A model generated the notes under the pieces. That model was given only the letters and a program-made list of their open reading frames with translations. It did not search any database and was not told the origin of the DNA. Position numbers and translations under genes: made by a program. From assembly GCF_947490405.1 (NCBI RefSeq), contig NZ_CANLGU010000001.1, positions 248,001-312,000 of the forward strand: DNA of 64,000 nt, written 5' to 3'. The stretch is from an uncultured Algibacter sp. Lineage in GTDB: Bacteria > Bacteroidota > Bacteroidia > Flavobacteriales > Flavobacteriaceae. Below, piece by piece: positions 1-64,000 of this stretch. How positions within the stretch are numbered: the stretch's first letter is position 1; the number at the start of each line of letters is the position of its first letter.

Positions 1-1758
1 ATCTTTTTTCTTTCTATCTGCCGACAGCAATCCCTTGTTATTAATATGTGGCACTGCATCCTTACGATGTTCTACCTGAAAATCGGCATAATTCCAAACA
101 TTGGCTCCTACAATTTCAGGAATATCAAGAATTGCCTTCATATAAGCTTTATGAAGTAGAAACTGATACTCTACACTAAAATCAAAACGAGTTGGGTTGT
201 AGGTTCTCAACCTTGGGTCTGCACCACCACCATATTCACTTAAAATAAAAGGTTTATCTGGATTGAGCTCTAAAGAACGTTTAACTAAATCTCTTAAGTT
301 TTTATCTATATCTTCTAATTCTTCAATATACCATCCGTAGTATTTGTTATAACCTACCAAATCGGTTAATCGAATACCTAATTTATCTTGATAAGCTGGT
401 TCTCTAAAAAATACCGAATAAGAATATCGGGTTTCATCTTCTTCCTTAATCGTTTTTGCTAAAGCTTCATGTGTACTTATAAAGTGTTTTGTGTATGTTT
501 CACCCAATTTATCAGGTGCTTTCATGGTAGTTTCGTTACCTAAATTCCACGCCACAATAGCGGGATTATTATAATTAAAGCGAATGGCTTCCCGTAACAT
601 GTTAATACTATTTTGCTTTCCTGCTTCGTTGGCCGCGGCTTTATCAACAAAAGGAATTTCTAAAGTGGCTACAAAACCCATTTTATTACACATTTCTAAA
701 ATAGCAGGATCTTGCGGATAATGGGCAATTCGCAAAAAGTTTGAACCCATTTCTTTTAGCAATTTCATATCATTTCTATGAATTTCGTCACTTACAGCAT
801 TGGCTTTCCCAAGAAAATCTTGATGACGACACGTGCCTATTAACTTGGTTGGCTCATCGTTAATAAAAAAGCCTTCTTTAGCATCAAAACGAAACCATCT
901 AAAACCTACAGGATTTTCTAAACGGTCTAAAACCTTGCCTTTAGAATCTAAGATTTCTGAGACTAATTTATACAAATATGGATTTTGGGGCGACCAAAGA
1001 TTAGGATTACTGATTGTTAATTCACTAAACACATCATTTTTATATTTAGATGATGATTTTATAGATTTGACTATAGTATTTTCAGCATCAAACAACTTAT
1101 GTTGCACATAGTAACGTCCTTTTTTTGGTCTTGCTAATTTTGATTGTACTGAAACTTTAGCTGTTGTTTTCGAAACCTCTGGTGTTCTAATAAAAATAGC
1201 ATTAGCTCCTAAATTCGCAACCTCAAAATGAACTGGCTTGGTAATGATAAGATGCACATCGCGATAAATACCACCATAAAACGAAAAATCGGCTGCTTGT
1301 GGTACTATTTCGTCGTTATGCGCATTGTTTACCTTAACTACTATCTGATTTTTACCAAATTTTAAAGCCGAAGTAATATCTCGTGTAAAGGTTGTGTAAC
1401 CTCCAATATGATCGTTTCCAACAGGTTTACCATTTACGTAAAGTGATTTTACTTGATTGACACCCTCGAACATTAAGAACACTTGCTGATTGTCGTAAAT
1501 TTGCGGAATTGTCATCGTTTTTTTATACCAACCATCACCTCGGTAATACCCAGCTTCATCATCAAGAATATCGTCTGTATTCCATGAATGCGGAATTGTT
1601 ACGTTTTCCCAACTAATAGATTTGTTTTCAGCAAAAGGAGTTTCTAGATTGCCTTTGTAAAATTGCCAAGACTCATTAATAGTTTCAATATGGCGAACTT
1701 GTTGCGAATAGCTTGTAATGCAACAAAAAAACAATACTAATGTGATGATTTTTTGCAT
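1..1758 (-). CDS. Glycoside hydrolase family 2 (beta-galactosidase/glucuronidase-type), cut by the left window edge
   Basis: The frame is open from an ATG at 1756-1758 to base 1 without a stop, giving 586 visible codons; the C-terminus lies outside the window. A signal peptide (MQKIITLVLFFCCITSYSQ) is followed by the GH2 sugar-binding jelly roll (about residues 30-190), the Ig-like domain and the TIM barrel. The barrel carries WNLGNE near residue 407 (acid/base Glu) and ILSEYGG near 507 (nucleophile Glu). The last visible residues, NKGLLSADRKKKD, are the usual end of a GH2 barrel. In marine ulvan loci GH2 enzymes remove terminal uronic acid or galactose-like residues from oligomers; the exact specificity cannot be read here. 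It is the last visible gene of the 9281-to-1 operon, 17 bp after the sulfatase. Confidence 0.93.
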   Translation of the reverse strand, partial: MQKIITLVLFFCCITSYSQQVRHIETINESWQFYKGNLETPFAENKSISWENVTIPHSWNTDDILDDEAGYYRGDGWYKKTMTIPQIYDNQQVFLMFEGVNQVKSLYVNGKPVGNDHIGGYTTFTRDITSALKFGKNQIVVKVNNAHNDEIVPQAADFSFYGGIYRDVHLIITKPVHFEVANLGANAIFIRTPEVSKTTAKVSVQSKLARPKKGRYYVQHKLFDAENTIVKSIKSSSKYKNDVFSELTISNPNLWSPQNPYLYKLVSEILDSKGKVLDRLENPVGFRWFRFDAKEGFFINDEPTKLIGTCRHQDFLGKANAVSDEIHRNDMKLLKEMGSNFLRIAHYPQDPAILEMCNKMGFVATLEIPFVDKAAANEAGKQNSINMLREAIRFNYNNPAIVAWNLGNETTMKAPDKLGETYTKHFISTHEALAKTIKEEDETRYSYSVFFREPAYQDKLGIRLTDLVGYNKYYGWYIEELEDIDKNLRDLVKRSLELNPDKPFILSEYGGGADPRLRTYNPTRFDFSVEYQFLLHKAYMKAILDIPEIVGANVWNYADFQVEHRKDAVPHINNKGLLSADRKKKD

Positions 1759-1775
1759 TTTTGTGATTGATAATG

Positions 1776-3524
1776 TTATTGAAATTGAATGGTTTCACTC
1801 GCTTTAAACCCAATACGATGTGCTTTTACAAGTAATTTTGCACCTTCTGGTAAGCTTATCGGGTTTTGATAGATGGTCCAAGATTGTGGTGCTTTTCCCT
1901 TACTATTTACCAGTTTATAGCCTATTGAAGCGCCTTTAGTATCACAGCCTATTGTAACACTACCATTTTGATTTGATATGTTTGGTGCAGCTGTTACAGG
2001 CTGTGTCTCACTAGTATTCCATAACTTTTTAATAAGCTCGCCTTCTGGTAACTCTGGATTGTCACCAATAGTTTCAAGCCATTCGTCCATTTCGCCACGT
2101 AACCTGTGAAGTTGCGCCTTGTATTTTGGGTCATCGGCAAGATTGTTTAATTCATAGGGATCTACCGCGCAGTCGAACAATTCCTCTACAGGTTTTTTAT
2201 CTCTAAACCACAGGCTTTGGTATGCGTTAAGCTTACCTTCATCTCGCAACCTCAACAATTCTTGCATTGCTGGAATACGCTCTCTGTAGGTAATTGGCAA
2301 ATAATAGGCTTGTTCTGGCCTGTAATTTCTAATGTATTTAAATTGCTTGTCTCTTACTGCCCTAATCACATCGGTTTCTGCATCAAAACGGTCTGCAGCC
2401 GCATGAATATAATCGCGTTCTTCAGCTTTATACTTTCCTAAAAACGCTTGTCCTTGCATATAGGGTTTTGGCTGTTCTCCAATAAGCGATAGTAACGTTG
2501 GTGCAAAGTCTATAAAACTGATTAGTTGGTCGTTTTTTGTACCTGCTTGCAATTTTTTAGGAAAACGGATAATCATCGGGGTGTTTAATCCAGAATCGTA
2601 AATCAATCGTTTTTCTCTAGGTAGTGGCCCACCATGATCGCCGTAAAAAACAATTATAGTATTGTCTAGCAAACCATCGTCCTCCAATTGTTTTAAAACT
2701 ACACCCACTTGCTTATCCATTTCGGCAATGTTATTGTATAGCTTCCACATGTCTCGTTGTACCACGGCGTTATCTGGCAAATATGGCGGCACTTTAAATT
2801 TTGTGTCTTTTGAAATGTGTACAGGTGTTTCTGATTCAGTCATTTTATTGTTGGCGTGGGATGCTCCAAAATTTTTCCATTTGTAGTTTTTATCGCCAGC
2901 GTGGTAATGCCTTGTTTCTATTTCTCGGAAGCCATAGGGTTCGAACAATCCAGATTCATGCGTTACTGTAAAATTAAATATTGAAAAAAACGGTTGCTTA
3001 TCTGCTCTGTTTCGCCAGTGTGCATAAGGGCTATTTTCATCCCAGGCGGTTACCGGTGCTTTAAATTGATAATCGGTTTTGTAGTTATTGGTACAATAAT
3101 ACCCAGCGCTACGCATCCACTCGCTTATCATTTTTGTATCTGGTGGCGGTACTGCTTCATAAGCTGGTAACCCTCTTTCTTTTGTATATGAGTTAACTCG
3201 CATGTGGTTTGCCCCAATACTAGATGGATACATGCCTGTAGCTATTGCTGCTCTACTTGGCGCACAAACACCTGATGTAGAATATAGATTGGGATAAATA
3301 ACGCCTTCGCTAGCTAGTTTACTTAAGTTTGGTGTTGCTACTGTTGAGTCGCCAAATGGTGGAATATACGCGCTCATATCTTCGGTTACTAACCACAGGA
3401 TATTTGGACGTTCGGGCAACTTTAAATGTGTAAGATTTTTTGATGTAGTTGCTTGATCTTCTTTTTTTGTTTGACAGCTTACTACACATAAACTGAACAC
3501 TAATAATACAGTAAATATTCTCAT
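1776..3524 (-). CDS. S1-family sulfatase, lipoprotein
   Basis: A 582-residue formylglycine-dependent sulfatase. The lipobox ends at Cys17 (VFSLCVVSC), so it is probably anchored in a membrane. The sulfatase signature CAPSR begins at Cys87, which would be converted to formylglycine, and is followed by ATGMYPSS. Metal-binding residues are visible in VTEDM (48-49) and in FYGDHGG. A C-terminal extension after the usual subdomain, about residues 510-582, looks like a small beta domain. In ulvan degradation such enzymes remove the 3-O-sulfate of rhamnose after lyase and exo-enzyme action; which linkage is cut here is unknown. It lies between GH105 (197 bp upstream, with an intervening structured repeat) and GH2 (17 bp downstream). 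The maturase it needs is not in the window. Confidence 0.93.
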   Translation of the reverse strand: MRIFTVLLVFSLCVVSCQTKKEDQATTSKNLTHLKLPERPNILWLVTEDMSAYIPPFGDSTVATPNLSKLASEGVIYPNLYSTSGVCAPSRAAIATGMYPSSIGANHMRVNSYTKERGLPAYEAVPPPDTKMISEWMRSAGYYCTNNYKTDYQFKAPVTAWDENSPYAHWRNRADKQPFFSIFNFTVTHESGLFEPYGFREIETRHYHAGDKNYKWKNFGASHANNKMTESETPVHISKDTKFKVPPYLPDNAVVQRDMWKLYNNIAEMDKQVGVVLKQLEDDGLLDNTIIVFYGDHGGPLPREKRLIYDSGLNTPMIIRFPKKLQAGTKNDQLISFIDFAPTLLSLIGEQPKPYMQGQAFLGKYKAEERDYIHAAADRFDAETDVIRAVRDKQFKYIRNYRPEQAYYLPITYRERIPAMQELLRLRDEGKLNAYQSLWFRDKKPVEELFDCAVDPYELNNLADDPKYKAQLHRLRGEMDEWLETIGDNPELPEGELIKKLWNTSETQPVTAAPNISNQNGSVTIGCDTKGASIGYKLVNSKGKAPQSWTIYQNPISLPEGAKLLVKAHRIGFKASETIQFQ

Positions 3525-3616
3525 TTGAATGGTTTTTTAAAAGCACAAATGCCGCATTGTAATATATACGGCAAATAGGCTTTAAATTTTAGATGGACTT
3601 ACAGCCAGCAAACAGA

Positions 3617-3707
3617 CCCCGCGTTAGGGATTGCAGTGGAAAGCCCACAGCGGAGGCACGGAGCGAGGACTTGCAACGTAAAGCCCGACCCCTTGTGGGT
3701 AACGCCC
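3617..3707. repeat. GC-rich structured intergenic element with terminal inverted repeat
   Basis: About 90 bp of clearly GC-richer sequence inside AT-rich DNA between the GH105 and sulfatase genes. The ends carry GCGTTA (3621-3626) and its complement TAACGC (3700-3705). Inside there is an imperfect direct repeat, TTGCAGTGGAAAGCCC (3631-3646) and TTGCAACGTAAAGCCC (3671-3686), identical at 13 of 16 positions and 40 bp apart, and a small ACCC/GGGT hairpin near the right end. The layout resembles dispersed intergenic repeats known from flavobacterial genomes, but only one copy is present here. It could act on the transcript between two operon genes, for instance by stabilising the GH105 end. Confidence 0.55.
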
Positions 3708-3721
3708 AAAAAAATAGTGTA

Positions 3722-4849
3722 CTAATCTAATTTTAATATCTCGCTACCCGCCATTAAAAAGGCGCCTGTACCAAAATTTTGCCAAGAATCTGCCGATGCT
3801 GGCTCTGGAAATGCGCCGATATTTTGCACCCAACCTACGCGACCATCGTCGTGCTGGCATTTTGCTATAGCGTTCCAAGCTTTAATAACTGCTGGCTTAT
3901 GTTTTTTATCTAACAAACCGTTGTTGATACCCCAGGCTAAGGCAAACGTGTGGAAACCACTGCCGCTTACTTCACCATGATTATAGGATTCTGGACTTAG
4001 TAAACTTGTTCGCCAAAGCCCATCTTCTGGTTGAATTTCTAACATTTTTGCAGCCATATCTTTATATAATTTTTCGTAAAACGGACGGTGCTTATAGTCT
4101 GCCGGCATATCGTCTAGAATTAAAGCTAAACCTGCAATAACCCAACCGTTTCCGCGAGACCAGAATACTTTTTTGCCGTTTGGCTCTTTACTATCTTTAT
4201 TTGACCCTGTCCAAACAAAACGCATATCTCTTGCGAATAACCGCTCTTCTTCATCATACAATTGGTTGTAAGTTTCCATGTAAAACTTATGCATATCGTC
4301 CAAATACTTAGGTTGGTTGGTGTGTTTTGCATACAGGTTTAATACTGGCGGTGCCATAAATAAGGCATCGCACCACCACCATAAAATGGTTCTTCCGTAT
4401 TTTGATTTATCGGTTCCTGCTTTCCAATTATCGTCATCGTATAAATGCGCGTCTAAGAATTTTTTTGTGGGTTCTAGATCTACAAAATTCTTTCTACGGT
4501 CTGTCATATCTATATACAAATAGCTATACGAAATAGCTACATCATCGGCATGGTGTACGCGATCGAGCGTGTTCCAGTTGTTCCAATACCCTTGGTTTTT
4601 TAAAGCCGCCATATACATCATATCTTTTGTGGCTTTGTGGGCTCTAACCACGCCTGTGTAATAGGCACCGTTAGTCCAATCGGTTGGTGCAAGAGCAATA
4701 ATTGGGTGTGCTTCTTGCCACTCTAAAGCATTAATCATAGATGCTTTTATTTGAGTTTTATCAATTGCGCTTTGTGCTACAGTTTTTTGAGCTACAGAAC
4801 AATTAAAAAGCGTAACTACTGCTAAAAGTGTTAATGCTATTTTTTTCAT
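3722..4849 (-). CDS. GH105 unsaturated glucuronyl/rhamnogalacturonyl hydrolase
   Basis: A 375-residue exported protein with an (alpha/alpha)6 barrel typical of GH105. It removes the 4,5-unsaturated uronate that a lyase leaves on the non-reducing end of an oligomer. The key motif [12 protein letters not shown] places the catalytic Asp at about residue 161; HHADD (109-113) and RGNGW (about 232-236) are further family motifs, and the C-terminus [14 protein letters not shown] is characteristic. A signal peptide with a possible lipobox (TLFNCS) is present. It starts 10 bp after the GH3 gene and is clearly in the same transcript. In ulvan pathways this step releases 5-dehydro-4-deoxy-glucuronate, which feeds KduI and KduD encoded at 56618-58258. 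Confidence 0.93.
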
Positions 4850-4859
4850 TTTTTTAGTA

Positions 4860-7124
4860 TTATTTTTTTAGTTTGAATGTTGTTTCTAAATACTCTTGAG
4901 AAGACGTACCCACTTTTACAGTGTAGTCTCCTGCTTCTAAAACTTTTTCCATTGCAATGCCTGTAAATTCTAGCATTTTTGGTGTTATAGTGAAAGAAAC
5001 CGTTTTACTTTCTCCAGCGTCTAGTTCTATTTTCTCAAAAGCTTTGAGCTCTTTGTCTGGCCTTGTTACTGAACCAATTTCATCTTTAATATACATTTGC
5101 ACCACTTCTTTGGCTTTAACACTACCATTGTTAGTAACTTTTACGCTAACTTCTAACTCAGTATCTGGTGTTATTTCTGCATTTGAAATTGCGATATCTG
5201 AATATTTGAAATCGCCATAACTTAACCCATGACCAAAAGGATATAACGGCCCTTTGCCCAAGAACAAATATTCTTTTTTATAGTTGATTTCTTTCATGCT
5301 ATAATGGTATGGCAATTGCCCAATAGATCTTGGAATTGTTACAGGTGATTTACCTGATGGCGATACTTCTCCAAAGATGATTCTTGCTGTAGAATGATCT
5401 CCAAATTCACTTAAATCCCAAGTATCTAAAATAGCATCGGCATGTTCTGAAATGGCATTTATAGATAGTGTTCTTCTATGTTTTAATACTACAATTACTG
5501 GTTTTCCTAAGGCTTTAATTTTTTCTACCAACTCGTCTTGAGGCCCTACAGGGTCTATTGTAGCGCGGTCTCCTAAAGTACTGCTGCTAAAATAAGCTTC
5601 TTTAGCGGTGTACTTATCGCCTCCTAAAAACAATATAGATACATCGGCAGACCTCGCTTTATTCACCAAACTGGCAATGGCCTTTGGATCTCTTTCTAAA
5701 AGCTCTGGTGCACCACCTTTTTGATTGGTTAATTGAAAGCCTTTTTCTGCAATAAATTTTATATTGGAACCTGCTGCAGACTCAAACATTTGTTTTGTAT
5801 CTTCATTTAATAGCGGCCCTAATAATGCCACTTTTAAAGACTTGTTTTTCGATAATGGTAAGGCTTTATTTTCGTTCTTTAATAAGATAACAGATTCTAA
5901 ATCTGACTCTTTAGCTAATTCTAAAGACGACTCAGCTCTTACTCCTTTTTTAACCGCTTCAATATCGATATAAGGATTATCGAACAATCCTAAAATAAAT
6001 TTTGTTCTTAGTACACGTCTTACAGATCTATCTATTAGTTTTTCTAGATCTGGATTATCTTTTACCATTTCTGGTAAGTACGCATAAGAATCTTCAGCAT
6101 ATAAATCAATATCTATTCCTGCTTCTAAGCCCATTTGTGCTGCGGCTTCTGGAGACTCTGCCACATTCATAAAATAATACAAGCGTGCGATATCGTTAGA
6201 ATCTGACACCACGTAACCTTCAAACCCCCATTGGTCCCTTAATACGCCCGTTAGTAATTCTGGATTGCCATGACTTGCCACACCGTTTAAATCGCCATGA
6301 GATGCCATAACACCTAAGGTTTTTGCTTCTTTTACTGCCGCTTCAAACGGTGGATAAATTTCATCAATTAATGTTCTTTCAGAAATTTCAATGGCTGCAA
6401 AGTTTGAGCCTCCTAATACTTGCCCGTACCCTGCAAAGTGTTTTGCTACGGCACCAATATGTGTTCCGTTTCCTAAACCTTCGTAATTACCTTGCACACC
6501 AATTATGGCATTTTTAACCATCTGCGTTGTTAAATAGGTGTCTTCTCCAAACGCCTCACTCATACGTCCAAAACGAGGATCGCGAACAATATCTGCTTCT
6601 GGCGAGTGGCACATATGCATACCTCTTAATCGTGCTTCTCTACCTACAACATCCCACTGGCGTCGCACTAAATCTGGATTGAATGATGCTGCAGACGTCA
6701 TTGGGCGACCAAATTTGGTACAACCTTCGGCATCTACACCGTTATAAGATTCTGTAACAAACAATGCTGGAATACCCCAACGGTTGTTTTCTATAATGTA
6801 TTTTTGAAGTTCATTGTTCAGCTTAGCAGCAGCAACAGCATCAATATGCTCTCCTGGGTTTTTAATACCTGCAATACCCAACTTTAGCTTTTCTATAACT
6901 TTATCAGAAAGTTTTAAGTTCCCGTTTTCATCAGGTTTTGTACCAATATTAGCATGAAAAATTCGCATTTGAGCTACTTTCTCTTCAAGTGACAACTTTG
7001 GCAATAATGCTTCTACACGCTCATCAATTGATAAGGACGCATCTTTATAATCGGCAGAACTAGATGCCTTTGTATTACATGACACTACAATTAATAATAC
7101 GGCTATAAAAAATAATTTCTTCAT
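4860..7124 (-). CDS. GH3 family beta-glycosidase (probable beta-xylosidase or beta-glucosidase)
   Basis: A 754-residue lipoprotein (lipobox Cys16, LIVVSC) with the full three-part GH3 layout: TIM-like barrel (about 30-370), alpha/beta sandwich (about 400-610) and fibronectin-III-like C-terminal domain (about 655-750). The nucleophile is Asp308 in VVSDSND; KHFAGYG and [10 protein letters not shown] are conserved substrate-pocket motifs. The family removes terminal beta-linked glucose or xylose. In an ulvan setting, where xylose replaces some uronates, beta-xylosidase is the likeliest activity, but the sequence alone does not separate it from beta-glucosidase. It sits 6 bp downstream of GH43 and 10 bp upstream of GH105. 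Confidence 0.93.
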
Positions 7125-7130
7125 TAGTTT

Positions 7131-8501
7131 TTAATTATTTATTTGATTGTTAGTTTTAAATTTGAATCGGTTTAGTTTGAAAGATTGTTGGTTTACGCCT
7201 TTAAACACAAAGCACAACGACTGATTATCTTTTATATTTTTAGTTTTAAAATTTCTTTTTTGAAAGGTATAAATTTCATTTTTAGGCACATTACAAGTAA
7301 ACAAGAGTATACCATTTGCATCATTTTCTCTCACTTCTATTTGTAGTGCTGCTTTTGCAATAACTTCTAATTCTAAAGTAGCTACGTTACTTAAATTCTT
7401 AATATTTGGATAGACAACGTAGCTTAAATCTTCGGTTGGTTCTATTGAAAATCCACCTTTGGTATTTTCAACTTTTACTACATTATTAGACTTGAAAAAA
7501 TCTTCAGCCTCAATAGTAGTATTTGCATTATAATTGCCCACACCAACACCATCAACTCTTATCGTTGCCATTTCGCCATTAGCTTTATAATGCACGTAAC
7601 TTATAAAACTATCTCTAAAATAGCGATTTCTAGTTTGACTGATATCACAATATACGTAATACCATTGGTTATGCCACTCAAAAAAACTGCCATGACGGCC
7701 TTGTAAAAATCCGTTAGGCCACGTTGGAGCTTCATATCCTTGTGCAAAACTTTCTTCTTTTATTACAGTGTCTTTATAATCGTAGGGCCCATAAACATCG
7801 TTAGACATGGCATAAAAACAACCCCAAGACAAATAGTATTTACCATTGTATTTGTGTACAAATGGTTTATCATCAGTTGGCATTTTTGTATTACTACCAT
7901 CAGGATTGTAAGGTCCTCTCGGGTTATTTATAGTTATTTTTTTTGGTGTTTCAGCTAAACTTATCATATCATCATTAAGCTTTGCTATATAATAGTCCCA
8001 AACACCAAAAATGATATAGTGCGTGCCGTTATCCTCAAAAATTGCCATGTCGTATTCATGAGTTGGCGTTAATGTACTATCCAATAATGGTTTTGCTAAA
8101 ACGTCTTTCCAAGGCCCAACTGGAGTATCGCCTACTACAACCCCTGTTTGTTCATTCCCTTCAGAAAAATACCAATAATATTTTCCGTTTTTATAGCCTA
8201 CATCTGTAGCCCAACATCTTGTAAAGTCTTTTCCTATGTATGTATTTTTGGGATTTAACACACTACGTTTTGTCCAATTTATCAAATCAGGTGATGACCA
8301 AATCCACCAATCTTCCATGATGAATTTATCATTATTTATAGATTTATCATGTGATGCGTAAACGTATGCAGTATCGTTAAAAATATGAATATGCGGATCG
8401 TTTAATCCTTTATTTGGTACTATTGGGTTTTGAGCATAAGTAAACACTATACATCCAAATAATACTATTTTAAATAGTTGTTTATTCATATTCTTAAACA
8501 T
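7131..8501 (-). CDS. GH43 family glycoside hydrolase with C-terminal CBM6-like domain
   Basis: A 456-residue secreted enzyme with a five-bladed propeller. NDPHIHIF holds the general-base Asp, DDKPFVHKYNGKYYLSWG the modulating Asp, and GRHGSFFEW the probable acid Glu. Residues from about 335 on (TIEAEDFF onward) look like a CBM6-type beta-sandwich. GH43 members act on alpha-arabinofuranosides or beta-xylosides; next to GH3 and GH105 a role in xylose release from ulvan is reasonable but unproven. The reading frame begins with ATG at 8501, 6 bp after the upstream stop; a second Met four codons on (MNKQLFK) fits the signal peptide slightly better. Confidence 0.9.
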   Translation of the reverse strand: MFKNMNKQLFKIVLFGCIVFTYAQNPIVPNKGLNDPHIHIFNDTAYVYASHDKSINNDKFIMEDWWIWSSPDLINWTKRSVLNPKNTYIGKDFTRCWATDVGYKNGKYYWYFSEGNEQTGVVVGDTPVGPWKDVLAKPLLDSTLTPTHEYDMAIFEDNGTHYIIFGVWDYYIAKLNDDMISLAETPKKITINNPRGPYNPDGSNTKMPTDDKPFVHKYNGKYYLSWGCFYAMSNDVYGPYDYKDTVIKEESFAQGYEAPTWPNGFLQGRHGSFFEWHNQWYYVYCDISQTRNRYFRDSFISYVHYKANGEMATIRVDGVGVGNYNANTTIEAEDFFKSNNVVKVENTKGGFSIEPTEDLSYVVYPNIKNLSNVATLELEVIAKAALQIEVRENDANGILLFTCNVPKNEIYTFQKRNFKTKNIKDNQSLCFVFKGVNQQSFKLNRFKFKTNNQINN

Positions 8502-8507
8502 GTTTGC

Positions 8508-9281
8508 TTATTTACATGTTATTTCGCTGAAGTTAGCAACTTTGGCCTGTTCTAGTGTTTTATCTGTTTTAAATAGTACAAATTGATCTATAGCATGCGA
8601 CCTTGAACGCCCAGAAATTTCAACATCGTAAGTTCCTGCATTATCAAATGTTACAAAAACATCATACGGATCATTATCATTTGTAGATGATCTCCAAAAC
8701 CATTCTCCTAATCTATTCATATATATTTTAAACCATCCATCTTTACTAGACCCTTCTGGGTTTGGTGTTTTTCCTGAACCTCTTGGATATACCCGTTGCC
8801 CAGTATTCAACTTCTCTCCGTAAAAATCATCTCCTTTAATTCTTAACCAAGAGTCATTATGTTCTGTATTACTATTACCTGTGGTTATTCTAGAGTTCCA
8901 AACAAATTGATAAGTTCCTGGTGTATTTATTTTCACAGAAAACTTCATCAATCCTTGCCCCGGATTATTAAAATTATCAGAACCTGTCCAAACCAAATAC
9001 CCATCACCTTTAAAGCCTGCTAGAACTCTAGCTTCTGTCCATCCGTTTGCTGTACTACTTGGATTCTCAATATCTACACGTACTAATCCTTCTTTTTCTA
9101 AAAACAAGTTTTCTGTTTCGCATATTGCTCCTGTGTCTTCCTCTTCTTCATTTTCTTCCTCATCCATTATCAGCATTTCATCATCAGAGGATTCACCTGA
9201 ACAGGATATTAAATATAAAGGACTTACAAAGCTTAACATCACAAAAACTAAAAACGCTGTTTTTTTAACTCCCTTTATCAT
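8508..9281 (-). CDS. Surface lipoprotein with a carbohydrate-binding-like beta domain
   Basis: 257 residues: a signal peptide with lipobox LYLISC, then SGESSDDE, which resembles the S-D-D-D/E-E lipoprotein export signal known from Flavobacterium and so predicts display on the cell surface. An acidic linker (DEEENEEEEDTG) follows. The remaining about 200 residues form a beta-rich domain (GTYQFVWNSRITTG, NDSWLRIKGDDFYG, GTYDVEISGRS) of the kind appended to polysaccharide-degrading enzymes, with aromatic residues suited to sugar stacking. No catalytic motif is visible. It is the first gene of the leftward GH operon, directly after the promoter at 9320-9364. Function as a glycan-binding surface protein is inference. 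Confidence 0.75.
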   Translation of the reverse strand: MIKGVKKTAFLVFVMLSFVSPLYLISCSGESSDDEMLIMDEEENEEEEDTGAICETENLFLEKEGLVRVDIENPSSTANGWTEARVLAGFKGDGYLVWTGSDNFNNPGQGLMKFSVKINTPGTYQFVWNSRITTGNSNTEHNDSWLRIKGDDFYGEKLNTGQRVYPRGSGKTPNPEGSSKDGWFKIYMNRLGEWFWRSSTNDNDPYDVFVTFDNAGTYDVEISGRSRSHAIDQFVLFKTDKTLEQAKVANFSEITCK

Positions 9282-9319
9282 AATTAATACTTGTCTTTAT
9301 AATATAATTTATAAAAAAA

Positions 9320-9354
9320 TAAAGATAGAATTTGATACTCTTAGAGGTATCCTG
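9320..9354 (-). promoter_or_regulatory. CAGGATA-element promoter of the GH operon
   Basis: Reading the minus strand, CAGGATA (9354-9348) is followed after exactly 20 bp by TATCTTTA (9327-9320), five of six fixed positions of the Bacteroidota -7 box TAnnTTTG. A weak second unit (plus-strand TGTTCGG, 9358-9364) lies 10 bp further out. The plus-strand string TATCCTGTACT is identical to the one in front of the GntR gene at 62681. The element lies 67 bp upstream of the lipoprotein ATG, in the 98-bp gap shared with the divergent DUF6377 gene. The same layout occurs at 29125, 37602, 61497 and 62653. Confidence 0.65.
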
Positions 9355-9379
9355 TACTGTTCGGTAAAGTGTCTATTAG

Positions 9380-11083
9380 ATGATTAAGCATATAATAAAA
9401 AAAGAATTAACTTTGTTACATCTGCTTAAAATATTTTTTTTGAAAACACTATTTACTGTATGTATTTTAACATTTAGTTTTAGCTTATCAGGATTTAGTA
9501 ATAATAACCTAGATTCTTTATTAGTTGAACTTGAACGCACTATGAACAAAAGGATTGTTTTTGATAGTGCCAAAAAATTAAGAATTGAAAATTTAAAAAA
9601 ATTACTTAAAGAAAGCAATTCTACTTCACTTCAAAATAATTATTTTTTGATTAGTGAAATCATTAAGGAGTATGAAAAATATAGTTTTGATAAAGCACTA
9701 ATTTTTATTGAAAAAGGTTTAAATATCGCCAACACACTTAATGACGATAATTTAAAAAAAGAATCTCAATTAAAATTAGCAAAATTATTAGTTACTTCTG
9801 GAAGGTATAAAGAAGCTATAGATGTTTTACATGAAATAGAAAGACCTGAACTACCAGAAAAACTCTTAGATTTATACTACTACAATTACAAAGAAGGGTA
9901 TTCTGGATTAAGTTTTTACACAACTGTAAGTAACAGTAAAGAAAGCTACTCGAATCTTTATAAAATCTACCAGGATTCGTTGCAATTACGATTAACACCT
10001 AATTCTAATGAATCTTTGGCTTTGATTGAAAAAGAATTTCGAGATAATAGAGAAATTAAAAAAGCATTAGAAATTAATTCTAAGAGATTATCAAAAGTTG
10101 CATTAGGCACTCCAAATTATTCACTAATCACCTTTGAAAGATCACTATTATATGGGTTGAATAAAAATACAAACGAACAGAAAAAATATTTAATACTTTC
10201 CGCAATTTCTGACATAAGAGCATCAGTTAAAGACAATGCTTCGCTTACCGAATTAGCTATGATTTTATTTGATGAGGGAAACATAGAAAGGGCTCATGAT
10301 TTTATAGATTTTTCTGTTGAAGATGCTGAAATGTACAACTCTAGATTACGCTTTGTAAACATATCAAACAAACTGTCTGTGATATCAAAAGCTTATGAAG
10401 AAAAGAATTTGGAGCAACAAAATGAATTGAAAAGATTGCTCACTTTTATAAGCATTCTAGTATTATTTTTAGTTTTAACTATAATATATATATACCAACA
10501 GATTAAAAAACTATCTGCAGCACGTAAAGAGTTAAAAAAAGCCAATGATCAACTTTTAAGTTTAAACGAAAAATTAAGTTTTACAAACTCTGACCTTAAC
10601 AGGCTATACAATGAACTTTCTGACTCTGACAGGATAAAAGAACAATATATTGGCACTTTTTTAAATCTATACTCAGACTACATCAACAAACTAGACACTT
10701 ACCGTAAGATGGTAAGAAACTACCTTGTTTCTAATAAAACAAAAACACTACTCGAACTCACCAAATCCAAACAACTTGTTGACAACGAACTTAATATTTT
10801 TTATGAAAATTTCGATAAATCATTTCTCCATATTTACCCCAATTTTGTAGAATCAATAAACAAATTACTAAAGGAAGACCAACAAATAACACTTAAAGAC
10901 GAACAAAGTTTAAATACGGAATTAAGAATTTTTGCTCTTATCAGATTAGGTATTACTAGCAGTACTAAAATTTCTAAGATTTTACGGTACTCTGTAAACA
11001 CTATATATAATTATAGAGTAAAAGTTAAAAACAATGCTAAAAACAGAGACACTTTTGAAGATTCTGTAAAAAGAACATCTTAG
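9380..11083 (+). CDS. DUF6377-type membrane regulator with TPR-like sensor and C-terminal HTH
   Basis: 567 residues. An N-terminal signal or anchor segment (residues 16-35) is followed by an all-helical, TPR-like periplasmic region to about 345, one transmembrane helix (about 352-372), a coiled coil (about 375-410) and a cytoplasmic part ending in a helix-turn-helix (about 515-555). The HTH carries RLGITSSTKISKILRYSVNTIYNYR. This architecture is that of DUF6377 regulators, which sit beside SusC/SusD operons and are thought to sense imported glycans and switch on the neighbouring operon. It is followed by a SusC operon on the same strand and is divergent from the GH operon, so the rightward SusC-GH30 operon is the likely target. 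Confidence 0.85.
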   Translation: MIKHIIKKELTLLHLLKIFFLKTLFTVCILTFSFSLSGFSNNNLDSLLVELERTMNKRIVFDSAKKLRIENLKKLLKESNSTSLQNNYFLISEIIKEYEKYSFDKALIFIEKGLNIANTLNDDNLKKESQLKLAKLLVTSGRYKEAIDVLHEIERPELPEKLLDLYYYNYKEGYSGLSFYTTVSNSKESYSNLYKIYQDSLQLRLTPNSNESLALIEKEFRDNREIKKALEINSKRLSKVALGTPNYSLITFERSLLYGLNKNTNEQKKYLILSAISDIRASVKDNASLTELAMILFDEGNIERAHDFIDFSVEDAEMYNSRLRFVNISNKLSVISKAYEEKNLEQQNELKRLLTFISILVLFLVLTIIYIYQQIKKLSAARKELKKANDQLLSLNEKLSFTNSDLNRLYNELSDSDRIKEQYIGTFLNLYSDYINKLDTYRKMVRNYLVSNKTKTLLELTKSKQLVDNELNIFYENFDKSFLHIYPNFVESINKLLKEDQQITLKDEQSLNTELRIFALIRLGITSSTKISKILRYSVNTIYNYRVKVKNNAKNRDTFEDSVKRTS

Positions 11084-11167
11084 TATTATTCACAATTATT
11101 TATTCCTGAAAATCGTTATATTTTTCTCACATATGTAATATAAACATACTTTTAAAAAACCACTATT

Positions 11168-11256
11168 AATCTACTTTTTTTTATATATAAAAAATTACAA
11201 ATAAATGATTATCAGTTATTTATTTATTTTATAAACATTTTATAATCTACTTTTTT
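11168..11256 (+). repeat. Direct repeat upstream of SusC no. 1
   Basis: The 13-mer AATCTACTTTTTT occurs at 11168-11180 and again at 11244-11256, 76 bp apart, in the 277-bp gap between the DUF6377 gene and SusC. The second copy ends 10 bp before the -33 box of the SusC promoter. Position and repetition suit activator binding, for example by the adjacent DUF6377 protein; this is inference. The rest of the gap is AT-rich without a recognisable gene. Confidence 0.4.
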
Positions 11257-11266
11257 AATACTCTCA

Positions 11267-11299
11267 TTTGATAAACACATTTGTTAGGTTGTAAATTTG
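11267..11299 (+). promoter_or_regulatory. Promoter of the SusC-SusD-GH30 operon
   Basis: TTTG (11267-11270), a 21-bp spacer and TAAATTTG (11292-11299) match the Bacteroidota -33/-7 pattern exactly. Transcription would start near 11305, leaving a 5' leader of about 55 bases before the ATG at 11361. No CAGGATA element is present, which sets this operon apart from the five leftward promoters. Confidence 0.6.
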
Positions 11300-11360
11300 T
11301 CTTCCAGCGTCATATAGTTTTAAACTATTGAACGCAAGCCACTAACTAAATACATTATTA

Positions 11361-14297
11361 ATGATTACCATAAAGAAAATTCTATTTCTCACTTTTCTTG
11401 TACCTGCATTTTGTTTAAGTCAAAATATTATAAGAGGAAAAGTTACTGACAATTCTGGACAACCTATTCCTGGAGTAACTGTCTTAATCAAAGGCACATC
11501 TAATGGTGCCTCGACAGATTTTGACGGACTATACTCATTAGACGCCTCGGTAAATAATGAATCCATCTTAGTATTCAGCTATTTAGGCATGAAAACTATT
11601 GAAGAAACTATTAACGGTAGAGTCTCTATTGATGTATCAATGGAAGAAAACACTCAAGCCTTAGAAGAGATTATTGTAGTAGGCTATGGGGCACAACAAA
11701 AGAAAGACATAACAGGGTCTGTATCTCAAATTAAATCAGAAGTATTAGAACAACGTAGTAATGCGCAAATTGGCTCTCTTTTGCAAGGACAAGCTACTGG
11801 TGTTGAAGTTTTAGCAAACTCTGGTAAACCATCAGCAGGTTTAAGTATAAGAATTAGAGGCACAAACTCAATCACTTCTGGCAGTGAGCCCTTGTATGTT
11901 GTAGATGGTGTTCCTACCACAGACACACGTTCTATTAACCCTGCTGATATAGACGCTATTTCTGTTTTAAAAGACGCATCTTCAGCTGCAATATATGGAG
12001 CTCAGGGCGCAAATGGTGTAGTTTTAATTACAACAAAACGAGGTACTACTGAGAAAGCAAAATTAACATTCGATACCTATTTAGGTATCTCTCAAGTATG
12101 GAATACACTTCCTGTATTAAACGGTGAACAATACAGGGATTTAATGACTGAACTTGGACAAACTACAGATTGGGAAATGTTTAATCAAAATACAGATTGG
12201 CAAAATGAAATTTTTCAAAACGGGATTTCTAATAATTATCAATTGTCTATGTCTGGTCGAAACAATGGAACTAACTACTATGTCTCGGCAGGTTATACTA
12301 ACCAAGAAGGTATAGTTAAAAGCTCAGAACTACAACGCTTTAATTTCAAAATTAATTTTGATCAAGATGTTAATGATTGGCTTAAAGTTGGTACAAGAAT
12401 AGCTTACACACAATATAGTGACGTAGATGTTAATGATAACAACAATGTTAATCAAGGTGGTGTTTTACTTGGCGCATTAACTACACCTTCTGTAATAGGA
12501 ATTTTTAACGAAGATGGCTCATTTACAAGTAATCCATTTCAAAACTGGGAAAACCCTTTAGCTTCGACTGATGGTTTAGATCGTGAATTTAATAGCCAAC
12601 GATTCTTGGGGAATTTATACTTTGAGATTAAGCTTATTAAAAACTTGAAGTTTAAAACAAATGTAGGTATAGATAATAGTTTCGGTGTATTTGATTCTTT
12701 TCTAGACCCATTTAGAACTGGCTTTGGTAGAGCACTTCAAGGTAGAAGTATAAATTCTACCAATAAGAGTTCATATTATATAATTGAAAACACTTTGTCT
12801 TATAATAACGTAATAAACAATCATAAGATTGAAGGTTTAATTGGTTCTGTTAATCAAAAAAATAAATTTGAAAATAGTAATATTGAAACACGAAATTTTG
12901 CAAGTGCCACAGTTACTACCACTAATGGTGGTTCAGAAATATTTGATGCTTCTTCTGATAAAGCAGAAAAAGCAAACTCATCGTTTTTAGGTAGACTAAA
13001 TTACAGTTATGCTGACAAATATTTGGTTACAGCGAATTTTAGAGCCGATGGCTCAAGTGTTTTTGGACCTAATAAGCGTTGGGGATATTTCCCATCGTTC
13101 TCTCTAGGTTGGAGAATTTCTCAAGAAGGCTTCTTAGAAAACTCTAAAACCATAAGTGATTTAAAGTTTCGAGCGGGGTGGGGCATAGTAGGTAACGATC
13201 AAATCCAAAACTATGCATATTTAGGTCGTGTTGGTAGTGGTGCCAATTATCCAATTGGTGGTGTTGTACAACCAGGAACTTTTCCTGCTTCAATAGAAAA
13301 TTTAGAATTAAAATGGGAAGAATCCAATCAAACGAATATAGGTGTAGATCTAGCTTTATTTTCTGGAAAAGTAAATATTACTGCTGATGCTTATATAAAG
13401 AGAACAAAAGATTTACTGTTCGATGCTCCTCTACCTAATGCTACAGGCTTTACAAGCGCCATTCAAAATATTGGAGAACTTGAAAATAGAGGTATTGAAT
13501 TTAGCTTGAGAACACAAAATATTGATAGCAAAATCTTTGCTTGGGATTCTAACATTAATATTTCTTTCAATAGAAATAAAATTACAAAATTAGTTGACTC
13601 TGATGTATTTCAAGGAGGAATTGCTGGTGGTCGTGGAGAAGCCGCTTTAATTCGAGAAGGAGAACCTTTAGGTATTTTATTTGGTTATATATATGGTGGT
13701 GTAGACCCGCAAACAGGTAATGCATTTTACATTGATAGAAATGGTGCTTCCACATTTAATCCAACCGCAGATGATAGAGCAATAATTGGAGATGCTAATC
13801 CAAGTTTCACTTATTCTGCGACCAACAATTTTTCATATAAAAATTTCAGCTTAATGATTTATTTACAAGGATCTTATGGCAACGATATGCTCAATGCCAC
13901 ACGTATTGAGACTGAGGGATTAATAGATCCAAAAAACCAATCTGTTGCAGTTTTAGACAGATGGCGACAACCAGGAGATATTACAACCATACCAAGAGCT
14001 GTTTTTGGTAACTCAGACAATTCTAGAGTATCTACCCGATTCATTGAAGACGCTTCTTACCTGAGAGTTAAAGCGGTTACCCTAGGGTATAATTTCCCTA
14101 AAGAAATTTTAGAAAAAATAAAGATAAGCGCTTTAAAATTATACGTTACAGGAGAAAACTTATTGACGTTTACAAATTACTCTGGGTTTGACCCTGAAGT
14201 AAATGCATTTGGAGGTAGCAACACCATAAGAGGAATAGACTTTGGTACTTTCCCACAAGCAAGAACTACTCTTTTTGGTTTAAGTGTAACGTTTTAA
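11361..14297 (+). CDS. SusC-like TonB-dependent outer-membrane transporter (no. 1)
   Basis: A 978-residue SusC/RagA protein. After the signal peptide comes a carboxypeptidase-D regulatory-like domain (about 22-100, IRGKVTDNSGQPIPGVTV), the TonB box and plug (about 105-220, VVGYGAQQKKDITGSV) and a 22-strand barrel ending in the expected aromatic C-terminus (TLFGLSVTF). It imports oligosaccharides across the outer membrane together with the SusD protein encoded 11 bp downstream. The following GH30 genes suggest a beta-linked glucan or a related glycan as cargo. It is the first gene of a plus-strand operon and probably answers to the DUF6377 regulator. Confidence 0.96.
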   Translation: MITIKKILFLTFLVPAFCLSQNIIRGKVTDNSGQPIPGVTVLIKGTSNGASTDFDGLYSLDASVNNESILVFSYLGMKTIEETINGRVSIDVSMEENTQALEEIIVVGYGAQQKKDITGSVSQIKSEVLEQRSNAQIGSLLQGQATGVEVLANSGKPSAGLSIRIRGTNSITSGSEPLYVVDGVPTTDTRSINPADIDAISVLKDASSAAIYGAQGANGVVLITTKRGTTEKAKLTFDTYLGISQVWNTLPVLNGEQYRDLMTELGQTTDWEMFNQNTDWQNEIFQNGISNNYQLSMSGRNNGTNYYVSAGYTNQEGIVKSSELQRFNFKINFDQDVNDWLKVGTRIAYTQYSDVDVNDNNNVNQGGVLLGALTTPSVIGIFNEDGSFTSNPFQNWENPLASTDGLDREFNSQRFLGNLYFEIKLIKNLKFKTNVGIDNSFGVFDSFLDPFRTGFGRALQGRSINSTNKSSYYIIENTLSYNNVINNHKIEGLIGSVNQKNKFENSNIETRNFASATVTTTNGGSEIFDASSDKAEKANSSFLGRLNYSYADKYLVTANFRADGSSVFGPNKRWGYFPSFSLGWRISQEGFLENSKTISDLKFRAGWGIVGNDQIQNYAYLGRVGSGANYPIGGVVQPGTFPASIENLELKWEESNQTNIGVDLALFSGKVNITADAYIKRTKDLLFDAPLPNATGFTSAIQNIGELENRGIEFSLRTQNIDSKIFAWDSNINISFNRNKITKLVDSDVFQGGIAGGRGEAALIREGEPLGILFGYIYGGVDPQTGNAFYIDRNGASTFNPTADDRAIIGDANPSFTYSATNNFSYKNFSLMIYLQGSYGNDMLNATRIETEGLIDPKNQSVAVLDRWRQPGDITTIPRAVFGNSDNSRVSTRFIEDASYLRVKAVTLGYNFPKEILEKIKISALKLYVTGENLLTFTNYSGFDPEVNAFGGSNTIRGIDFGTFPQARTTLFGLSVTF

Positions 14298-14308
14298 AAA
14301 ATTCAACT

Positions 14309-15769
14309 ATGAAATTAAATACTATATTAATAATCTTAGGTCTTTTACTATTTACTAATTGTGATGACTTTTTAGATCTTACGCCAATTTCTGAAGAAAC
14401 TAGTGCAGATGCGTACACCACTGCTTCACAAATTGAAGCTGCCTTAACTGGAAGTTATGAATCTTTTCAATCTTCAGAATATTATGTTTGGGACTATTTA
14501 TTATTTCAAGATATGCGCGCCGATAATAATTATGCAGGTGGTGATAATCCTGAAATATTCGCTATAGACTTTCTAGATATAGCCCCTACACATTCCAGAC
14601 TATTTACACATTGGTCTAATCTATACAACGCAATTTCTAAAGCTAATGTAGTTTTAGAACGTGTAAATCAAATATCAGATGCTCAATTAACTGATGAAAG
14701 AAAGGCACAAATAAGAGGAGAAGCTCTCTTTTTAAGGTCTTATCACTATTTTACTTTAGCAAAACTATGGGGCAGCGTGCCTTTGATTACAAGTTCAATT
14801 AAAGCAACTACTGCAGAAAGCGTAAATATTCCTAAATCACCTATTGAAGACATATACGCTCAAATTACTGACGATTTAGAATTGGCTGCTACACTATTAC
14901 CAGATACTTATGGAAGTAGCTCAATTACCAAAGCAAGAGCAACTGCAGGTGCTGCACATGCTTTGGCTGCTAAAGCCTATGCGCAACAACCAAACCCTAA
15001 TTATGATGCTGTATTAGCACATATTCGTGAAGTAGAAAATAGTGCTGCTGGATATACTTTAATAAACTACAGTGAATTATTTGATGGTAATAATCCAAAC
15101 AATGCTGAATCTATTATTGAAGTACAATATTTAGGAGGTAATGAAGGTAATTTTGGACCTCAACTATTGTTACCGCCTTCAGTTACTGGCGATACTTGGA
15201 GAAAATTTGTAACACCATCGGTTGACTTAATTAGCGCATTTGATGCGGAAGAAGATACTGTTAGAAAAAATGCATCTATCCTTTTTGAACAAGTACAATG
15301 GGTTGATGAGTTTTGGGGAAATTCGGCAGGCAGCACCATTCCTTTTAGTTATAAATGGAAAAATGCTAATGGTTTTGCTAGTCCAGACAACACTTACTTA
15401 ATACGATATGGTGATATTGTTTTATTAAAGGCTGAAGCTCTAAATGAATTAAATCAATTAGATGCTGCCGTAATCGAAGTAAATAGAATTAGAAACAGAG
15501 CACAATTACCTGACCTTACCGACACTCAAAAAAGTTCCAAATCTGTTTTAAAACAAAACATTCTTAAAGAACGTCGTTTAGAATTATTTCAAGAAGGACA
15601 ACGATGGGATGATTTAGTTCGCTATGGTGAAATTATCACAACAATGAACAACTTGCTTGAAATCGACTTAAGAACCAATACCGCTATAAACTATAATATG
15701 ACTGCTTCTAAAATATTTTTACCAATTCCGCAACAGGAATTAGATAGAAATCCAGCTTTAGAGCCTTAA
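14309..15769 (+). CDS. SusD-like surface glycan-binding lipoprotein (no. 1)
   Basis: A 486-residue RagB/SusD lipoprotein with lipobox LLFTNC (Cys19) and the N-terminal signature CDDFLDLTPISEETSADAYTT. TPR-type helices follow, and the typical C-terminus has ERRLELFQEGQRWDDLVRYG and FLPIPQQELDRNPALE. It forms the lid on the SusC barrel encoded immediately upstream and captures oligosaccharides at the cell surface. It is 11 bp downstream of SusC and 11 bp upstream of the SusE-like gene, so translation is probably coupled across one transcript. Confidence 0.95.
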   Translation: MKLNTILIILGLLLFTNCDDFLDLTPISEETSADAYTTASQIEAALTGSYESFQSSEYYVWDYLLFQDMRADNNYAGGDNPEIFAIDFLDIAPTHSRLFTHWSNLYNAISKANVVLERVNQISDAQLTDERKAQIRGEALFLRSYHYFTLAKLWGSVPLITSSIKATTAESVNIPKSPIEDIYAQITDDLELAATLLPDTYGSSSITKARATAGAAHALAAKAYAQQPNPNYDAVLAHIREVENSAAGYTLINYSELFDGNNPNNAESIIEVQYLGGNEGNFGPQLLLPPSVTGDTWRKFVTPSVDLISAFDAEEDTVRKNASILFEQVQWVDEFWGNSAGSTIPFSYKWKNANGFASPDNTYLIRYGDIVLLKAEALNELNQLDAAVIEVNRIRNRAQLPDLTDTQKSSKSVLKQNILKERRLELFQEGQRWDDLVRYGEIITTMNNLLEIDLRTNTAINYNMTASKIFLPIPQQELDRNPALEP

Positions 15770-15780
15770 AAAAATTGATT

Positions 15781-17529
15781 ATGAAAACGCTATTTAAAAA
15801 TGTATTGTTTTTAATTTCTATGACTGCTATTCTAGTGGCTTGTGAAACTGAAAATAATTTAGAAACGGAAGGACTTTGGCAACTTAGTAATCCTTCTATA
15901 ACATTACCAAGTGATAACTTGATAGTTCTAGACGAAACAACGCCTAATGACATTATAACTTTTAGCTGGGAAGCAGCAGTATCGTCAGCTAATTTTATAG
16001 TAAGTTATAATGTAGTTCTAGACACTTTAGGCTCTACCAGTTTTGATACGCCTATCTTAAAATTAACTCCCGAAAATAGTGGACGAGCACTATCAGCTTC
16101 AATCTCGTATGAAACTATAGACCAAGCATTATCGTTTGCTGGTTATCAAGCCAATAGTGATGTAGAATTAACTTGGGGGGTAGTAGCTAGTAGTATTAAC
16201 AAAACATCTGTTGATTCTAATACCTTAACTATAAAACGTTTTGAAAATGAAATAGTACCTAACCGTTTATTTATATCTGGTACAGCTACAGAAAACAACA
16301 ATAATTTATCTAATGCTATTCTTTTAAGACGCTTAAATGATGTTGAAGGAAAACCTTCTAATATTCATGAGGTTTACACAAGTTTAAAAGCAGGTAATAC
16401 TTTTAAATTTTATAGCGAACAATCTTTACCTGCCTTAGTTTATGGAGGTACTCAAGAAGGAGAAATCATAAAATCTGGAACGCCAATTTCTGTTAATGAG
16501 GATGGACAATATAGAATAAAAGTAGATTTAGATAACAATACGTATTCTCTTCTAAAAGTTGAACGATGGAATATGAAAGGAAGCCCTATTATTGGCGGAT
16601 GGGGAAGTGATGAACCTTTAGAATACATTGGCGGAGGTATTTGGCAAGCTTCTATTCAACTAGTAAATACAGGTGGATTCTTATTTAGAGCAGATGTTGA
16701 TGGAGCAGACTTTTGGTCTTATTTACTAAAACGTATTGTAGGCACTTCTAATACATTAATTATCGAGACTGATGCTGCTACACAAGGTGTAAGTTTTGAG
16801 GATATCCCTTCTGAACAATTAGGTACTAAATTAGTAACTTTAAATCTATCGGCAAGCGCATATACTTACACTATAGAAAATGACCCAAATGCTGCTGAAC
16901 CTCTAGAAGCACCAAACGCCTTATACTTATTTAAAAACAATCAATTGGTAGGAGAACTTACTAAAGATGGAGACACATTTAGAACTGAAAATTACATTGC
17001 ATTACAAAATGGAGACGAGGTAACCCTCAATACATCATCTGATGGATCGGGTGATAGTTTTACCACTTTCGACAATATTGGAGCTACCACAGAACCTGAT
17101 GGTATAAATGTTAACGAAAGCCCTGATCTATCAGAAGGCACTAATGTTATTGGTGTTGAGAGAGATCAAGCTTATACATTTACTATAGATTTTGCCAACG
17201 CCAAGTTTCAGTGGAATTATTATAATATCTTCTTATTTCATTGGGATGAAATTAATCAGAAATGGGAGGAAAGAAATGAATTTTTAATGACTTATGAACA
17301 TCCTTATACGTTCATAACCACAGTGGATATAAGTGCTAATTTCGACATGAAATTTATCTCGCCATGGGATAATGATTTTGGATCAGAATCTCCTTCTGAA
17401 TTATCGGGTAATATTACCAACAGAGGTGGATCTAATATCAGAAATATCACTACAAATGGAAATTATCGTGTTTCTATTGAGGTTACACCAGACTTTTCTT
17501 CTGGCACTTATGAATTTGTTCAACAATAA
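15781..17529 (+). CDS. SusE/SusF-like starch-binding-type outer-membrane lipoprotein
   Basis: A 582-residue lipoprotein (TAILVACETE). The first about 150 residues match the SusE N-terminal Ig-like domain (ITLPSDNLIVLDETTPNDIITFSWEAA pattern, quoted only in part here: FSWEAAVSSANF). Two or more SusF/E beta-domains follow (PIIGGWGSDEPLEYIGGGIW region), then a longer C-terminal beta region. Such proteins hold glycan near the SusCD complex. The frame extends upstream to a TTG at 15775, but the ATG at 15781 (MKTLFKNVLFLISM) gives the proper signal peptide. Third gene of the GH30 operon. Confidence 0.85.
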   Translation: MKTLFKNVLFLISMTAILVACETENNLETEGLWQLSNPSITLPSDNLIVLDETTPNDIITFSWEAAVSSANFIVSYNVVLDTLGSTSFDTPILKLTPENSGRALSASISYETIDQALSFAGYQANSDVELTWGVVASSINKTSVDSNTLTIKRFENEIVPNRLFISGTATENNNNLSNAILLRRLNDVEGKPSNIHEVYTSLKAGNTFKFYSEQSLPALVYGGTQEGEIIKSGTPISVNEDGQYRIKVDLDNNTYSLLKVERWNMKGSPIIGGWGSDEPLEYIGGGIWQASIQLVNTGGFLFRADVDGADFWSYLLKRIVGTSNTLIIETDAATQGVSFEDIPSEQLGTKLVTLNLSASAYTYTIENDPNAAEPLEAPNALYLFKNNQLVGELTKDGDTFRTENYIALQNGDEVTLNTSSDGSGDSFTTFDNIGATTEPDGINVNESPDLSEGTNVIGVERDQAYTFTIDFANAKFQWNYYNIFLFHWDEINQKWEERNEFLMTYEHPYTFITTVDISANFDMKFISPWDNDFGSESPSELSGNITNRGGSNIRNITTNGNYRVSIEVTPDFSSGTYEFVQQ

Positions 17530-17564
17530 AATATAAAACTGCTGTAAAAGCTTGTTATAAAATT

Positions 17565-19022
17565 ATGAAAAAGGAAAATTTAAAAATAGTTTACAGGAGC
17601 GTATCGCTTATCATGTTGGTTGGAATACTTTTTAGTTGCCAAAGCTGTCAAGATATTGATAATGAATTTAACACAATTCCACCTCCAATGTCAGAAACAG
17701 TAAATGTTAATTTTTACCTAACAAGACCAGATCAATCTGCATTATTTAGTAAGCAACAATCAGGTATTAGTGCTTTCAACGAAAATTCCAATTTTTCAAT
17801 CAACGTATCAGATGGTACAATGTATCAAGAAATGTCTGGATTTGGCTTTTCTTTAACTGGTGGTAGTGCTTTACACATAAATAACATGTCTTCATCAGCT
17901 AGAAATACTCTATTAAATGAGCTTTTTAAATGGGACGAAAATAACATTGGTGTGAGTTACTTAAGAGTTAGTATTGGCTCGTCTGATTTAGATATTGAAC
18001 CTTTTTCATATAACGACTTATCTAGTGGAGAAACTGATATTGATTTAGATAGATTTTCTATAAATAAAGACAGAGTTAACCTCATCCCCGTTTTAAAAGA
18101 AATTTTAGCTATAAACCCTAATATCACTATTGCAGCTTCACCTTGGTCTGCTCCCGCTTGGATGAAAACCAATCAAAGTACCATAGGCGGTAGTTTAAAA
18201 ACAGAGTACAATGAAACCTATGCTAACTACTTTGTAAAATACATAGAAGCCATGGCTGCTGAGGGCATCACTATAAATGCAATAATTCCTCAAAACGAGC
18301 CATTAAATGAAACCAATAACCCTAGTATGGTAATGCAGCCTACAGAACAGGCCAATTTTATAAAAAATTATTTAGGTCCTGCATTTCAAACAGCAAATAT
18401 TACAACTAAAATTATTGCTTACGGACACAATCCTGACAGAACAGATTTCCCTATAACGGTATTGAATGACAATGAAGCAAACCCTTTTATAGACGGTTCT
18501 GCATTTCATTTATATGCTGGTCGAATAGATAATTTAAGTTTAGTTCATAATGCTCACCCTGATAAGAATATTTACTTCTCTGAGCAGTGGGTTGGTGCTT
18601 TTGAAGAATTTTCAGAAAGTTTAAAATGGCATACGCGTGAATTACTTGTTGGTGCTACCCGAAATTGGTCTAAAACAGTTTTAGAATGGAATTTAGCAGC
18701 AGATGCAAATCAAGACCCTCATACAAATGGTGGTTGCACAGAGTGCTTAGGAGCTTTAACTATTGAAGGTAACAACGTAACCAAAAATGTAGCCTACTAC
18801 ATTATTGCGCATGCTTCAAAATATGTAAGACCAGGCTCTGTAAGAATAGAATCGAACTTTTCTACAGAATTACCCAATGTAGCTTATAAAACACCTGACG
18901 ATAGCATTGTTGTTATTGTTTTAAATAATACAGGTACTCGAAAAGATTTTAACATCAAAGTTGGAGACCAACCGATATCTACAGCATTAGATGCTGGAGC
19001 TGTTGGAACTTTTATTTGGTAA
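17565..19022 (+). CDS. GH30 glycoside hydrolase, lipoprotein (first of a tandem pair)
   Basis: A 485-residue lipoprotein (LFSCQSC) with a GH-A TIM barrel and a C-terminal beta domain. PQNEP places the acid/base at Glu245 and IYFSEQW the nucleophile at Glu340, the usual GH30 spacing. SPWSAPAWMKTN is another family hallmark. GH30 includes beta-1,6-glucanases, glucosylceramidase-like beta-glucosidases, xylanases and beta-fucosidases. The 1/3-type motifs and the SusCD/SusE neighbours favour beta-glucan, but linkage is not decided by sequence. It is followed 21 bp later by a second, diverged GH30. Confidence 0.92.
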   Translation: MKKENLKIVYRSVSLIMLVGILFSCQSCQDIDNEFNTIPPPMSETVNVNFYLTRPDQSALFSKQQSGISAFNENSNFSINVSDGTMYQEMSGFGFSLTGGSALHINNMSSSARNTLLNELFKWDENNIGVSYLRVSIGSSDLDIEPFSYNDLSSGETDIDLDRFSINKDRVNLIPVLKEILAINPNITIAASPWSAPAWMKTNQSTIGGSLKTEYNETYANYFVKYIEAMAAEGITINAIIPQNEPLNETNNPSMVMQPTEQANFIKNYLGPAFQTANITTKIIAYGHNPDRTDFPITVLNDNEANPFIDGSAFHLYAGRIDNLSLVHNAHPDKNIYFSEQWVGAFEEFSESLKWHTRELLVGATRNWSKTVLEWNLAADANQDPHTNGGCTECLGALTIEGNNVTKNVAYYIIAHASKYVRPGSVRIESNFSTELPNVAYKTPDDSIVVIVLNNTGTRKDFNIKVGDQPISTALDAGAVGTFIW

Positions 19023-19043
19023 GTACTTCCTATAATAATTATT

Positions 19044-20528
19044 ATGAATTTGAAAAAACATATCCTTATCATTTTTAGCTTAGCTATAACTCTATCTTGC
19101 GAAAAACCTAAAACATCGCCAACATTAGCATTAGCCGAAACAAGTAGAGAAATAACTATTGACTATAACGGTAAAACACTAAAGGTTTATACGACAGCTG
19201 AAAATACAGATTTAAAACTCTCATTAACTAATGAACTACGTTTTAATCCTGCAAATCAACCTTTAGAGACTGAAATTGCAGTTTTTGTTAACCCAAAAAA
19301 AACATTCCAAAAATTTCTAGGAATTGGAGGAGCGATAACAGATGCTTCTGCTGAAGTTTTTGCAAAATTAAGTAAAGATAAGCAACAAGAATTATTACAT
19401 GCATACTACAGTGACACTGGTATTAATTACAATATTATCAGAACCAGTATACATAGCTGCGATTTTAGTTCTAAAAGCCATACATACATTAAAGAAGGTG
19501 ATACAGAGTTAAAAACATTCTCTATTGAAAAAGACAAGAAATACAGAATACCAATGATAAAACAGGCAACAACCTTAATTAAAAACGATTTGGTTTTTTA
19601 TGCTAGTCCATGGAGTCCTCCAGCATTTATGAAAACCAATAAAAACATGTTACAAGGCGGTAAATTACTGCCTGAATATTATCAAACTTGGGCAGACTAT
19701 TTTGTAAAGTTTATTCAGGCTTATGAAGCAGAAGACATCCCTGTTTGGGGTGTAACTATACAAAATGAGCCTATGGCAAAACAACGCTGGGAATCTTGTA
19801 TTTATACTGCTGAAGAAGAACGGGATTTCTTAAAAAATAATTTAGGTCCAACATTTGAAAAAGCAGGATTTAAAGATAAAAACATAGTTGTTTGGGATCA
19901 TAATAGAGATCTTATTTCTCATAGAGCCAATACTATTTTCGAAGATCCTGAAGCTGCTAAATACGCTTGGGGTATTGGCTTTCATTGGTATGAAACGTGG
20001 ACAGGTGGCGATCCTAAATATGATAATTTATCAAATATTAAAACATCTTTTCCTACTAAAAATTTATTATTCACTGAAGGTTGTCAAGAAAAATTTAGTG
20101 AAGCGCATTACTTCAGATGGTCTAATGCAGAACGCTACGGCAACTCTATGATTAATGATTTTAATAATGGCACTGTAGGTTGGACAGATTGGAATATTCT
20201 GCTTGATGAAACTGGAGGTCCAAACCACGTTCAAAATTTATGCTTCGCTCCTATTCATGCAGATACCAGAACTAACGAACTCATTTATACACCTTCTTAT
20301 TATTACATAGGTCATTTTTCTAAATTTATAAAGCCTAATGCATCAAGAGTAAGTACCACTACAAGCAGAAGCACTTTAGAAAGCACATCATTTGTTAATG
20401 AAAACGGACAAGTTGTTACAGTAATCATGAATAAAAGTGACACACCAATTGATTACAAACTTATTGTTCATGAGAGCGAAGTAGCTTTAAAAATACCTTC
20501 TCATGCAATGCAAACTATCTTATACTAA
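19044..20528 (+). CDS. GH30 glycoside hydrolase, lipoprotein (second of a tandem pair)
   Basis: A 494-residue lipoprotein (AITLSCEKP) with the GH30 fold. TIQNEPM gives acid/base Glu242 and LLFTEGCQE gives nucleophile Glu345. FLGIGGAITDASA, SPWSPPAFMKTN and GWTDWNILLDETGGPNH are typical of the glucosylceramidase/beta-1,6-glucanase branch (GH30_1/GH30_3). It differs enough from the upstream copy to suggest division of labour, for example endo and exo action on the same glucan. It overlaps no neighbour; the lectin gene begins 22 bp downstream. Confidence 0.92.
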   Translation: MNLKKHILIIFSLAITLSCEKPKTSPTLALAETSREITIDYNGKTLKVYTTAENTDLKLSLTNELRFNPANQPLETEIAVFVNPKKTFQKFLGIGGAITDASAEVFAKLSKDKQQELLHAYYSDTGINYNIIRTSIHSCDFSSKSHTYIKEGDTELKTFSIEKDKKYRIPMIKQATTLIKNDLVFYASPWSPPAFMKTNKNMLQGGKLLPEYYQTWADYFVKFIQAYEAEDIPVWGVTIQNEPMAKQRWESCIYTAEEERDFLKNNLGPTFEKAGFKDKNIVVWDHNRDLISHRANTIFEDPEAAKYAWGIGFHWYETWTGGDPKYDNLSNIKTSFPTKNLLFTEGCQEKFSEAHYFRWSNAERYGNSMINDFNNGTVGWTDWNILLDETGGPNHVQNLCFAPIHADTRTNELIYTPSYYYIGHFSKFIKPNASRVSTTTSRSTLESTSFVNENGQVVTVIMNKSDTPIDYKLIVHESEVALKIPSHAMQTILY

Positions 20529-20550
20529 TAATCCATTAAAATTTAAAATT

Positions 20551-21375
20551 ATGAAAACAAATTACTTGAAAGCAGCATTAGCTGTAGCTATGTTTATCTG
20601 TACTTTAAGTACTCAAGCTCAAATTATTGCAGATGGCACTTATAATATTTACAACCCAAATTTATCAGAAGTTATTGGTGTTAACAGAATCGCTATAGGC
20701 GAAGCTGGAAACCCACAAGACATTATCATAGGAAGAGCACGAATGCAAACTTATGACATTAGTAACAGTGATCAAGAATGGTCTTTTATCCATCAAGGTA
20801 GCGATGTTTATAAAATAACAAATGTTGGCGACAATTCAGCTTTGGGTGTAAAAGACGGTTGGTGTGGAGATTTTGGTGATGTTCAGGTTGGATTTACAGA
20901 CTCAAGTCCTTACACATTATTTAAAATTATTAATGGTGTAGCAGCAAACACTTATGTATTCCAAATTGCATTTGATGGTGATTGCAACTTTGGCTCAACA
21001 AATGTTCCTATTAAAGCGTTTGATATTGACGGAGGAAGTTCAGGCTCTAAAATAAATACATTTCCAACGGATTCTGGTAATGCAAATCAAGAATTTGAAA
21101 TAGTAGCCCCAGGTACTCTAGGAATTGATGATGCTTTTCTATCTGATAAAATATCTATTTTTTATAATACAGCTGAAGGCTTAGTGGTAAATTCTACAAC
21201 AAATAATGAAATAGAAATTAGTGTATTTGATATGGCTGGACGCTCTATAATAACTAAAAAATCTATTAATAGCCGTACAAATATTAAACTTCATACTACA
21301 AGTACAGGAATCTATCTTGCTAAAATTAAGGATACCAATAACAATACACTGGTTAAGAAATTTTTAGTGTTCTAA
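20551..21375 (+). CDS. Secreted ricin-type lectin-like protein with type IX sorting domain
   Basis: 274 residues from the ATG at 20551, which gives a clean signal peptide (MKTNYLKAALAVAMFICTLSTQA). The frame is also open upstream to 20503, but that part overlaps the GH30 gene. The central part (about 25-185) has beta-trefoil features: DGTYNIYNP, SDQEWSF, NANQEFEIV. The last about 75 residues form a Por-type sorting domain (VFDMAGRSI, TGIYLAKI, LVKKFLVF), so the product is exported by the type IX system. A carbohydrate-binding helper for the GH30 enzymes is the natural reading. Last gene of the operon, followed by a terminator. Confidence 0.8.
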   Translation: MKTNYLKAALAVAMFICTLSTQAQIIADGTYNIYNPNLSEVIGVNRIAIGEAGNPQDIIIGRARMQTYDISNSDQEWSFIHQGSDVYKITNVGDNSALGVKDGWCGDFGDVQVGFTDSSPYTLFKIINGVAANTYVFQIAFDGDCNFGSTNVPIKAFDIDGGSSGSKINTFPTDSGNANQEFEIVAPGTLGIDDAFLSDKISIFYNTAEGLVVNSTTNNEIEISVFDMAGRSIITKKSINSRTNIKLHTTSTGIYLAKIKDTNNNTLVKKFLVF

Positions 21376-21467
21376 AAAATAATCACTCATAGTAAAAAAA
21401 TTAATTTACTATAGATAGATTAATAGCCATCGTATAGTCAAATTAATGTTTAGTTTAGTTGAATGAG

Positions 21468-21500
21468 TAAGCCTGCAAAAATTTTGTAGGCTTATTTTTT
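21468..21500 (+). terminator. Intrinsic terminator after the GH30/lectin operon
   Basis: TAAGCCTGCAAAA (21468-21480) pairs with TTTTGTAGGCTTA (21482-21494) apart from one G-U pair, and is followed by six T. It ends the rightward operon and abuts the stop codon of the convergent DUF5060 gene. The 92 bp before it (21376-21467) hold nothing recognisable. Confidence 0.8.
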
Positions 21501-23361
21501 ATTTTTCAGCTTGTATTAACAAAACCCAATCGCTTTGATTTTGGCTAGGTGGCAACCCTAGCAGAACTTTTCCTGCTGCTTTAATTAGAGTAATGGACCC
21601 ATTATGCAAGTCACCTCCATTTCTGGGGTCGTACCATTTAACTTTATAAATCTTATTAGTTTTACCTAAATCCAACTTAATTTTTTGGGCATTCGCTTCA
21701 GCATAAATAACATAAACCTCGTCCTGTTTGGCAAAACAATAGGACATGTCTTCTGTAGTTATTAATTCATTACGAGGTTCCATCTCCCAAAATGGGATAT
21801 ATGTATTAAAAAAATGAAGTGCATATCTATTTTGATCCCAAAATAAATCACGACTTCTAAAATCTTCACAGGTTAAATCAGAATTTGGACTTGCATAACC
21901 AAAATACCATTCAACACCAAAACCACCCGCCATAAGTGTTCCCCACATTGCTCTGGATCGCGCAAAATTATGTTCAGAATCTTCATCATCTGGTAATAAA
22001 GCAATATTCGCTTTACCAGGCTCATCAACGGCTAAAGCCCATTTTCTCCCTGTGGCATTTGATTTGTTTCTCCATTTTAAAACTCTTGGATGTACATCGT
22101 TAAACTCAGGATGGCTTAGTTGTAGTGACGCTCCTGTTAAAGGTGATTGATTACCAATTAATTTTGCATACCTATCGTCTTTATTCGGAAATGTATGAAT
22201 AACTAAATGACTGTTATAAGCGTCTAATTTTGAAACATATTCTGCCACTTTTTTAACCTCTTCAATGGGTTGATTATTTTCTTCACCTAAATTCCAATTC
22301 ATAGATAGATGATGCCCAAATCTCGCTATTAGCTCTCTATAATATAGCTTTCCCTCTATTCCAAAAACACCTTTGTCCATCAAATGATCAGTTTCAGTTT
22401 CATGAGTTTTAAAATGCAGAAACATGCCTTTTGTTTCGGCATATTCAAATATGCGTTCCCATTGGTCTAGTTTTGAAACATCAAATCGAGTTTTATGAAA
22501 CATAGTTTCCCAAGCTTCTTTATTTTTCTTGATACTCGCATAGGTTTCATAGTCTTCAACAGGAACTTTTAATAAATGAGGAAAAATATTCCTATCATCT
22601 CCATCTACATTAAAGGTTAAAAATGAAAACACATTAAGCTCTTCGCTCGCTAAATAATTAATAGCACCTAAAAGGTTTTTTCCTTTAGTTTCTTGCCACA
22701 AATATGGTATTCCACTTTCATCAAAGTCTTTTGCATGAGGCTCCCATTGCTTTTGAAAACCTAGTGCATTTGTAGAAACATCAAAATCTGTATATGCTAA
22801 TAAATTCTCAGGAGCATCAACACCTAATTTTATGAAGTATTTTTGACTTTCGGCAAACTTTAAATACGATTCACCAACGTATTGAAGCCTTCCTTTAGCA
22901 CGATTATCTATTCCTTTTTTATCTGATTCTAATATTGTAAAGGTTCCTGTTTGTCCATCCATAAAACCTGCGCTAAAGGCTTTACTTAAATCATCAGACA
23001 CAGCAATATTGTCTCCCTTTTTAAAAGAAACAGAATAAGTCCATTCTCCAATTTTATTGGGTGTAAAACGAACTTGCCAAATATTTCCAGTATCGCTGCC
23101 TGTTTCTGCGGCATTACCATCGGCAGCATAAAACCCAGGGATTATATATTCTTTTTCCTTATTTCTAAAAGTAACATCTAAACGATAATTTAAAAATGGG
23201 TTTTTTATATCCATCTCGCTAGTTTGTGGTCCTTCAAAATTTAAAACAATTCTGTGCCACTTTTTTAACTCTCCTTCTACTTGTACTTCTTTATGTTGAT
23301 TACATGAGTAAAATGAAATAGTTATAAAAAGAAAATATAGGTATGAAATTCGTTTTAGCAT
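21499..23361 (-). CDS. DUF5060-domain protein, candidate clan GH-A glycoside hydrolase, lipoprotein
   Basis: 620 residues with lipobox FYSC (Cys20). Residues about 30-135 form the Ig-like DUF5060 domain (VLNFEGPQTSE, GFYAADGN, GEWTYSVSF). Residues about 155-530 look like a TIM barrel: NWNLGEEN puts a strand-4-like Glu pair at 360/361 and WALAVDEPG a strand-7-like Glu at 447, the arrangement of a retaining GH-A enzyme. The last about 90 residues resemble a collagen-binding-type beta domain (WYDPRNGGDL). I do not know a characterised activity for this exact architecture. It starts 9 bp after the PL24/25-type lyase and is surely co-transcribed with it. Confidence 0.75.
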   Translation of the reverse strand: MLKRISYLYFLFITISFYSCNQHKEVQVEGELKKWHRIVLNFEGPQTSEMDIKNPFLNYRLDVTFRNKEKEYIIPGFYAADGNAAETGSDTGNIWQVRFTPNKIGEWTYSVSFKKGDNIAVSDDLSKAFSAGFMDGQTGTFTILESDKKGIDNRAKGRLQYVGESYLKFAESQKYFIKLGVDAPENLLAYTDFDVSTNALGFQKQWEPHAKDFDESGIPYLWQETKGKNLLGAINYLASEELNVFSFLTFNVDGDDRNIFPHLLKVPVEDYETYASIKKNKEAWETMFHKTRFDVSKLDQWERIFEYAETKGMFLHFKTHETETDHLMDKGVFGIEGKLYYRELIARFGHHLSMNWNLGEENNQPIEEVKKVAEYVSKLDAYNSHLVIHTFPNKDDRYAKLIGNQSPLTGASLQLSHPEFNDVHPRVLKWRNKSNATGRKWALAVDEPGKANIALLPDDEDSEHNFARSRAMWGTLMAGGFGVEWYFGYASPNSDLTCEDFRSRDLFWDQNRYALHFFNTYIPFWEMEPRNELITTEDMSYCFAKQDEVYVIYAEANAQKIKLDLGKTNKIYKVKWYDPRNGGDLHNGSITLIKAAGKVLLGLPPSQNQSDWVLLIQAEK

Positions 23362-23370
23362 ATATGCTCT

Positions 23371-25440
23371 TTATTTAAGTATCAGCTTTTTTAAAATTTT
23401 ACTGCTATCAGAAGCTAACTCCAAAAAGTAAATTCCTTTGGAATGGTTAGAAAAATCGACTTGCTTTTGCGAAACTTTTCCTTTATCCAAAGTTTGTCCC
23501 TGAATATTGATTAAAGTGTATTCAAGATTTTGAATATTGGATTGAATATTAAAAACCCCTTCACTAGGGTTTGGATAAATAGTAACCTCATTTAGATTGA
23601 GCGCATTAACGCTCAAAGGTGTTTTCAAAAATAATTCCAGCTTATCTGGTTCACTAGATAGCGAGCGTTCCTGCTTTAGCCTTACTACGTTTTCACCCTG
23701 AGTTAATTCAACATTAGGAATTGTATTCTGCCCATAAACATTCCAATCTCCAGTTTTTTCCATTAATACATTATCATACAATTGCCCGTTCACTGTAATA
23801 TCCATAGTTGAATCATCCCTGTTTCTAACCGCTACAAACAGCACTAAATTATATAAACCCGTTTGAGTCACTTGAAATCTATATTCCAAAAATTGATCTT
23901 TGGCAAATGAGTCTATATATTCACCTCCTGAAGCACTAGAGTTTGTGCCTACCACTATATTAGACGATGCTGTTGTATAATCTTCTGCCTCTAGTAAGTA
24001 ATCAGGAACTTCAACAACAGGAATATCCTCTTCTGAAAGGGTAAATACTTGTACATGTAACGGACGAGCATCGCCACCAGCTTGTTGCATTAAATACACA
24101 TAGAGTTTATCATTTTGTACAAAAGCATCAAAATGCATAAAACTTTCGCTAACAGTTCCTGTATAAATTATTTTCCAATCACTATCATCTTCCAAAGTAG
24201 TTTTAATATTTACCTTACCTCCCAAAAGCTCCACCATAAACACATGGCTTTTATAACTATAAATTTCACCTCTAACGCTTGGGTTAGGTATTAATCCATC
24301 AACACTACTTAAAAACTCAGTAGCTCCTGGAGCCCTATAATAGTGAACATTTCTATTATCTACACGTGTTATAAAATGTATTGCTTCATTCTCTGTAACT
24401 GTCCAAGCAGGATCTGAAGTTGTTCTAGGGAACGTTGCCGTACCATAATCGTCTCCTGGTTCTGCAATTTTTACTGGATCTAAGTTTTCGTCTATATTAT
24501 TTCGTATTGGTAATGTAATAGCTTGATTATCTGCGTTAAACCATTGACTTGATTGATTTTTGGGCACTACATTAGTATAAGCATAATACAAGCCACTATT
24601 AATAGAATACCCATTAGTTGGATTAGAACTTGTATTATTAGCATACCTAATAGCAAAACCACTATAAAATTTACCATTTAAAAAACGTTCACCTCCGTAC
24701 ATATTATTTCTATTAGGTAAAGGAATTGAACCATCATGAAATAACCAATTGTCTGTCCATACATTTCCATCATAGTGTGCCATAAAAATATCCCCATTAC
24801 CTGAACCACCCACTCTATAACGGGTAACTAAACTTCCATCATCAGCTCTATGAATCATTGGATAGGTTATTCTTTCATAGTTTTCACCTTGTTTCAAATA
24901 ATTTTGCTTTGGATTAAAAATATCTAAAGTAAACTCACTATCTGGCACAAAAGCTTTATTTTTCAAAGATACTGAGTAATTAAAAAAGTCGTTTGGCAAT
25001 GATGATGAGCTATAAGCATGCATGTCATACATAATATGAATTGTATTATCTATAGTGCTTACACCTATAGCAGCGGTATTGTGGGAATCTCCTTTTGTTG
25101 GATCAGTTCCTCGAAAACCCACATGCTTATGAGGAAATTCTATGGTTATCCAACTTGAATTTGCTACATTTAAGTTTTTCCTAGAAAGCATTAAGTTACG
25201 CTTGTCCATACCACCTTTGTACCATGTAACAAACACATAACCATTGACAACATCTATACAATCACCATGAGGTGTAATACGTGGTGAAAATTGATAGGCC
25301 ACACCCCTTTCTCCATCAAAATACAATCCGTTATTGGCAACGATAGTAGATTCATCTAAGTTAGCAGCTAGTTGTTTTTGAGCTTCAACTAAATAACAAA
25401 ACACTAATACCAAACATAACCCTAAGTAGTACTTTTTCAT
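23371..25440 (-). CDS. PL24/PL25-type ulvan lyase (BNR propeller) with CBM and type IX sorting domain
   Basis: 689 residues. A signal peptide is followed by a seven-bladed propeller to about residue 475, a CBM6/35-like domain (about 477-607, LLEAEDYTTASSN) and a Por sorting domain (about 613-689, TIYPNPSEGVFNIQS). GDSHN (His120), MHAY (His141), ERITYP (Tyr193), TRYRVGG (Arg209) and NNMYGG (Tyr248) fall at almost the same positions as the His/Tyr/Arg catalytic set described for PL24/PL25 ulvan lyases, to my recollection. The enzyme would cut rhamnose-3-sulfate to glucuronate or iduronate bonds outside the cell by beta-elimination. It leads a two-gene unit with the DUF5060 gene. This gene is the strongest single pointer to ulvan. 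Confidence 0.82.
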   Translation of the reverse strand: MKKYYLGLCLVLVFCYLVEAQKQLAANLDESTIVANNGLYFDGERGVAYQFSPRITPHGDCIDVVNGYVFVTWYKGGMDKRNLMLSRKNLNVANSSWITIEFPHKHVGFRGTDPTKGDSHNTAAIGVSTIDNTIHIMYDMHAYSSSSLPNDFFNYSVSLKNKAFVPDSEFTLDIFNPKQNYLKQGENYERITYPMIHRADDGSLVTRYRVGGSGNGDIFMAHYDGNVWTDNWLFHDGSIPLPNRNNMYGGERFLNGKFYSGFAIRYANNTSSNPTNGYSINSGLYYAYTNVVPKNQSSQWFNADNQAITLPIRNNIDENLDPVKIAEPGDDYGTATFPRTTSDPAWTVTENEAIHFITRVDNRNVHYYRAPGATEFLSSVDGLIPNPSVRGEIYSYKSHVFMVELLGGKVNIKTTLEDDSDWKIIYTGTVSESFMHFDAFVQNDKLYVYLMQQAGGDARPLHVQVFTLSEEDIPVVEVPDYLLEAEDYTTASSNIVVGTNSSASGGEYIDSFAKDQFLEYRFQVTQTGLYNLVLFVAVRNRDDSTMDITVNGQLYDNVLMEKTGDWNVYGQNTIPNVELTQGENVVRLKQERSLSSEPDKLELFLKTPLSVNALNLNEVTIYPNPSEGVFNIQSNIQNLEYTLINIQGQTLDKGKVSQKQVDFSNHSKGIYFLELASDSSKILKKLILK

Positions 25441-25479
25441 TTTTTTTTAATAATATATCTTTGATCTTATACAAAGCTT

Positions 25480-25515
25480 ACAAAAAAGCCAGTAAAATAA
25501 ACTATTACTGGCTTT
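25480..25515 (-). terminator. Intrinsic terminator after the sulfatase-GH78 gene
   Basis: AAAGCCAGTAA (25485-25495) and TTACTGGCTTT (25505-25515) are perfect complements with a 9-base loop; on the minus strand the hairpin is followed by six T. It lies 22 bp after the sulfatase-GH78 stop codon, so the lyase gene downstream must have its own promoter within 25441-25484. Confidence 0.85.
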
Positions 25516-25536
25516 AAAATAATTTTACACTCTTTT

Positions 25537-28500
25537 CTAAAAGGAATTTATTTTTAACTGAATAACATGTTTACCAGGTTCTAGTCTTATAGATTCAAAA
25601 GCAGATGGCACTTTTTCACCATTATGAATCAAATCTTTTCCATCCAAACCGTTTAAAGAAAACTCTGCTACCATATTGCCTGGTATTTCAACTTCATACG
25701 TTTGCAATCTGGCACCGTTATATGTGTACTTCCCTTTGATTGTGCCTCTTACCGTTGGCACTTCTATCATACTAGATTTTAAAGTACTCATTTGAGGCTT
25801 TATAGTTGCAACACCAAACCCAGGAGTTTTTGGTTGTATTCCCCACAAACCTCTTGGTATTACATTTGCGGGTACTGCACCCCAAGCGTGATTCCAATCT
25901 AAATTATTTTTGTACTTATTGTCCCAAGCTTCTAAAGTGATGGTAGAACCAATTTTTATCATGTTATACCAACTTCTATCTGAAGTATCGGTTAATAAGT
26001 CTAATGCATAATCAGCCTCACCTGCATTGTATAGACCATCCATTAAAAATTGCGCACCATAAACGCTACAAGCCATTCCTCGAGATTTCACATAATTTAC
26101 AACAGATTCAAAATGTTCTTCCGGCACTAAACCAAAAGCTAAAGGCATCATATTAGCATGAAGCGATGCATGGTCTGTACCAATACCATCAACATAAATC
26201 CCTCTTGTCTTATCAAACATTTGCTCATTTACTGCTTTTTTTGCTTTTGCAGCTCTTAATTCAAAATCTAAAACTTCTTGAGTTTTACCAAGAATTTTTG
26301 CGAATTCTGCCATGATTTTCATATTCTCATAAAAGAATGAATTAATCACAGTACTATAAGGTTTAAACACAAAGCCATCACGCTCGCCTTTAGTTTTGCT
26401 ACCATTAAAGTTTGGTCCTGGCCAATCAACAATATCAGTTAATGGCTTTTTATAGCCATCAGGAAAACCAAGTTTTTTCATGAAAGCAGCATCAACCTTT
26501 GTAGAGGTTATTAAACCATCTTCATTAGATAATTCGAATAACGATTTATGTTTTAAAGGCTCGTAATAACGCTCAATAAGCTCGGTATTCCCCGTATACA
26601 TGTAGTCAGCGTAAATTAATAATGGCACGTGTTGCTGCCACTCTGTTGGCCATGTTGGGTTTTTCATAAAATACTCGATAGTACGTCTTGCCATAGCATA
26701 TTCTCTATCGGTAGTATAATGACTTAGTTGATTTAAATATGCATCTGCTTCATACGGTATACGTTCTCTATCTCCATCAACATATAACCCATTAAAGGTT
26801 GTAGCTTTTATGGAATATTTACATAAGTCCCATACTTGGTTTAAGATGTTATTGTTACTCTCAAAACCGCTAGCGTTTTCATCCCAATAGGTATGAAATG
26901 CCAATTGGGTAAAATCTTCAGCGTTTAAATTGCTTTTAGCACCTTCAACCTCTGCATATCTAAATGGCACTAAAGGAGGAAAACCATTTGGCAGTGGTAC
27001 TGCTTTATTAGCTCTAGTGTTACGCTCATCTTGTTGAACTTGTATTTGATATTTGGTTTGTCCTGGTTTTACATCTACTTTAATTTCTTGGTAGCGAATA
27101 TTACTTTTCTTTGGTGGTGTTCTATTTACGCTACCATCGGTATTAACCATTTCGCCTACTCGAACTGTAAGTGTATGTGGTGTTTTTGCTGTATAGTTAA
27201 AATTCATAGTTGCAAAAGCAGCTTTTCCAAAATCAATAGTGTATAATTCTCCTTTTTTGTTAAACTTCACAGGCTTAACTTCAGTGGTTATAAATTTATT
27301 TTCTGTTGAAATTATATAGCTATCACTTTTTCCTGTAGTAAATTTTTGAGGCTCAGAATAATCAACTAACCTATTTTCTTGTTCCCAAATTCTAACTTTC
27401 CAATAGTATGTTCTTCCAATTTCTAAAGCAGTTCCGTTATATTCAACATCAGTAGATTTTGTTGATGCTACACGTCCACTATCCCAAACATCGCCATTAT
27501 TATTATCGATACTTGCTTTATTTGAAGCTACCAAAATTTGGTACGCACCTTGGTATTTAGAGCCCAGAGGTACCGTCCAACCAAACTCAGGTTTTAAATC
27601 AAAAATCTTAACATCTGTTGCAGGTTCTCTAATTAATTCTACAGTTAAATCTGTAGGCGCAGCTCTAAACGCATTGCTATTTTTCTTGATTAACTCGTCA
27701 AGCTTAGTTCTTAGTTTATTAGCTACTGTTTTGTATTTTTTCTTTCCAATTAGGTTTTTAATCTCTTGAGGATCTTTTTCTAAATCATAAAGTTCTTCGA
27801 TAGATTTATCGTTAACGTATCTAAAATACTTCCACTTTTTAGTTCTTACACCTTCACTTGGTGGAATATTTTTGAAATCCCAAATATGCTCGATTAAAAT
27901 TGTATCTCTAGCTATAGTATTAGTTTCTTGCTTTACTATTGGCAATAAACTTTTTCCCTGCCAAGTACTTGGTGCTTTAACACCCGCAATATCTACAATG
28001 GTTTGTGGCACATCTATATTAAGCACCATATCATCAACATCTTGATGTTTGTTTACTCTTGGGTCAAAGACAATTAAAGGTACACGAATAGAATTATCAT
28101 ACATTAACCATTTTCCAGCAAATTGGCGCTCTCCTAAAAAGTAACCGTTATCGCCCATTACAATGATAACAGTGTTTTTATCTTGCCCTGTTGCTTTAAG
28201 TTTTTCTCTAATTTTTTTAATTTCTATATCTATTCCAGAAATCATTCTATAATAGCCTTTTAAACTATGCTGATACTTTTCTGGAGTATCGTAACGCCAC
28301 GTCCAACGCAATCTATTAAACCCATCTCTTACAATTTTAGGTTGCGCTAAAAAGTACTTGTCGTCTCCTAATTCTGGATCTGGTATTGTTGTACTTTCTA
28401 ACATTTTGTCCATTTCAGATTGCCAGAAATATTGCTTAGGTGCACGGTCATGCGCATGTGGTGCACTAAAACTTAATGACAGGCAAAACGGTTTATCATT

Positions 28501-29064
28501 ACTTGCATTTTTATCAATAAAATCAAGTGCTTTTTGCCCTGTATATCGTGTTAGGTGTACAGTATCATTGTCTATAGTTTTATAATAATACCCTCTTCTG
28601 TCCTTATATTGGTTATTTCTATCGTACGACTCATATTCGTCAAATTGTTTATCTAAATCATTATAACGCACGCCGTATTTACCAAAAAAACCTGTGTAAT
28701 ACCCATTATTTTTTAACACTGTAGGATACGAATTTGCCATATACGCTTCTCTAACGTTTCCGGTTTGAAAGTTAAAGTTATGAGCGCGCTCATGTAATCC
28801 TGTAAATAAACTAGCTCTACTTGCAGCACAAATAGGTGTTGTAACTATAGCTGTATTAAAATAAGTACCAGACTTTGCTAAATCATCCATTTGTGGTGTT
28901 TCAACAAACTCGTTACCTGCATAACCAATAGCATCAAAGCGCTGATCATCAGTTAAAATAAAGATAATGTTTGGTTTTTCGTTATTATTTTGTTGTTGTG
29001 CCTTAATTACATTTACAACACAGAATAAAGTAAATAGTACTAAAAAATAGCTTTTTTTGAACAT
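25537..29064 (-). CDS. Fused S1 sulfatase and GH78 alpha-L-rhamnosidase
   Basis: A 1175-residue two-enzyme protein behind a signal peptide (residues 1-22). The N-terminal about 470 residues are a sulfatase: metal ligands FILTDD (Asp39/40), formylglycine site CAASR at Cys79, and [11 protein letters not shown]. From about 475 a rhamnosidase follows: an Ig-like part ([16 protein letters not shown] region), beta-sandwich, (alpha/alpha)6 barrel with [16 protein letters not shown], and C-terminal sandwich to 1175. GH78 removes alpha-L-rhamnose, and the fused sulfatase would strip the 3-sulfate first. A comparable fusion is known, as I recall, from the Formosa agariphila ulvan locus. No type IX sorting domain is seen. 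It has its own CAGGATA promoter and terminator. Confidence 0.92.
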
Positions 29065-29124
29065 AGATAAACGTCTTAAGTATTTGATTCTTTTCTTGAA
29101 TATTTAAACAATATTCATAGCTTT

Positions 29125-29169
29125 TAAAATTACAGTATTCTTACACATAACCTATCCTGCTGTATCCTG
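29125..29169 (-). promoter_or_regulatory. CAGGATA tandem-repeat promoter of the sulfatase-GH78 gene
   Basis: On the minus strand two perfect CAGGATA units (29169-29163 and 29159-29153) repeat with a 10-bp period. After 20 bp comes TAATTTTA (29132-29125), which matches TAnnTTTG at five of six fixed bases. Transcription would begin near 29118, about 55 bases before the ATG at 29064. Confidence 0.7.
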
Positions 29170-29232
29170 AAAATAATAGTAAAAGTTTAATAATAAATAT
29201 TGTGGCTATTTCTAAAAAGGCAGTATGCACTT

Positions 29233-30654
29233 TTACCAAGCATCTGTTCTAAAAACAGATATTGGCAAACCGGATTTCGTTTTTAAATTACTTTCAAAAC
29301 AATCTTCAAATCCATAGCGAACAGCGACTGGGTTTTTCACTTCTTCATTATAGAGTATTATGCTCTTCATATCGTTACTAAATAGCACTTTGGCTGGATG
29401 AAATTTTCTATTTGATGCAGCAATAGTAAATCCCTTTACTTCTTTTTGACTAATAAAGGCATCATTTTTCTGAAATTTAAATCGTAGTGTAATATGATTA
29501 TTTTTTATTACCATTTTCTGAAATTCGGCACTTCTATAATTTACATTTTTGTAGTTATATTTCTCTACTAGAGCAATATTTAATAAACGCTTTGCTATAA
29601 TTTCTTTTTTTGAAGGATGAATATCATCACAGTCTCCTGCATCAGTAGTTACTACCACTCTAGTATTTTTAATTCCCTGTGCTATTTTCAATTGAGACTC
29701 ACGAATAATATTTGCTTTTATTCCAGAAGATTTTCTATGCTTAGTATAATTATATGGCGCAATTTGCACAAAATAGAATGAAAGTTTTTTGTTTCCCCAT
29801 TGGTTCCTCCAGGAAGCTATTAAATCTTGCATATAGTCATAGTAGGATTCTGGTTTAGATCTATTAGACTCTCCTTGATACCAAAGCACTCCTTTTATCT
29901 TAAACTCTTGAAAAGGGTGAATCATAGCATTATATAAGAAAGAAGGCTTTTTTTGTTTATTTAGATCTATAGGTAACTTATTAGCAAACTTAATATTTTT
30001 GTATTTAAGAAGAACTTGTTTAGGAATCCAACTTTCAATCTTAGTACCACCCCAAGCAGACTCAATGACACCTATTGGAACATCTAATTTTTTGAAAAGT
30101 TTTATTCCAAACATAAATCCTATTGCACTAAATTGTTTTGCTGTCTCTACATCAGACACTTCCCATTTCCCATTTACATCATAACTAGGAAAAACACTAG
30201 CAGACCTTGCATTGTTGAACAATCGAATATTTTTATTAGTAGCTATTTTAAGATATTTATCAGCATTTGAAACCAATGATTTTCTTAACCCTTTTAAGGG
30301 CATTTCCATATTAGATTGACCTGAACAAAACCAAACTTCTCCTATAAGCACATTATTAATTTCTTTAGTATTACTTCCTTTTATTGATATGCTTTGGGAT
30401 TCAAAAGAGCCTCTTTTAGTTTTGATTATTGTTGACCACAGCCCCTCTGAATTTGATACTGTATTTGTTTTAACTCCCCAACTTGTAACTATTGTTATAG
30501 CAGTATTTGGAGTATCTTTCCCCCATATAGACACCCTTTCATTTTGTTGTAACACCATATTATCTCCAAAAAATGCAGGCAATTCTATTTGTGCATTTAT
30601 AGTAACTGTCCAAAGAGAAATAAAGTAAATAAAAAAATGTAATGTTTTAGTCAT
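29233..30654 (-). CDS. SGNH carbohydrate esterase (sialate O-acetylesterase-like)
   Basis: 473 residues with a signal peptide (cleavage after TINA). GEVWFCSGQSNMEMP holds the nucleophile Ser114 and oxyanion Asn115; WYQGESN is the second family block; CDDIHPSKKE near residues 341-350 supplies the Asp and His of the triad. The family (SASA/DUF303) removes acetyl or other acyl groups from sugars in the periplasm. An accessory role in removing substituents from the algal polysaccharide is likely. It lies between the FAS1 operon terminator and the sulfatase-GH78 gene, and the 168 bp after it hold the next promoter. Confidence 0.88.
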   Translation of the reverse strand: MTKTLHFFIYFISLWTVTINAQIELPAFFGDNMVLQQNERVSIWGKDTPNTAITIVTSWGVKTNTVSNSEGLWSTIIKTKRGSFESQSISIKGSNTKEINNVLIGEVWFCSGQSNMEMPLKGLRKSLVSNADKYLKIATNKNIRLFNNARSASVFPSYDVNGKWEVSDVETAKQFSAIGFMFGIKLFKKLDVPIGVIESAWGGTKIESWIPKQVLLKYKNIKFANKLPIDLNKQKKPSFLYNAMIHPFQEFKIKGVLWYQGESNRSKPESYYDYMQDLIASWRNQWGNKKLSFYFVQIAPYNYTKHRKSSGIKANIIRESQLKIAQGIKNTRVVVTTDAGDCDDIHPSKKEIIAKRLLNIALVEKYNYKNVNYRSAEFQKMVIKNNHITLRFKFQKNDAFISQKEVKGFTIAASNRKFHPAKVLFSNDMKSIILYNEEVKNPVAVRYGFEDCFESNLKTKSGLPISVFRTDAW

Positions 30655-30730
30655 TTTTATTGAATTGTTCTATGGGACAAACAATACCAACAAAATAATT
30701 AAATAATTTGAGAGTTAGTGTATTTTTTAA

Positions 30731-30763
30731 CCAAAAAACCCTCCATTTTTAATGGAGGGTTTT
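30731..30763 (-). terminator. Intrinsic terminator after the SusCD-FAS1 operon
   Basis: AAAACCCTCCATT (30735-30747) and AATGGAGGGTTTT (30751-30763) form a perfect 13-bp stem with a 3-base loop; six T follow on the minus strand. It closes the operon that begins with SusC no. 2. Confidence 0.88.
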
Positions 30764-30772
30764 GAGAACTAA

Positions 30773-30824
30773 CTCATTTAATTAAGATATATTATTTAAT
30801 ATATAATAAACTTAATTAAATGAG
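30773..30824. repeat. Long AT-rich inverted repeat next to the terminator
   Basis: CTCATTTAATTAAG (30773-30786) and CTTAATTAAATGAG (30811-30824) are perfect complements flanking an AT-only 24-base loop that is itself partly palindromic. It starts 5 bp after the FAS1 stop codon and precedes the GC-richer terminator stem by 9 bp, giving two stacked hairpins at the 3' end of the transcript. Confidence 0.6.
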
Positions 30825-30829
30825 ATAGA

Positions 30830-31888
30830 TTATTCAAGTTCTGGTAACAAAACTCTATCAATTACGTGTACTACACCATTTATTGCCGTTAGGTCAACAA
30901 AAGTACTACTTATATTAGCTAATCTACCATTAGGATCTGTAACCGTTAGATTATCAGGGTTTGGATCTATAAACAGTAGTTCATTTTTAAATGATGGAAT
31001 TGGAAAAGGTCTTCCTATCTCAATTAATTCTCCAGAAGTAATAGCTGCTATATCTATCAAATGAGTGAAGATTGCATCTGCTACTAGAGAAGAATCTAAT
31101 TCGTCTAATTCAGCCACACCTTGCTCTACCAACAAATCATTAAAAGCAGCGTCAGTAGGCATGAACAAAGTTCTTGAAGCTCCTCTATCTACTAACCTAA
31201 ATCTTAAATTTGGGCCATTCCCCTCTTCATCCCTAGCAGTTTGTGCAAAATTAACTGCATCGTTAAAGATTGATAATGATGGATCCATAATTGAAAAATC
31301 TAACAATACTGGTAAATCAATAACCCTATCAACTATATGCAATGCTCCATTATTTACTTGAACATCCGGATCGATAACATTAGATTCGCCATTTATGCTT
31401 ACTCCATTTGCAGTATTTATATACATCGAAATGTTGCGTGGATTATCTCTTGGCCCCACTACAACCGAAGATGTTGTATATCCTGAAACAAAATCTGATG
31501 AAGCAAACTGACCAACTAAAACATGATTTAGAATGACAAGTTCTATATCATCTGGGTTCAAATCTGATATAGCATCAATACCACTATTATCTAACCATGC
31601 TTGAAAAGCAGTATCATTGGGAGCAAATAATGTGGTATTTGTATTAGGAAGGTTTAACTGACTTAATAATTTAGTATCAGTTTCTTCTTCCAATATACGT
31701 AAAGCAGTTTCTAATATACTTAAATCATCTCTTGCAATAATAATTTGCGTTAAAGTTTCTGGATTTTCTACAACACCAGCTTCAAAAGGGATGAATATCT
31801 CATCATCTTCTGGAAAATTACAGGAAAACATCATAAATGATGCTAATACCCCTGTAAACAAATACTTTATATTTATAATTTTATTCAT
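30830..31888 (-). CDS. Lipoprotein with two fasciclin (FAS1) domains
   Basis: 352 residues. Lipobox MMFSC, then NFPEDDE, an acidic stretch suited to surface export. Two FAS1 domains follow (about 50-190 and 195-350); each ends with the typical NGALHIVDRVIDLP or NGVVHVIDRVLLP block and contains the FAPNDTAF or MPTDAAF motif. FAS1 domains mediate adhesion and protein or glycan contacts. It is the last gene of a SusC-SusD-FAS1-FAS1 operon and takes the place where SusE/SusF-type binding proteins usually occur, so a surface glycan-binding role is inferred. Confidence 0.88.
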   Translation of the reverse strand: MNKIINIKYLFTGVLASFMMFSCNFPEDDEIFIPFEAGVVENPETLTQIIIARDDLSILETALRILEEETDTKLLSQLNLPNTNTTLFAPNDTAFQAWLDNSGIDAISDLNPDDIELVILNHVLVGQFASSDFVSGYTTSSVVVGPRDNPRNISMYINTANGVSINGESNVIDPDVQVNNGALHIVDRVIDLPVLLDFSIMDPSLSIFNDAVNFAQTARDEEGNGPNLRFRLVDRGASRTLFMPTDAAFNDLLVEQGVAELDELDSSLVADAIFTHLIDIAAITSGELIEIGRPFPIPSFKNELLFIDPNPDNLTVTDPNGRLANISSTFVDLTAINGVVHVIDRVLLPELE

Positions 31889-31937
31889 TTTTTTTGTTTT
31901 TATATAAGATTAAATCTTTTTTAACAATAACTTGATA

Positions 31938-32732
31938 TTAATCTACAGAGAAATTTTCGTATAAAGGAAATGGTTGATATCTTACTGTATCATTTAAATA
32001 ATGACCAACACCATTATTGAATACATAATTATGAGCTCTAACTCTTTCATTAAACCCCTGTTGCACAGCTGTTGAAATAAGTGGCGCATTTACATTGTTA
32101 ACTTCCATTCTCCATTCAATATCACGCCTTAAAGCTATATCAGCTCTTTCACCTGATAAACCAAGAGGCTCACCTGTAATAGGATCTACTCTTACTTCAG
32201 GTAATAAGGTCTTGAATATAAAATCTTTGTTAAATATTGTGATTTTAGGCACTTGAGCAACTTCTTCCTCTACAATATGGTATTTCAAAATTGCCTTCAA
32301 CTTATTAATTTCTTCAGGTGCAGTAATTGAAGCCATTAGCGTATCTGCATTAACGGCTCCTCCGCCCTGTGTTGTACCTGTTACAGCTCTGATAATATCT
32401 CTATCACGGTTATTACCTGTAAATGCATTATTATTTAATAAAAAGAACGTTCTCTTAGTAGCTGTTTGACTGTATAGATCTTGATAACCTACATGCTTAA
32501 TAGCTGCAATCATAAAATCTAATTCTTCCCCATCAAGAACTTTTCTATTTTCATCATCAATGATGGCATTAGTTGTTCTAGTTTGAATATAATCCCATGC
32601 TGTTGTGTTCCCAAAGGGATCAGCAAAATTATTTTCAGGATTAAAATCAAACTCTTCTTGCTGTTGTAGAGTACACGAATGAAATCCTACAATGATAGCA
32701 GCAAGCATTATAATTTTTAAAAATGTTTTCAT
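31938..32732 (-). CDS. Fasciclin-like lipoprotein
   Basis: 264 residues, lipobox GFHSC (Cys20), followed by TLQQQEEFDFNPENNF. The body resembles one diverged FAS1 domain: an ordered run of ELDFMIAAIKHVGYQDLY, TFFLLNNNAF, LKAILKYHIV and HNYVFNNGVGHYLND corresponds to the H1, loop, H2 and C-terminal blocks. It is less canonical than its downstream neighbour. It lies 25 bp after SusD and 49 bp before the two-domain FAS1 gene, in one operon. Probably part of the surface complex with SusC/SusD no. 2. Confidence 0.75.
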   Translation of the reverse strand: MKTFLKIIMLAAIIVGFHSCTLQQQEEFDFNPENNFADPFGNTTAWDYIQTRTTNAIIDDENRKVLDGEELDFMIAAIKHVGYQDLYSQTATKRTFFLLNNNAFTGNNRDRDIIRAVTGTTQGGGAVNADTLMASITAPEEINKLKAILKYHIVEEEVAQVPKITIFNKDFIFKTLLPEVRVDPITGEPLGLSGERADIALRRDIEWRMEVNNVNAPLISTAVQQGFNERVRAHNYVFNNGVGHYLNDTVRYQPFPLYENFSVD

Positions 32733-32757
32733 AATATCTTAATTTTTCTAAATTATT

Positions 32758-34320
32758 TTATCTCCAGCCTGGATTTTGCTCTAACAGATCATTCTCATTA
32801 AGATGATCTATAAAAATAGGCCACACTATTTGGTTTTCAGCAAATGGCTCAACAGCTCCCTCTTCTCTATTTTGTAGAATAGGTGTCATAACTTCAATAG
32901 CTCTATCATTTCTTACTAAATCCCACCAGCGCTTAGCTTCACCAAATAATTCAAATTGTCTTTCGTCTAATAAAAAGTCTAACTGATCATCAAAAGTAGT
33001 TCCAAAATCTGCTTCAGAAGCTAAAGGTAATTGCCTTGCTGCTCTTATTTCATTTATCAGTTCTAAACATCTACTTGGGTTATTTAGTTTTAATTCTGCT
33101 TCTCCTAATAATAAAAGCATATCAGATAAACGGTATACTGGTATATTAGTATCATCCATGTTAGGATCTAAACCAGATCTATTCTTAATCCACTTTAAAC
33201 ACCTTGCAATTCCGATATCAGTTGATCCAGGACCATCTTCATACTCATCCCCATTTCTTGTTATAAAGTGTCTCCAATCACCATAAATAGGCTCAATGTA
33301 AGTTGTATCTGGCTCTTCCACTAATCTTGTAAATACAGGATCAGTATCTGGATATTTAGTAGCCCAACTTAATGAATCTAGAGGAAATCTTCTAATCCAT
33401 TTTATTTCTGTATCTACAGAGATAACACTTACTGCTGCTCCTGCATTATAAGCTCTAGCCAACCCTGAAGTATTTGCATCAGAATAAGCAAGAGAGAATA
33501 TTAGTTCAGTACCTGATTGCACTTTACCTCTTCCTTCTGGAGCCAAGTCATTTTCTATTTGATTGTAAAATAAATCTTCCCACGCTTGAGGCGTTCTTAC
33601 TAAGCTATATGTACCAAGTGCTAATAAATTTTCAATTGCACCTTTAGCTAATTGCTCTTCGTTTTCCCACATATAAACTTCAGCCTGTAATGCATAAACC
33701 CCTCCTTTAGAGAAGGTTACTTCAGAATCCAAAGATGTAATTAACTCATCAGCTTTCAGCATATCAGGAATAACTATGTTTTCAATAACGCTAGCATAAG
33801 GTTCTTGCGGACGAAATGCTTCAGAAATTGTAGCTATAGGAGCAACAAACACAGGGATATTTTCCCAAACACGTGCTATATCAAAATAAACCTTGGCTCT
33901 AATGGCATGAGCTTGACCAAGTATATTAGCATCAAGACCATCTACATTATCTGCCGCTATTATTATTCTATTTACTGCGTCAATGGTTCTATATAGGTTT
34001 TGCCACCTTAAGTAACCTTCACCAGGATCAATTGTACTGTTATGTAAAGAGCTTCTGGAAGCATTCGAACCTCGTGGATCAAAATTATCTGATCTAAACT
34101 CCCCGGTGTTAATAGCAAATTGGCTATATGCTTGCGAAAATATACCGTAAGCACCATCTAGGGCCAACTGTAATTCATCATTATCTCTGTAAAATCCTTC
34201 AGGAGAAATATCACTAACAGGAATTTCATCAACAAAATCATCACAGGAATACACCATTCCTATAGATACAAAAAGTATAAATCCTACTTTTAGCTTTTTT
34301 ATTATATTATTTATATTCAT
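32758..34320 (-). CDS. SusD-like surface glycan-binding lipoprotein (no. 2)
   Basis: 520 residues, lipobox GMVYSC (Cys26), then DDFVDEIPVSDISPEGFY, the usual SusD opening. TPR-like helices, RLSDMLLLLGEAELKLN, and the C-terminal ERQFELFGEAKRWWDLVRND with WPIFIDHLNENDLLEQNPGW complete the family pattern. It partners the SusC protein encoded 15 bp upstream. In the ulvan setting it would bind sulfated rhamnose-uronate oligomers; this is inference from the neighbours. Confidence 0.95.
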   Translation of the reverse strand: MNINNIIKKLKVGFILFVSIGMVYSCDDFVDEIPVSDISPEGFYRDNDELQLALDGAYGIFSQAYSQFAINTGEFRSDNFDPRGSNASRSSLHNSTIDPGEGYLRWQNLYRTIDAVNRIIIAADNVDGLDANILGQAHAIRAKVYFDIARVWENIPVFVAPIATISEAFRPQEPYASVIENIVIPDMLKADELITSLDSEVTFSKGGVYALQAEVYMWENEEQLAKGAIENLLALGTYSLVRTPQAWEDLFYNQIENDLAPEGRGKVQSGTELIFSLAYSDANTSGLARAYNAGAAVSVISVDTEIKWIRRFPLDSLSWATKYPDTDPVFTRLVEEPDTTYIEPIYGDWRHFITRNGDEYEDGPGSTDIGIARCLKWIKNRSGLDPNMDDTNIPVYRLSDMLLLLGEAELKLNNPSRCLELINEIRAARQLPLASEADFGTTFDDQLDFLLDERQFELFGEAKRWWDLVRNDRAIEVMTPILQNREEGAVEPFAENQIVWPIFIDHLNENDLLEQNPGWR

Positions 34321-34335
34321 AACTATTATTTTTTT

Positions 34336-37300
34336 TTAAAATTGTGCCCTTAAAGTTAATATAAATTCTCTATCGTTAGGGTATCTTAAAGTATCTTCAC
34401 TTGGTGTAAGAGGGTTGCCTCTAGAACCAAACTCTGGATTATAACCAATATAGTTAGTCCATGTTAAAAGATTATTAATTGCAAGATTGAAACTCAAATT
34501 ACTTAAACCAAGATCAAGTGATTCTAGTATATCCTTTGGGAATTTATAACCTATACGTACATATCTCCATTTGATAAAACTACCATCAGAAACAAAACTA
34601 CTATTAGAAGTACTACCTGAAAAATCAAATCTATTTTGATTTCTAGCACCTCCAGGTTCTAAAGTTGGCCACTGAGCTATATCCCCTTGATTTCTCCACG
34701 CATTTTCAAGTCTATCTGGAGATACTGTTAATACAGAAGCTCTTAAACTATTTCTATCATGATCATAACGTCTTGTGATATCATTACCAAAACTATAATC
34801 AAATGAAGTACTAAAAGTCCAATTTTTGTATCTAATATCATGATTAAAACCTCCAAAAACAGTAGCTAGACCATTTCCTAAAATTTGTTCATCATCACTA
34901 TCTATAAAACCATCATTGTTAATATCATCCCAAATATAATCTCCACCTCGTAAAACATTTCTACTAGATCTGTGCGTTAATTGCCTTACTTCAGCATCTG
35001 CTGGGTATAGTTCTCCATTTTGTCTGTTATAGCTACCTAGGAAAAATCCGTTGGCATCAAAATTAGGAAGTAATCTATCTCCTTCAGGTGTATAAGCATT
35101 GGACTCATCATATTGATACACACCAAAGTTTTTATAGCCCCAAATATTTCCAATAGGCTCCCCTTCTTGTGTTATAAATCGTCCTGTTCGGATAGGGGTA
35201 TCTAATTCTAGAACTTCGTTCTCTAAAATACCTATATTGAATCCAGCTCGCCATGAAAAATCTTTAGTTTTAATAATGGTACCATCAATACTAATATCAA
35301 TACCCTTATTTTGTATAACCCCTCTATTTTCCCTAACATTTGCAAAACCAGACTCTTCAGGTATTTCAGAATTAACAAGAAGACCATCTGTAGTTTTTTC
35401 CCAAAAATCTAAAGATAGATTCAAACGTCTTCCTTTGAATAAACTTAATTCTAGACCTATATTTTTAGACTCTGACTCTTCCCATTGTATATTCTCGTTT
35501 CCTAAGGTTAGTGGAATAAAACCTCCTCTAGCACTAGGCCCCAAAGTTGTTGCGAAGCTATATGGTGTAATCCTATCATTACCCGTGATACCCCAAGTCG
35601 CTTTAATAAGTAAATTTTTTATTAAATTACTTCCTTTTAAGAAATTCTCATTACTTACTCTCCAACCTAAGTTTCCAGAAGGGAAATATCCATATTTATT
35701 ACCCTCACCAAAATTTGAAGAACCATCTCTACGAATTGTAGCTCCTATTAAATATTTATTTGCGTAGTCATAATTAAAACCACCGAATAACGAAAATATC
35801 CCTGTTGTAACAATTTGAGTTCTATCACCCCCATCTCTATCTATGACTACTGTATTGTTTTGTTCTGGATTAGCAGGATCTATAGCAAGATCGTTAAGTG
35901 CATTATTCCAAGTTTGAATCAAATCATTATTAAATTCAGCTAAATATCTAAAATTGTCGACTTTTCTTCTTTGCAACTGCATTCCTGCAAAGGCAGAAAT
36001 TTCATGATCTCCAAATGACTGTAGATAATTTAATGTATTATCCTGTTGGATTTGATATGTAAGTGTTTGTCTTTGATCACCTCTATTTATACCATTATTG
36101 AAGTTTCTAGGATCAAGAATAGCAGGTACAAAATTATCTCTTCTGTCTAAAAAGAAATCAACACCTAAAGTTGATCTAACAAATAAATTAGGTGTAAAGT
36201 TAAACTGAACATAATTAAAAACATTACCTCTATACCTATGTCTATCATTTTTTCTAATAGTAGCGTTTTGGATTGGATTTAAACTAAACTTATTTGGCGA
36301 ACCTGGAGTAAAAGACCCATCTGGCTCAAACAATGGCAAATACGCAACTCTATTCAAAAGGTGCCCAAGTACTGGACCAGTACTTATGCTGTTGGTATAC
36401 TCGTACGACAGATTAATTAAAGTACCTAACTTAAATTTCTTATTTGGTGTAACGTCTACTTTTAAACGTGTATTAATTCTTTTATGTTCACTATTTATGA
36501 TAAGTCCTTCTTCATTGAAAAAGCCAGTATTCCAATAAAATTGAAATTTTTCAGAACCTCCACTTAGTGCTACATTAGTTTGATGCCTAACAGCTGGCCT
36601 TGTAACTAGTTTTTGTATATCAAAAGAATTTCTTGCAACCAGACTTAATGAATCTCTTCCAGCACCAACTCCCCATCTAGTATTCTGAAGCCTTTCTTGT
36701 TCAAATCTTTGATTAGCATTAGAAGCTGGTAAATCACCCACAAGTGTATTAACACCTGTAACAGTAGTAATACTTAAATTGATTTTACCAACTTTACCTG
36801 ATTTTGTTTTAATAATTACAACCCCATTACCAGCCTGCGCACCATAAATTGCTGCAGTTGCACCATCTTTTAAGACCTCTAATGATTCAATATCATTAGG
36901 ATCTATATTGTCAATATTAAAAGTCTGTTGACCATCAACAACATATAAAGGCCCAGTTGCTCCTGCGGTTAATGTAGAAACACCACGTATTTTAATATCG
37001 AAACCTTCACCTGGCCCGTTATTTGTTAAAACCTGTACACCTGATAACTTACCTTGAATACCTTGAAGTGCATCAATAGGTGCAGCTTTCTGAATCTCTT
37101 CAGCTTTAATGGTCTCTACAGCACCCAGAATTTTCTCCCTTTTCACTGCTTGAAATCCAATAATTACAATTTCGTCTAAGCCTTCTATATCTTCTTCTAA
37201 GGTTACTGTAATAGAACTCTTATTCTCTACAGACACTTCTTGAGTTTGATACCCAAGATAAGAAAACACTAAAGTTTTTGCTCCTGAGGTTAACTGTAAA

Positions 37301-37512
37301 GAAAAATTACCATCAAAATCGGTAACTGCTCCTTTATTTGTTCCTTTCTGAACGACATTCACACCAGGGAGAGGCAATCCATTTGGATCAGAAACCGTTC
37401 CCGATACCCTTTCTTGAGCTTGCACGTTAATAGCTGTAAAACTGGAAAAAACCAGAGCTATTATTAATGCTAATCCAGAAACAGAGCATTTTTTCATAAA
37501 TTTTTGTTTCAT
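34336..37512 (-). CDS. SusC-like TonB-dependent transporter (no. 2)
   Basis: SusC/RagA protein of 1058 residues if started at the ATG at 37512 (MKQKFMKKCSVSG), which gives a normal signal peptide; an ATG at 37497 would also do. The frame is open up to 37623, but that region lies upstream of the predicted transcription start (about 37595) and reads like leader. Domains: carboxypeptidase-like (QERVSGTVSDPNGLPLPGVN), plug (LDEIVIIGFQAVKREKILGA), long barrel. The plug motif is VIIGFQ rather than the commoner VVGYG. Its promoter carries the CAGGATA tandem element. It heads the SusC-SusD-FAS1-FAS1 operon. Confidence 0.93.
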   Translation of the reverse strand: MKQKFMKKCSVSGLALIIALVFSSFTAINVQAQERVSGTVSDPNGLPLPGVNVVQKGTNKGAVTDFDGNFSLQLTSGAKTLVFSYLGYQTQEVSVENKSSITVTLEEDIEGLDEIVIIGFQAVKREKILGAVETIKAEEIQKAAPIDALQGIQGKLSGVQVLTNNGPGEGFDIKIRGVSTLTAGATGPLYVVDGQQTFNIDNIDPNDIESLEVLKDGATAAIYGAQAGNGVVIIKTKSGKVGKINLSITTVTGVNTLVGDLPASNANQRFEQERLQNTRWGVGAGRDSLSLVARNSFDIQKLVTRPAVRHQTNVALSGGSEKFQFYWNTGFFNEEGLIINSEHKRINTRLKVDVTPNKKFKLGTLINLSYEYTNSISTGPVLGHLLNRVAYLPLFEPDGSFTPGSPNKFSLNPIQNATIRKNDRHRYRGNVFNYVQFNFTPNLFVRSTLGVDFFLDRRDNFVPAILDPRNFNNGINRGDQRQTLTYQIQQDNTLNYLQSFGDHEISAFAGMQLQRRKVDNFRYLAEFNNDLIQTWNNALNDLAIDPANPEQNNTVVIDRDGGDRTQIVTTGIFSLFGGFNYDYANKYLIGATIRRDGSSNFGEGNKYGYFPSGNLGWRVSNENFLKGSNLIKNLLIKATWGITGNDRITPYSFATTLGPSARGGFIPLTLGNENIQWEESESKNIGLELSLFKGRRLNLSLDFWEKTTDGLLVNSEIPEESGFANVRENRGVIQNKGIDISIDGTIIKTKDFSWRAGFNIGILENEVLELDTPIRTGRFITQEGEPIGNIWGYKNFGVYQYDESNAYTPEGDRLLPNFDANGFFLGSYNRQNGELYPADAEVRQLTHRSSRNVLRGGDYIWDDINNDGFIDSDDEQILGNGLATVFGGFNHDIRYKNWTFSTSFDYSFGNDITRRYDHDRNSLRASVLTVSPDRLENAWRNQGDIAQWPTLEPGGARNQNRFDFSGSTSNSSFVSDGSFIKWRYVRIGYKFPKDILESLDLGLSNLSFNLAINNLLTWTNYIGYNPEFGSRGNPLTPSEDTLRYPNDREFILTLRAQF

Positions 37513-37601
37513 TTTGAGTTTTAGTTTTAACATATTATAGTTTAATTTAGTAAAATGACTTTTAGAGTAAGCACTCATGTAAAGCCATAATAATATGGTA
37601 A

Positions 37602-37646
37602 CAATTTTACTAACAATCTTCAAGGAAAGTATCCTGTTCTATCCTG
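37602..37646 (-). promoter_or_regulatory. CAGGATA tandem-repeat promoter of the SusC no. 2 operon
   Basis: On the minus strand two perfect CAGGATA units (37646-37640 and 37636-37630) repeat with a 10-bp period, followed after 20 bp by TAAAATTG (37609-37602), five of six fixed bases of TAnnTTTG. Transcription would begin near 37595, about 80 bases before the chosen ATG. Confidence 0.7.
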
Positions 37647-37937
37647 ATGTTGACAATATATTGTACAATTTAACGTATTTGCAATGAAAACTAACTCTGA
37701 AGTAAATGAGTCATTCTATAATAAAAAGCTCTTTTTTTAGACTATTTCAAAATTCAATAATATTAAAACTAACTCGTACAACTACTTCGCTTAAAGTAAC
37801 TATGTACAAGTTCCTAATTAATGGTAAGTTGAAACCTAGATTAGAAAACTTTAATCGATCCAATCTTTAACTTTAATTATTTACTATGTAATTTCACATG
37901 AGACTCTGATTATTGCGAATGCATTACATACAGTATC
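37647..37937. other. Intergenic region between GH2 and the SusC no. 2 promoter
   Basis: AT-rich, non-coding by appearance. I see no convincing GH2 terminator and no further repeat of the CAGGATA element in these 291 bp. Confidence 0.5.
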
Positions 37938-40343
37938 TTAATCAATATTTAAGTAAGTTCCTTTAAAATTTTGGTTAAGAACCATAACTTGTAGTTGTTT
38001 ATTTTCAGAAAACTTTTTCACTTCAATTGATGCTTGCCCATTCGCCATTTCTATTATCTCACTCCCCGTTGGTGTACCTTGACTTATCAAAGCTTGTCCA
38101 CCATTTAAGCATTGAAAGTAAACACGTGCTTCATAATCTAAACATCGTAATCCCTTATCGTCAATTGCTGTGGCTGTAATTAAATAATTGTTATTCTCTA
38201 ATTTTTTATAATTCAATTTAATATCTCTTGCTTTACCATTTTTTGTAAACCTATAGTTCACCTTCAACTCATCTTTTACTTTACTCCCATCTTTAGCAAT
38301 CCCAATAGAAGTTAAAACATTTTCCCCTTGCTGGAAATTCAAACTCCAATTCAATCCAGCTGCTGGAAAATCTTTAGTATTTCTTTTTTTAACACCTAGG
38401 CTCTTTCCATTTAAAAGAAGCTCAACTTCAGGACAATTACTATAAACACTTACATCTCTGGGTTTTTCTTTAGGACCTTGTCGATCTGTCCAAGTATGTG
38501 ATTCAATGTAAGTAAATGGTTCATCACTCCAGTAACTTTTAAATACATAAAATGCATCTTTGGGTTTCCCAGTTCTATCTACTAGTCCTTTTTGATTCAT
38601 GTAAGGGATGGCATTTTCAGGACGTAAAGGTGTACCAAAATCTTTAAATGCCCATTGTACGTTTCCTACAAAAGTGGAATCATTCTCAGAAATGCGTAAG
38701 TGCCAATCAAATAAATCTACAATGTAGTTCTCACTCCAATCTCCTATTTGAGCAATATTAGCAACGTCAGTTTGAACTATAGCTTCTTCCCATCCATCAG
38801 ATTGAATTTTACCTTCTCCTGTTATTGGGTTTTCGGTATGTCTTCCTACATGACTGGAACCACCATATTCCGCATGTAAAAAATGTGGGTATTCTGCTTT
38901 ATATTGATCTATCGCTTTTTGATAACTCTTATAACTCCCTGAATACCATCCAGACCATATGGATGGTGAAAACACATCAACAATATCTGCACCTTCATAA
39001 TACTTTCTTATCGCTGTTTTTCTAGAGGGATCTAGTTCGTGAGCATAATCATTTAATTCTTTTAAAAACTCATTTATTTTGGTTCTATCATCACCATTTT
39101 CAAAATCTGGCAACCAATAAATTTCATTACCTAAAGACCATAAAATAATGCTAGGATGGTTAAAGTTTTGAGTTATAATCTCTTTCAACATATTTTTAGT
39201 ATTGGCTTTCCAGGTATTGTTACCTAAACCGCCTCGACACCATGGTAATTCATCCCACACTAAAAGTCCTAACTCATCACATGCTTTATAAACTTCTGGG
39301 TCTTGTGGATAATGTGCTAAACGCACAAAATTTGCCCCCATCCCTTTTATAAGTTCCATATCAGCTCTATGCTGTATGTTAGACATTGCTGCGCCTACAC
39401 CAGCATGCTCTTCGTGCCTATGAGTTCCTCTAAGCAGTAAACGCTCACCATTTAAGTAAAAAGCTCCATGATCTTTAAACTCAAACCATCTAAATCCCAT
39501 TTTTTTTGACAGTTTATCTATTAGAACCTCATTATCAACTAATTCTAAATCAAGGGTGTACAGATTTGGATCTGATGTGTGCCAAAGTTGAGGATTTTTA
39601 ATATTCGTGAATATAATTTTTGATGTATTATTAACAATATTGAATTTTGAAGTAGTAACCACTTCTCCTTTTGGGCTTAATAGTGAAGCTTTAATTTTTA
39701 AGTCTTTACTTCCATCTAGATTATTTACAACGACTTTAGCTTGAAGTTGTGCATTTTCCTTTGATACTTGCGGTGTTGTAATTTGTAAATTAGATAAATT
39801 TTGGAATGGCATTGATTCTAACCAAACATCTCTAGTGATACCTCCAAAAATGAAAAAATCACTTTTTTGAGATGGTATTACTTCTGGATTATAACTATTA
39901 TCAACCCTAACCAATATTTCATTTTTTCCATTTGAAATAACATCAGTAATGTCAACTCTAAAACCTAAATATCCCCCTGTATGAGCTCCAACCTTTTTCT
40001 TATTTACATAGACTTCACTTTCAATATTTACTCCTTCAAAATACAGTACATATTTTTGATTTTTAAAAATTGCTTTTATATTAATTTCCTTTTTATACCA
40101 ACTTGCACTTCTTCTGTATCCTGGTGTAACGTCTGTAGCATCTAATGCATTCCAAGTATGTGGTAAATTAACACTTACCCAACCACTTTGTGACAAAGCA
40201 TCATCAACTGAACTTGTATTATCTTCTAGATAAGCCCAATTTTCATTAATGCTTATTTGAGTTCTCTCTAGGTTAATATCTGCATTTGTATTGCAGGAAA
40301 TAAAAATTAAACTTACCCATACAAGGCATATCATTTTATGCAT
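37938..40343 (-). CDS. GH2 family glycoside hydrolase, lipoprotein
   Basis: An 801-residue lipoprotein (LIFISCNTN, Cys17). Sugar-binding domain about 25-185, Ig-like domain about 190-290, TIM barrel about 295-600 with LWSLGNEI near 405 (acid/base) and LHAEYGG near 491 (nucleophile), then beta domains of the DUF4982 kind (DVSVYSNCPEVELLLNGKSLG). GH2 enzymes remove beta-linked galactose, glucuronate or related residues. Its place after GH88 suggests that it trims the next sugar exposed by that enzyme. The 98-bp gap from GH88 may hold a weak promoter, but co-transcription is likely. It shares family but little sequence with the GH2 at the left edge. Confidence 0.92.
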   Translation of the reverse strand: MHKMICLVWVSLIFISCNTNADINLERTQISINENWAYLEDNTSSVDDALSQSGWVSVNLPHTWNALDATDVTPGYRRSASWYKKEINIKAIFKNQKYVLYFEGVNIESEVYVNKKKVGAHTGGYLGFRVDITDVISNGKNEILVRVDNSYNPEVIPSQKSDFFIFGGITRDVWLESMPFQNLSNLQITTPQVSKENAQLQAKVVVNNLDGSKDLKIKASLLSPKGEVVTTSKFNIVNNTSKIIFTNIKNPQLWHTSDPNLYTLDLELVDNEVLIDKLSKKMGFRWFEFKDHGAFYLNGERLLLRGTHRHEEHAGVGAAMSNIQHRADMELIKGMGANFVRLAHYPQDPEVYKACDELGLLVWDELPWCRGGLGNNTWKANTKNMLKEIITQNFNHPSIILWSLGNEIYWLPDFENGDDRTKINEFLKELNDYAHELDPSRKTAIRKYYEGADIVDVFSPSIWSGWYSGSYKSYQKAIDQYKAEYPHFLHAEYGGSSHVGRHTENPITGEGKIQSDGWEEAIVQTDVANIAQIGDWSENYIVDLFDWHLRISENDSTFVGNVQWAFKDFGTPLRPENAIPYMNQKGLVDRTGKPKDAFYVFKSYWSDEPFTYIESHTWTDRQGPKEKPRDVSVYSNCPEVELLLNGKSLGVKKRNTKDFPAAGLNWSLNFQQGENVLTSIGIAKDGSKVKDELKVNYRFTKNGKARDIKLNYKKLENNNYLITATAIDDKGLRCLDYEARVYFQCLNGGQALISQGTPTGSEIIEMANGQASIEVKKFSENKQLQVMVLNQNFKGTYLNID

Positions 40344-40441
40344 AAACTTCGGTACTTTATAGAAATAAAAAACTCTGAGCTATTATTACTTTAAAGATAT
40401 AATAGACAACAGAAAGTATTTTCTTTTATATTTTAAATTGA

Positions 40442-41632
40442 TTAATTAGTATTTAAACTCTGCAACCTTAAGAGTGTTTGTAAGAAGTAATAATCACCGT
40501 ATACGATAGGCTCATCCATTTCATCGCGCTTGGACCAATCGCCAAAACTATGGTTCAAAACAAAAGGTGCTTCTATACTTTCTGGTAATATATAGTTTTT
40601 ATTTTTTATACTATACACTACTTTTTTACTGTAATTTATATATGCTTCATTTTTTGTATACTTATATAACTCAACTAAACCAGAAGCTACAATTGCTCCG
40701 GCTGATACATCTCGAGAAATGTTGGGAATATCTGGATGACTAAAATCCCAATAAGGGATACCATCTTCAGGTAAATTTTTATGATTAATAAAGTAATTGG
40801 CTGTTGCTATTGCTCTATCTAAATATGCTTTATCTTTTGTATACCTATACACCATGGTGTAACCGTTTATTGCCCAACCTTGTCCTCTTGCCCAAGCTGA
40901 ATCATCACTTATGCCCTGATGTGTTACACGGCCTCTAACCTGTCCTGAAATAGTATCATAATCCAATACGTGCCAAGTGCTGCCATCTGGTCTAAAATGA
41001 TTTTTCAAAGTAGTATTAGCATGATTCACTGCTATGTTATGATAGGTACTATCTCCAGAAATTTTAGTAGCCTCAAACAGTAACTCCAAATTCATCATAT
41101 TATCAATAATGACTGGAAACTGCCATTTATCCTTATTAAAATCCCAAGAACGAATACTTTTAATATGAGGATTATACCTTGTAATTAATGTATTAGCACT
41201 TGTTATAATAATATCTTTGTATGTTTGGTTATCTCCCTCTATATCAAGTCCATTACCAAAACTACAAAAGACCTTGAAGCCCATATCATGAGTTTTTCCA
41301 TTAAACTTTTCTTTTTCTATAAAAGCAGTCCATTGTTTAGCGCGTTGCTTAAAAGCTTTATTCCCTGTTAGCTTATAGATTTGCCATAGGTTACCAGCAA
41401 AAAAACCACTTGTCCAATCTTTAGAAGGGACTTTTTTTATTTGTTTCTTTTCTAGGGAATAACTTCTTGGGAAGGCTGTAGAATCTATGTTATAGCTTAG
41501 GAGCTTATTGTATCTCTCGTTCAATAAAGTTTCAATATTTTTTTCACTATCTACTACTTTATTTTTATCCTCAGATTTACATGAAATACACGTAAATCCA
41601 AGGATAATAAATAAAAAACTAACTCTAAACAT
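40442..41632 (-). CDS. GH88 unsaturated glucuronyl hydrolase, lipoprotein
   Basis: 396 residues from the ATG at 41632 (MFRVSFLFIILGFTCISC); the frame begins three codons earlier with a TTG. It has the (alpha/alpha)6-barrel layout of GH88: DWTSGFFAGNLW, SFGNGLDIEGDN, FPVIIDNMMNLELL (catalytic-type Asp), DDSAWARGQGWAINGY and GDYYFLQTLLRL at the end. The enzyme hydrates the 4,5-unsaturated glucuronyl end left by a lyase. Together with GH105 at 3722 it gives the locus two such activities, probably for different neighbouring residues or sulfation. It lies 20 bp after SusD no. 3. Confidence 0.9.
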   Translation of the reverse strand: MFRVSFLFIILGFTCISCKSEDKNKVVDSEKNIETLLNERYNKLLSYNIDSTAFPRSYSLEKKQIKKVPSKDWTSGFFAGNLWQIYKLTGNKAFKQRAKQWTAFIEKEKFNGKTHDMGFKVFCSFGNGLDIEGDNQTYKDIIITSANTLITRYNPHIKSIRSWDFNKDKWQFPVIIDNMMNLELLFEATKISGDSTYHNIAVNHANTTLKNHFRPDGSTWHVLDYDTISGQVRGRVTHQGISDDSAWARGQGWAINGYTMVYRYTKDKAYLDRAIATANYFINHKNLPEDGIPYWDFSHPDIPNISRDVSAGAIVASGLVELYKYTKNEAYINYSKKVVYSIKNKNYILPESIEAPFVLNHSFGDWSKRDEMDEPIVYGDYYFLQTLLRLQSLNTN

Positions 41633-41652
41633 AAAAAACAATGCTTATTATA

Positions 41653-43215
41653 TTAGTATCCAGGGTTTTGCGGCTCTAAGTTAGGGTTTCTTGCAAGCTC
41701 ATCTGCAGGTAGAGGAAATAAATAATCTTGATTAGGATCAAAATTTGGCTTTTCTCCTTCTAAACCAGATGCATTAAATACTTCAGCTCCCATTCTTCTT
41801 CTAGCTATGTCATACCATCTTTTGAATTCAAAAGCAAGTTCCCATTTACGTTCTTCTAAAACCATATCTCTAAAATCATCTTGTGATAATCCTGAAACAT
41901 CTTCAGGAAAAAGTCCAGAAGTAACACCATTACTATTTCTTGCTCTTGCTCTTACTCTATTTACATACCCTTCTGCTTCTGATGAACCAGGAGATGTCTC
42001 ATTTAAAGCTTCTGCTGCAATTAGTAATACTTCGGCATAACGCATCATCATGTAGTTGGTTTCTGAACCTCTACCATTCCCTGTAGCGAAATTCCCAATA
42101 GATCTTGTGTATTTTGCAATATGAGGTCTATTTACTCCTCTTCCTCTTCCACTTTCTTTGAAGACAGTAAAATCTCTTAATTCCTCTGTTACCACTTCAG
42201 TTACTGGATCTGTAATTCTAAAAACACCTGTAGTATCTAAACTAACAGCTTTTCTATAATCACGTCCATCCCATCTGTTATATACTTCTAAAGAAGGAAC
42301 ACCTACAGACCATCCACCTCCAAGACCATACTGTTGATCATCTCTAAGACCTGTTAAAGCTGCTTGGTAGTCTCTACCATCATCTCCATTACTGGCTCCT
42401 ATAAAATCTAAAACAAATATTGGTTCTTGTGAACTATCGCTTTTCGTAGCATCAAATAAATCTTGAAAATCTGCCTCTAATCCTAACTCATAAACACCTT
42501 CGTTATCAATAACACCTTTAGCCTCTGCATAAGCATTTGGATAATCTCCTAAGGTTAAATGAACTAAAGCTAAATAAGAATGAGCAGCAGATTTTGCGGG
42601 AATAGATCTTGCAGCTTGTGTATCTGGTAACCAAGTTTTTGCAAACTCTAAATCAGCAATAATATTGGCATACACCTCTGATGCAGGAGTTTTACTTATA
42701 GAACCTGCAACATCTACATCTGTAACCACATCGCTTATATAAGGAATATCTCCAAATTGTCTTACCAAATGAAAATACGCAAATGCTCTTGCAAAATAAG
42801 CCTGAGCTACAATAGGGTTTTTAATACTTTCATTAGCGTCTACCAATTCAGCCCCTGCAATGGCTTGATTAGCTGCAGCAATCATTTGGTAAACTCTTAG
42901 CCAATATCCATCAATCATCCCATTATCATTTGGCACATTGAAAATATCATGTTCAATTCTTCTAGTTGATGTTGTAGGATCACCTATAGCAACCATATCG
43001 CCTCTTAACAATAAAGTTAGTGACATCTTTCTGCCCCAAAAATCTTCATGTGTCATGTGGCCAAATGCGGCATTTGCAGCTGTCTGAATATCTTTTGGGG
43101 TATTAAAGAATCCGTCGGGAGATAATAATCCTATTGGTTCTTCCTCTAAATCTGAGCACCCTACTATTATTGACATACTAGCCAATAAGAATAAAAATTT
43201 ATACAATGTTTTCAT
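41653..43215 (-). CDS. SusD-like surface glycan-binding lipoprotein (no. 3)
   Basis: 520 residues, lipobox SIIVGC (Cys20), then SDLEEEPIGLLSPDGFF. The helical TPR core and the C-terminal pattern RKWELAFEFKRWYDIARR and FPLPADELARNPNLEPQNPG are typical. It pairs with SusC no. 3 encoded 15 bp upstream. The EEE after the lipid-modified Cys is compatible with surface export. Confidence 0.95.
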   Translation of the reverse strand: MKTLYKFLFLLASMSIIVGCSDLEEEPIGLLSPDGFFNTPKDIQTAANAAFGHMTHEDFWGRKMSLTLLLRGDMVAIGDPTTSTRRIEHDIFNVPNDNGMIDGYWLRVYQMIAAANQAIAGAELVDANESIKNPIVAQAYFARAFAYFHLVRQFGDIPYISDVVTDVDVAGSISKTPASEVYANIIADLEFAKTWLPDTQAARSIPAKSAAHSYLALVHLTLGDYPNAYAEAKGVIDNEGVYELGLEADFQDLFDATKSDSSQEPIFVLDFIGASNGDDGRDYQAALTGLRDDQQYGLGGGWSVGVPSLEVYNRWDGRDYRKAVSLDTTGVFRITDPVTEVVTEELRDFTVFKESGRGRGVNRPHIAKYTRSIGNFATGNGRGSETNYMMMRYAEVLLIAAEALNETSPGSSEAEGYVNRVRARARNSNGVTSGLFPEDVSGLSQDDFRDMVLEERKWELAFEFKRWYDIARRRMGAEVFNASGLEGEKPNFDPNQDYLFPLPADELARNPNLEPQNPGY

Positions 43216-43230
43216 AATCTTTTTTTTTAT

Positions 43231-46200
43231 TTAGAAACTTAAATTTACACTAAAATTAACAGATTTTAAAGTTGGGTAATTACCAAAATCAAATCCATTC
43301 GTTGTATTACTAGCAGAACTATCTTGACCTACTACACCAAAGCTCACTTCAGGATCTAAACCAGAATAGCTAGTAAAGGTTAATAAGTTTTGAGCACTAA
43401 TAGCAAACCTCATACTACTTATCCCTAATTTATCAATTACCTCAGAAGGAAAATTATAACCTAATGCTATATTTTTTAATCTTAAGTAACTACCATCTTC
43501 AACAAAACGAGATGAAATTTGTTTCCCTCTAAGTGTTGCACGAGGTATATTAGTATCCGTATTAGTAGGTGTCCAAGCATTTAACACATCTGTAGTGGCG
43601 TTTGAATCTCCATTAAACAATTGTACAGCTGTTAAATTCATGATATCCCCTCCTTGAGAACCTTGAAAAAAGATATTTAAATCAAAATTTTTGTACGTAA
43701 AGTTATTTGTGATACCATAAGTAAAATCTGGATTAGGATCACCTATAATTTGTTGATCATCAGTGGTAATATCTCCACTATTATCAAGATCAGCAAACAA
43801 TTGATCTCCTGCTTGCGCGTTTGGAAGTAAAGCTGTTCCTGCTGGTAAATCTCCTCCTTGATATACTCCTTTATAGTCATATCCCCAAAAAACACCTACT
43901 GCTTCGCCTTCTCTTAAGATATGTGTACGAGGTATGTTAAAATAGCCCGGAGAAGCATCTTGGAAAATATCATTACCATTAAGTAAAGTTATAAATTCAT
44001 TTTTATTAGTTGCCCAATTAAAATCTGTTGTCCAAGTGAAGTTTTCGTTACTTATATTCCTAGTATTCAAGTTAATCTCAAAACCTTTATTATTTACTTC
44101 ACCAACATTTCTTAAACTAGCTGCGGTTAAAAAACCTAAAAATTGTGGCTGACTAGTATCTTCAATAATTAAATCTTTAGTATCAATATTATAATAATCT
44201 AATGATAGTGATACTTTGTTATTGAACAAACCTAAATCTAAACCTATGTTTGTTTGATAAGATGATTCCCATTTCAAATTAGGATTTGCAACTTGACCTG
44301 GAGAAACATTTATTACAGTACTTCCATTTATTGGAGTGAAAACTGAGCCAAAACGTGCTAATGATTGGTAAGCCGCAATAGCCTGATTACCTGTAACACC
44401 ATAACTAGCTCTCAACTTTAAGTTTGAAATTTTGTCATGATCTTTTAAGAAATTTTCATTTGATAATTTCCACCCAATTGCTCCTGATGGGAAAATTGCA
44501 TATTTTTCATTTTCAGCAAAATTTGATGCTCCGTCACGTCTCACTGTAGCTGTTAATAAGAATCTATCGTCAAAATCATAATTTAATCTTCCAAATTGAG
44601 ACTGAATCTCAGTTTCTGAAAAAGACGATGTAGGTATTAATTGTACCGCACCAGACTGTAAATTAAAAAATGAGAAAGAATCTGAAGTAAAGCCTGTTGC
44701 TCCAGCTGAAAATCTTTCAGTAGCTGTTTTTTGATATGAGTACCCTGCTAATGCTGTAAGCTTGCCTTTACCAATTTCTTTGGTATATGTTAAATAGTTC
44801 TCACTTAAAATTGTTGTTCTCTTATAGTTTTCTATTGTTGCTCTTCCTCCCGTACCATCTCCAGCTGTAATTACTAACGTAGATGGCCTAAACACACCAG
44901 CTGTACCGTTTTCAGTACTATAACCAAAGGTTGTTTTAAAATCTAAACCATCTATTATATCATAATTAGCGTATAAATTAGCTCTATAATTATCAACTTT
45001 AGTTTCATTTACACCTTCTGTAGCTACTGCAAAAGGATTATCAACATTATCCCCTACAGAGTTAATTGTATTTATTTCATTTGCGTCTTGTATAGGTTGA
45101 TCTGGTGCAAATCTGAAAGTTAGAGAAACAACATCATCTCCACCTCCATTGGCCGTTTCACCTGTTGATTGTGTTGGCACACCATCTTTATTACCTCGAC
45201 TACCAAACAAATTAACACCCAATTTTAATTTATCAGTCACCTGAGCTTCAAGATTAGACAAAAAAGTTAATCGTTCAAATTCTGAATTAATAATTACACC
45301 ATCTTGCTTAAAATAATTTGCTGAGGCATAAAAATTGACCTTATCCGTACCACCTGAGAATGAAAACTGATGGTTTTGAGTACTACCTGTTCTATATAAA
45401 AGATCTTGCCAATCAGTATTTGCAGATCCCTGAGGGTATGTAGCGTTAGGATTGAAAGGGTCAGAGGTATTTACCGCTATAGTAGTTTGATATGCAGCAA
45501 ATTGATCTGCATTCAATAAGTCTAGTTCATTTGACGTATTTTGCACAGAATAGTTAGTATTAAGTTCAACTTTTAATGCACCACTTCTACCTTTTTTTGT
45601 AGTTACCAATACAACACCATTTGATCCTCTAGAACCATATATAGCAGTAGCAGAAGCATCTTTCAAAATTTCCATGGATTGTATATCATTTGGCTGCGGA
45701 AAAGTAGCTCCAACAAAACCATCAACAACTATTAAAGGAGCACTGCTAGCTTCGATAGACGTATTACCCCTAATTCGAATATTTATGGGAGCACCTGGCT
45801 CACCACCATTATTAGATTGAACAACAACACCTGCCGCTCGACCTTGAAGTGCTTGTGCTGCATCTAGCACAGGGAAAGCTGTAAGTTCATCAGACTTTAC
45901 AGAAGACACAGCCCCTGTTAAATCACTTTTCTTTCTTGCACCATATCCTACAACAACAACTTCATCTAAAGCTGCCAAATCCTCCTCTAGAGTTATATCG
46001 AGCCTGTTAGAACTACCCACTTTGGCTTCTTTGCTAGTATAGCCTAAATAGCTAAATACTAGCACTACATCATCACCAGTAACGCTAAGAGAATAATTAC
46101 CATCAAAATCTGTTGATGTACCTATTGAGGTTCCTTTAACTACAACATTAACCCCAGGTAGTGATGCACCATCTGCCTGTGAGGTTACAGTTCCTTGCAC

Positions 46201-46287
46201 GGTTTTTTGTTGTGCACTAACATTTAGTACAAAACACAAACTTAATAACAGCAAGAATGTCTTTTTCAATTGCTTAGTTTTCTTCAT
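43231..46287 (-). CDS. SusC-like TonB-dependent transporter (no. 3)
   Basis: 1018 residues with signal peptide (ending NVSAQ), carboxypeptidase-like domain (KTVQGTVTSQADGASLPGVN), plug with VVVGYGARKKSDLTGAV, and barrel ending SVNFSVNLSF. It heads the operon SusC-SusD-GH88-GH2. The HTCS regulator encoded 478 bp upstream on the same strand is its likely controller. It does not carry the CAGGATA element; its promoter is a consensus -33/-7 type overlapping palindromes at 46411-46438. Confidence 0.96.
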   Translation of the reverse strand: MKKTKQLKKTFLLLLSLCFVLNVSAQQKTVQGTVTSQADGASLPGVNVVVKGTSIGTSTDFDGNYSLSVTGDDVVLVFSYLGYTSKEAKVGSSNRLDITLEEDLAALDEVVVVGYGARKKSDLTGAVSSVKSDELTAFPVLDAAQALQGRAAGVVVQSNNGGEPGAPINIRIRGNTSIEASSAPLIVVDGFVGATFPQPNDIQSMEILKDASATAIYGSRGSNGVVLVTTKKGRSGALKVELNTNYSVQNTSNELDLLNADQFAAYQTTIAVNTSDPFNPNATYPQGSANTDWQDLLYRTGSTQNHQFSFSGGTDKVNFYASANYFKQDGVIINSEFERLTFLSNLEAQVTDKLKLGVNLFGSRGNKDGVPTQSTGETANGGGDDVVSLTFRFAPDQPIQDANEINTINSVGDNVDNPFAVATEGVNETKVDNYRANLYANYDIIDGLDFKTTFGYSTENGTAGVFRPSTLVITAGDGTGGRATIENYKRTTILSENYLTYTKEIGKGKLTALAGYSYQKTATERFSAGATGFTSDSFSFFNLQSGAVQLIPTSSFSETEIQSQFGRLNYDFDDRFLLTATVRRDGASNFAENEKYAIFPSGAIGWKLSNENFLKDHDKISNLKLRASYGVTGNQAIAAYQSLARFGSVFTPINGSTVINVSPGQVANPNLKWESSYQTNIGLDLGLFNNKVSLSLDYYNIDTKDLIIEDTSQPQFLGFLTAASLRNVGEVNNKGFEINLNTRNISNENFTWTTDFNWATNKNEFITLLNGNDIFQDASPGYFNIPRTHILREGEAVGVFWGYDYKGVYQGGDLPAGTALLPNAQAGDQLFADLDNSGDITTDDQQIIGDPNPDFTYGITNNFTYKNFDLNIFFQGSQGGDIMNLTAVQLFNGDSNATTDVLNAWTPTNTDTNIPRATLRGKQISSRFVEDGSYLRLKNIALGYNFPSEVIDKLGISSMRFAISAQNLLTFTSYSGLDPEVSFGVVGQDSSASNTTNGFDFGNYPTLKSVNFSVNLSF

Positions 46288-46410
46288 TAGTTTAATTTTA
46301 AGTTAATCTTAGTTTAAATAGTTATAAGACCGAATACATCTATAGATTAAAGAGAAGGTATTCATGCCTGTATTATTGAATTTTGCTTATTCAGCATTAT
46401 ATTTTTTAAA

Positions 46411-46464
46411 AACTGGTTCACCAGTTTGGTTTACCAAATATACATAAATATTTAAAACATCAAA
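46411..46464 (-). promoter_or_regulatory. Consensus promoter of SusC no. 3 with two tandem palindromes at the start site
   Basis: On the minus strand TTTG (46464-46461), an 18-bp spacer and TATATTTG (46442-46435) form an exact -33/-7 promoter. Immediately at the predicted start lie two palindromes, TTTGGT-TT-ACCAAA (46425-46438) and AACTGGT-TC-ACCAGTT (46411-46426, plus-strand reading). They share a TGGTTYACCA core repeated every 13 bp. They could be an operator, or a hairpin at the 5' end of the mRNA (the minus strand continues with five T). The leader to the ATG is about 140 bases. Confidence 0.6.
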
Positions 46465-46692
46465 ATGAAAGATGAATTTCTTCTAAATTTCTATGCTATA
46501 GATACTTGTTTTTATTATGCTTTTTTAAAAAGATTACTTATTATCATTTTTTTCAATTAGCGTTAACAAGTTAATGTCAAGTGAAATATATAATCATAAG
46601 GCTACATATAACAATTACTAACATTAGGATGATTTCTAAATATTTAGATTTTGATTTGATTTTTTTCATTATCTAAAACTAGAATAATTAGA

Positions 46693-46732
46693 ACTTGTAG
46701 AAGTACAAAATGAGGAGTAAAAAAGTACAAGT
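46693..46732. promoter_or_regulatory. TTGTA/TACAA repeat cluster downstream of the HTCS gene
   Basis: AGTACAA occurs at 46702-46708 and 46724-46730 with a 22-bp period, and ACTTGTA (46693-46699) is the inverted form; ACTTGTA and TACAAGT (46726-46732) also pair. Two-turn spacing of direct repeats is what AraC-type domains commonly bind, so this may be the HTCS site for SusC no. 3. It lies about 230 bp upstream of the mapped -33 box, which is far for activation. The rest of 46465-46765 is AT-rich and featureless. Confidence 0.35.
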
Positions 46733-46765
46733 AACTGAAAATCAATTGTTTATTTCGAATAAAAC

Positions 46766-49700
46766 TTATTCAGTAAATTTAGAAGCATATTTAGAAGGTG
46801 TTTCCCCAAACTTTTTCTGAAAAGATTTACTGAAATATTTAGGGTCTTTATACCCTACTTTATAACTTATTTGAGATATATTAATTTTTCCCTGCTCTAA
46901 CAGTTGAGCAGCCCGTTTCATTTTAAAATGTAAAATAAACTCATTTGGTGTAAAATTAGACCATGCTTTTATTTTGGTGAATAACATGGTTCTGCTAACA
47001 CCTAACTCTGAACAAAAATAGGCAATATCAAAGTCTACATTATCTAAATTTTCATTAACAATTTTTAATGCTTTCTTATATAACTTTTCATCGTAAGAGG
47101 ATACTAAAATATCCTCTGGTTTTAAACCATCATTAGACGTAAACTTTTCCCTTAACTTTTCTCTGGTTAGCAGCAAATTTTTCACCTTTAGTTTAAACTC
47201 ATTTATATTAAAAGGTTTACTTATGTAATCATCAGCTCCTCGCTCTAAACCATCAATTTTATAAATTAAAGATGATCTTGATGTTAATAGTATAATTGGA
47301 ATATGACTTGTTTTTAATTCTCCTTTAACTGCTGAACAAAGCTCAGTACCTGTCATCTCAGGCATAATAACATCACTAACTATTAAATCTGGATCTTCTT
47401 TCTTAGCCTTTTTTAATGCTACTTTTCCATTCTCTGCTTCAAGAACTTTATAATCGTTTTTTAAAAGATCCTTTATAAACTTTCTTAGGTCCTTGTTATC
47501 TTCAACCAATAAAACAGAAGCCTTTGTAGTTTTATTAACTAATTGAAGATCATCATCTATAATAGGAGTGTTTTCTTCTAATTGCTTTACATATTGAGAA
47601 AGATCATCACTAAACTTAAAATCTTTTAAAATTTCTGAATCATCCAAATGCCCATTACCCAACAATAATGTAACTGAAAAAATAGAACCTTGTTTATTAT
47701 TATCTCTTACAGCTATTTCACCCTTATGTAATTCAACTATATTTTTTGCAATAGATAAACCAATACCTGTACCTTTATTATAACCCTTATCTGGCTTATT
47801 ATTAGCAGCTACTTCAAAAAATCGGTCAAATATTTTTGTCTGATATTCCTTTGCTACACCTACACCAGAATCCTCTACATGAATTTTAATATCTTCTTGA
47901 GATTTTTCAACCCTAACGATAATATCACCTCCTTCTGGTGTATAACGAAATGCATTAGAAATTAGGTTATAAAATACTCGTTCAAGTTTATTACGATCGT
48001 AGTAGACTAAAATTTCATCTGCTTCAGATATGAACTCAAACTTATAATCTCCATTCTTGGCATATTCTGTAAAAGACAAGAAAATTTCTCTTAGGAATTT
48101 AATAATATTTCCTTCGGCTGCTTGGAGTTTATAGAGGTTACTTTCAAATTTCCTAAAATCCATCAATCGGTTTATCAAATGCAATAAATGACTTGCATTA
48201 TTTTCGATCACCATAAGTTTTTTGTACATTTTACTACTACCTCTATAATCTTCTAGAATTTGATTTAGAGGTCCTAATATTAAGGCTAATGGTGTCCTAA
48301 ATTCATGAGATATATTAGTAAAAAACTCTAGTTTGTTTTTATTAGCTTGCTTTGTCCTCTCTGTTTCAATATATTCTAATTGTAAGTCATGCTTTAGTTT
48401 TGTTCTTGACTTTAAAATCTTAAGAAGAAAATAGAGTGCTATCAAAATCAAAAGACCATAAAGTGTAAAAGCCCACCAAGTTCTCCATGGTGCAGGTGCC
48501 ACATCTATAGATAATTTTGTAGCAGTAGTATTCCAAATGTTATCGTTATTGGCACCTTTTACCTCAAAAATATAATTACCAGGGTTTTGAATGGTATATG
48601 AAGCCAAATTATTAGTTGTTAAATTCCAATCTTTTTCTAAGCCTTTTAATCTGTACTTATATTTATTATTACTAGAATTTATAAAATTTGGGATAGAAAA
48701 CGCAATACTAAAATTTCCTTGGGTATGTGATAAGCTAATAGATTCTGTATACGCTAGTTCTTCTTTAAAGCCGTCACTTTCCATGTCACTTTCACGAATA
48801 ATAAAGTCAGTTAAAATAACCTGTGGTACATACTTATTTGTGGTTATTTTTTTTGGATTAAAATAAGTTACACCTTGTGGTCCTCCAAAATAGAACTGGT
48901 TTTGATGTGTTTTAAAACTAGCGTTGTTATTAAACTCATTACTTATTAAACCATCTGTTTGATTATATAGTTGTACTTTTTCATTCTTATAGTTATAATG
49001 TATTACTCCTTGATTTGTACTTATCCATAAATGATTTTTATATTCTTCAAGAACACTGTGAACAGCAGATATCTTCGTATTATTTAACTCTAAATTAATT
49101 GACTTAAATTTACTACCATCATACTTAAAGAGCCCTTTAGATTTAGTACCAACCCATAAATTTTTCAAGCTATCTTCATAAACACATAAAATATCATCAC
49201 CATACTGAAGTTTTTCATCATAAAAAAAAGTAGATACTTTTTCGTCTTTATTAATCTTATTTAAACCTTTTTCAGTACCAACCCAAACATTATGTTTTGA
49301 ATCGATACATATTGATCTAATTAAATTACTTGATATGGCATTAGCGTCATCAAAATCATAAAATCTTTTAAACTCTTTATTTTTAATGTTATATCTAAAT
49401 ATACCTTGACCAAATGAGCCTATCCAAACATTATTGAATGTATCATTTTTTATCGCATATACACCCGTATCTTCTAAATATTCTTTTAACTTTATAGGTA
49501 TGCTTTTAGACTTAAACTTATTAGCATTCAAGTCATATACATCAAAGCCATTTTTAAAAGTTCCTATCCAAAGTTCACTTCCAATAATTTTAAGGGATTT
49601 TATGTTATTATCAGATAAATTAGAGTTGTTTTTAGAAATATATTTATACTTGTTCGCTCTTTGGTTCCATACATTTACACCTCCACCTTCAGTGCCAAAA

Positions 49701-50794
49701 AACATATCATTTTTATACTTTTCAATTGAACTAACTACGGTATAATTTAAACCTTTTCCGATTTGGTTTTGAGTGATATTACTAAAATTAGCATTAGTTT
49801 CATCCCAAATATTAACACCTCCGTAATATGTTCCTACCCAAACAGATCCTTTTTTATCTTTAAAGAGACATTTTACTGAATTTTTACTAAGCGAATTCTG
49901 TCTATCAATATCTGAATTTAAAGTTGTTATAGTCTTATCAGTATTAATAATCTTTAAACCATTATATGAACCTACCCATAAATTTTCATTATCATCAAAA
50001 AGTAATTGTCTTACATTATTAGTATTGAACGTGTTTAAATCTAAAAAATTAGTAAAATCTTCTTGTTCAAGATTGTAACTCAACACACTTTTATTTCGTG
50101 TTGCAACCAATAAATTTTCACCTAGGCCTTTAACTAAATCTTGGACAAAAAAAGTTTCACTTCCTTCTAATAGTTCAAAATTTAGCGTCTCTCTTAACCT
50201 TCCAACCTTATAAATTCCTGCTCCTGTTCCTACAAATATTTCACTATCAGAAATCTTTAAAATGGACATAACCTGTTTAGCTATTGGCTTACCAACAGTA
50301 TTCAAATAATTATTAAATTTATTAGTTGTTTTGTTAAAAATGGCCAAACCTCCAGAAGTGCCTGCCCATACCTCTCCATTTGAAAATGTCTTTACTGTCC
50401 AAATTGTATTATTTACTAATGAAGTGTTTTTTTGAGTGTGAAAATAGCGTGTAAATTTATCAGTTTTTGGATTATACTTATTTAATCCATTATAAGTACC
50501 TATCCACAAAAAACCTTCTTCATCTTCTTCAATAGATAAGATATCGTTATTACTTATTGATTTAGAATCATCTTCTTTATTTCTGTAAATGGTAAATTTT
50601 GTTCCATCATATTTATTTAATCCATCTCGTGTTCCTATCCAGATTTGACCTAACTTATCTTGATGAATAGCAATTACAGCACTTTGAGAAAGTCCATCTA
50701 ATGTTGTTAAATGAGAAAAGTTATAAGATGGTGTTTGACTAAAACAAACAGCACACAAGGAAAGATAAAGCAAGAGGGAGAAGCACCTAGACAT
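46766..50794 (-). CDS. Hybrid two-component system regulator (HTCS)
   Basis: 1342 residues. Signal peptide, then two seven-bladed Reg_prop propellers (about 25-690, repeated WIGT-DGLNKYD units), a Y_Y_Y Ig-like domain (about 700-765), one transmembrane helix (about 771-792), HisKA with NISHEFRTPL (His near 828), HATPase with NLISNAFRYTP and GTGIGLSIAK (to about 1025), a receiver with LLVEDNKDLR and LIVSDVIMPEMTG (Asp near 1138), and an AraC-type HTH (about 1245-1340) ending in YFSKSFQKKFGETPSKY. Such proteins sense periplasmic oligosaccharides and activate the adjacent SusCD operon, here SusC no. 3. It reads leftward after the TRAP genes across a 370-bp gap. Confidence 0.96.
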   Translation of the reverse strand: MSRCFSLLLYLSLCAVCFSQTPSYNFSHLTTLDGLSQSAVIAIHQDKLGQIWIGTRDGLNKYDGTKFTIYRNKEDDSKSISNNDILSIEEDEEGFLWIGTYNGLNKYNPKTDKFTRYFHTQKNTSLVNNTIWTVKTFSNGEVWAGTSGGLAIFNKTTNKFNNYLNTVGKPIAKQVMSILKISDSEIFVGTGAGIYKVGRLRETLNFELLEGSETFFVQDLVKGLGENLLVATRNKSVLSYNLEQEDFTNFLDLNTFNTNNVRQLLFDDNENLWVGSYNGLKIINTDKTITTLNSDIDRQNSLSKNSVKCLFKDKKGSVWVGTYYGGVNIWDETNANFSNITQNQIGKGLNYTVVSSIEKYKNDMFFGTEGGGVNVWNQRANKYKYISKNNSNLSDNNIKSLKIIGSELWIGTFKNGFDVYDLNANKFKSKSIPIKLKEYLEDTGVYAIKNDTFNNVWIGSFGQGIFRYNIKNKEFKRFYDFDDANAISSNLIRSICIDSKHNVWVGTEKGLNKINKDEKVSTFFYDEKLQYGDDILCVYEDSLKNLWVGTKSKGLFKYDGSKFKSINLELNNTKISAVHSVLEEYKNHLWISTNQGVIHYNYKNEKVQLYNQTDGLISNEFNNNASFKTHQNQFYFGGPQGVTYFNPKKITTNKYVPQVILTDFIIRESDMESDGFKEELAYTESISLSHTQGNFSIAFSIPNFINSSNNKYKYRLKGLEKDWNLTTNNLASYTIQNPGNYIFEVKGANNDNIWNTTATKLSIDVAPAPWRTWWAFTLYGLLILIALYFLLKILKSRTKLKHDLQLEYIETERTKQANKNKLEFFTNISHEFRTPLALILGPLNQILEDYRGSSKMYKKLMVIENNASHLLHLINRLMDFRKFESNLYKLQAAEGNIIKFLREIFLSFTEYAKNGDYKFEFISEADEILVYYDRNKLERVFYNLISNAFRYTPEGGDIIVRVEKSQEDIKIHVEDSGVGVAKEYQTKIFDRFFEVAANNKPDKGYNKGTGIGLSIAKNIVELHKGEIAVRDNNKQGSIFSVTLLLGNGHLDDSEILKDFKFSDDLSQYVKQLEENTPIIDDDLQLVNKTTKASVLLVEDNKDLRKFIKDLLKNDYKVLEAENGKVALKKAKKEDPDLIVSDVIMPEMTGTELCSAVKGELKTSHIPIILLTSRSSLIYKIDGLERGADDYISKPFNINEFKLKVKNLLLTREKLREKFTSNDGLKPEDILVSSYDEKLYKKALKIVNENLDNVDFDIAYFCSELGVSRTMLFTKIKAWSNFTPNEFILHFKMKRAAQLLEQGKINISQISYKVGYKDPKYFSKSFQKKFGETPSKYASKFTE

Positions 50795-51164
50795 TGAACA
50801 AAAATATGTTTTACAATCTAGTAAATATAAATAACAATACTTAGTTTACTACTCTCTGCACTAAAAAGATCATAATATACTTTTATAAAACAAGTTTTCT
50901 TCTTCTATATCAAAAACCATAAAATCGTGCTGTTATGCCTTGAATTATTGACTCTTTAATCCTCTCTTGACCAGATTTAGTATTAAACCATTTAGTATTA
51001 TAGAAAGTCTTCTCTTCCTAATACTTTAGATATACACCTCCAGATTCACTTGTTCTGGTGGCTATTTTTCCATTAAATTTATTCATAACCTATTATAAAC
51101 AAAAGCACAGTTAACTACATTATCTACAGATATTTCTAAAATGCTTGATGCATTATTCTTAAAT
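50795..51164. other. Intergenic region between the TRAP operon and the HTCS gene
   Basis: Contains the weak terminator at 51140-51154. Between about 51090 and 50910 the minus strand carries two short coding-looking pieces: a 22-codon start MNKFNGKIATRTSESGGVY and, after stops, GQERIKESIIQGITARFYGF. These may be a decayed gene remnant. No clear -33/-7 promoter for HTCS is seen beyond a TATTTTTG (50806-50799) that is too close to the ATG. Confidence 0.3.
51140..51154 (-). terminator. Weak hairpin after the TRAP large permease gene
   Basis: AATGC (51140-51144) and GCATT (51150-51154) form a short stem with a 5-base loop; the minus strand continues with TTTTAG. It lies 10 bp beyond the dctM-type stop codon and may end the uronate operon. 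The stem is only 5 bp, so this is tentative. Confidence 0.3.
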
Positions 51165-52469
51165 CTATAAATCAAAAAGTCTTGGTAACCACATAGATAT
51201 CTCTGGAATGTAAGTAATTAGAAATAGAACAATAACCATAATAAGCAAAAACGGAAGTAAAGGTTTGACGACCTGAGATACAGAAACTTTGGCTATACCA
51301 CTACCCACAAAAAGGATAGTCCCAACTGGTGGTGTACATAAACCAATACATAAATTAAGTACTAACACAATACCAAAATGCACTGGATCCATGCCTAAAG
51401 CCACCACTACTGGCAAGAAAATAGGTGTAAATATTAATACTGCCGGTGTCATATCCATAAACGTTCCTATAATTAGCAATGTTAAATTAATCACTAAGAA
51501 AATAGCGAACTTACTGCTGAATTGTTCTAATAAAAAGTTACTCATTAATTCAGGAATACTTTCAAAAGAAAACAGCCAACTCATAGCCATAGATGTACAA
51601 ATTAAAAACATAACAACCGCAGTTGTTTTAGCACTATTAAGTAATATGTTAGGAAAATTTTTAATAGTAACATCTCTGTATATTAATGCAAGTATAGCAG
51701 CATACAATACTGCAATTACTGAGGCCTCTGTAGCTGTAAAAATACCAGCAACAATTCCACCTACAACAATAACAAGCATTAATAGACTAAAAAATGCTTT
51801 TCTAAAATGATTCCATACTTCTTTTAAAGTAGCACGTTGTCCTCTTACAAATCTTCTTCTGATGGCTACAAAAACAATGTATCCTATAAGAGCCAAACCT
51901 AACAATATTCCGGGTAAATACCCTGCAATAAACAAAGCAGCTACAGATGCTGTGCCTCCACTAGCCAATGCATATACTATTAAAATATTACTTGGAGGGA
52001 TTAACAACCCTGTTGTCGAAGATGTAATATTTACAGAAGCACTAAATTCCCTTGGGTAACCTTCTTCTTCCATTCTATCAGTCATAATACTCCCAATAGC
52101 AGATGTTGCTGCAATAGCACTTCCTGATATTGCTCCAAATAACATAGACGCTAAAACATTTACATATGCTAAACCGCCAGGTAAACTAGCCACTAAAGAT
52201 TTTGCAAAGTTTATGAGCCTATTTGCTATACCTCCTTGTTTCATAATTTCACCTGCTAAAACAAAAAACGGAATAGCTAAAAGAGCAAAACTATCAATAC
52301 CAGTAGTCATACGTTGTGCTATTGTTGTTAGCCCTGGTAACCTATCAATATTTAACAACAAACTTAATGTTGTAGAAATACCAATACTGTATGCCACTGG
52401 CACTTTAAGTAACAATAAAACAAAAAAACTAGCGAATAAAACGATAATACTTATGACTTCTATACTCAT
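51165..52469 (-). CDS. TRAP transporter large permease (DctM-type)
   Basis: 434 residues, about 12 hydrophobic segments, with DctM hallmarks SIPFFVLAGEIMKQGGIA and LLIPPSNILIVYA and the C-terminal PPVGTILFVGSGIAKVS. It forms the sodium-coupled channel of a TRAP importer together with the small permease encoded 2 bp upstream. Last gene of the uronate operon. With KduI, UxaC and UxuA in the same transcript, the cargo is probably a free uronate or unsaturated uronate crossing the inner membrane. Confidence 0.95.
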   Translation of the reverse strand: MSIEVISIIVLFASFFVLLLLKVPVAYSIGISTTLSLLLNIDRLPGLTTIAQRMTTGIDSFALLAIPFFVLAGEIMKQGGIANRLINFAKSLVASLPGGLAYVNVLASMLFGAISGSAIAATSAIGSIMTDRMEEEGYPREFSASVNITSSTTGLLIPPSNILIVYALASGGTASVAALFIAGYLPGILLGLALIGYIVFVAIRRRFVRGQRATLKEVWNHFRKAFFSLLMLVIVVGGIVAGIFTATEASVIAVLYAAILALIYRDVTIKNFPNILLNSAKTTAVVMFLICTSMAMSWLFSFESIPELMSNFLLEQFSSKFAIFLVINLTLLIIGTFMDMTPAVLIFTPIFLPVVVALGMDPVHFGIVLVLNLCIGLCTPPVGTILFVGSGIAKVSVSQVVKPLLPFLLIMVIVLFLITYIPEISMWLPRLFDL

Positions 52470-52471
52470 AA

Positions 52472-52963
52472 TTAATCTGTTATTTGATTTTTAGAAATTT
52501 GTGACATGTGAATAATTGAAAACCACATGATTAAAAGCCCACTTATTGGTAAAATAGCGTATATATAACCTAAAGGTATACGCAGCGTTCCTGATAGTTG
52601 CCCCAAGTGTAATGTTGTATATACTAAATTAAAACCTCCAACAACCATTACGATTAATGCAAATAGAAAAATAAATATTTCAATAAGAATAGATACTTTC
52701 TTTTTTGTTTTGTCAGAAAATTTTCTGTAGAGAAAATCCATAGAAAGATGCTCTCGCTTAGCATTTAAATAAGCAGCCCCAAGAATAGACATCCAGATTA
52801 GCGAAAACCTAGCTAACTCTTCCGTCCATGAAAATGACGCTTTCAATACGTATCTAGAAAATACTTGGAATAACACATCAAAAACCAGAAGTGTGAATAT
52901 GATAATTAAGAATACCTCCATAAACTTAACTACTTTACTAAAAATAGAATTAGATGTACTCAT
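52472..52963 (-). CDS. TRAP transporter small permease (DctQ-type)
   Basis: 163 residues with four membrane helices and the family motif FSWTEELARFSLIWMSILGAA. It starts 4 bp after the DctP stop and ends 2 bp before the DctM start, the standard P-Q-M order with near-overlapping genes. It bridges the substrate-binding protein and the large permease. Confidence 0.94.
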   Translation of the reverse strand: MSTSNSIFSKVVKFMEVFLIIIFTLLVFDVLFQVFSRYVLKASFSWTEELARFSLIWMSILGAAYLNAKREHLSMDFLYRKFSDKTKKKVSILIEIFIFLFALIVMVVGGFNLVYTTLHLGQLSGTLRIPLGYIYAILPISGLLIMWFSIIHMSQISKNQITD

Positions 52964-52967
52964 AATA

Positions 52968-53939
52968 TTAATTAGATTTTATGTCTTTAACTAATTGGAT
53001 AAGCTCTGGGTGATCTTTCTTAAATTCCTCTAAAACTGATTTAGATTGATCTGCAAACAGTGATTTTTCAGGAATTATAATTTCTACACCAGCTTCTTTG
53101 GCAATTTTCATACTTTCATCAACAGAAGATTTCCAAAATTGTTTTTGTGCTTGCGCAGATTCATTGGCAGCTTCTTGCACCCAAGTCTTTTCTTGATCTG
53201 ATAATTTTTCCCATTGTTTTGTACCAATAAGCAAAACGTCTGGTACAGAAGAGTGTTCATCTAAAGTGTAATACTTACTTATTTCGTAATGATTAGAAGA
53301 CACAAACGATGGTGGGTTGTTTTCAGCCCCATCAACAACACCTTGTTGAATAGCTGTATATAATTCGCCATAAGCCATTGGTGTAGCTGCTCCTCCTAAA
53401 GAATTCACCATATTAATGGCCATTTGATTGTTCATTACTCTAATCTTCAAGCCTTTCAAATCTTCAGGTGTTCTTACTGCTTTATTAGAAGTATAAAAGC
53501 TTCTACTACCAGCATCATAATAACACAAACCGCGAAGCCAAAACTTTTCCCCTTTTTCTAATATAGATTTACCAACAGGTCCTTCTAAAATATCAAACAT
53601 ATGAGCCTTATCTCTAAATAAATAAGGAATTCCAAGTACGTGATATTCTGGCACAAAGTTAGACAAGGTGGCCGCACTTACTTTGGTTATTGCCACACTA
53701 CCTATTTGTAATAGTTCAAGTACCTCTCGCTCTGAACCTAATTGGGCATCAGGAAATATTTTAATAGTTAAATCGCCATTAGATTTTTGGTTTAATATCT
53801 TTTGAAATTCTACTATCCCCTTGTGTACAGGGTGTGTTTGTGGTAAAGTATGGGCTAAGTACAATACTTTTTCATCAGCATTTTGTTTACATGCAAATAA
53901 ACTTATGCATAACATTATCAACAATAGTTTATTCTTCAT
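52968..53939 (-). CDS. TRAP transporter substrate-binding protein (DctP-type), lipoprotein
   Basis: 323 residues. An N-terminal lipobox (ISLFAC, Cys17) means that the binding protein is probably tethered, unlike many free periplasmic DctP proteins. LAHTLPQTHPVHKG opens the mature protein; GLKIRVMNNQMAINMVNSLG carries the conserved ligand-binding Arg, and TPMAYGELYTAIQQGVVDGAEN is the family signature. The ligand is probably a uronate, judged from the operon. It is preceded by an 86-bp gap with a TATATTTG box that may give the transporter genes their own start. Confidence 0.94.
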   Translation of the reverse strand: MKNKLLLIMLCISLFACKQNADEKVLYLAHTLPQTHPVHKGIVEFQKILNQKSNGDLTIKIFPDAQLGSEREVLELLQIGSVAITKVSAATLSNFVPEYHVLGIPYLFRDKAHMFDILEGPVGKSILEKGEKFWLRGLCYYDAGSRSFYTSNKAVRTPEDLKGLKIRVMNNQMAINMVNSLGGAATPMAYGELYTAIQQGVVDGAENNPPSFVSSNHYEISKYYTLDEHSSVPDVLLIGTKQWEKLSDQEKTWVQEAANESAQAQKQFWKSSVDESMKIAKEAGVEIIIPEKSLFADQSKSVLEEFKKDHPELIQLVKDIKSN

Positions 53940-53982
53940 ACTAATTTTAGTTTAAAATTTATTGGTTTTAACAGGTTCAAAA

Positions 53983-53990
53983 CAAATATA
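53983..53990 (-). promoter_or_regulatory. Possible internal -7 box before the TRAP genes
   Basis: TATATTTG on the minus strand, an exact match to TAnnTTTG, 44 bp before the DctP ATG in the only sizeable gap (86 bp) of the uronate operon. No matching -33 element is visible, so it may be weak or chance. Confidence 0.3.
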
Positions 53991-54025
53991 CCAAAATGGC
54001 ATTGTCAGTTGTCTCACCTTAATTT

Positions 54026-55429
54026 TTACTTAAATTTAAAATAGTTTTTGGCATTATAATAACAAATATCCTGAACCATTTTACCTAATAATTTTATATC
54101 ATTAGGCAACAATCCTTGTTTTACATCCTCTCCAATAATGTTGCACAAAATGCGTCTAAAATATTCATGTCTTGTAAATGATAAGAAACTTCTACTATCT
54201 GTTAACATACCCACAAAACGACTTAGAAGCCCCATGTTGGACAAACAGTTTATTTGTTTTTCCATACCATCTTTTTGATCTAAAAACCACCAACCAGAAC
54301 CCCATTGCATTTTTCCTGGAACTCCTCCTTCACTATAATTTCCCATCATAGTTGCAAACACTTCGTTTTGCGATGGGTTTAAATTATAAGAAATTGTTTT
54401 TGCTAATTGATTTGTTCCATCTAGTCTGTTAAAGAGTTTAGACATAGCTTTAGCTGCTGGAAAATCTCCTATAGAATCTACTCCAGCATCTAAACCTACT
54501 TGGTTTAACAACCTATCATTGTTATTTCTTATAGCTCCTACATGAAACTGTTGCACCCATCCTTTATCGTGATACATTTTACATAATTTATCTAAGATAC
54601 AAGATGCATAAATACTAACGTCTTTATTAGATATTTCATCACCTAACAAACGTTTCTTAAAAATAATATCAGCCGCCTCCTCTGTATAATCAGCAGCATA
54701 TATTTCTTCCATTCCATAATCAGATAAACGACAACCTGCAGCATCAAAATAGTCAATTCTACTTTCTATAGCTTTTAATAAATCGCTGAGAGACTCAATA
54801 GAAAAACCAACACAACTAGATAATTTATTAATATATGTGTTAAAGTTTTCTTTTTTTATAAATAACAATGCATCTGGTCTAAACGTTGGAAAAACCTTAG
54901 TAAAGAACTCTTTCTCTGATATTTCTTTGTGATACTTTAAATCATCAATCGGATCATCTGTTGTACAGATGACTTCAACCTTCATATCTTCTAAAAGTTG
55001 AGCAGGTGTTTTATTTTCTAGAACTGTATTTGCCTTCTTGTAAATATCTTCTGCAGTATTAGGGCTAAGTAAATCATCTATCCCGAAATAGCGCTTTAAT
55101 TCCAAATGTGTCCAATGATACAAAGGGTTTCTTAAAGTATATGGCACGGTTTCAGCCCACTTTAAAAACTTTTCTTTTTTTGCAGTTGCAGAGCCTGTAA
55201 TAAAAATTTCCTCTATACCATTAGCCCGCATAGCTCTCCATTTGTAATGGTCTCCGTCTAACCAAGCATCTGTAATGTTTTTTATAGGTAAATTCTCAGC
55301 AATTTTTTGTGGTGATAAATGATTATGATAATCTAGAATGGGTAAATCCTTTGCAAAATTATGATATAACTTTTCAGCAATATCAGATTGTAAGATGAAG
55401 TTAGTTGTTATAAAATTGGCTGTTTCCAT
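54026..55429 (-). CDS. uxaC: Uronate isomerase
   Basis: 467 residues, amidohydrolase fold. LDYHNHLSPQKIAENLP supplies the metal-binding HxH; QFHVGAIRNNNDRL, GMLTDSRSFLSFTRHEYFRR and ICYYNAKNYFKF are typical of UxaC over its whole length. It converts D-glucuronate to D-fructuronate (and galacturonate to tagaturonate) in the cytoplasm. With the reductase at 60453 and UxuA at 58280, glucuronate is routed to 2-keto-3-deoxygluconate. It starts 8 bp after the DUF4861 gene. Confidence 0.96.
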   Translation of the reverse strand: METANFITTNFILQSDIAEKLYHNFAKDLPILDYHNHLSPQKIAENLPIKNITDAWLDGDHYKWRAMRANGIEEIFITGSATAKKEKFLKWAETVPYTLRNPLYHWTHLELKRYFGIDDLLSPNTAEDIYKKANTVLENKTPAQLLEDMKVEVICTTDDPIDDLKYHKEISEKEFFTKVFPTFRPDALLFIKKENFNTYINKLSSCVGFSIESLSDLLKAIESRIDYFDAAGCRLSDYGMEEIYAADYTEEAADIIFKKRLLGDEISNKDVSIYASCILDKLCKMYHDKGWVQQFHVGAIRNNNDRLLNQVGLDAGVDSIGDFPAAKAMSKLFNRLDGTNQLAKTISYNLNPSQNEVFATMMGNYSEGGVPGKMQWGSGWWFLDQKDGMEKQINCLSNMGLLSRFVGMLTDSRSFLSFTRHEYFRRILCNIIGEDVKQGLLPNDIKLLGKMVQDICYYNAKNYFKFK

Positions 55430-55437
55430 GTATTACT

Positions 55438-56616
55438 TTAATTGAAGATAACCTCTAATGGGTTATTTACTTTTTTGGTAAATGTTTCTAGATAATTATT
55501 CCACGACTCTTTAGATATAAATTCATTTGCTTTTTTCCATCCAAATCCCGCATAATATATCACTTTCCCCTCATTTACTTTAATATTAGCGTATAGATTA
55601 CTCCAATCTTTGGCAGAAGTATCAAACAATTTACTAGATATCATGTTATTGTTTGGTACTACAATTGCTGTTCCCAATTCTGAATCATCATGTGGTTCCC
55701 AGTAAGATATATATCCAGCATCTTTATTTTGTGTATCAACACCATCTTTCTCATGCAATGTTAAACCAACTTGCACACGGTCAGTTCCTAATATTTCAAC
55801 CTCAAATCTTGATAAATTACTACCATAATCTAAAGAAATATATTTTGTTTCGGAAATAGCATTACCATCAGCATCCCAATCGGCATATTCTAACATAAAA
55901 CTCGTTCTTAAAGGGCCTGTAGTAATAGTTTTCCATTTTGTAAAATTCCTAGACACATAATATGTGGTGTCTATTTGTACAGCTATTCCTCCAACACCTC
56001 TACTAACACCTACGTGAAAATTATCTAATCCATCTCCAATGTCTTGATGATACGCTCCTTTTTTCTCATCATTCCTTTTGTACCATTTGTTTATAATTGG
56101 AGTTTCTACGCGTTTTAACCATGCATCAATACCACTTGATAATGTTCCGCCTTTCACATTATCTTCTACCATTTTTTGGGCTACAGGACCAAAAGTTCTG
56201 AATGCTACTTTATTATTTTCCCAAGCATAATCGTCAGTCCTTTCTGGAACAAACCTAGAATAACAGTATTCTATTAGCTCTGGCTTTTCATCAGCATTTA
56301 CTTTAGAAAGTTTGTATTGCGCTTCAGAATTTGCTTCTATTTTAGGTTGAAACAATAACATATCAGCATTTCCATCTTGATTTGAATCTACTACTTGAGA
56401 TACCAAAACTTTATTTGTCTTAATATCTATGACACCAATATCTTCAATACTCATTCCCTCTGATAAAAGGACATCAGTTACACTAATCTCAACAGTTTCA
56501 AAACTCCTTGGTATATCCAAAGTGTTTTTTACAGTAATAATTTGTTTTGCTTCGTTCTCACAATTAAAAAACACAAAAAGAAGAATAAATAAAGCAGGTA
56601 TTGATATTGTTTTCAT
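55438..56616 (-). CDS. DUF4861 lipoprotein
   Basis: 392 residues with lipobox FVFFNC (Cys19). The mature part (ITVKNTLDIPRSFETVEIS onward) is a beta-sandwich-like DUF4861 protein, with RTFGPVAQKM, GVSRGVGGIAVQID and AGFGWKKANEF among the conserved-looking blocks. DUF4861 genes recur in loci for uronate-containing polysaccharides, yet I know of no established activity for this one. It is exported although all surrounding genes are cytoplasmic enzymes, and it is tightly packed: 1 bp after kduD and 8 bp before uxaC. A periplasmic role in preparing the uronate for the TRAP transporter is a guess. Confidence 0.8.
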   Translation of the reverse strand: MKTISIPALFILLFVFFNCENEAKQIITVKNTLDIPRSFETVEISVTDVLLSEGMSIEDIGVIDIKTNKVLVSQVVDSNQDGNADMLLFQPKIEANSEAQYKLSKVNADEKPELIEYCYSRFVPERTDDYAWENNKVAFRTFGPVAQKMVEDNVKGGTLSSGIDAWLKRVETPIINKWYKRNDEKKGAYHQDIGDGLDNFHVGVSRGVGGIAVQIDTTYYVSRNFTKWKTITTGPLRTSFMLEYADWDADGNAISETKYISLDYGSNLSRFEVEILGTDRVQVGLTLHEKDGVDTQNKDAGYISYWEPHDDSELGTAIVVPNNNMISSKLFDTSAKDWSNLYANIKVNEGKVIYYAGFGWKKANEFISKESWNNYLETFTKKVNNPLEVIFN

Positions 56617-56617
56617 T

Positions 56618-57412
56618 TTATTCTTCGTTTGATGGTTTACCTATAGTGGCCAAAATACCGCCATCTACATAAAGTATATGACCGTTTACAAAATCACTAG
56701 CTTTTGATGATAAGAATATTGCAGCTCCTGCTAAATCATCAGGATCACCCCACTTAGCAGCAGGTGTTCTATTTACAATGAAATCATTAAATGGATGTCC
56801 TTCAACTCTGATTGGAGCTGTTTGTGAGGTAGCAAAATACCCTGGACCAATACCATTTATTTGAATATTGTGTTTTGCCCATTCAGTCGCCATGTTTTGG
56901 GTAAGCATTTTGAGCCCGCCTTTGGCTGCAGCATAAGCACCAACACTATTACGACCTAACTCACTCATCATAGAGCAAATGTTAATTACCTTTCCTTCTT
57001 TTCTATCAATCATACCCTTTACAACATGCTTAGATACGATAAAAGGGCTTACCAAATCTATGTCTATTACTTGTTTAAAGTCTTCAACCTCCATTTCAAT
57101 AAGCGGAGTTCGTTTTATGATTCCTGCGTTATTAATCAAAATATCTATTTGCCCAATTTCTTGCTCAATTTTAGAAATAGCTGCAATAACCTGAGCTTCA
57201 TCAGCTACATTAAACTTATAACCAACAGCATTTATACCTTCGCTTTTATATTCAGCTACGGCTTTATCTATTTTTTCTTGAGACGAGTTACCATTTACAA
57301 TAATAGTAGCTCCAGCAAGACCTAAACCTCTAGCCATAGCCATACCTAAACCATGTGTACTACCAGTAACTAAAGCATTTTTACCTTTTATATCGAATAA
57401 TGAAATACTCAT
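56618..57412 (-). CDS. kduD: SDR oxidoreductase, 2-deoxy-D-gluconate/5-keto-gluconate-type dehydrogenase (KduD-like)
   Basis: 264 residues, classical SDR. TGSTHGLGMAMA (NAD-binding glycine motif), NNAG, Ser in INICSMMSELG, and the catalytic YAAAK at about 155-159. C-terminal YVDGGILATIGKP. Directly after kduI, it would reduce 2,5-diketo-3-deoxygluconate to 2-keto-3-deoxygluconate, completing use of the unsaturated uronate released by GH105 and GH88. A gluconate 5-dehydrogenase annotation is the close alternative. Confidence 0.9.
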   Translation of the reverse strand: MSISLFDIKGKNALVTGSTHGLGMAMARGLGLAGATIIVNGNSSQEKIDKAVAEYKSEGINAVGYKFNVADEAQVIAAISKIEQEIGQIDILINNAGIIKRTPLIEMEVEDFKQVIDIDLVSPFIVSKHVVKGMIDRKEGKVINICSMMSELGRNSVGAYAAAKGGLKMLTQNMATEWAKHNIQINGIGPGYFATSQTAPIRVEGHPFNDFIVNRTPAAKWGDPDDLAGAAIFLSSKASDFVNGHILYVDGGILATIGKPSNEE

Positions 57413-57415
57413 AAT

Positions 57416-58258
57416 TTATCTTAGTTCATTTATTTTAGCGACATCCATATCTCCATAATCTAAATTCTCACCTGCCATACCCCAGATAAAAGTATAATTA
57501 GATGTACCTGAACCAGAGTGAATAGACCATGGTGGAGAAATTACTGCTTGATGATTTTGCATCCAAATATGCCTTGTTTCTTGCGGTTCTCCCATAAAAT
57601 GACAAACTGACTGTCCTTCCATAATATCAAGATAATAATACACCTCCATTCTACGATCGTGAACATGCGCTGGCATTGTATTCCATACACTACCTGTTTT
57701 AAGTTCCGTCATACCCATTTGAAGTTGACATGTATCCACAATACCTCCAATAATTTGTTGGTTTACCGTACGATGATTTGCCGTTTCTAAAGAGCCTAAT
57801 TCAATTTTATTAGCATCTGCTTTACTTACTTTTTTCGTTGGAAATGTTTTATGTGCTGGTGCAGAATTTATATAAAACTTAGCTGGATTACTTTTATCTA
57901 AGCTTTTAAAAATAACATTTTCTATACCTCTTCCAATGTAGAGCGCATCTTTTAAGGTAAGTTCAAATATCTCCCCATCCACCTCAACTGTTCCATCTCC
58001 ACCAACATTGATGATCCCCATTTCTCTTCTTTCCAAGAAATATGAAGCCTTTAATGGATCAATAGTTTCTAATGTAATTGGTGCATCAACAGGAACTGCA
58101 GATCCTGCAACATATCTATCATAATGCGTATATACCAAAACTAATTGATCCTCTGTCATTAAATTATCAATTAAAAATTCATCTCTTAATTCTTTTGTAT
58201 CGTAAGCTTTAACTGCTTTAGGACTACTTGCGTAACGTGTTTCGTAATGTGTTTTCAT
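57416..58258 (-). CDS. kduI: 5-dehydro-4-deoxy-D-glucuronate isomerase
   Basis: 280 residues. MPAHVHDRRMEVYYYLD and the later HIWMQNHQAVISPPWSIHSG carry the metal-binding His and Glu of the KduI cupin. It isomerises the open-chain form of the unsaturated uronate to 2,5-diketo-3-deoxygluconate. It lies 3 bp before kduD and 21 bp after uxuA. Its presence in this operon is strong evidence that a lyase-type pathway feeds it. Confidence 0.96.
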   Translation of the reverse strand: MKTHYETRYASSPKAVKAYDTKELRDEFLIDNLMTEDQLVLVYTHYDRYVAGSAVPVDAPITLETIDPLKASYFLERREMGIINVGGDGTVEVDGEIFELTLKDALYIGRGIENVIFKSLDKSNPAKFYINSAPAHKTFPTKKVSKADANKIELGSLETANHRTVNQQIIGGIVDTCQLQMGMTELKTGSVWNTMPAHVHDRRMEVYYYLDIMEGQSVCHFMGEPQETRHIWMQNHQAVISPPWSIHSGSGTSNYTFIWGMAGENLDYGDMDVAKINELR

Positions 58259-58279
58259 TTGAAAAAATGTGTTTTGATA

Positions 58280-59455
58280 TTATATAGTATGTTTTAAACC
58301 GTATTCTAGACCTCTCAATTCAGCTAAACCACGTAATCTTCCAATTCCTGAATACCCAGGGTTGGTTTTTTTATTCAAATCGTCAAGCATTTGGTGTCCA
58401 TGATCGGGCCTAACTGGAATAGCAAAATCAGTATATCCTGCTTCTTGTCGTCTCTTTTCTTCAATTAGTATTTCTTTTACAACACTGTACATATCTACAT
58501 CTCCGTCCAAGTGATTGGCTTCATAGAAATTGCCTACTTCATCCCGCTTTGTACTTCTTAAGTGTAAAAAGTGTGCTCTATCAGCAAATCGTTTGAAAAT
58601 ATTTACCAAATCATTATCTGCTCTTACACCTAATGAGCCAGTACAGAATGTAATACCATTAGCTCTATCTGGAACATTTTCAAATAGATAAGCATAATCT
58701 TCTTCTGTACTAACAACTCTTGGTAATCCTAAAATAGGGTAAGGTGGATCATCAGGGTGAATACACATTAATACTCCATTTTTAGATGCCACAGGAATAA
58801 TTTCCTTTAAAAAAGACACTAAATTCTCTCTTAATGCTTGAGCATCTATATCTTTGTATGTATCTAGTATAGTTTGAAATTGCTCTAAAGTATATCCTTC
58901 TTCAGCCCCTGGTAAACCAGCAATGATATTGTTAACCAATTTTGTTTTACCATTATCTGATAAGCTGTCAACATAGGCTTTGGCAGCCTTTTGTTGTGCA
59001 TCTGAATATGCATTTTCAGCTCCTGGACGTTTGAGCAAAAACAACTCAAAAGCAGCAAATGCAATTACATCAAAACGCAATGCTCTAGAACCATCTTCTA
59101 CTTTAAAACCTAGATCAGTTCGTGTCCAATCTAGAACTGGCATAAAATTATAACAAACTATATTTATATCACATTTTGCTAAATTCTCGATGCTTTTTTT
59201 GTAGCGATCTACATAGATTTCAAATTGTCCTGAACGTGTTTTTATATTCTCATGAACTGGGATACTTTCAACTACATTCCAATTTAAACCTTCGCTTTCT
59301 ATAGCAGACTTTCTCTTTTGAATTTCATCCACAGTCCATACCTCTCCATTTGGAATATGGTGCAATGCAGAAACAACACCTGTTGCACCTGCTTGTTTTA
59401 TATCTGATAAAGATACGGGATCATTTGGTCCGTACCATCTCCATGTCTGTTCCAT
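58280..59455 (-). CDS. uxuA: Mannonate dehydratase
   Basis: 391 residues, full-length Uxu[21 protein letters not shown] and [15 protein letters not shown] open the barrel; [29 protein letters not shown], and [10 protein letters not shown] carry the metal-binding His and Cys residues. It dehydrates D-mannonate to 2-keto-3-deoxygluconate. It lies one base after the Gfo/Idh gene, so the two are translationally linked. Confidence 0.96.
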
Positions 59456-59456
59456 T

Positions 59457-60434
59457 TTATATTATTTCTTTTTTTGTGAATTCTTGCATTAATTTCGTAA
59501 CCAATCTACCGTCTTCAACTGGACAAGGGTTACTTCGTTTTCCTAGAAAATAATTAACTGTTTCATGAATCATGGGGAACTGTATATTTTCTGGATTTTT
59601 AAATTCGAAAGTTTTATTTATTTTAGTTGAATTAAGTATGAGTTTTTCCTTGTAAAAGGAAATCTCAATCGTTCCATTTTCCCCATAAATAACACAACGA
59701 TCTTCTTCTAAATCATAGGGAATAGCAAAAGACCACATACCGCGGAATTGAATATTATTTTTAAAGCTTATTATTCCATTAACCGTATCATCAACATTAT
59801 TTATTTTTGACTGATTTACTGAAATGCCTTTTGCAATATCATAATCTCCAAAAAAATAATACATCAAATCTATTTGATGAGGAGCTATATCGTGAAAATA
59901 CCCACCTCCAGATATTTCTTTATCCAATCTCCAAGTGGCTTTATCATTAAAATCATAAGGCTGCAAAAACCTCAAGTCTACAAATTTTATATCACCTATA
60001 GTATTGCTATTTATTAATTCTTTAACCTTAACATACATTGGCAAAAACCTACGATAATGTGCAACTACTAACTTTTGAGTACTCTTATGAACAGCATCCC
60101 GTAATATTACTGCCTCTTCATCATTAATAGCCATTGGCTTTTCAATGTATACATTTTTACCTGCATCTAAAGCTTTTAATGCATATTCTAAATGTGTAGA
60201 TGGTGGTGTTGCTATATATATAGCATTAATATCTGGATTAGCTAGAAGTTCATCTGCATCATTATACCATAATGGTACATTATGACGTTTAGCAAAATCC
60301 TCAGCTAAGTCCCCATTACGCCGCATAACAGCAAGCAATTTAGAATTATCGCATTTTTGAAATGCAGGACCACTTTTAACCTCAACTACATCCCCACATC
60401 CAATAACTCCCCAAGTAACTGAATCGTTAATCAC
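59457..60434 (-). CDS. Gfo/Idh/MocA-family oxidoreductase
   Basis: 325 residues. An N-terminal Rossmann fold ([20 protein letters not shown]) is followed by IATPPSTH, the [11 protein letters not shown] motif and the [21 protein letters not shown] block that carries the catalytic-type His/Asp. The start codon is GTG at 60434; no ATG gives the full Rossmann motif. Substrate unknown. Its tight placement between the fructuronate-reductase-like SDR and UxuA suggests a uronate oxidation or epimerisation step, possibly for L-iduronate from ulvan, which is a hypothesis. Confidence 0.88.
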
Positions 60435-60452
60435 TATCTTTAAGATTTTAAA

Positions 60453-61280
60453 TTAAACGCCACTGTATGCACTAAAACCTCCATCAATAGGAATAACAAC
60501 ACCTGTTACAAATGAAGCACCTTCACTACACAACCATAATGTTGTACCCACTAAATCTTCAGGCTCTCCAAATTTACCCATAGGTGTTTGGTCTATTATC
60601 TGGTTTCCTCGCTCTGTTAAGCTTCCATCTGCATTTGTTAACAAGGCTCTATTTTGCTCTGTTAAGAAAAAACCAGGAGCCAAAGCATTTACTCTAATAT
60701 TAACTTTTGAAAAGTGTACAGAAAGCCATTGAGTAAAATTTGAAACAGCAGCTTTTGCACCACTGTAAGCTGGTATTTTAGTTAAAGGTGTAAAGGCATT
60801 CATAGAAGAAATATTCAAAATGCTACACCCTATTCTCCCCACCATATCTTCAGCAAAAATTTGAGTTGGCAAAAGTGTCCCTATAAAATTTAAATTAAAT
60901 ACAAATTGTATCCCTTTTGGATCTAAATCAAAAAAAGTTTTAAACCCTTCAGTGGTATTCTTTAAATCTTCTAATTGTAAAAAGGGATTCGTAGTTGTTC
61001 CCAGAGGGTGGTTTCCTCCAGCACCGTTAATTAAGATATCACATTTACCAAAAGACTTATTAACCTCCTCTTTTGCGGCAATTAATGAATCTTTTTCTAA
61101 TACATTTGCTTCAACTCCTATGGCTGTCCCTCCTGCTTTGTTTATCTTTTCTGCAGCTTCCAAAGCCGCCTCTTTGTTTAAATCTAACAAAGCTATACGA
61201 TTGCCTTGTTTTGATAGTGCCTCTGCCAGTGTACTACATAGCACACCTCCTGCACCAGTAACTACTATTGTTTTACTCAT
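60453..61280 (-). CDS. SDR oxidoreductase, probable fructuronate reductase (UxuB-like, SDR type)
   Basis: 275 residues. TGAGGVLCSTLAEALSKQG is the nucleotide-binding motif; INGAGGNHP replaces the usual NNAG; SSMNAFTPLTKIPAYSGAK supplies Ser, Tyr and Lys. The insertion TTTNPFLQLEDLK and the end PIDGGFSAYSGV match SDR-type D-mannonate oxidoreductases known from uronate operons of Bacteroidota and Firmicutes. It would reduce D-fructuronate to D-mannonate for UxuA. First gene of the uronate operon, behind an unusually long leader of about 210 bases and a CAGGATA promoter. Confidence 0.85.
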   Translation of the reverse strand: MSKTIVVTGAGGVLCSTLAEALSKQGNRIALLDLNKEAALEAAEKINKAGGTAIGVEANVLEKDSLIAAKEEVNKSFGKCDILINGAGGNHPLGTTTNPFLQLEDLKNTTEGFKTFFDLDPKGIQFVFNLNFIGTLLPTQIFAEDMVGRIGCSILNISSMNAFTPLTKIPAYSGAKAAVSNFTQWLSVHFSKVNIRVNALAPGFFLTEQNRALLTNADGSLTERGNQIIDQTPMGKFGEPEDLVGTTLWLCSEGASFVTGVVIPIDGGFSAYSGV

Positions 61281-61496
61281 TTAAGTTTGTTTGTTGTTTG
61301 TTATTCAATTGACTAATCAATGCTAAATTAGACTTTTTTAAGCTACGATTCTAAATTCAAAAAAGTTATTATTTCATAAAAATAAGCTTGTAAATTGTTA
61401 TTCCCATGAAGTAAACAACTAATTGTACTATATCACCCCTAAATTTGTACATTTTAAGGAATAGTAAAGAAATAAACATTCAAAAGTGCCTTAGAA
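61281..61496 (-). other. Long 5' leader of the uronate operon with a 36-codon ORF
   Basis: From the predicted start near 61490 to the ATG at 61280 the leader is about 210 bases. It contains an uninterrupted 36-codon frame (61369-61479) beginning about 11 bases after the predicted start, encoding a hydrophobic peptide that starts MFISLLFLKMYKFRGD. Whether it is translated is unknown; the DNA is AT-rich and short frames arise by chance. The segment next to the ATG has a TTGT-rich run (61287-61302). Confidence 0.3.
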
Positions 61497-61551
61497 CAAA
61501 TATAACCAACAAGGTAATTTGCGCCGTCCTGCTCCATCCTGCTCTATCCTG
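61497..61551 (-). promoter_or_regulatory. CAGGATA triple-repeat promoter of the uronate operon
   Basis: On the minus strand CAGGATA (61551-61545), CAGGATG (61541-61535) and CAGGACG (61531-61525) repeat with a 10-bp period. After 20 bp comes TATATTTG (61504-61497), an exact -7 box. No TTTG lies at the -33 position, which the proximal unit nearly occupies, suggesting activator-dependent transcription. It is the best copy of the element in the window. Confidence 0.75.
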
Positions 61552-61581
61552 AAAAAGAATATGTTTTTAAAAAGTCAGTCT

Positions 61582-62583
61582 TTAGAGCGAATCTCTTAAG
61601 ATTAAGTCAGTTATCAGATAAGACTTTACTGGATTTTTAGAAGTAATAAACTCCGCAACTTTAGCCCCAAACTCTTTAAAATCAATTGAAATTACTGAAA
61701 TACCCTTATAAGTAAATCGCTTTAAAGGCGTATCATTATAAGACAATATTCCTACATCCCTACCTAACTCATAATCTATATCATTACATTGCCGCAAAAG
61801 CTCATAAAGTACACGGTCATTCACACAAATATAAGCTGTACTTTTCTTTACAATTAGCGATTTTGAATCATCACATATTGAATAGTCAAAATGATTTTTA
61901 ACACAAAATCTTTTAAAATACTCAACGCTTTCATAAGGATGATGTGTAAACTCTGGATATACAAAACTTAATTCTTTATATTTTCTAAATAAGTGTGAAG
62001 CTTTTTCTAAACACGAATAAAAAGCTTTCCCAAAATCCTGAAAAACATAGTTACCCTTTTCACTTAAATTAGCTTTCCAATCTATCAACAAAAGTTTTTC
62101 TGAATCAATTTTTGACAAACTCTCAATAACTTCCTGATCATCAAAACCCATTACAATATACTTATAATACTTTCCGCTATCAACATTTAACATGGTCTTG
62201 AAGTTTTTTATGTTGTAATGATGAAATTGCAAGTCAACAATTACATCATCAGGCATATAACTCATAAAAGAATGATAAAAAACTTCCTTGTAGGCTTTAA
62301 AAGTACTTATTAGAAGCAAAACTTTTTTTCTACTTTCACTTATATAATACCCTTTATTCGGAGTTGCTTTTATATACCCTTGTTTTTTTAATAATGTATA
62401 GGCTTTAAAAACAGTATCTCTAGAAATATTATATTCTTTACTAAATTCATTTATGGAAGGGATACTATCTCCAGAACTAAAAGTATTTATCTCAATAGAT
62501 TCTTTAAAGGCATTAACCACCTTCATGTATTTCGGAATGTTATTCCCGTTGATATTTTTTAGAACAATTCTCTGATCAACCAT
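61582..62583 (-). CDS. GntR-family transcriptional regulator with periplasmic-binding-protein-like sensor domain
   Basis: 333 residues from the ATG at 62583 (MVDQRIVLKNINGNNIPKYM). A frame open to 62643 adds 20 residues, but that ATG lies almost on the predicted transcription start, so the inner start is preferred. Residues about 10-80 form the GntR winged helix (SIPSINEFSKEYNISRDTVF, ATPNKGYYIS); the rest resembles a LacI-type ligand-binding domain (CVNDRVLYELLR, VGILSYNDTPLKRFTYKGIS). The promoter carries the CAGGATA element, so it probably controls itself and the operon 300 bp downstream. The effector may be a uronate intermediate or a sugar; not determinable here. Confidence 0.88.
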   Translation of the reverse strand: MVDQRIVLKNINGNNIPKYMKVVNAFKESIEINTFSSGDSIPSINEFSKEYNISRDTVFKAYTLLKKQGYIKATPNKGYYISESRKKVLLLISTFKAYKEVFYHSFMSYMPDDVIVDLQFHHYNIKNFKTMLNVDSGKYYKYIVMGFDDQEVIESLSKIDSEKLLLIDWKANLSEKGNYVFQDFGKAFYSCLEKASHLFRKYKELSFVYPEFTHHPYESVEYFKRFCVKNHFDYSICDDSKSLIVKKSTAYICVNDRVLYELLRQCNDIDYELGRDVGILSYNDTPLKRFTYKGISVISIDFKEFGAKVAEFITSKNPVKSYLITDLILRDSL

Positions 62584-62652
62584 TTTGGAAAACTCAATAT
62601 ATTTATCATTAGAACCTAGATTATAGTCATAGAAAACAAACATCTAGTGCTT

Positions 62653-62687
62653 CAAAGAAATTATAAAAAATAGAATTGTCTATCCTG
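62653..62687 (-). promoter_or_regulatory. CAGGATA promoter of the GntR gene
   Basis: On the minus strand CAGGATA (62687-62681) is followed after 20 bp by TTTCTTTG (62660-62653), five of six fixed bases of TAnnTTTG. A recognisable second unit is lacking (plus-strand TTTCTGA, 62691-62697, is poor). The 11 bases TATCCTGTACT on the plus strand equal those at 9348-9358. Suggests autoregulation. Confidence 0.6.
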
Positions 62688-62933
62688 TACTTTCTGAACA
62701 ATCAGAAAAACACTTGTTCATTAATAAACTTCAAGAAAGCTTAAGTAATTAGCTTACGCTGTTATTTCAGAATATAAAATCATTCTTTAAACCCCATCAA
62801 AAAAAGGAGAAATAAAAATAAGCTTAAAATTTTATTTTTTAATGTTAGTAGATATTATAAGTAGATTAGCAAACATCTTCTTCTGTTTAAATGAAGCCCT
62901 ACATAATACTATTGAAAATAGAGCTTTGGTTTA
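62688..62933. other. Intergenic region between the GntR promoter and the tRNA terminator
   Basis: AT-rich sequence in which I see no gene, repeat or regulatory element. It separates the polysaccharide locus from the housekeeping genes to the right. Confidence 0.5.
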
Positions 62934-62970
62934 AAAAAATCTTCAGATTTTCTTAACAAAAAAACTGAAG
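62934..62970 (-). terminator. Intrinsic terminator after tRNA-Pro
   Basis: CTTCAG (62941-62946) and CTGAAG (62965-62970) pair, extended inward by A/T pairs, and the minus strand then runs ATTTTTTT. It lies 11 bp beyond the 3' end of the tRNA gene. Confidence 0.65.
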
Positions 62971-62981
62971 CTTAGATTTCG

Positions 62982-63056
62982 TCGGGATGACAGGATTTGA
63001 ACCTGCGACCACACGGCCCCCAGCCGTGTACGCTAACCGGACTGCGCCACATCCCG
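62982..63056 (-). tRNA. tRNA-Pro (anticodon GGG)
   Basis: A 75-base cloverleaf on the minus strand. Acceptor stem CGGGATG/CATCCCG with discriminator A at 62982, D-arm with AGTCCGGTTAGCG, anticodon stem CACGG/CCGTG around the loop CTGGGGG (anticodon GGG), and T-arm GCAGGTTTGAATCCTGT. The 3' CCA is not encoded. It sits between the trxB terminator and its own terminator. Confidence 0.96.
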
Positions 63057-63100
63057 TTTTTAAAACAGTTTCCAAAGAAAACATATTTTTAAATAATTAC

Positions 63101-63135
63101 AAAACAAAAAAGCCAAAGCTGTTAGCTTTGGCTTT
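63101..63135 (-). terminator. Intrinsic terminator after trxB
   Basis: AAAGCCAAAGC (63109-63119) and GCTTTGGCTTT (63125-63135) are perfect complements around a 5-base loop; the minus strand continues with a T-run. It lies 42 bp after the trxB stop codon. Confidence 0.88.
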
Positions 63136-63177
63136 CAAATATTTAACCGTCCTCCTATTTAGTAAGACATGTTTTGT

Positions 63178-64000
63178 TTAATTATATGTTGATGTAGATA
63201 CTTCAAACGTTGCATCTTTAGCTGCTAAATATCGCTCTGCATCAAGTGCTGCCATACAGCCTGTTCCTGCAGCAGTTACTGCTTGTCTGTATACATGATC
63301 TGCAGCATCACCGGACACAAAAACACCATCAATATTTGTTTTAGAACTCCCTGGAACATTGATAATGTAACCTGTTTCATCTAAATCTAAATAATCTTTA
63401 AAAATATCAGTATTTGGTTTATGACCGATAGCTACAAAAAAACCTGTGGCAGGAATATCGTGCTTTTCTTTAGTTTTATTATTAAACACACGAACGCCGT
63501 TTACCACTTGTCCATCACCTAAAACCTCATCAGTTTCAGTATTGAATAGTATCTCTATGTTTTCAGTATTTCTTACTCTGGCTTCCATAATTTTAGAAGC
63601 TCTAAACTCATCACGCCTTACCAACATAGTTACCTTTTTACATAACTTTGATAAATAGTGAGCCTCCTCACAAGCTGAATCGCCTGCTCCCACTATAACC
63701 ACTTCTTGATTTCTATAAAAGAAACCATCACAAACAGCACAAGCTGAGACACCGCCTCCCAATTTTAAATATTTCTGTTCAGAATCTAAACCTAAATATT
63801 TTGCAGAAGCCCCTGTTGAAATAATTATAGTATCTGCATGAATTTCTTTTTCATCATTCACCCAAACTTTATGTACATCACCTGAGAAATCTACCTTGGT
63901 AATCCATCCATTACGCACGTCGGTATCAAAACGTTCCGCTTGCGCTTGTAGCTGCATCATCATTTCTGGACCTGTTACACCTTCTGGGTATCCAGGGAAA
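63178..64000 (-). CDS. trxB: Thioredoxin reductase, N-terminus beyond the right window edge
   Basis: The frame is open to the window edge, starting in view at FPGYPEGVTGPEMMMQ; 273 residues are visible. The redox motif CAVCDGFF, the NADP-binding GAGDSACEEAHYLSK, RRDEFRAS and the closing GVFVSGDAADHVYRQAVTAAGTGCMAA (quoted here in part: FVSGDAADHVYRQ) are all typical of TrxB. It reduces thioredoxin with NADPH in the cytoplasm. A Met at 63963 within the frame is not the real start. Housekeeping gene, unrelated to the polysaccharide locus. Confidence 0.96.
   Translation of the reverse strand, partial: FPGYPEGVTGPEMMMQLQAQAERFDTDVRNGWITKVDFSGDVHKVWVNDEKEIHADTIIISTGASAKYLGLDSEQKYLKLGGGVSACAVCDGFFYRNQEVVIVGAGDSACEEAHYLSKLCKKVTMLVRRDEFRASKIMEARVRNTENIEILFNTETDEVLGDGQVVNGVRVFNNKTKEKHDIPATGFFVAIGHKPNTDIFKDYLDLDETGYIINVPGSSKTNIDGVFVSGDAADHVYRQAVTAAGTGCMAALDAERYLAAKDATFEVSTSTYN

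Follow-up and report, generated by a model that had tools for sequence, protein, structure and literature searches.

A tandem CAGGATA promoter element as a candidate operator of a GntR-type rhamnose regulator in flavobacterial ulvan loci

Five promoters in the window (the whole stretch of DNA analysed here, 64,000 nucleotides, from a marine bacterium that feeds on seaweed) carry the element CAGGATA at a constant distance from the -7 box. Its likely role, in our view, is that of an operator for a GntR-type rhamnose regulator that unites the use of rhamnose, uronate, and ulvan, a green-algal polysaccharide. This reading is based on the motif, its geometry and conservation, its association with one GntR clade, and the families of its targets; from these we infer binding, ligand, and the sign of control. 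If it is true, the whole ulvan pathway (cutting, import, and catabolism) would be run by one switch, and ulvan degradation would be tied to a rhamnose signal. In marine Bacteroidota, the coordination of dispersed PUL genes with central sugar catabolism is poorly understood, and the exact operator geometry makes it possible to list target promoters for testing across many flavobacteria.

The element and its distance from the -7 box

An initial annotation had placed minus-strand copies of CAGGATA at all five promoters, and every one of these copies was found. The gap of 20 bp that it described between the proximal unit and a downstream octamer is exact at each promoter, as is the agreement of the octamers with TAnnTTTG at five or six of six fixed bases (Table 1). 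Its division into single and tandem sites holds in part: the tandems do repeat at 10 bp, but both supposedly single sites have a degenerate unit 10 bp upstream. Its list of other CAGGATA copies was incomplete, omitting 3396, 9202, and 10630 (+) and 36039 (-). Counted from TTG 37623, the SusC open reading frame would contain the -7 box at 37602-37609; translation of SusC therefore probably begins further into the long ORF, at ATG 37578 (the first ATG) or later.

Table 1. Operators, -7-like boxes, and targets in the window
Feature	Coordinates	Strand	Description
Operator 1	9348..9364	-	Proximal CAGGATA 9354-9348; decayed distal ccgaaca 9364-9358 (4/7)
-7-like box of operator 1	9320..9327	-	TATCTTTA; 5/6; gap 20 bp
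Target run 1	1776..9281	-	257-aa protein without Pfam match, GH43, GH3, GH88-family protein (GH105 in the initial annotation), sulfatase; presumably co-transcribed
Operator 2	29153..29169	-	CAGGATA x2, both perfect (29153/29163); period 10 bp
-7-like box of operator 2	29125..29132	-	TAATTTTA; 5/6; gap 20 bp
Target 2	25537..29064	-	Sulfatase-GH78 alpha-L-rhamnosidase fusion
Operator 3	37630..37646	-	CAGGATA x2, both perfect (37630/37640); period 10 bp
-7-like box of operator 3	37602..37609	-	TAAAATTG; 5/6; gap 20 bp
Target run 3	30830..37578	-	SusC, SusD, 264-aa protein without Pfam match at 1e-6, fasciclin-domain protein
Operator 4	61525..61551	-	CAGGATA 61545, CAGGATG 61535, CAGGACG 61525; period 10 bp
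-7-like box of operator 4	61497..61504	-	TATATTTG; 6/6; gap 20 bp
Target run 4	51165..61280	-	KduD-like SDR, Gfo/Idh/MocA, UxuA, KduI, second SDR, DUF4861, UxaC, TRAP transporter (DctP by Pfam; second SDR and two TRAP membrane parts read from sequence)
Operator 5	62681..62697	-	Proximal CAGGATA 62687-62681; distal tcagaaa strongly degenerate (3/7)
-7-like box of operator 5	62653..62660	-	TTTCTTTG; 5/6; gap 20 bp
Target 5	61582..62643	-	Clade-A GntR with LacI-type sensor (PF00392 and PF13377)

CAGGATA occurs 15 times in the window against 6.85 expected, a count that 1 of 100 shuffles reaches. The composite pattern CAGGAYR-N20-TAnnTTTG (at least 5/6) is present six times, whereas shuffled sequences average 0.23 and none of 200 reaches six; among these pairs, the one at 3396 (+, within a long ORF) is evidently due to chance. 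In a scan of related loci, of the kind that the initial annotation had suggested, the 20-bp gap stands out: across 1.04 Mb, 82 of 474 CAGGAYR copies have a -7-like box at this gap, whereas the other gaps average 7.2, and four control motifs at gap 20 gave 4/204, 0/89, 1/134, and 0/51. Within the genus, TAnnTT lies at gap 20 in 40 of the 67 intergenic near-perfect operators (mean at other gaps, 1.34), and the reversed orientation of these 67 has no comparable gap peak. The full TAnnTTTG is matched at gap 20 by at least 4/6 in 55 of the 67; the remaining 12 score below 4/6, which counts against the rule.

A profile of 81 sites resolves the element into two units, CAGKAYA-GTA-CAGGATA. The direct repeat is present in this profile before any filtering (C 86%, G 79%, and A 90% at -10, -8, and -6), and the distal unit matches at means of 5.2-5.6/7 among sites preselected for a match of at least 4/7. 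Two units are the rule; a third at offset -20 (at least 5/7) was found in 4-6% of sites. The profile has no palindromic operator of the kind usual for GntR dimers, with the dyad judged by eye, nor is any base conserved in the stretch that separates the operator from the -7 box.

Both the invariant distance from the -7 box and the fixed orientation would also fit CAGGATA as a core-promoter motif recognised by an alternative sigma factor. We regard this as very improbable: the unit recurs with a 10-bp period, its occurrence follows a GntR clade, and the TAnnTTTG -7 box present at these sites is the consensus of the Bacteroidota primary sigma factor (PMC9723704).

Genomic distribution and the rhamnose-linked GntR clade

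In the genome that holds the window (G000), the perfect tandem occurs three times and the reversed-pattern control not at all. Among 119 genomes of the order, only G000 (three) and G011 (one) have the tandem at zero mismatch. When one mismatch is allowed, 42 of the 119 match, including G028 and G097, which hold 9-10 such tandems and no GntR match, and the bare tandem is therefore not specific. One perfect tandem (G000:C4:367066) precedes a Wzy_C protein and has a poor -7 box (3/6), and sites in the same genome also precede one PL28 and one BNR_4 protein. The genus holds 73 near-perfect tandem sites, of which 29 belong to G001-G004; G005, whose GntR match is weak (3.6e-4), has none.

The occurrence of sites differs among the GntR clades. 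Sites were found at 15 of 17 clade-B loci, 5 of 10 clade-A loci, none of 12 clade-C loci, and not in the single long-branch row. They were likewise present at 77 of 80 clade-B loci from named genomes, which were picked without regard to the motif (at least three of the genomes overlap the first set). An unsupervised k-mer count over 15 clade-B loci, omitting the two siteless ones, returned CAGGAT at the same spacing as its top k-mer (13 loci), tied with the overlapping ACAGGA; the same de novo search at fixed gaps in clades A and C gave mostly AT-rich background. Clade-B-like GntR genes outside the window's family (L071-L075, L266-L286, L289, L290, and L292) have no convincing site within about 1.5 kb, with one weak score at L274, and sites are present at L117 of G125, from a family other than the window's. 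A crude count of 8-mer repeats at distance 10 found them in 3 of 29 clade-B-like genes of the wider class, with no excess over other distances, and in 5 of 9 clade-A and 8 of 11 clade-C genes; the 80 named loci gave no clear peak (39 at distance 10, 42 at 6, and 38 at 18). A 10-bp grammar for the wider clade-B-like class failed this test and was dropped.

Clade B adjoins the L-rhamnose operon, with RhaEW (above the NCBIfam cut-off) at 73, RhaI at 74, and a RhaB-like gene at 74 of the 80 loci. RhaEW is found in 11 of the 119 order genomes, every one of them among the 16 with a GntR match. Of the 112 sites scored at the 80 loci, 47 lie no more than 700 bp before RhaEW, and 60 precede genes left without identification. 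Clade B thus has what marks a rhamnose regulator, a gene beside the catabolic genes and a site in their promoter. Clade B was at first taken to be AusR-like, a view abandoned because its neighbours are rhamnose genes. Clade C as an alginate regulator was also discarded, its neighbours being read as galactokinase and GalT (L101 by NCBIfam).

The sites extend to ulvan and uronate genes. In Algibacter marinivivus, whose sole GntR match belongs to clade B, the motif precedes ulvan lyases, a sulfatase-rhamnosidase, and the uronate operon. G002, with a single, clade-B match, has sites before four PL28 ulvan lyases, a sulfatase-GH78, and two BNR_4 proteins, and its KduD uronate operon keeps a canonical site; the KduD loci of G001, G003, G005, G006, and G008 have no site. 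The proposal of a single regulon for depolymerisation, import, and catabolism, made in the initial annotation, gains support from this conservation of the 20-bp spacing in related ulvan loci.

The candidate reader and the direction of control

The clade-B GntR/LacI-sensor protein is the likely binder of the element, judging from sequence comparison. The proposed regulator, which we name RhaR-G, would join a winged-helix GntR domain to a LacI-type sugar sensor and is predicted beside the rhamnose operon at G000:C1:86528-88903, some 160 kb before the window. A predicted structure of clade B (L105, pLDDT 89) has CcpA, LacI, and other LacI-family proteins as its best PDB matches. The family assignment of clade B comes from its alignment to the window GntR over the GntR DNA-binding half, which is thus not of AraC, DeoR, or LacI type. 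A pair of protomers would contact a pair of 7-8-bp units that point the same way at an interval of one helical turn, with CAGTATAGTACAGGATAG as the sequence expected to be bound; the operator faces the gene, and its proximal unit ends 20 bp before the -7 box. The predicted regulon comprises rhamnose catabolism, ulvan lyases, the sulfatase-GH78, one SusC/SusD pair, the GH43/GH3/GH105 genes, the uronate operon, and the uronate GntR.

The window itself encodes a clade-A GntR (PF00392 and PF13377 above cut-offs), which we take to be a uronate regulator. It would be the main reader, autoregulating from 62687, if its position beside operators 4 and 5 were decisive, and the proximal variant CAGGACG, found in 3 of 72 intergenic sites, falls each time at a KduD promoter (G000, G007, and G009) in a genome with a uronate-type GntR. 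This is nevertheless unlikely: G001-G004 have no clade-A match and yet hold their 29 of the 73 genus tandems, G002 has its KduD site without clade A, 5 of 10 clade-A loci are siteless by the scoring rule, and other clade-A genes bear a different repeat, CAGAACAGAACGG. The adjacent GntR, one of two binders first suggested, finds no support as the sole one and is probably not the protein that chiefly recognises CAGGATA; it may recognise the CAGGACG form found at the uronate operon. The presumed recognition helix reads SRDTVEKAY in clade B and SRDTVFKAY/FKSY in clade A and is different in clade C. The other suggested binder, an HTCS (46766-50794) acting through its AraC-type domain, shares the locus with the element, but a similar HTCS occurs in 1 of the 80 clade-B loci against 77 with the element, and no site of the scored kind precedes the HTCS or the SusC at 46287. 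We find this scarcely credible.

As to the direction of control, the placement of the operator inclines us slightly toward activation rather than repression. With a rhamnose-derived ligand bound, RhaR-G would replace the -33 element as a class-II-like activator. If the -7 box is assumed to lie at -12 to -5, the operator would span about -49 to -33, and the fixed gap and a centre near -41 count for activation. So does the report that MocR GntR-type proteins often bind direct repeats and that several activate; the general binding of palindromes by GntR proteins, from the same source, counts against a GntR reader of this element (PMC5320631). The activator-type arrangement that the initial annotation proposed remains plausible, although the missing -33 box that it adduced is uninformative, since 413 generic intergenic TAnnTTTG sequences likewise have no -33 signal.

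Clade B could instead repress, occupying the -33 region until a rhamnose product releases it; we find this quite possible, if somewhat doubtful. GntR sugar regulators are mostly repressors. AusR, the GntR repressor for alginate, has one, two, or three operator copies, several clade-A paralogues carry their repeat about 5-10 bp after the -7 box, in a repressor position, and galactose-type paralogues carry theirs at looser gaps of 17-20 bp. Repression would not need an exact 20-bp spacing, yet this spacing is kept at many unrelated promoters.

Beyond RhaR-G as an activator, we tentatively sketch a broader scheme, though we hold it less probable than not to be right in full. A Flavobacteriia family of GntR/LacI-sensor proteins would read one-turn direct repeats with letters particular to each clade: CAGGATAG for rhamnose, CAGGACGG for uronate, CAGAACGG for xylose, and CTRGTAGG for galactose. 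The types for rhamnose and galactose would activate in a class-II-like manner from the place of the -33 element, and those for xylose would repress from a position downstream of the -7 box, so that the placement of the operator would decide between opposite effects of a single protein scaffold; through the rhamnose type, one sugar signal would command the whole ulvan-degradation programme. The matching repeats of the paralogues, with their other letters, would offer a small recognition code for testing.

Comparison with known regulators

AraR of Bacillus subtilis likewise joins a GntR domain to a LacI-type sensor; its operators are palindromic, whereas those described here are direct repeats.

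In Zobellia galactanivorans, AusR represses the system for alginate utilisation (PMC7874173, PMC8286568, and PMC8073546). By description, it resembles the proposed regulator as a GntR-family regulator of a flavobacterial PUL with single, double, or triple operator copies, a range also seen here (two usually, three at 61525-61551). Unlike AusR, the present system concerns ulvan and rhamnose, has its regulator beside the rhamnose operon, and keeps a fixed distance from copy to box.

The MocR-type proteins GabR, TauR, and PdxR also place a GntR winged helix on direct repeats, several of them activating, but their C-terminal domain is aminotransferase-like rather than LacI-like and their repeats lie two or three turns apart rather than one (PMC5320631). 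PdxR is the best NCBIfam match of the window GntR DNA-binding half, far below the cut-off.

The L-rhamnose regulators covered by a broad survey are of AraC, DeoR, and LacI types, and the term GntR does not occur in the survey's text (Rodionova et al. 2013, PMC3870299). As in the present case, they control operons of rhamnose isomerase, kinase, and RhaEW, and the sites of DeoR-type RhaR are imperfect direct repeats with a periodicity of 10-11 bp (PMC3870299). RhaR-G would differ from the regulators described there in its GntR/LacI-sensor fusion and in a regulon that reaches ulvan depolymerisation and uronate catabolism.

The direct repeat and its distance to the -7 box

All five minus-strand CAGGATA sites of the initial annotation are present at the positions it gave, and at each of them the last unit is followed, as claimed, by a 20-bp gap and a TAnnTTTG-like octamer. 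CAGGAYR-N20-octamer, with at least five of six fixed bases, occurs six times in the window, compared to a mean of 0.23 in 200 dinucleotide shuffles, none of which reached six. One of these matches falls within a long open reading frame and is evidently a chance site (see table). The perfect tandem CAGGATA-N3-CAGGATA is found three times in the genome, twice within the window, and its reversed pattern not at all; the third tandem is either chance or an unexpected target.

The same spacing is kept in related loci, a comparison that the initial annotation had proposed. In 1.04 Mb of sequence around GntR genes and tandem sites, including the window, a 20-bp gap between CAGGAYR and the octamer is by far the most frequent (82 of 474, versus a mean of 7.2 over other gaps), and four control motifs gave no gap-20 peak in this set. 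The highest count at any other gap is 44, presumably at gap 30, the distance expected for the distal unit of a tandem. Among 67 intergenic near-perfect operators, TAnnTT lies at gap 20 in 40, against a mean of 1.34 elsewhere (maximum 7, at gap 10), with no comparable peak in the opposite orientation; their gap-20 box matches at four or more of six bases in 55 and falls below this in 12. The consensus from 81 retained sites, the chance site included, reads CAGKAYA-GTA-CAGGATA-S, 20 unconstrained bases and TAnnTTTG. From this profile, the element consists of two direct repeats spaced by one helical turn, and the sites that look "single" still have a distal unit, but a weak one. Some operators (see table) have TAnnTTGY in place of TAnnTTTG exactly 20 bp on; this is the SM5 promoter type reported for Flavobacterium psychrophilum (PMC9723704).

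With one mismatch tolerated, the tandem occurs in nine of 10 genomes of the genus (73 sites, versus 2 for the reversed pattern; none in G005). In the order (119 genomes), exact tandems are restricted to the window's own genome (three) and G011 (one), both with GntR matches. With one mismatch, 42 of the 119 match, counted irrespective of location, including some GntR-less genomes with up to 10 matches, so the bare one-mismatch tandem is not specific by itself.

A GntR clade adjacent to rhamnose genes

In the window GntR, a winged helix of the GntR family is joined to a LacI-type sensor. A tree of 44 proteins with this architecture separates clade A, which has 10 rows and includes the window GntR, from clade B with 21 rows and clade C with 12, and places L121 alone on a long branch. 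A site scoring at least 16 lies within about 8 kb in 15 of 17 cases for clade B, 5 of 10 for clade A, 0 of 12 for clade C and 0 of 1 for L121; this rule overlooks clade-A locus L087, whose units read CAGGACG or are poorly matched in the distal half. A scan with clade B yielded 539 relatives, of which the best 80 loci of named flavobacteria were kept, selected blind to the motif. By a fixed rule, 77 of these 80 have a canonical site, and no other gap between 5 and 44 gives more than 33. At least three of these loci (L163, L166 and L170) belong to genomes also in the first set, and many of the Flavobacterium loci have a weaker -7 box (TTATTTTA, 4/6).

Clade-B neighbors include RhaEW, the bifunctional rhamnulose-1-phosphate aldolase/dehydrogenase (above the NCBIfam cut-off), rhamnose isomerase and L-lactate dehydrogenase (best matches, below cut-off) and a gene read from sequence as rhamnulokinase, without an NCBIfam match. 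Among the best 80 named loci, 73 contain RhaEW, while RhaI and the kinase are each present in 74. The 112 scored sites of these loci lie before RhaEW (47), a transporter (2), GntR (3) or genes without an identity assigned here (60). RhaEW occurs in 11 of the 119 order genomes, all within the 16 with a GntR match; six of these genomes are represented among the clade-B rows of the tree, four others are not placed, and the GntR of G014 is 58% identical to clade B. By neighborhood, clade B is probably a rhamnose regulator. In the genome that contains the window, two clade-B genes stand in tandem next to the rhamnose operon, and similar pairs occur in G007 (L089), G008 (L096) and G009 (L092).

The presumed recognition helix of the window GntR, SRDTVFKAY, is near that of clade B (SRDTVEKAY) and unlike that of clade C. 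Of 72 intergenic sites, 3 have CAGGACG as the proximal unit, and each of them is the KduD promoter of a genome with a uronate-type GntR; these small numbers hint that the window GntR may read CAGGACGG there.

Ulvan genes as probable targets

Algibacter marinivivus ZY111 has a single GntR match, a clade-B gene, and nine near-perfect tandem sites. The scored sites followed in this genome lie before genes for PL28 ulvan lyases (four), a sulfatase-GH78 resembling that of the window, BNR_4 proteins (two), a 3-keto-disaccharide-hydrolase-family protein, RhaEW, a 1072-aa protein and two proteins without a Pfam match. Thus, neither a window-type GntR nor an HTCS regulator, the candidate readers originally put forward, is needed to explain the element. 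An additional site (L256) lies upstream of its KduD uronate operon. The sites in this genome support the proposed single regulon of depolymerization and catabolism. The KduD loci of five other genus genomes have no site. Rhamnose sulfate is a building block of ulvan, together with glucuronate/iduronate and xylose, and control of the locus through a rhamnose signal would fit this composition.

In the window's genome, additional operators beyond its left edge (L086) precede a BNR_4/PLH30 protein (-7 score 3/6), a PL28 ulvan lyase (4/6) and a protein without a Pfam match (5/6). Within the window, the SusR-family regulator and the gene run after it have no scored CAGGATA operators. Nor do HTCS and its SusC/SusD-like pair, and two control systems therefore seem to share this locus.

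Coordinates of features in the window, its genome (G000) and related loci
Feature	Location	Remarks
Chance CAGGAYR-N20-octamer match	window 3396 (+)	
SusR-family regulator (NCBIfam NF058541)	window 9380-11083	divergent from operator 1
Separate gene run after this regulator	window 11361-21375	read as SusC/SusD-like and hydrolase-like
Second SusC/SusD-like pair	window 41653-46287	read from sequence
HTCS	window 46766-50794	
Tandem clade-B GntR genes	L084 (G000:C1:78500-96900) 8002-10410	
Third perfect tandem	G000:C4:367066-367082 (L147)	upstream of Wzy_C O-antigen-ligase-like gene; poor -7 box
Element with TAnnTTGY box	L124 8780; L132 2401; L136 2162; L151 13445	
Clade-C CTRGTAGG tandems	L114, L111, L107, L119, L115, L095, L090, L103, L101, L099	
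Clade-A CAGAACAGAACGG-like repeats	L083 8969-8995; L088 9028-9055; L094, L097, L106, L110	

Paralogous repeats, sign of control and known systems

Clade-C genes adjoin galactokinase- and GalT-like genes (above NCBIfam cut-offs in L101), and 10 of 12 clade-C loci carry a tandem CTRGTAGG-N2-CTRGTAGG with a 10-bp period. A full TAnnTTTG box lies 17 to 20 bp downstream in 9 of 11 such tandems (a gap of 19 behind an 8-mer corresponds to 20 behind a 7-mer); 8 of the 11 also have a full box on the other strand, at 12 to 48 bp, as expected because intergenic regions are shared. Several clade-A genes of non-uronate type carry CAGAACAGAACGG-like repeats (period 5/10), 5 to 10 bp after the -7 box and ahead of the start codon. 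Three of these loci (L083, L088 and L094) adjoin xylose isomerase and xylulokinase genes (in L083, XylA above and XylB below cut-off). Thus, the same architecture recurs with other letters in clades A and C. Extension of the 10-bp grammar to the wider class of clade-B-like genes failed.

The position of the clade-A repeats would imply repression, and AusR, the GntR regulator of the alginate system, is described as a repressor (PMC8286568, PMC7874173, PMC8073546). Against repression by the regulator of the CAGGATA element stands its exact spacing across unrelated promoters, which favors polymerase contact. In F. psychrophilum, positions -12 to -5 are occupied by the -7 box (PMC9723704). By that numbering, the operator would lie at about -49 to -33, centered near -41. 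Activators that contact polymerase bind at positions of this kind, and we lean modestly toward activation.

Searches among open-licence papers turned up no title or abstract with a description of this operator or of a flavobacterial GntR-type rhamnose regulator. The closest work is that of Dudek et al. (2020) on AusR; a similar operator sequence there, if present, would lower novelty. The Rodionova survey of rhamnose regulators contains no mention of GntR (PMC3870299). The rhamnose regulator of Bacteroides thetaiotaomicron is AraC-type (PMC3878776).
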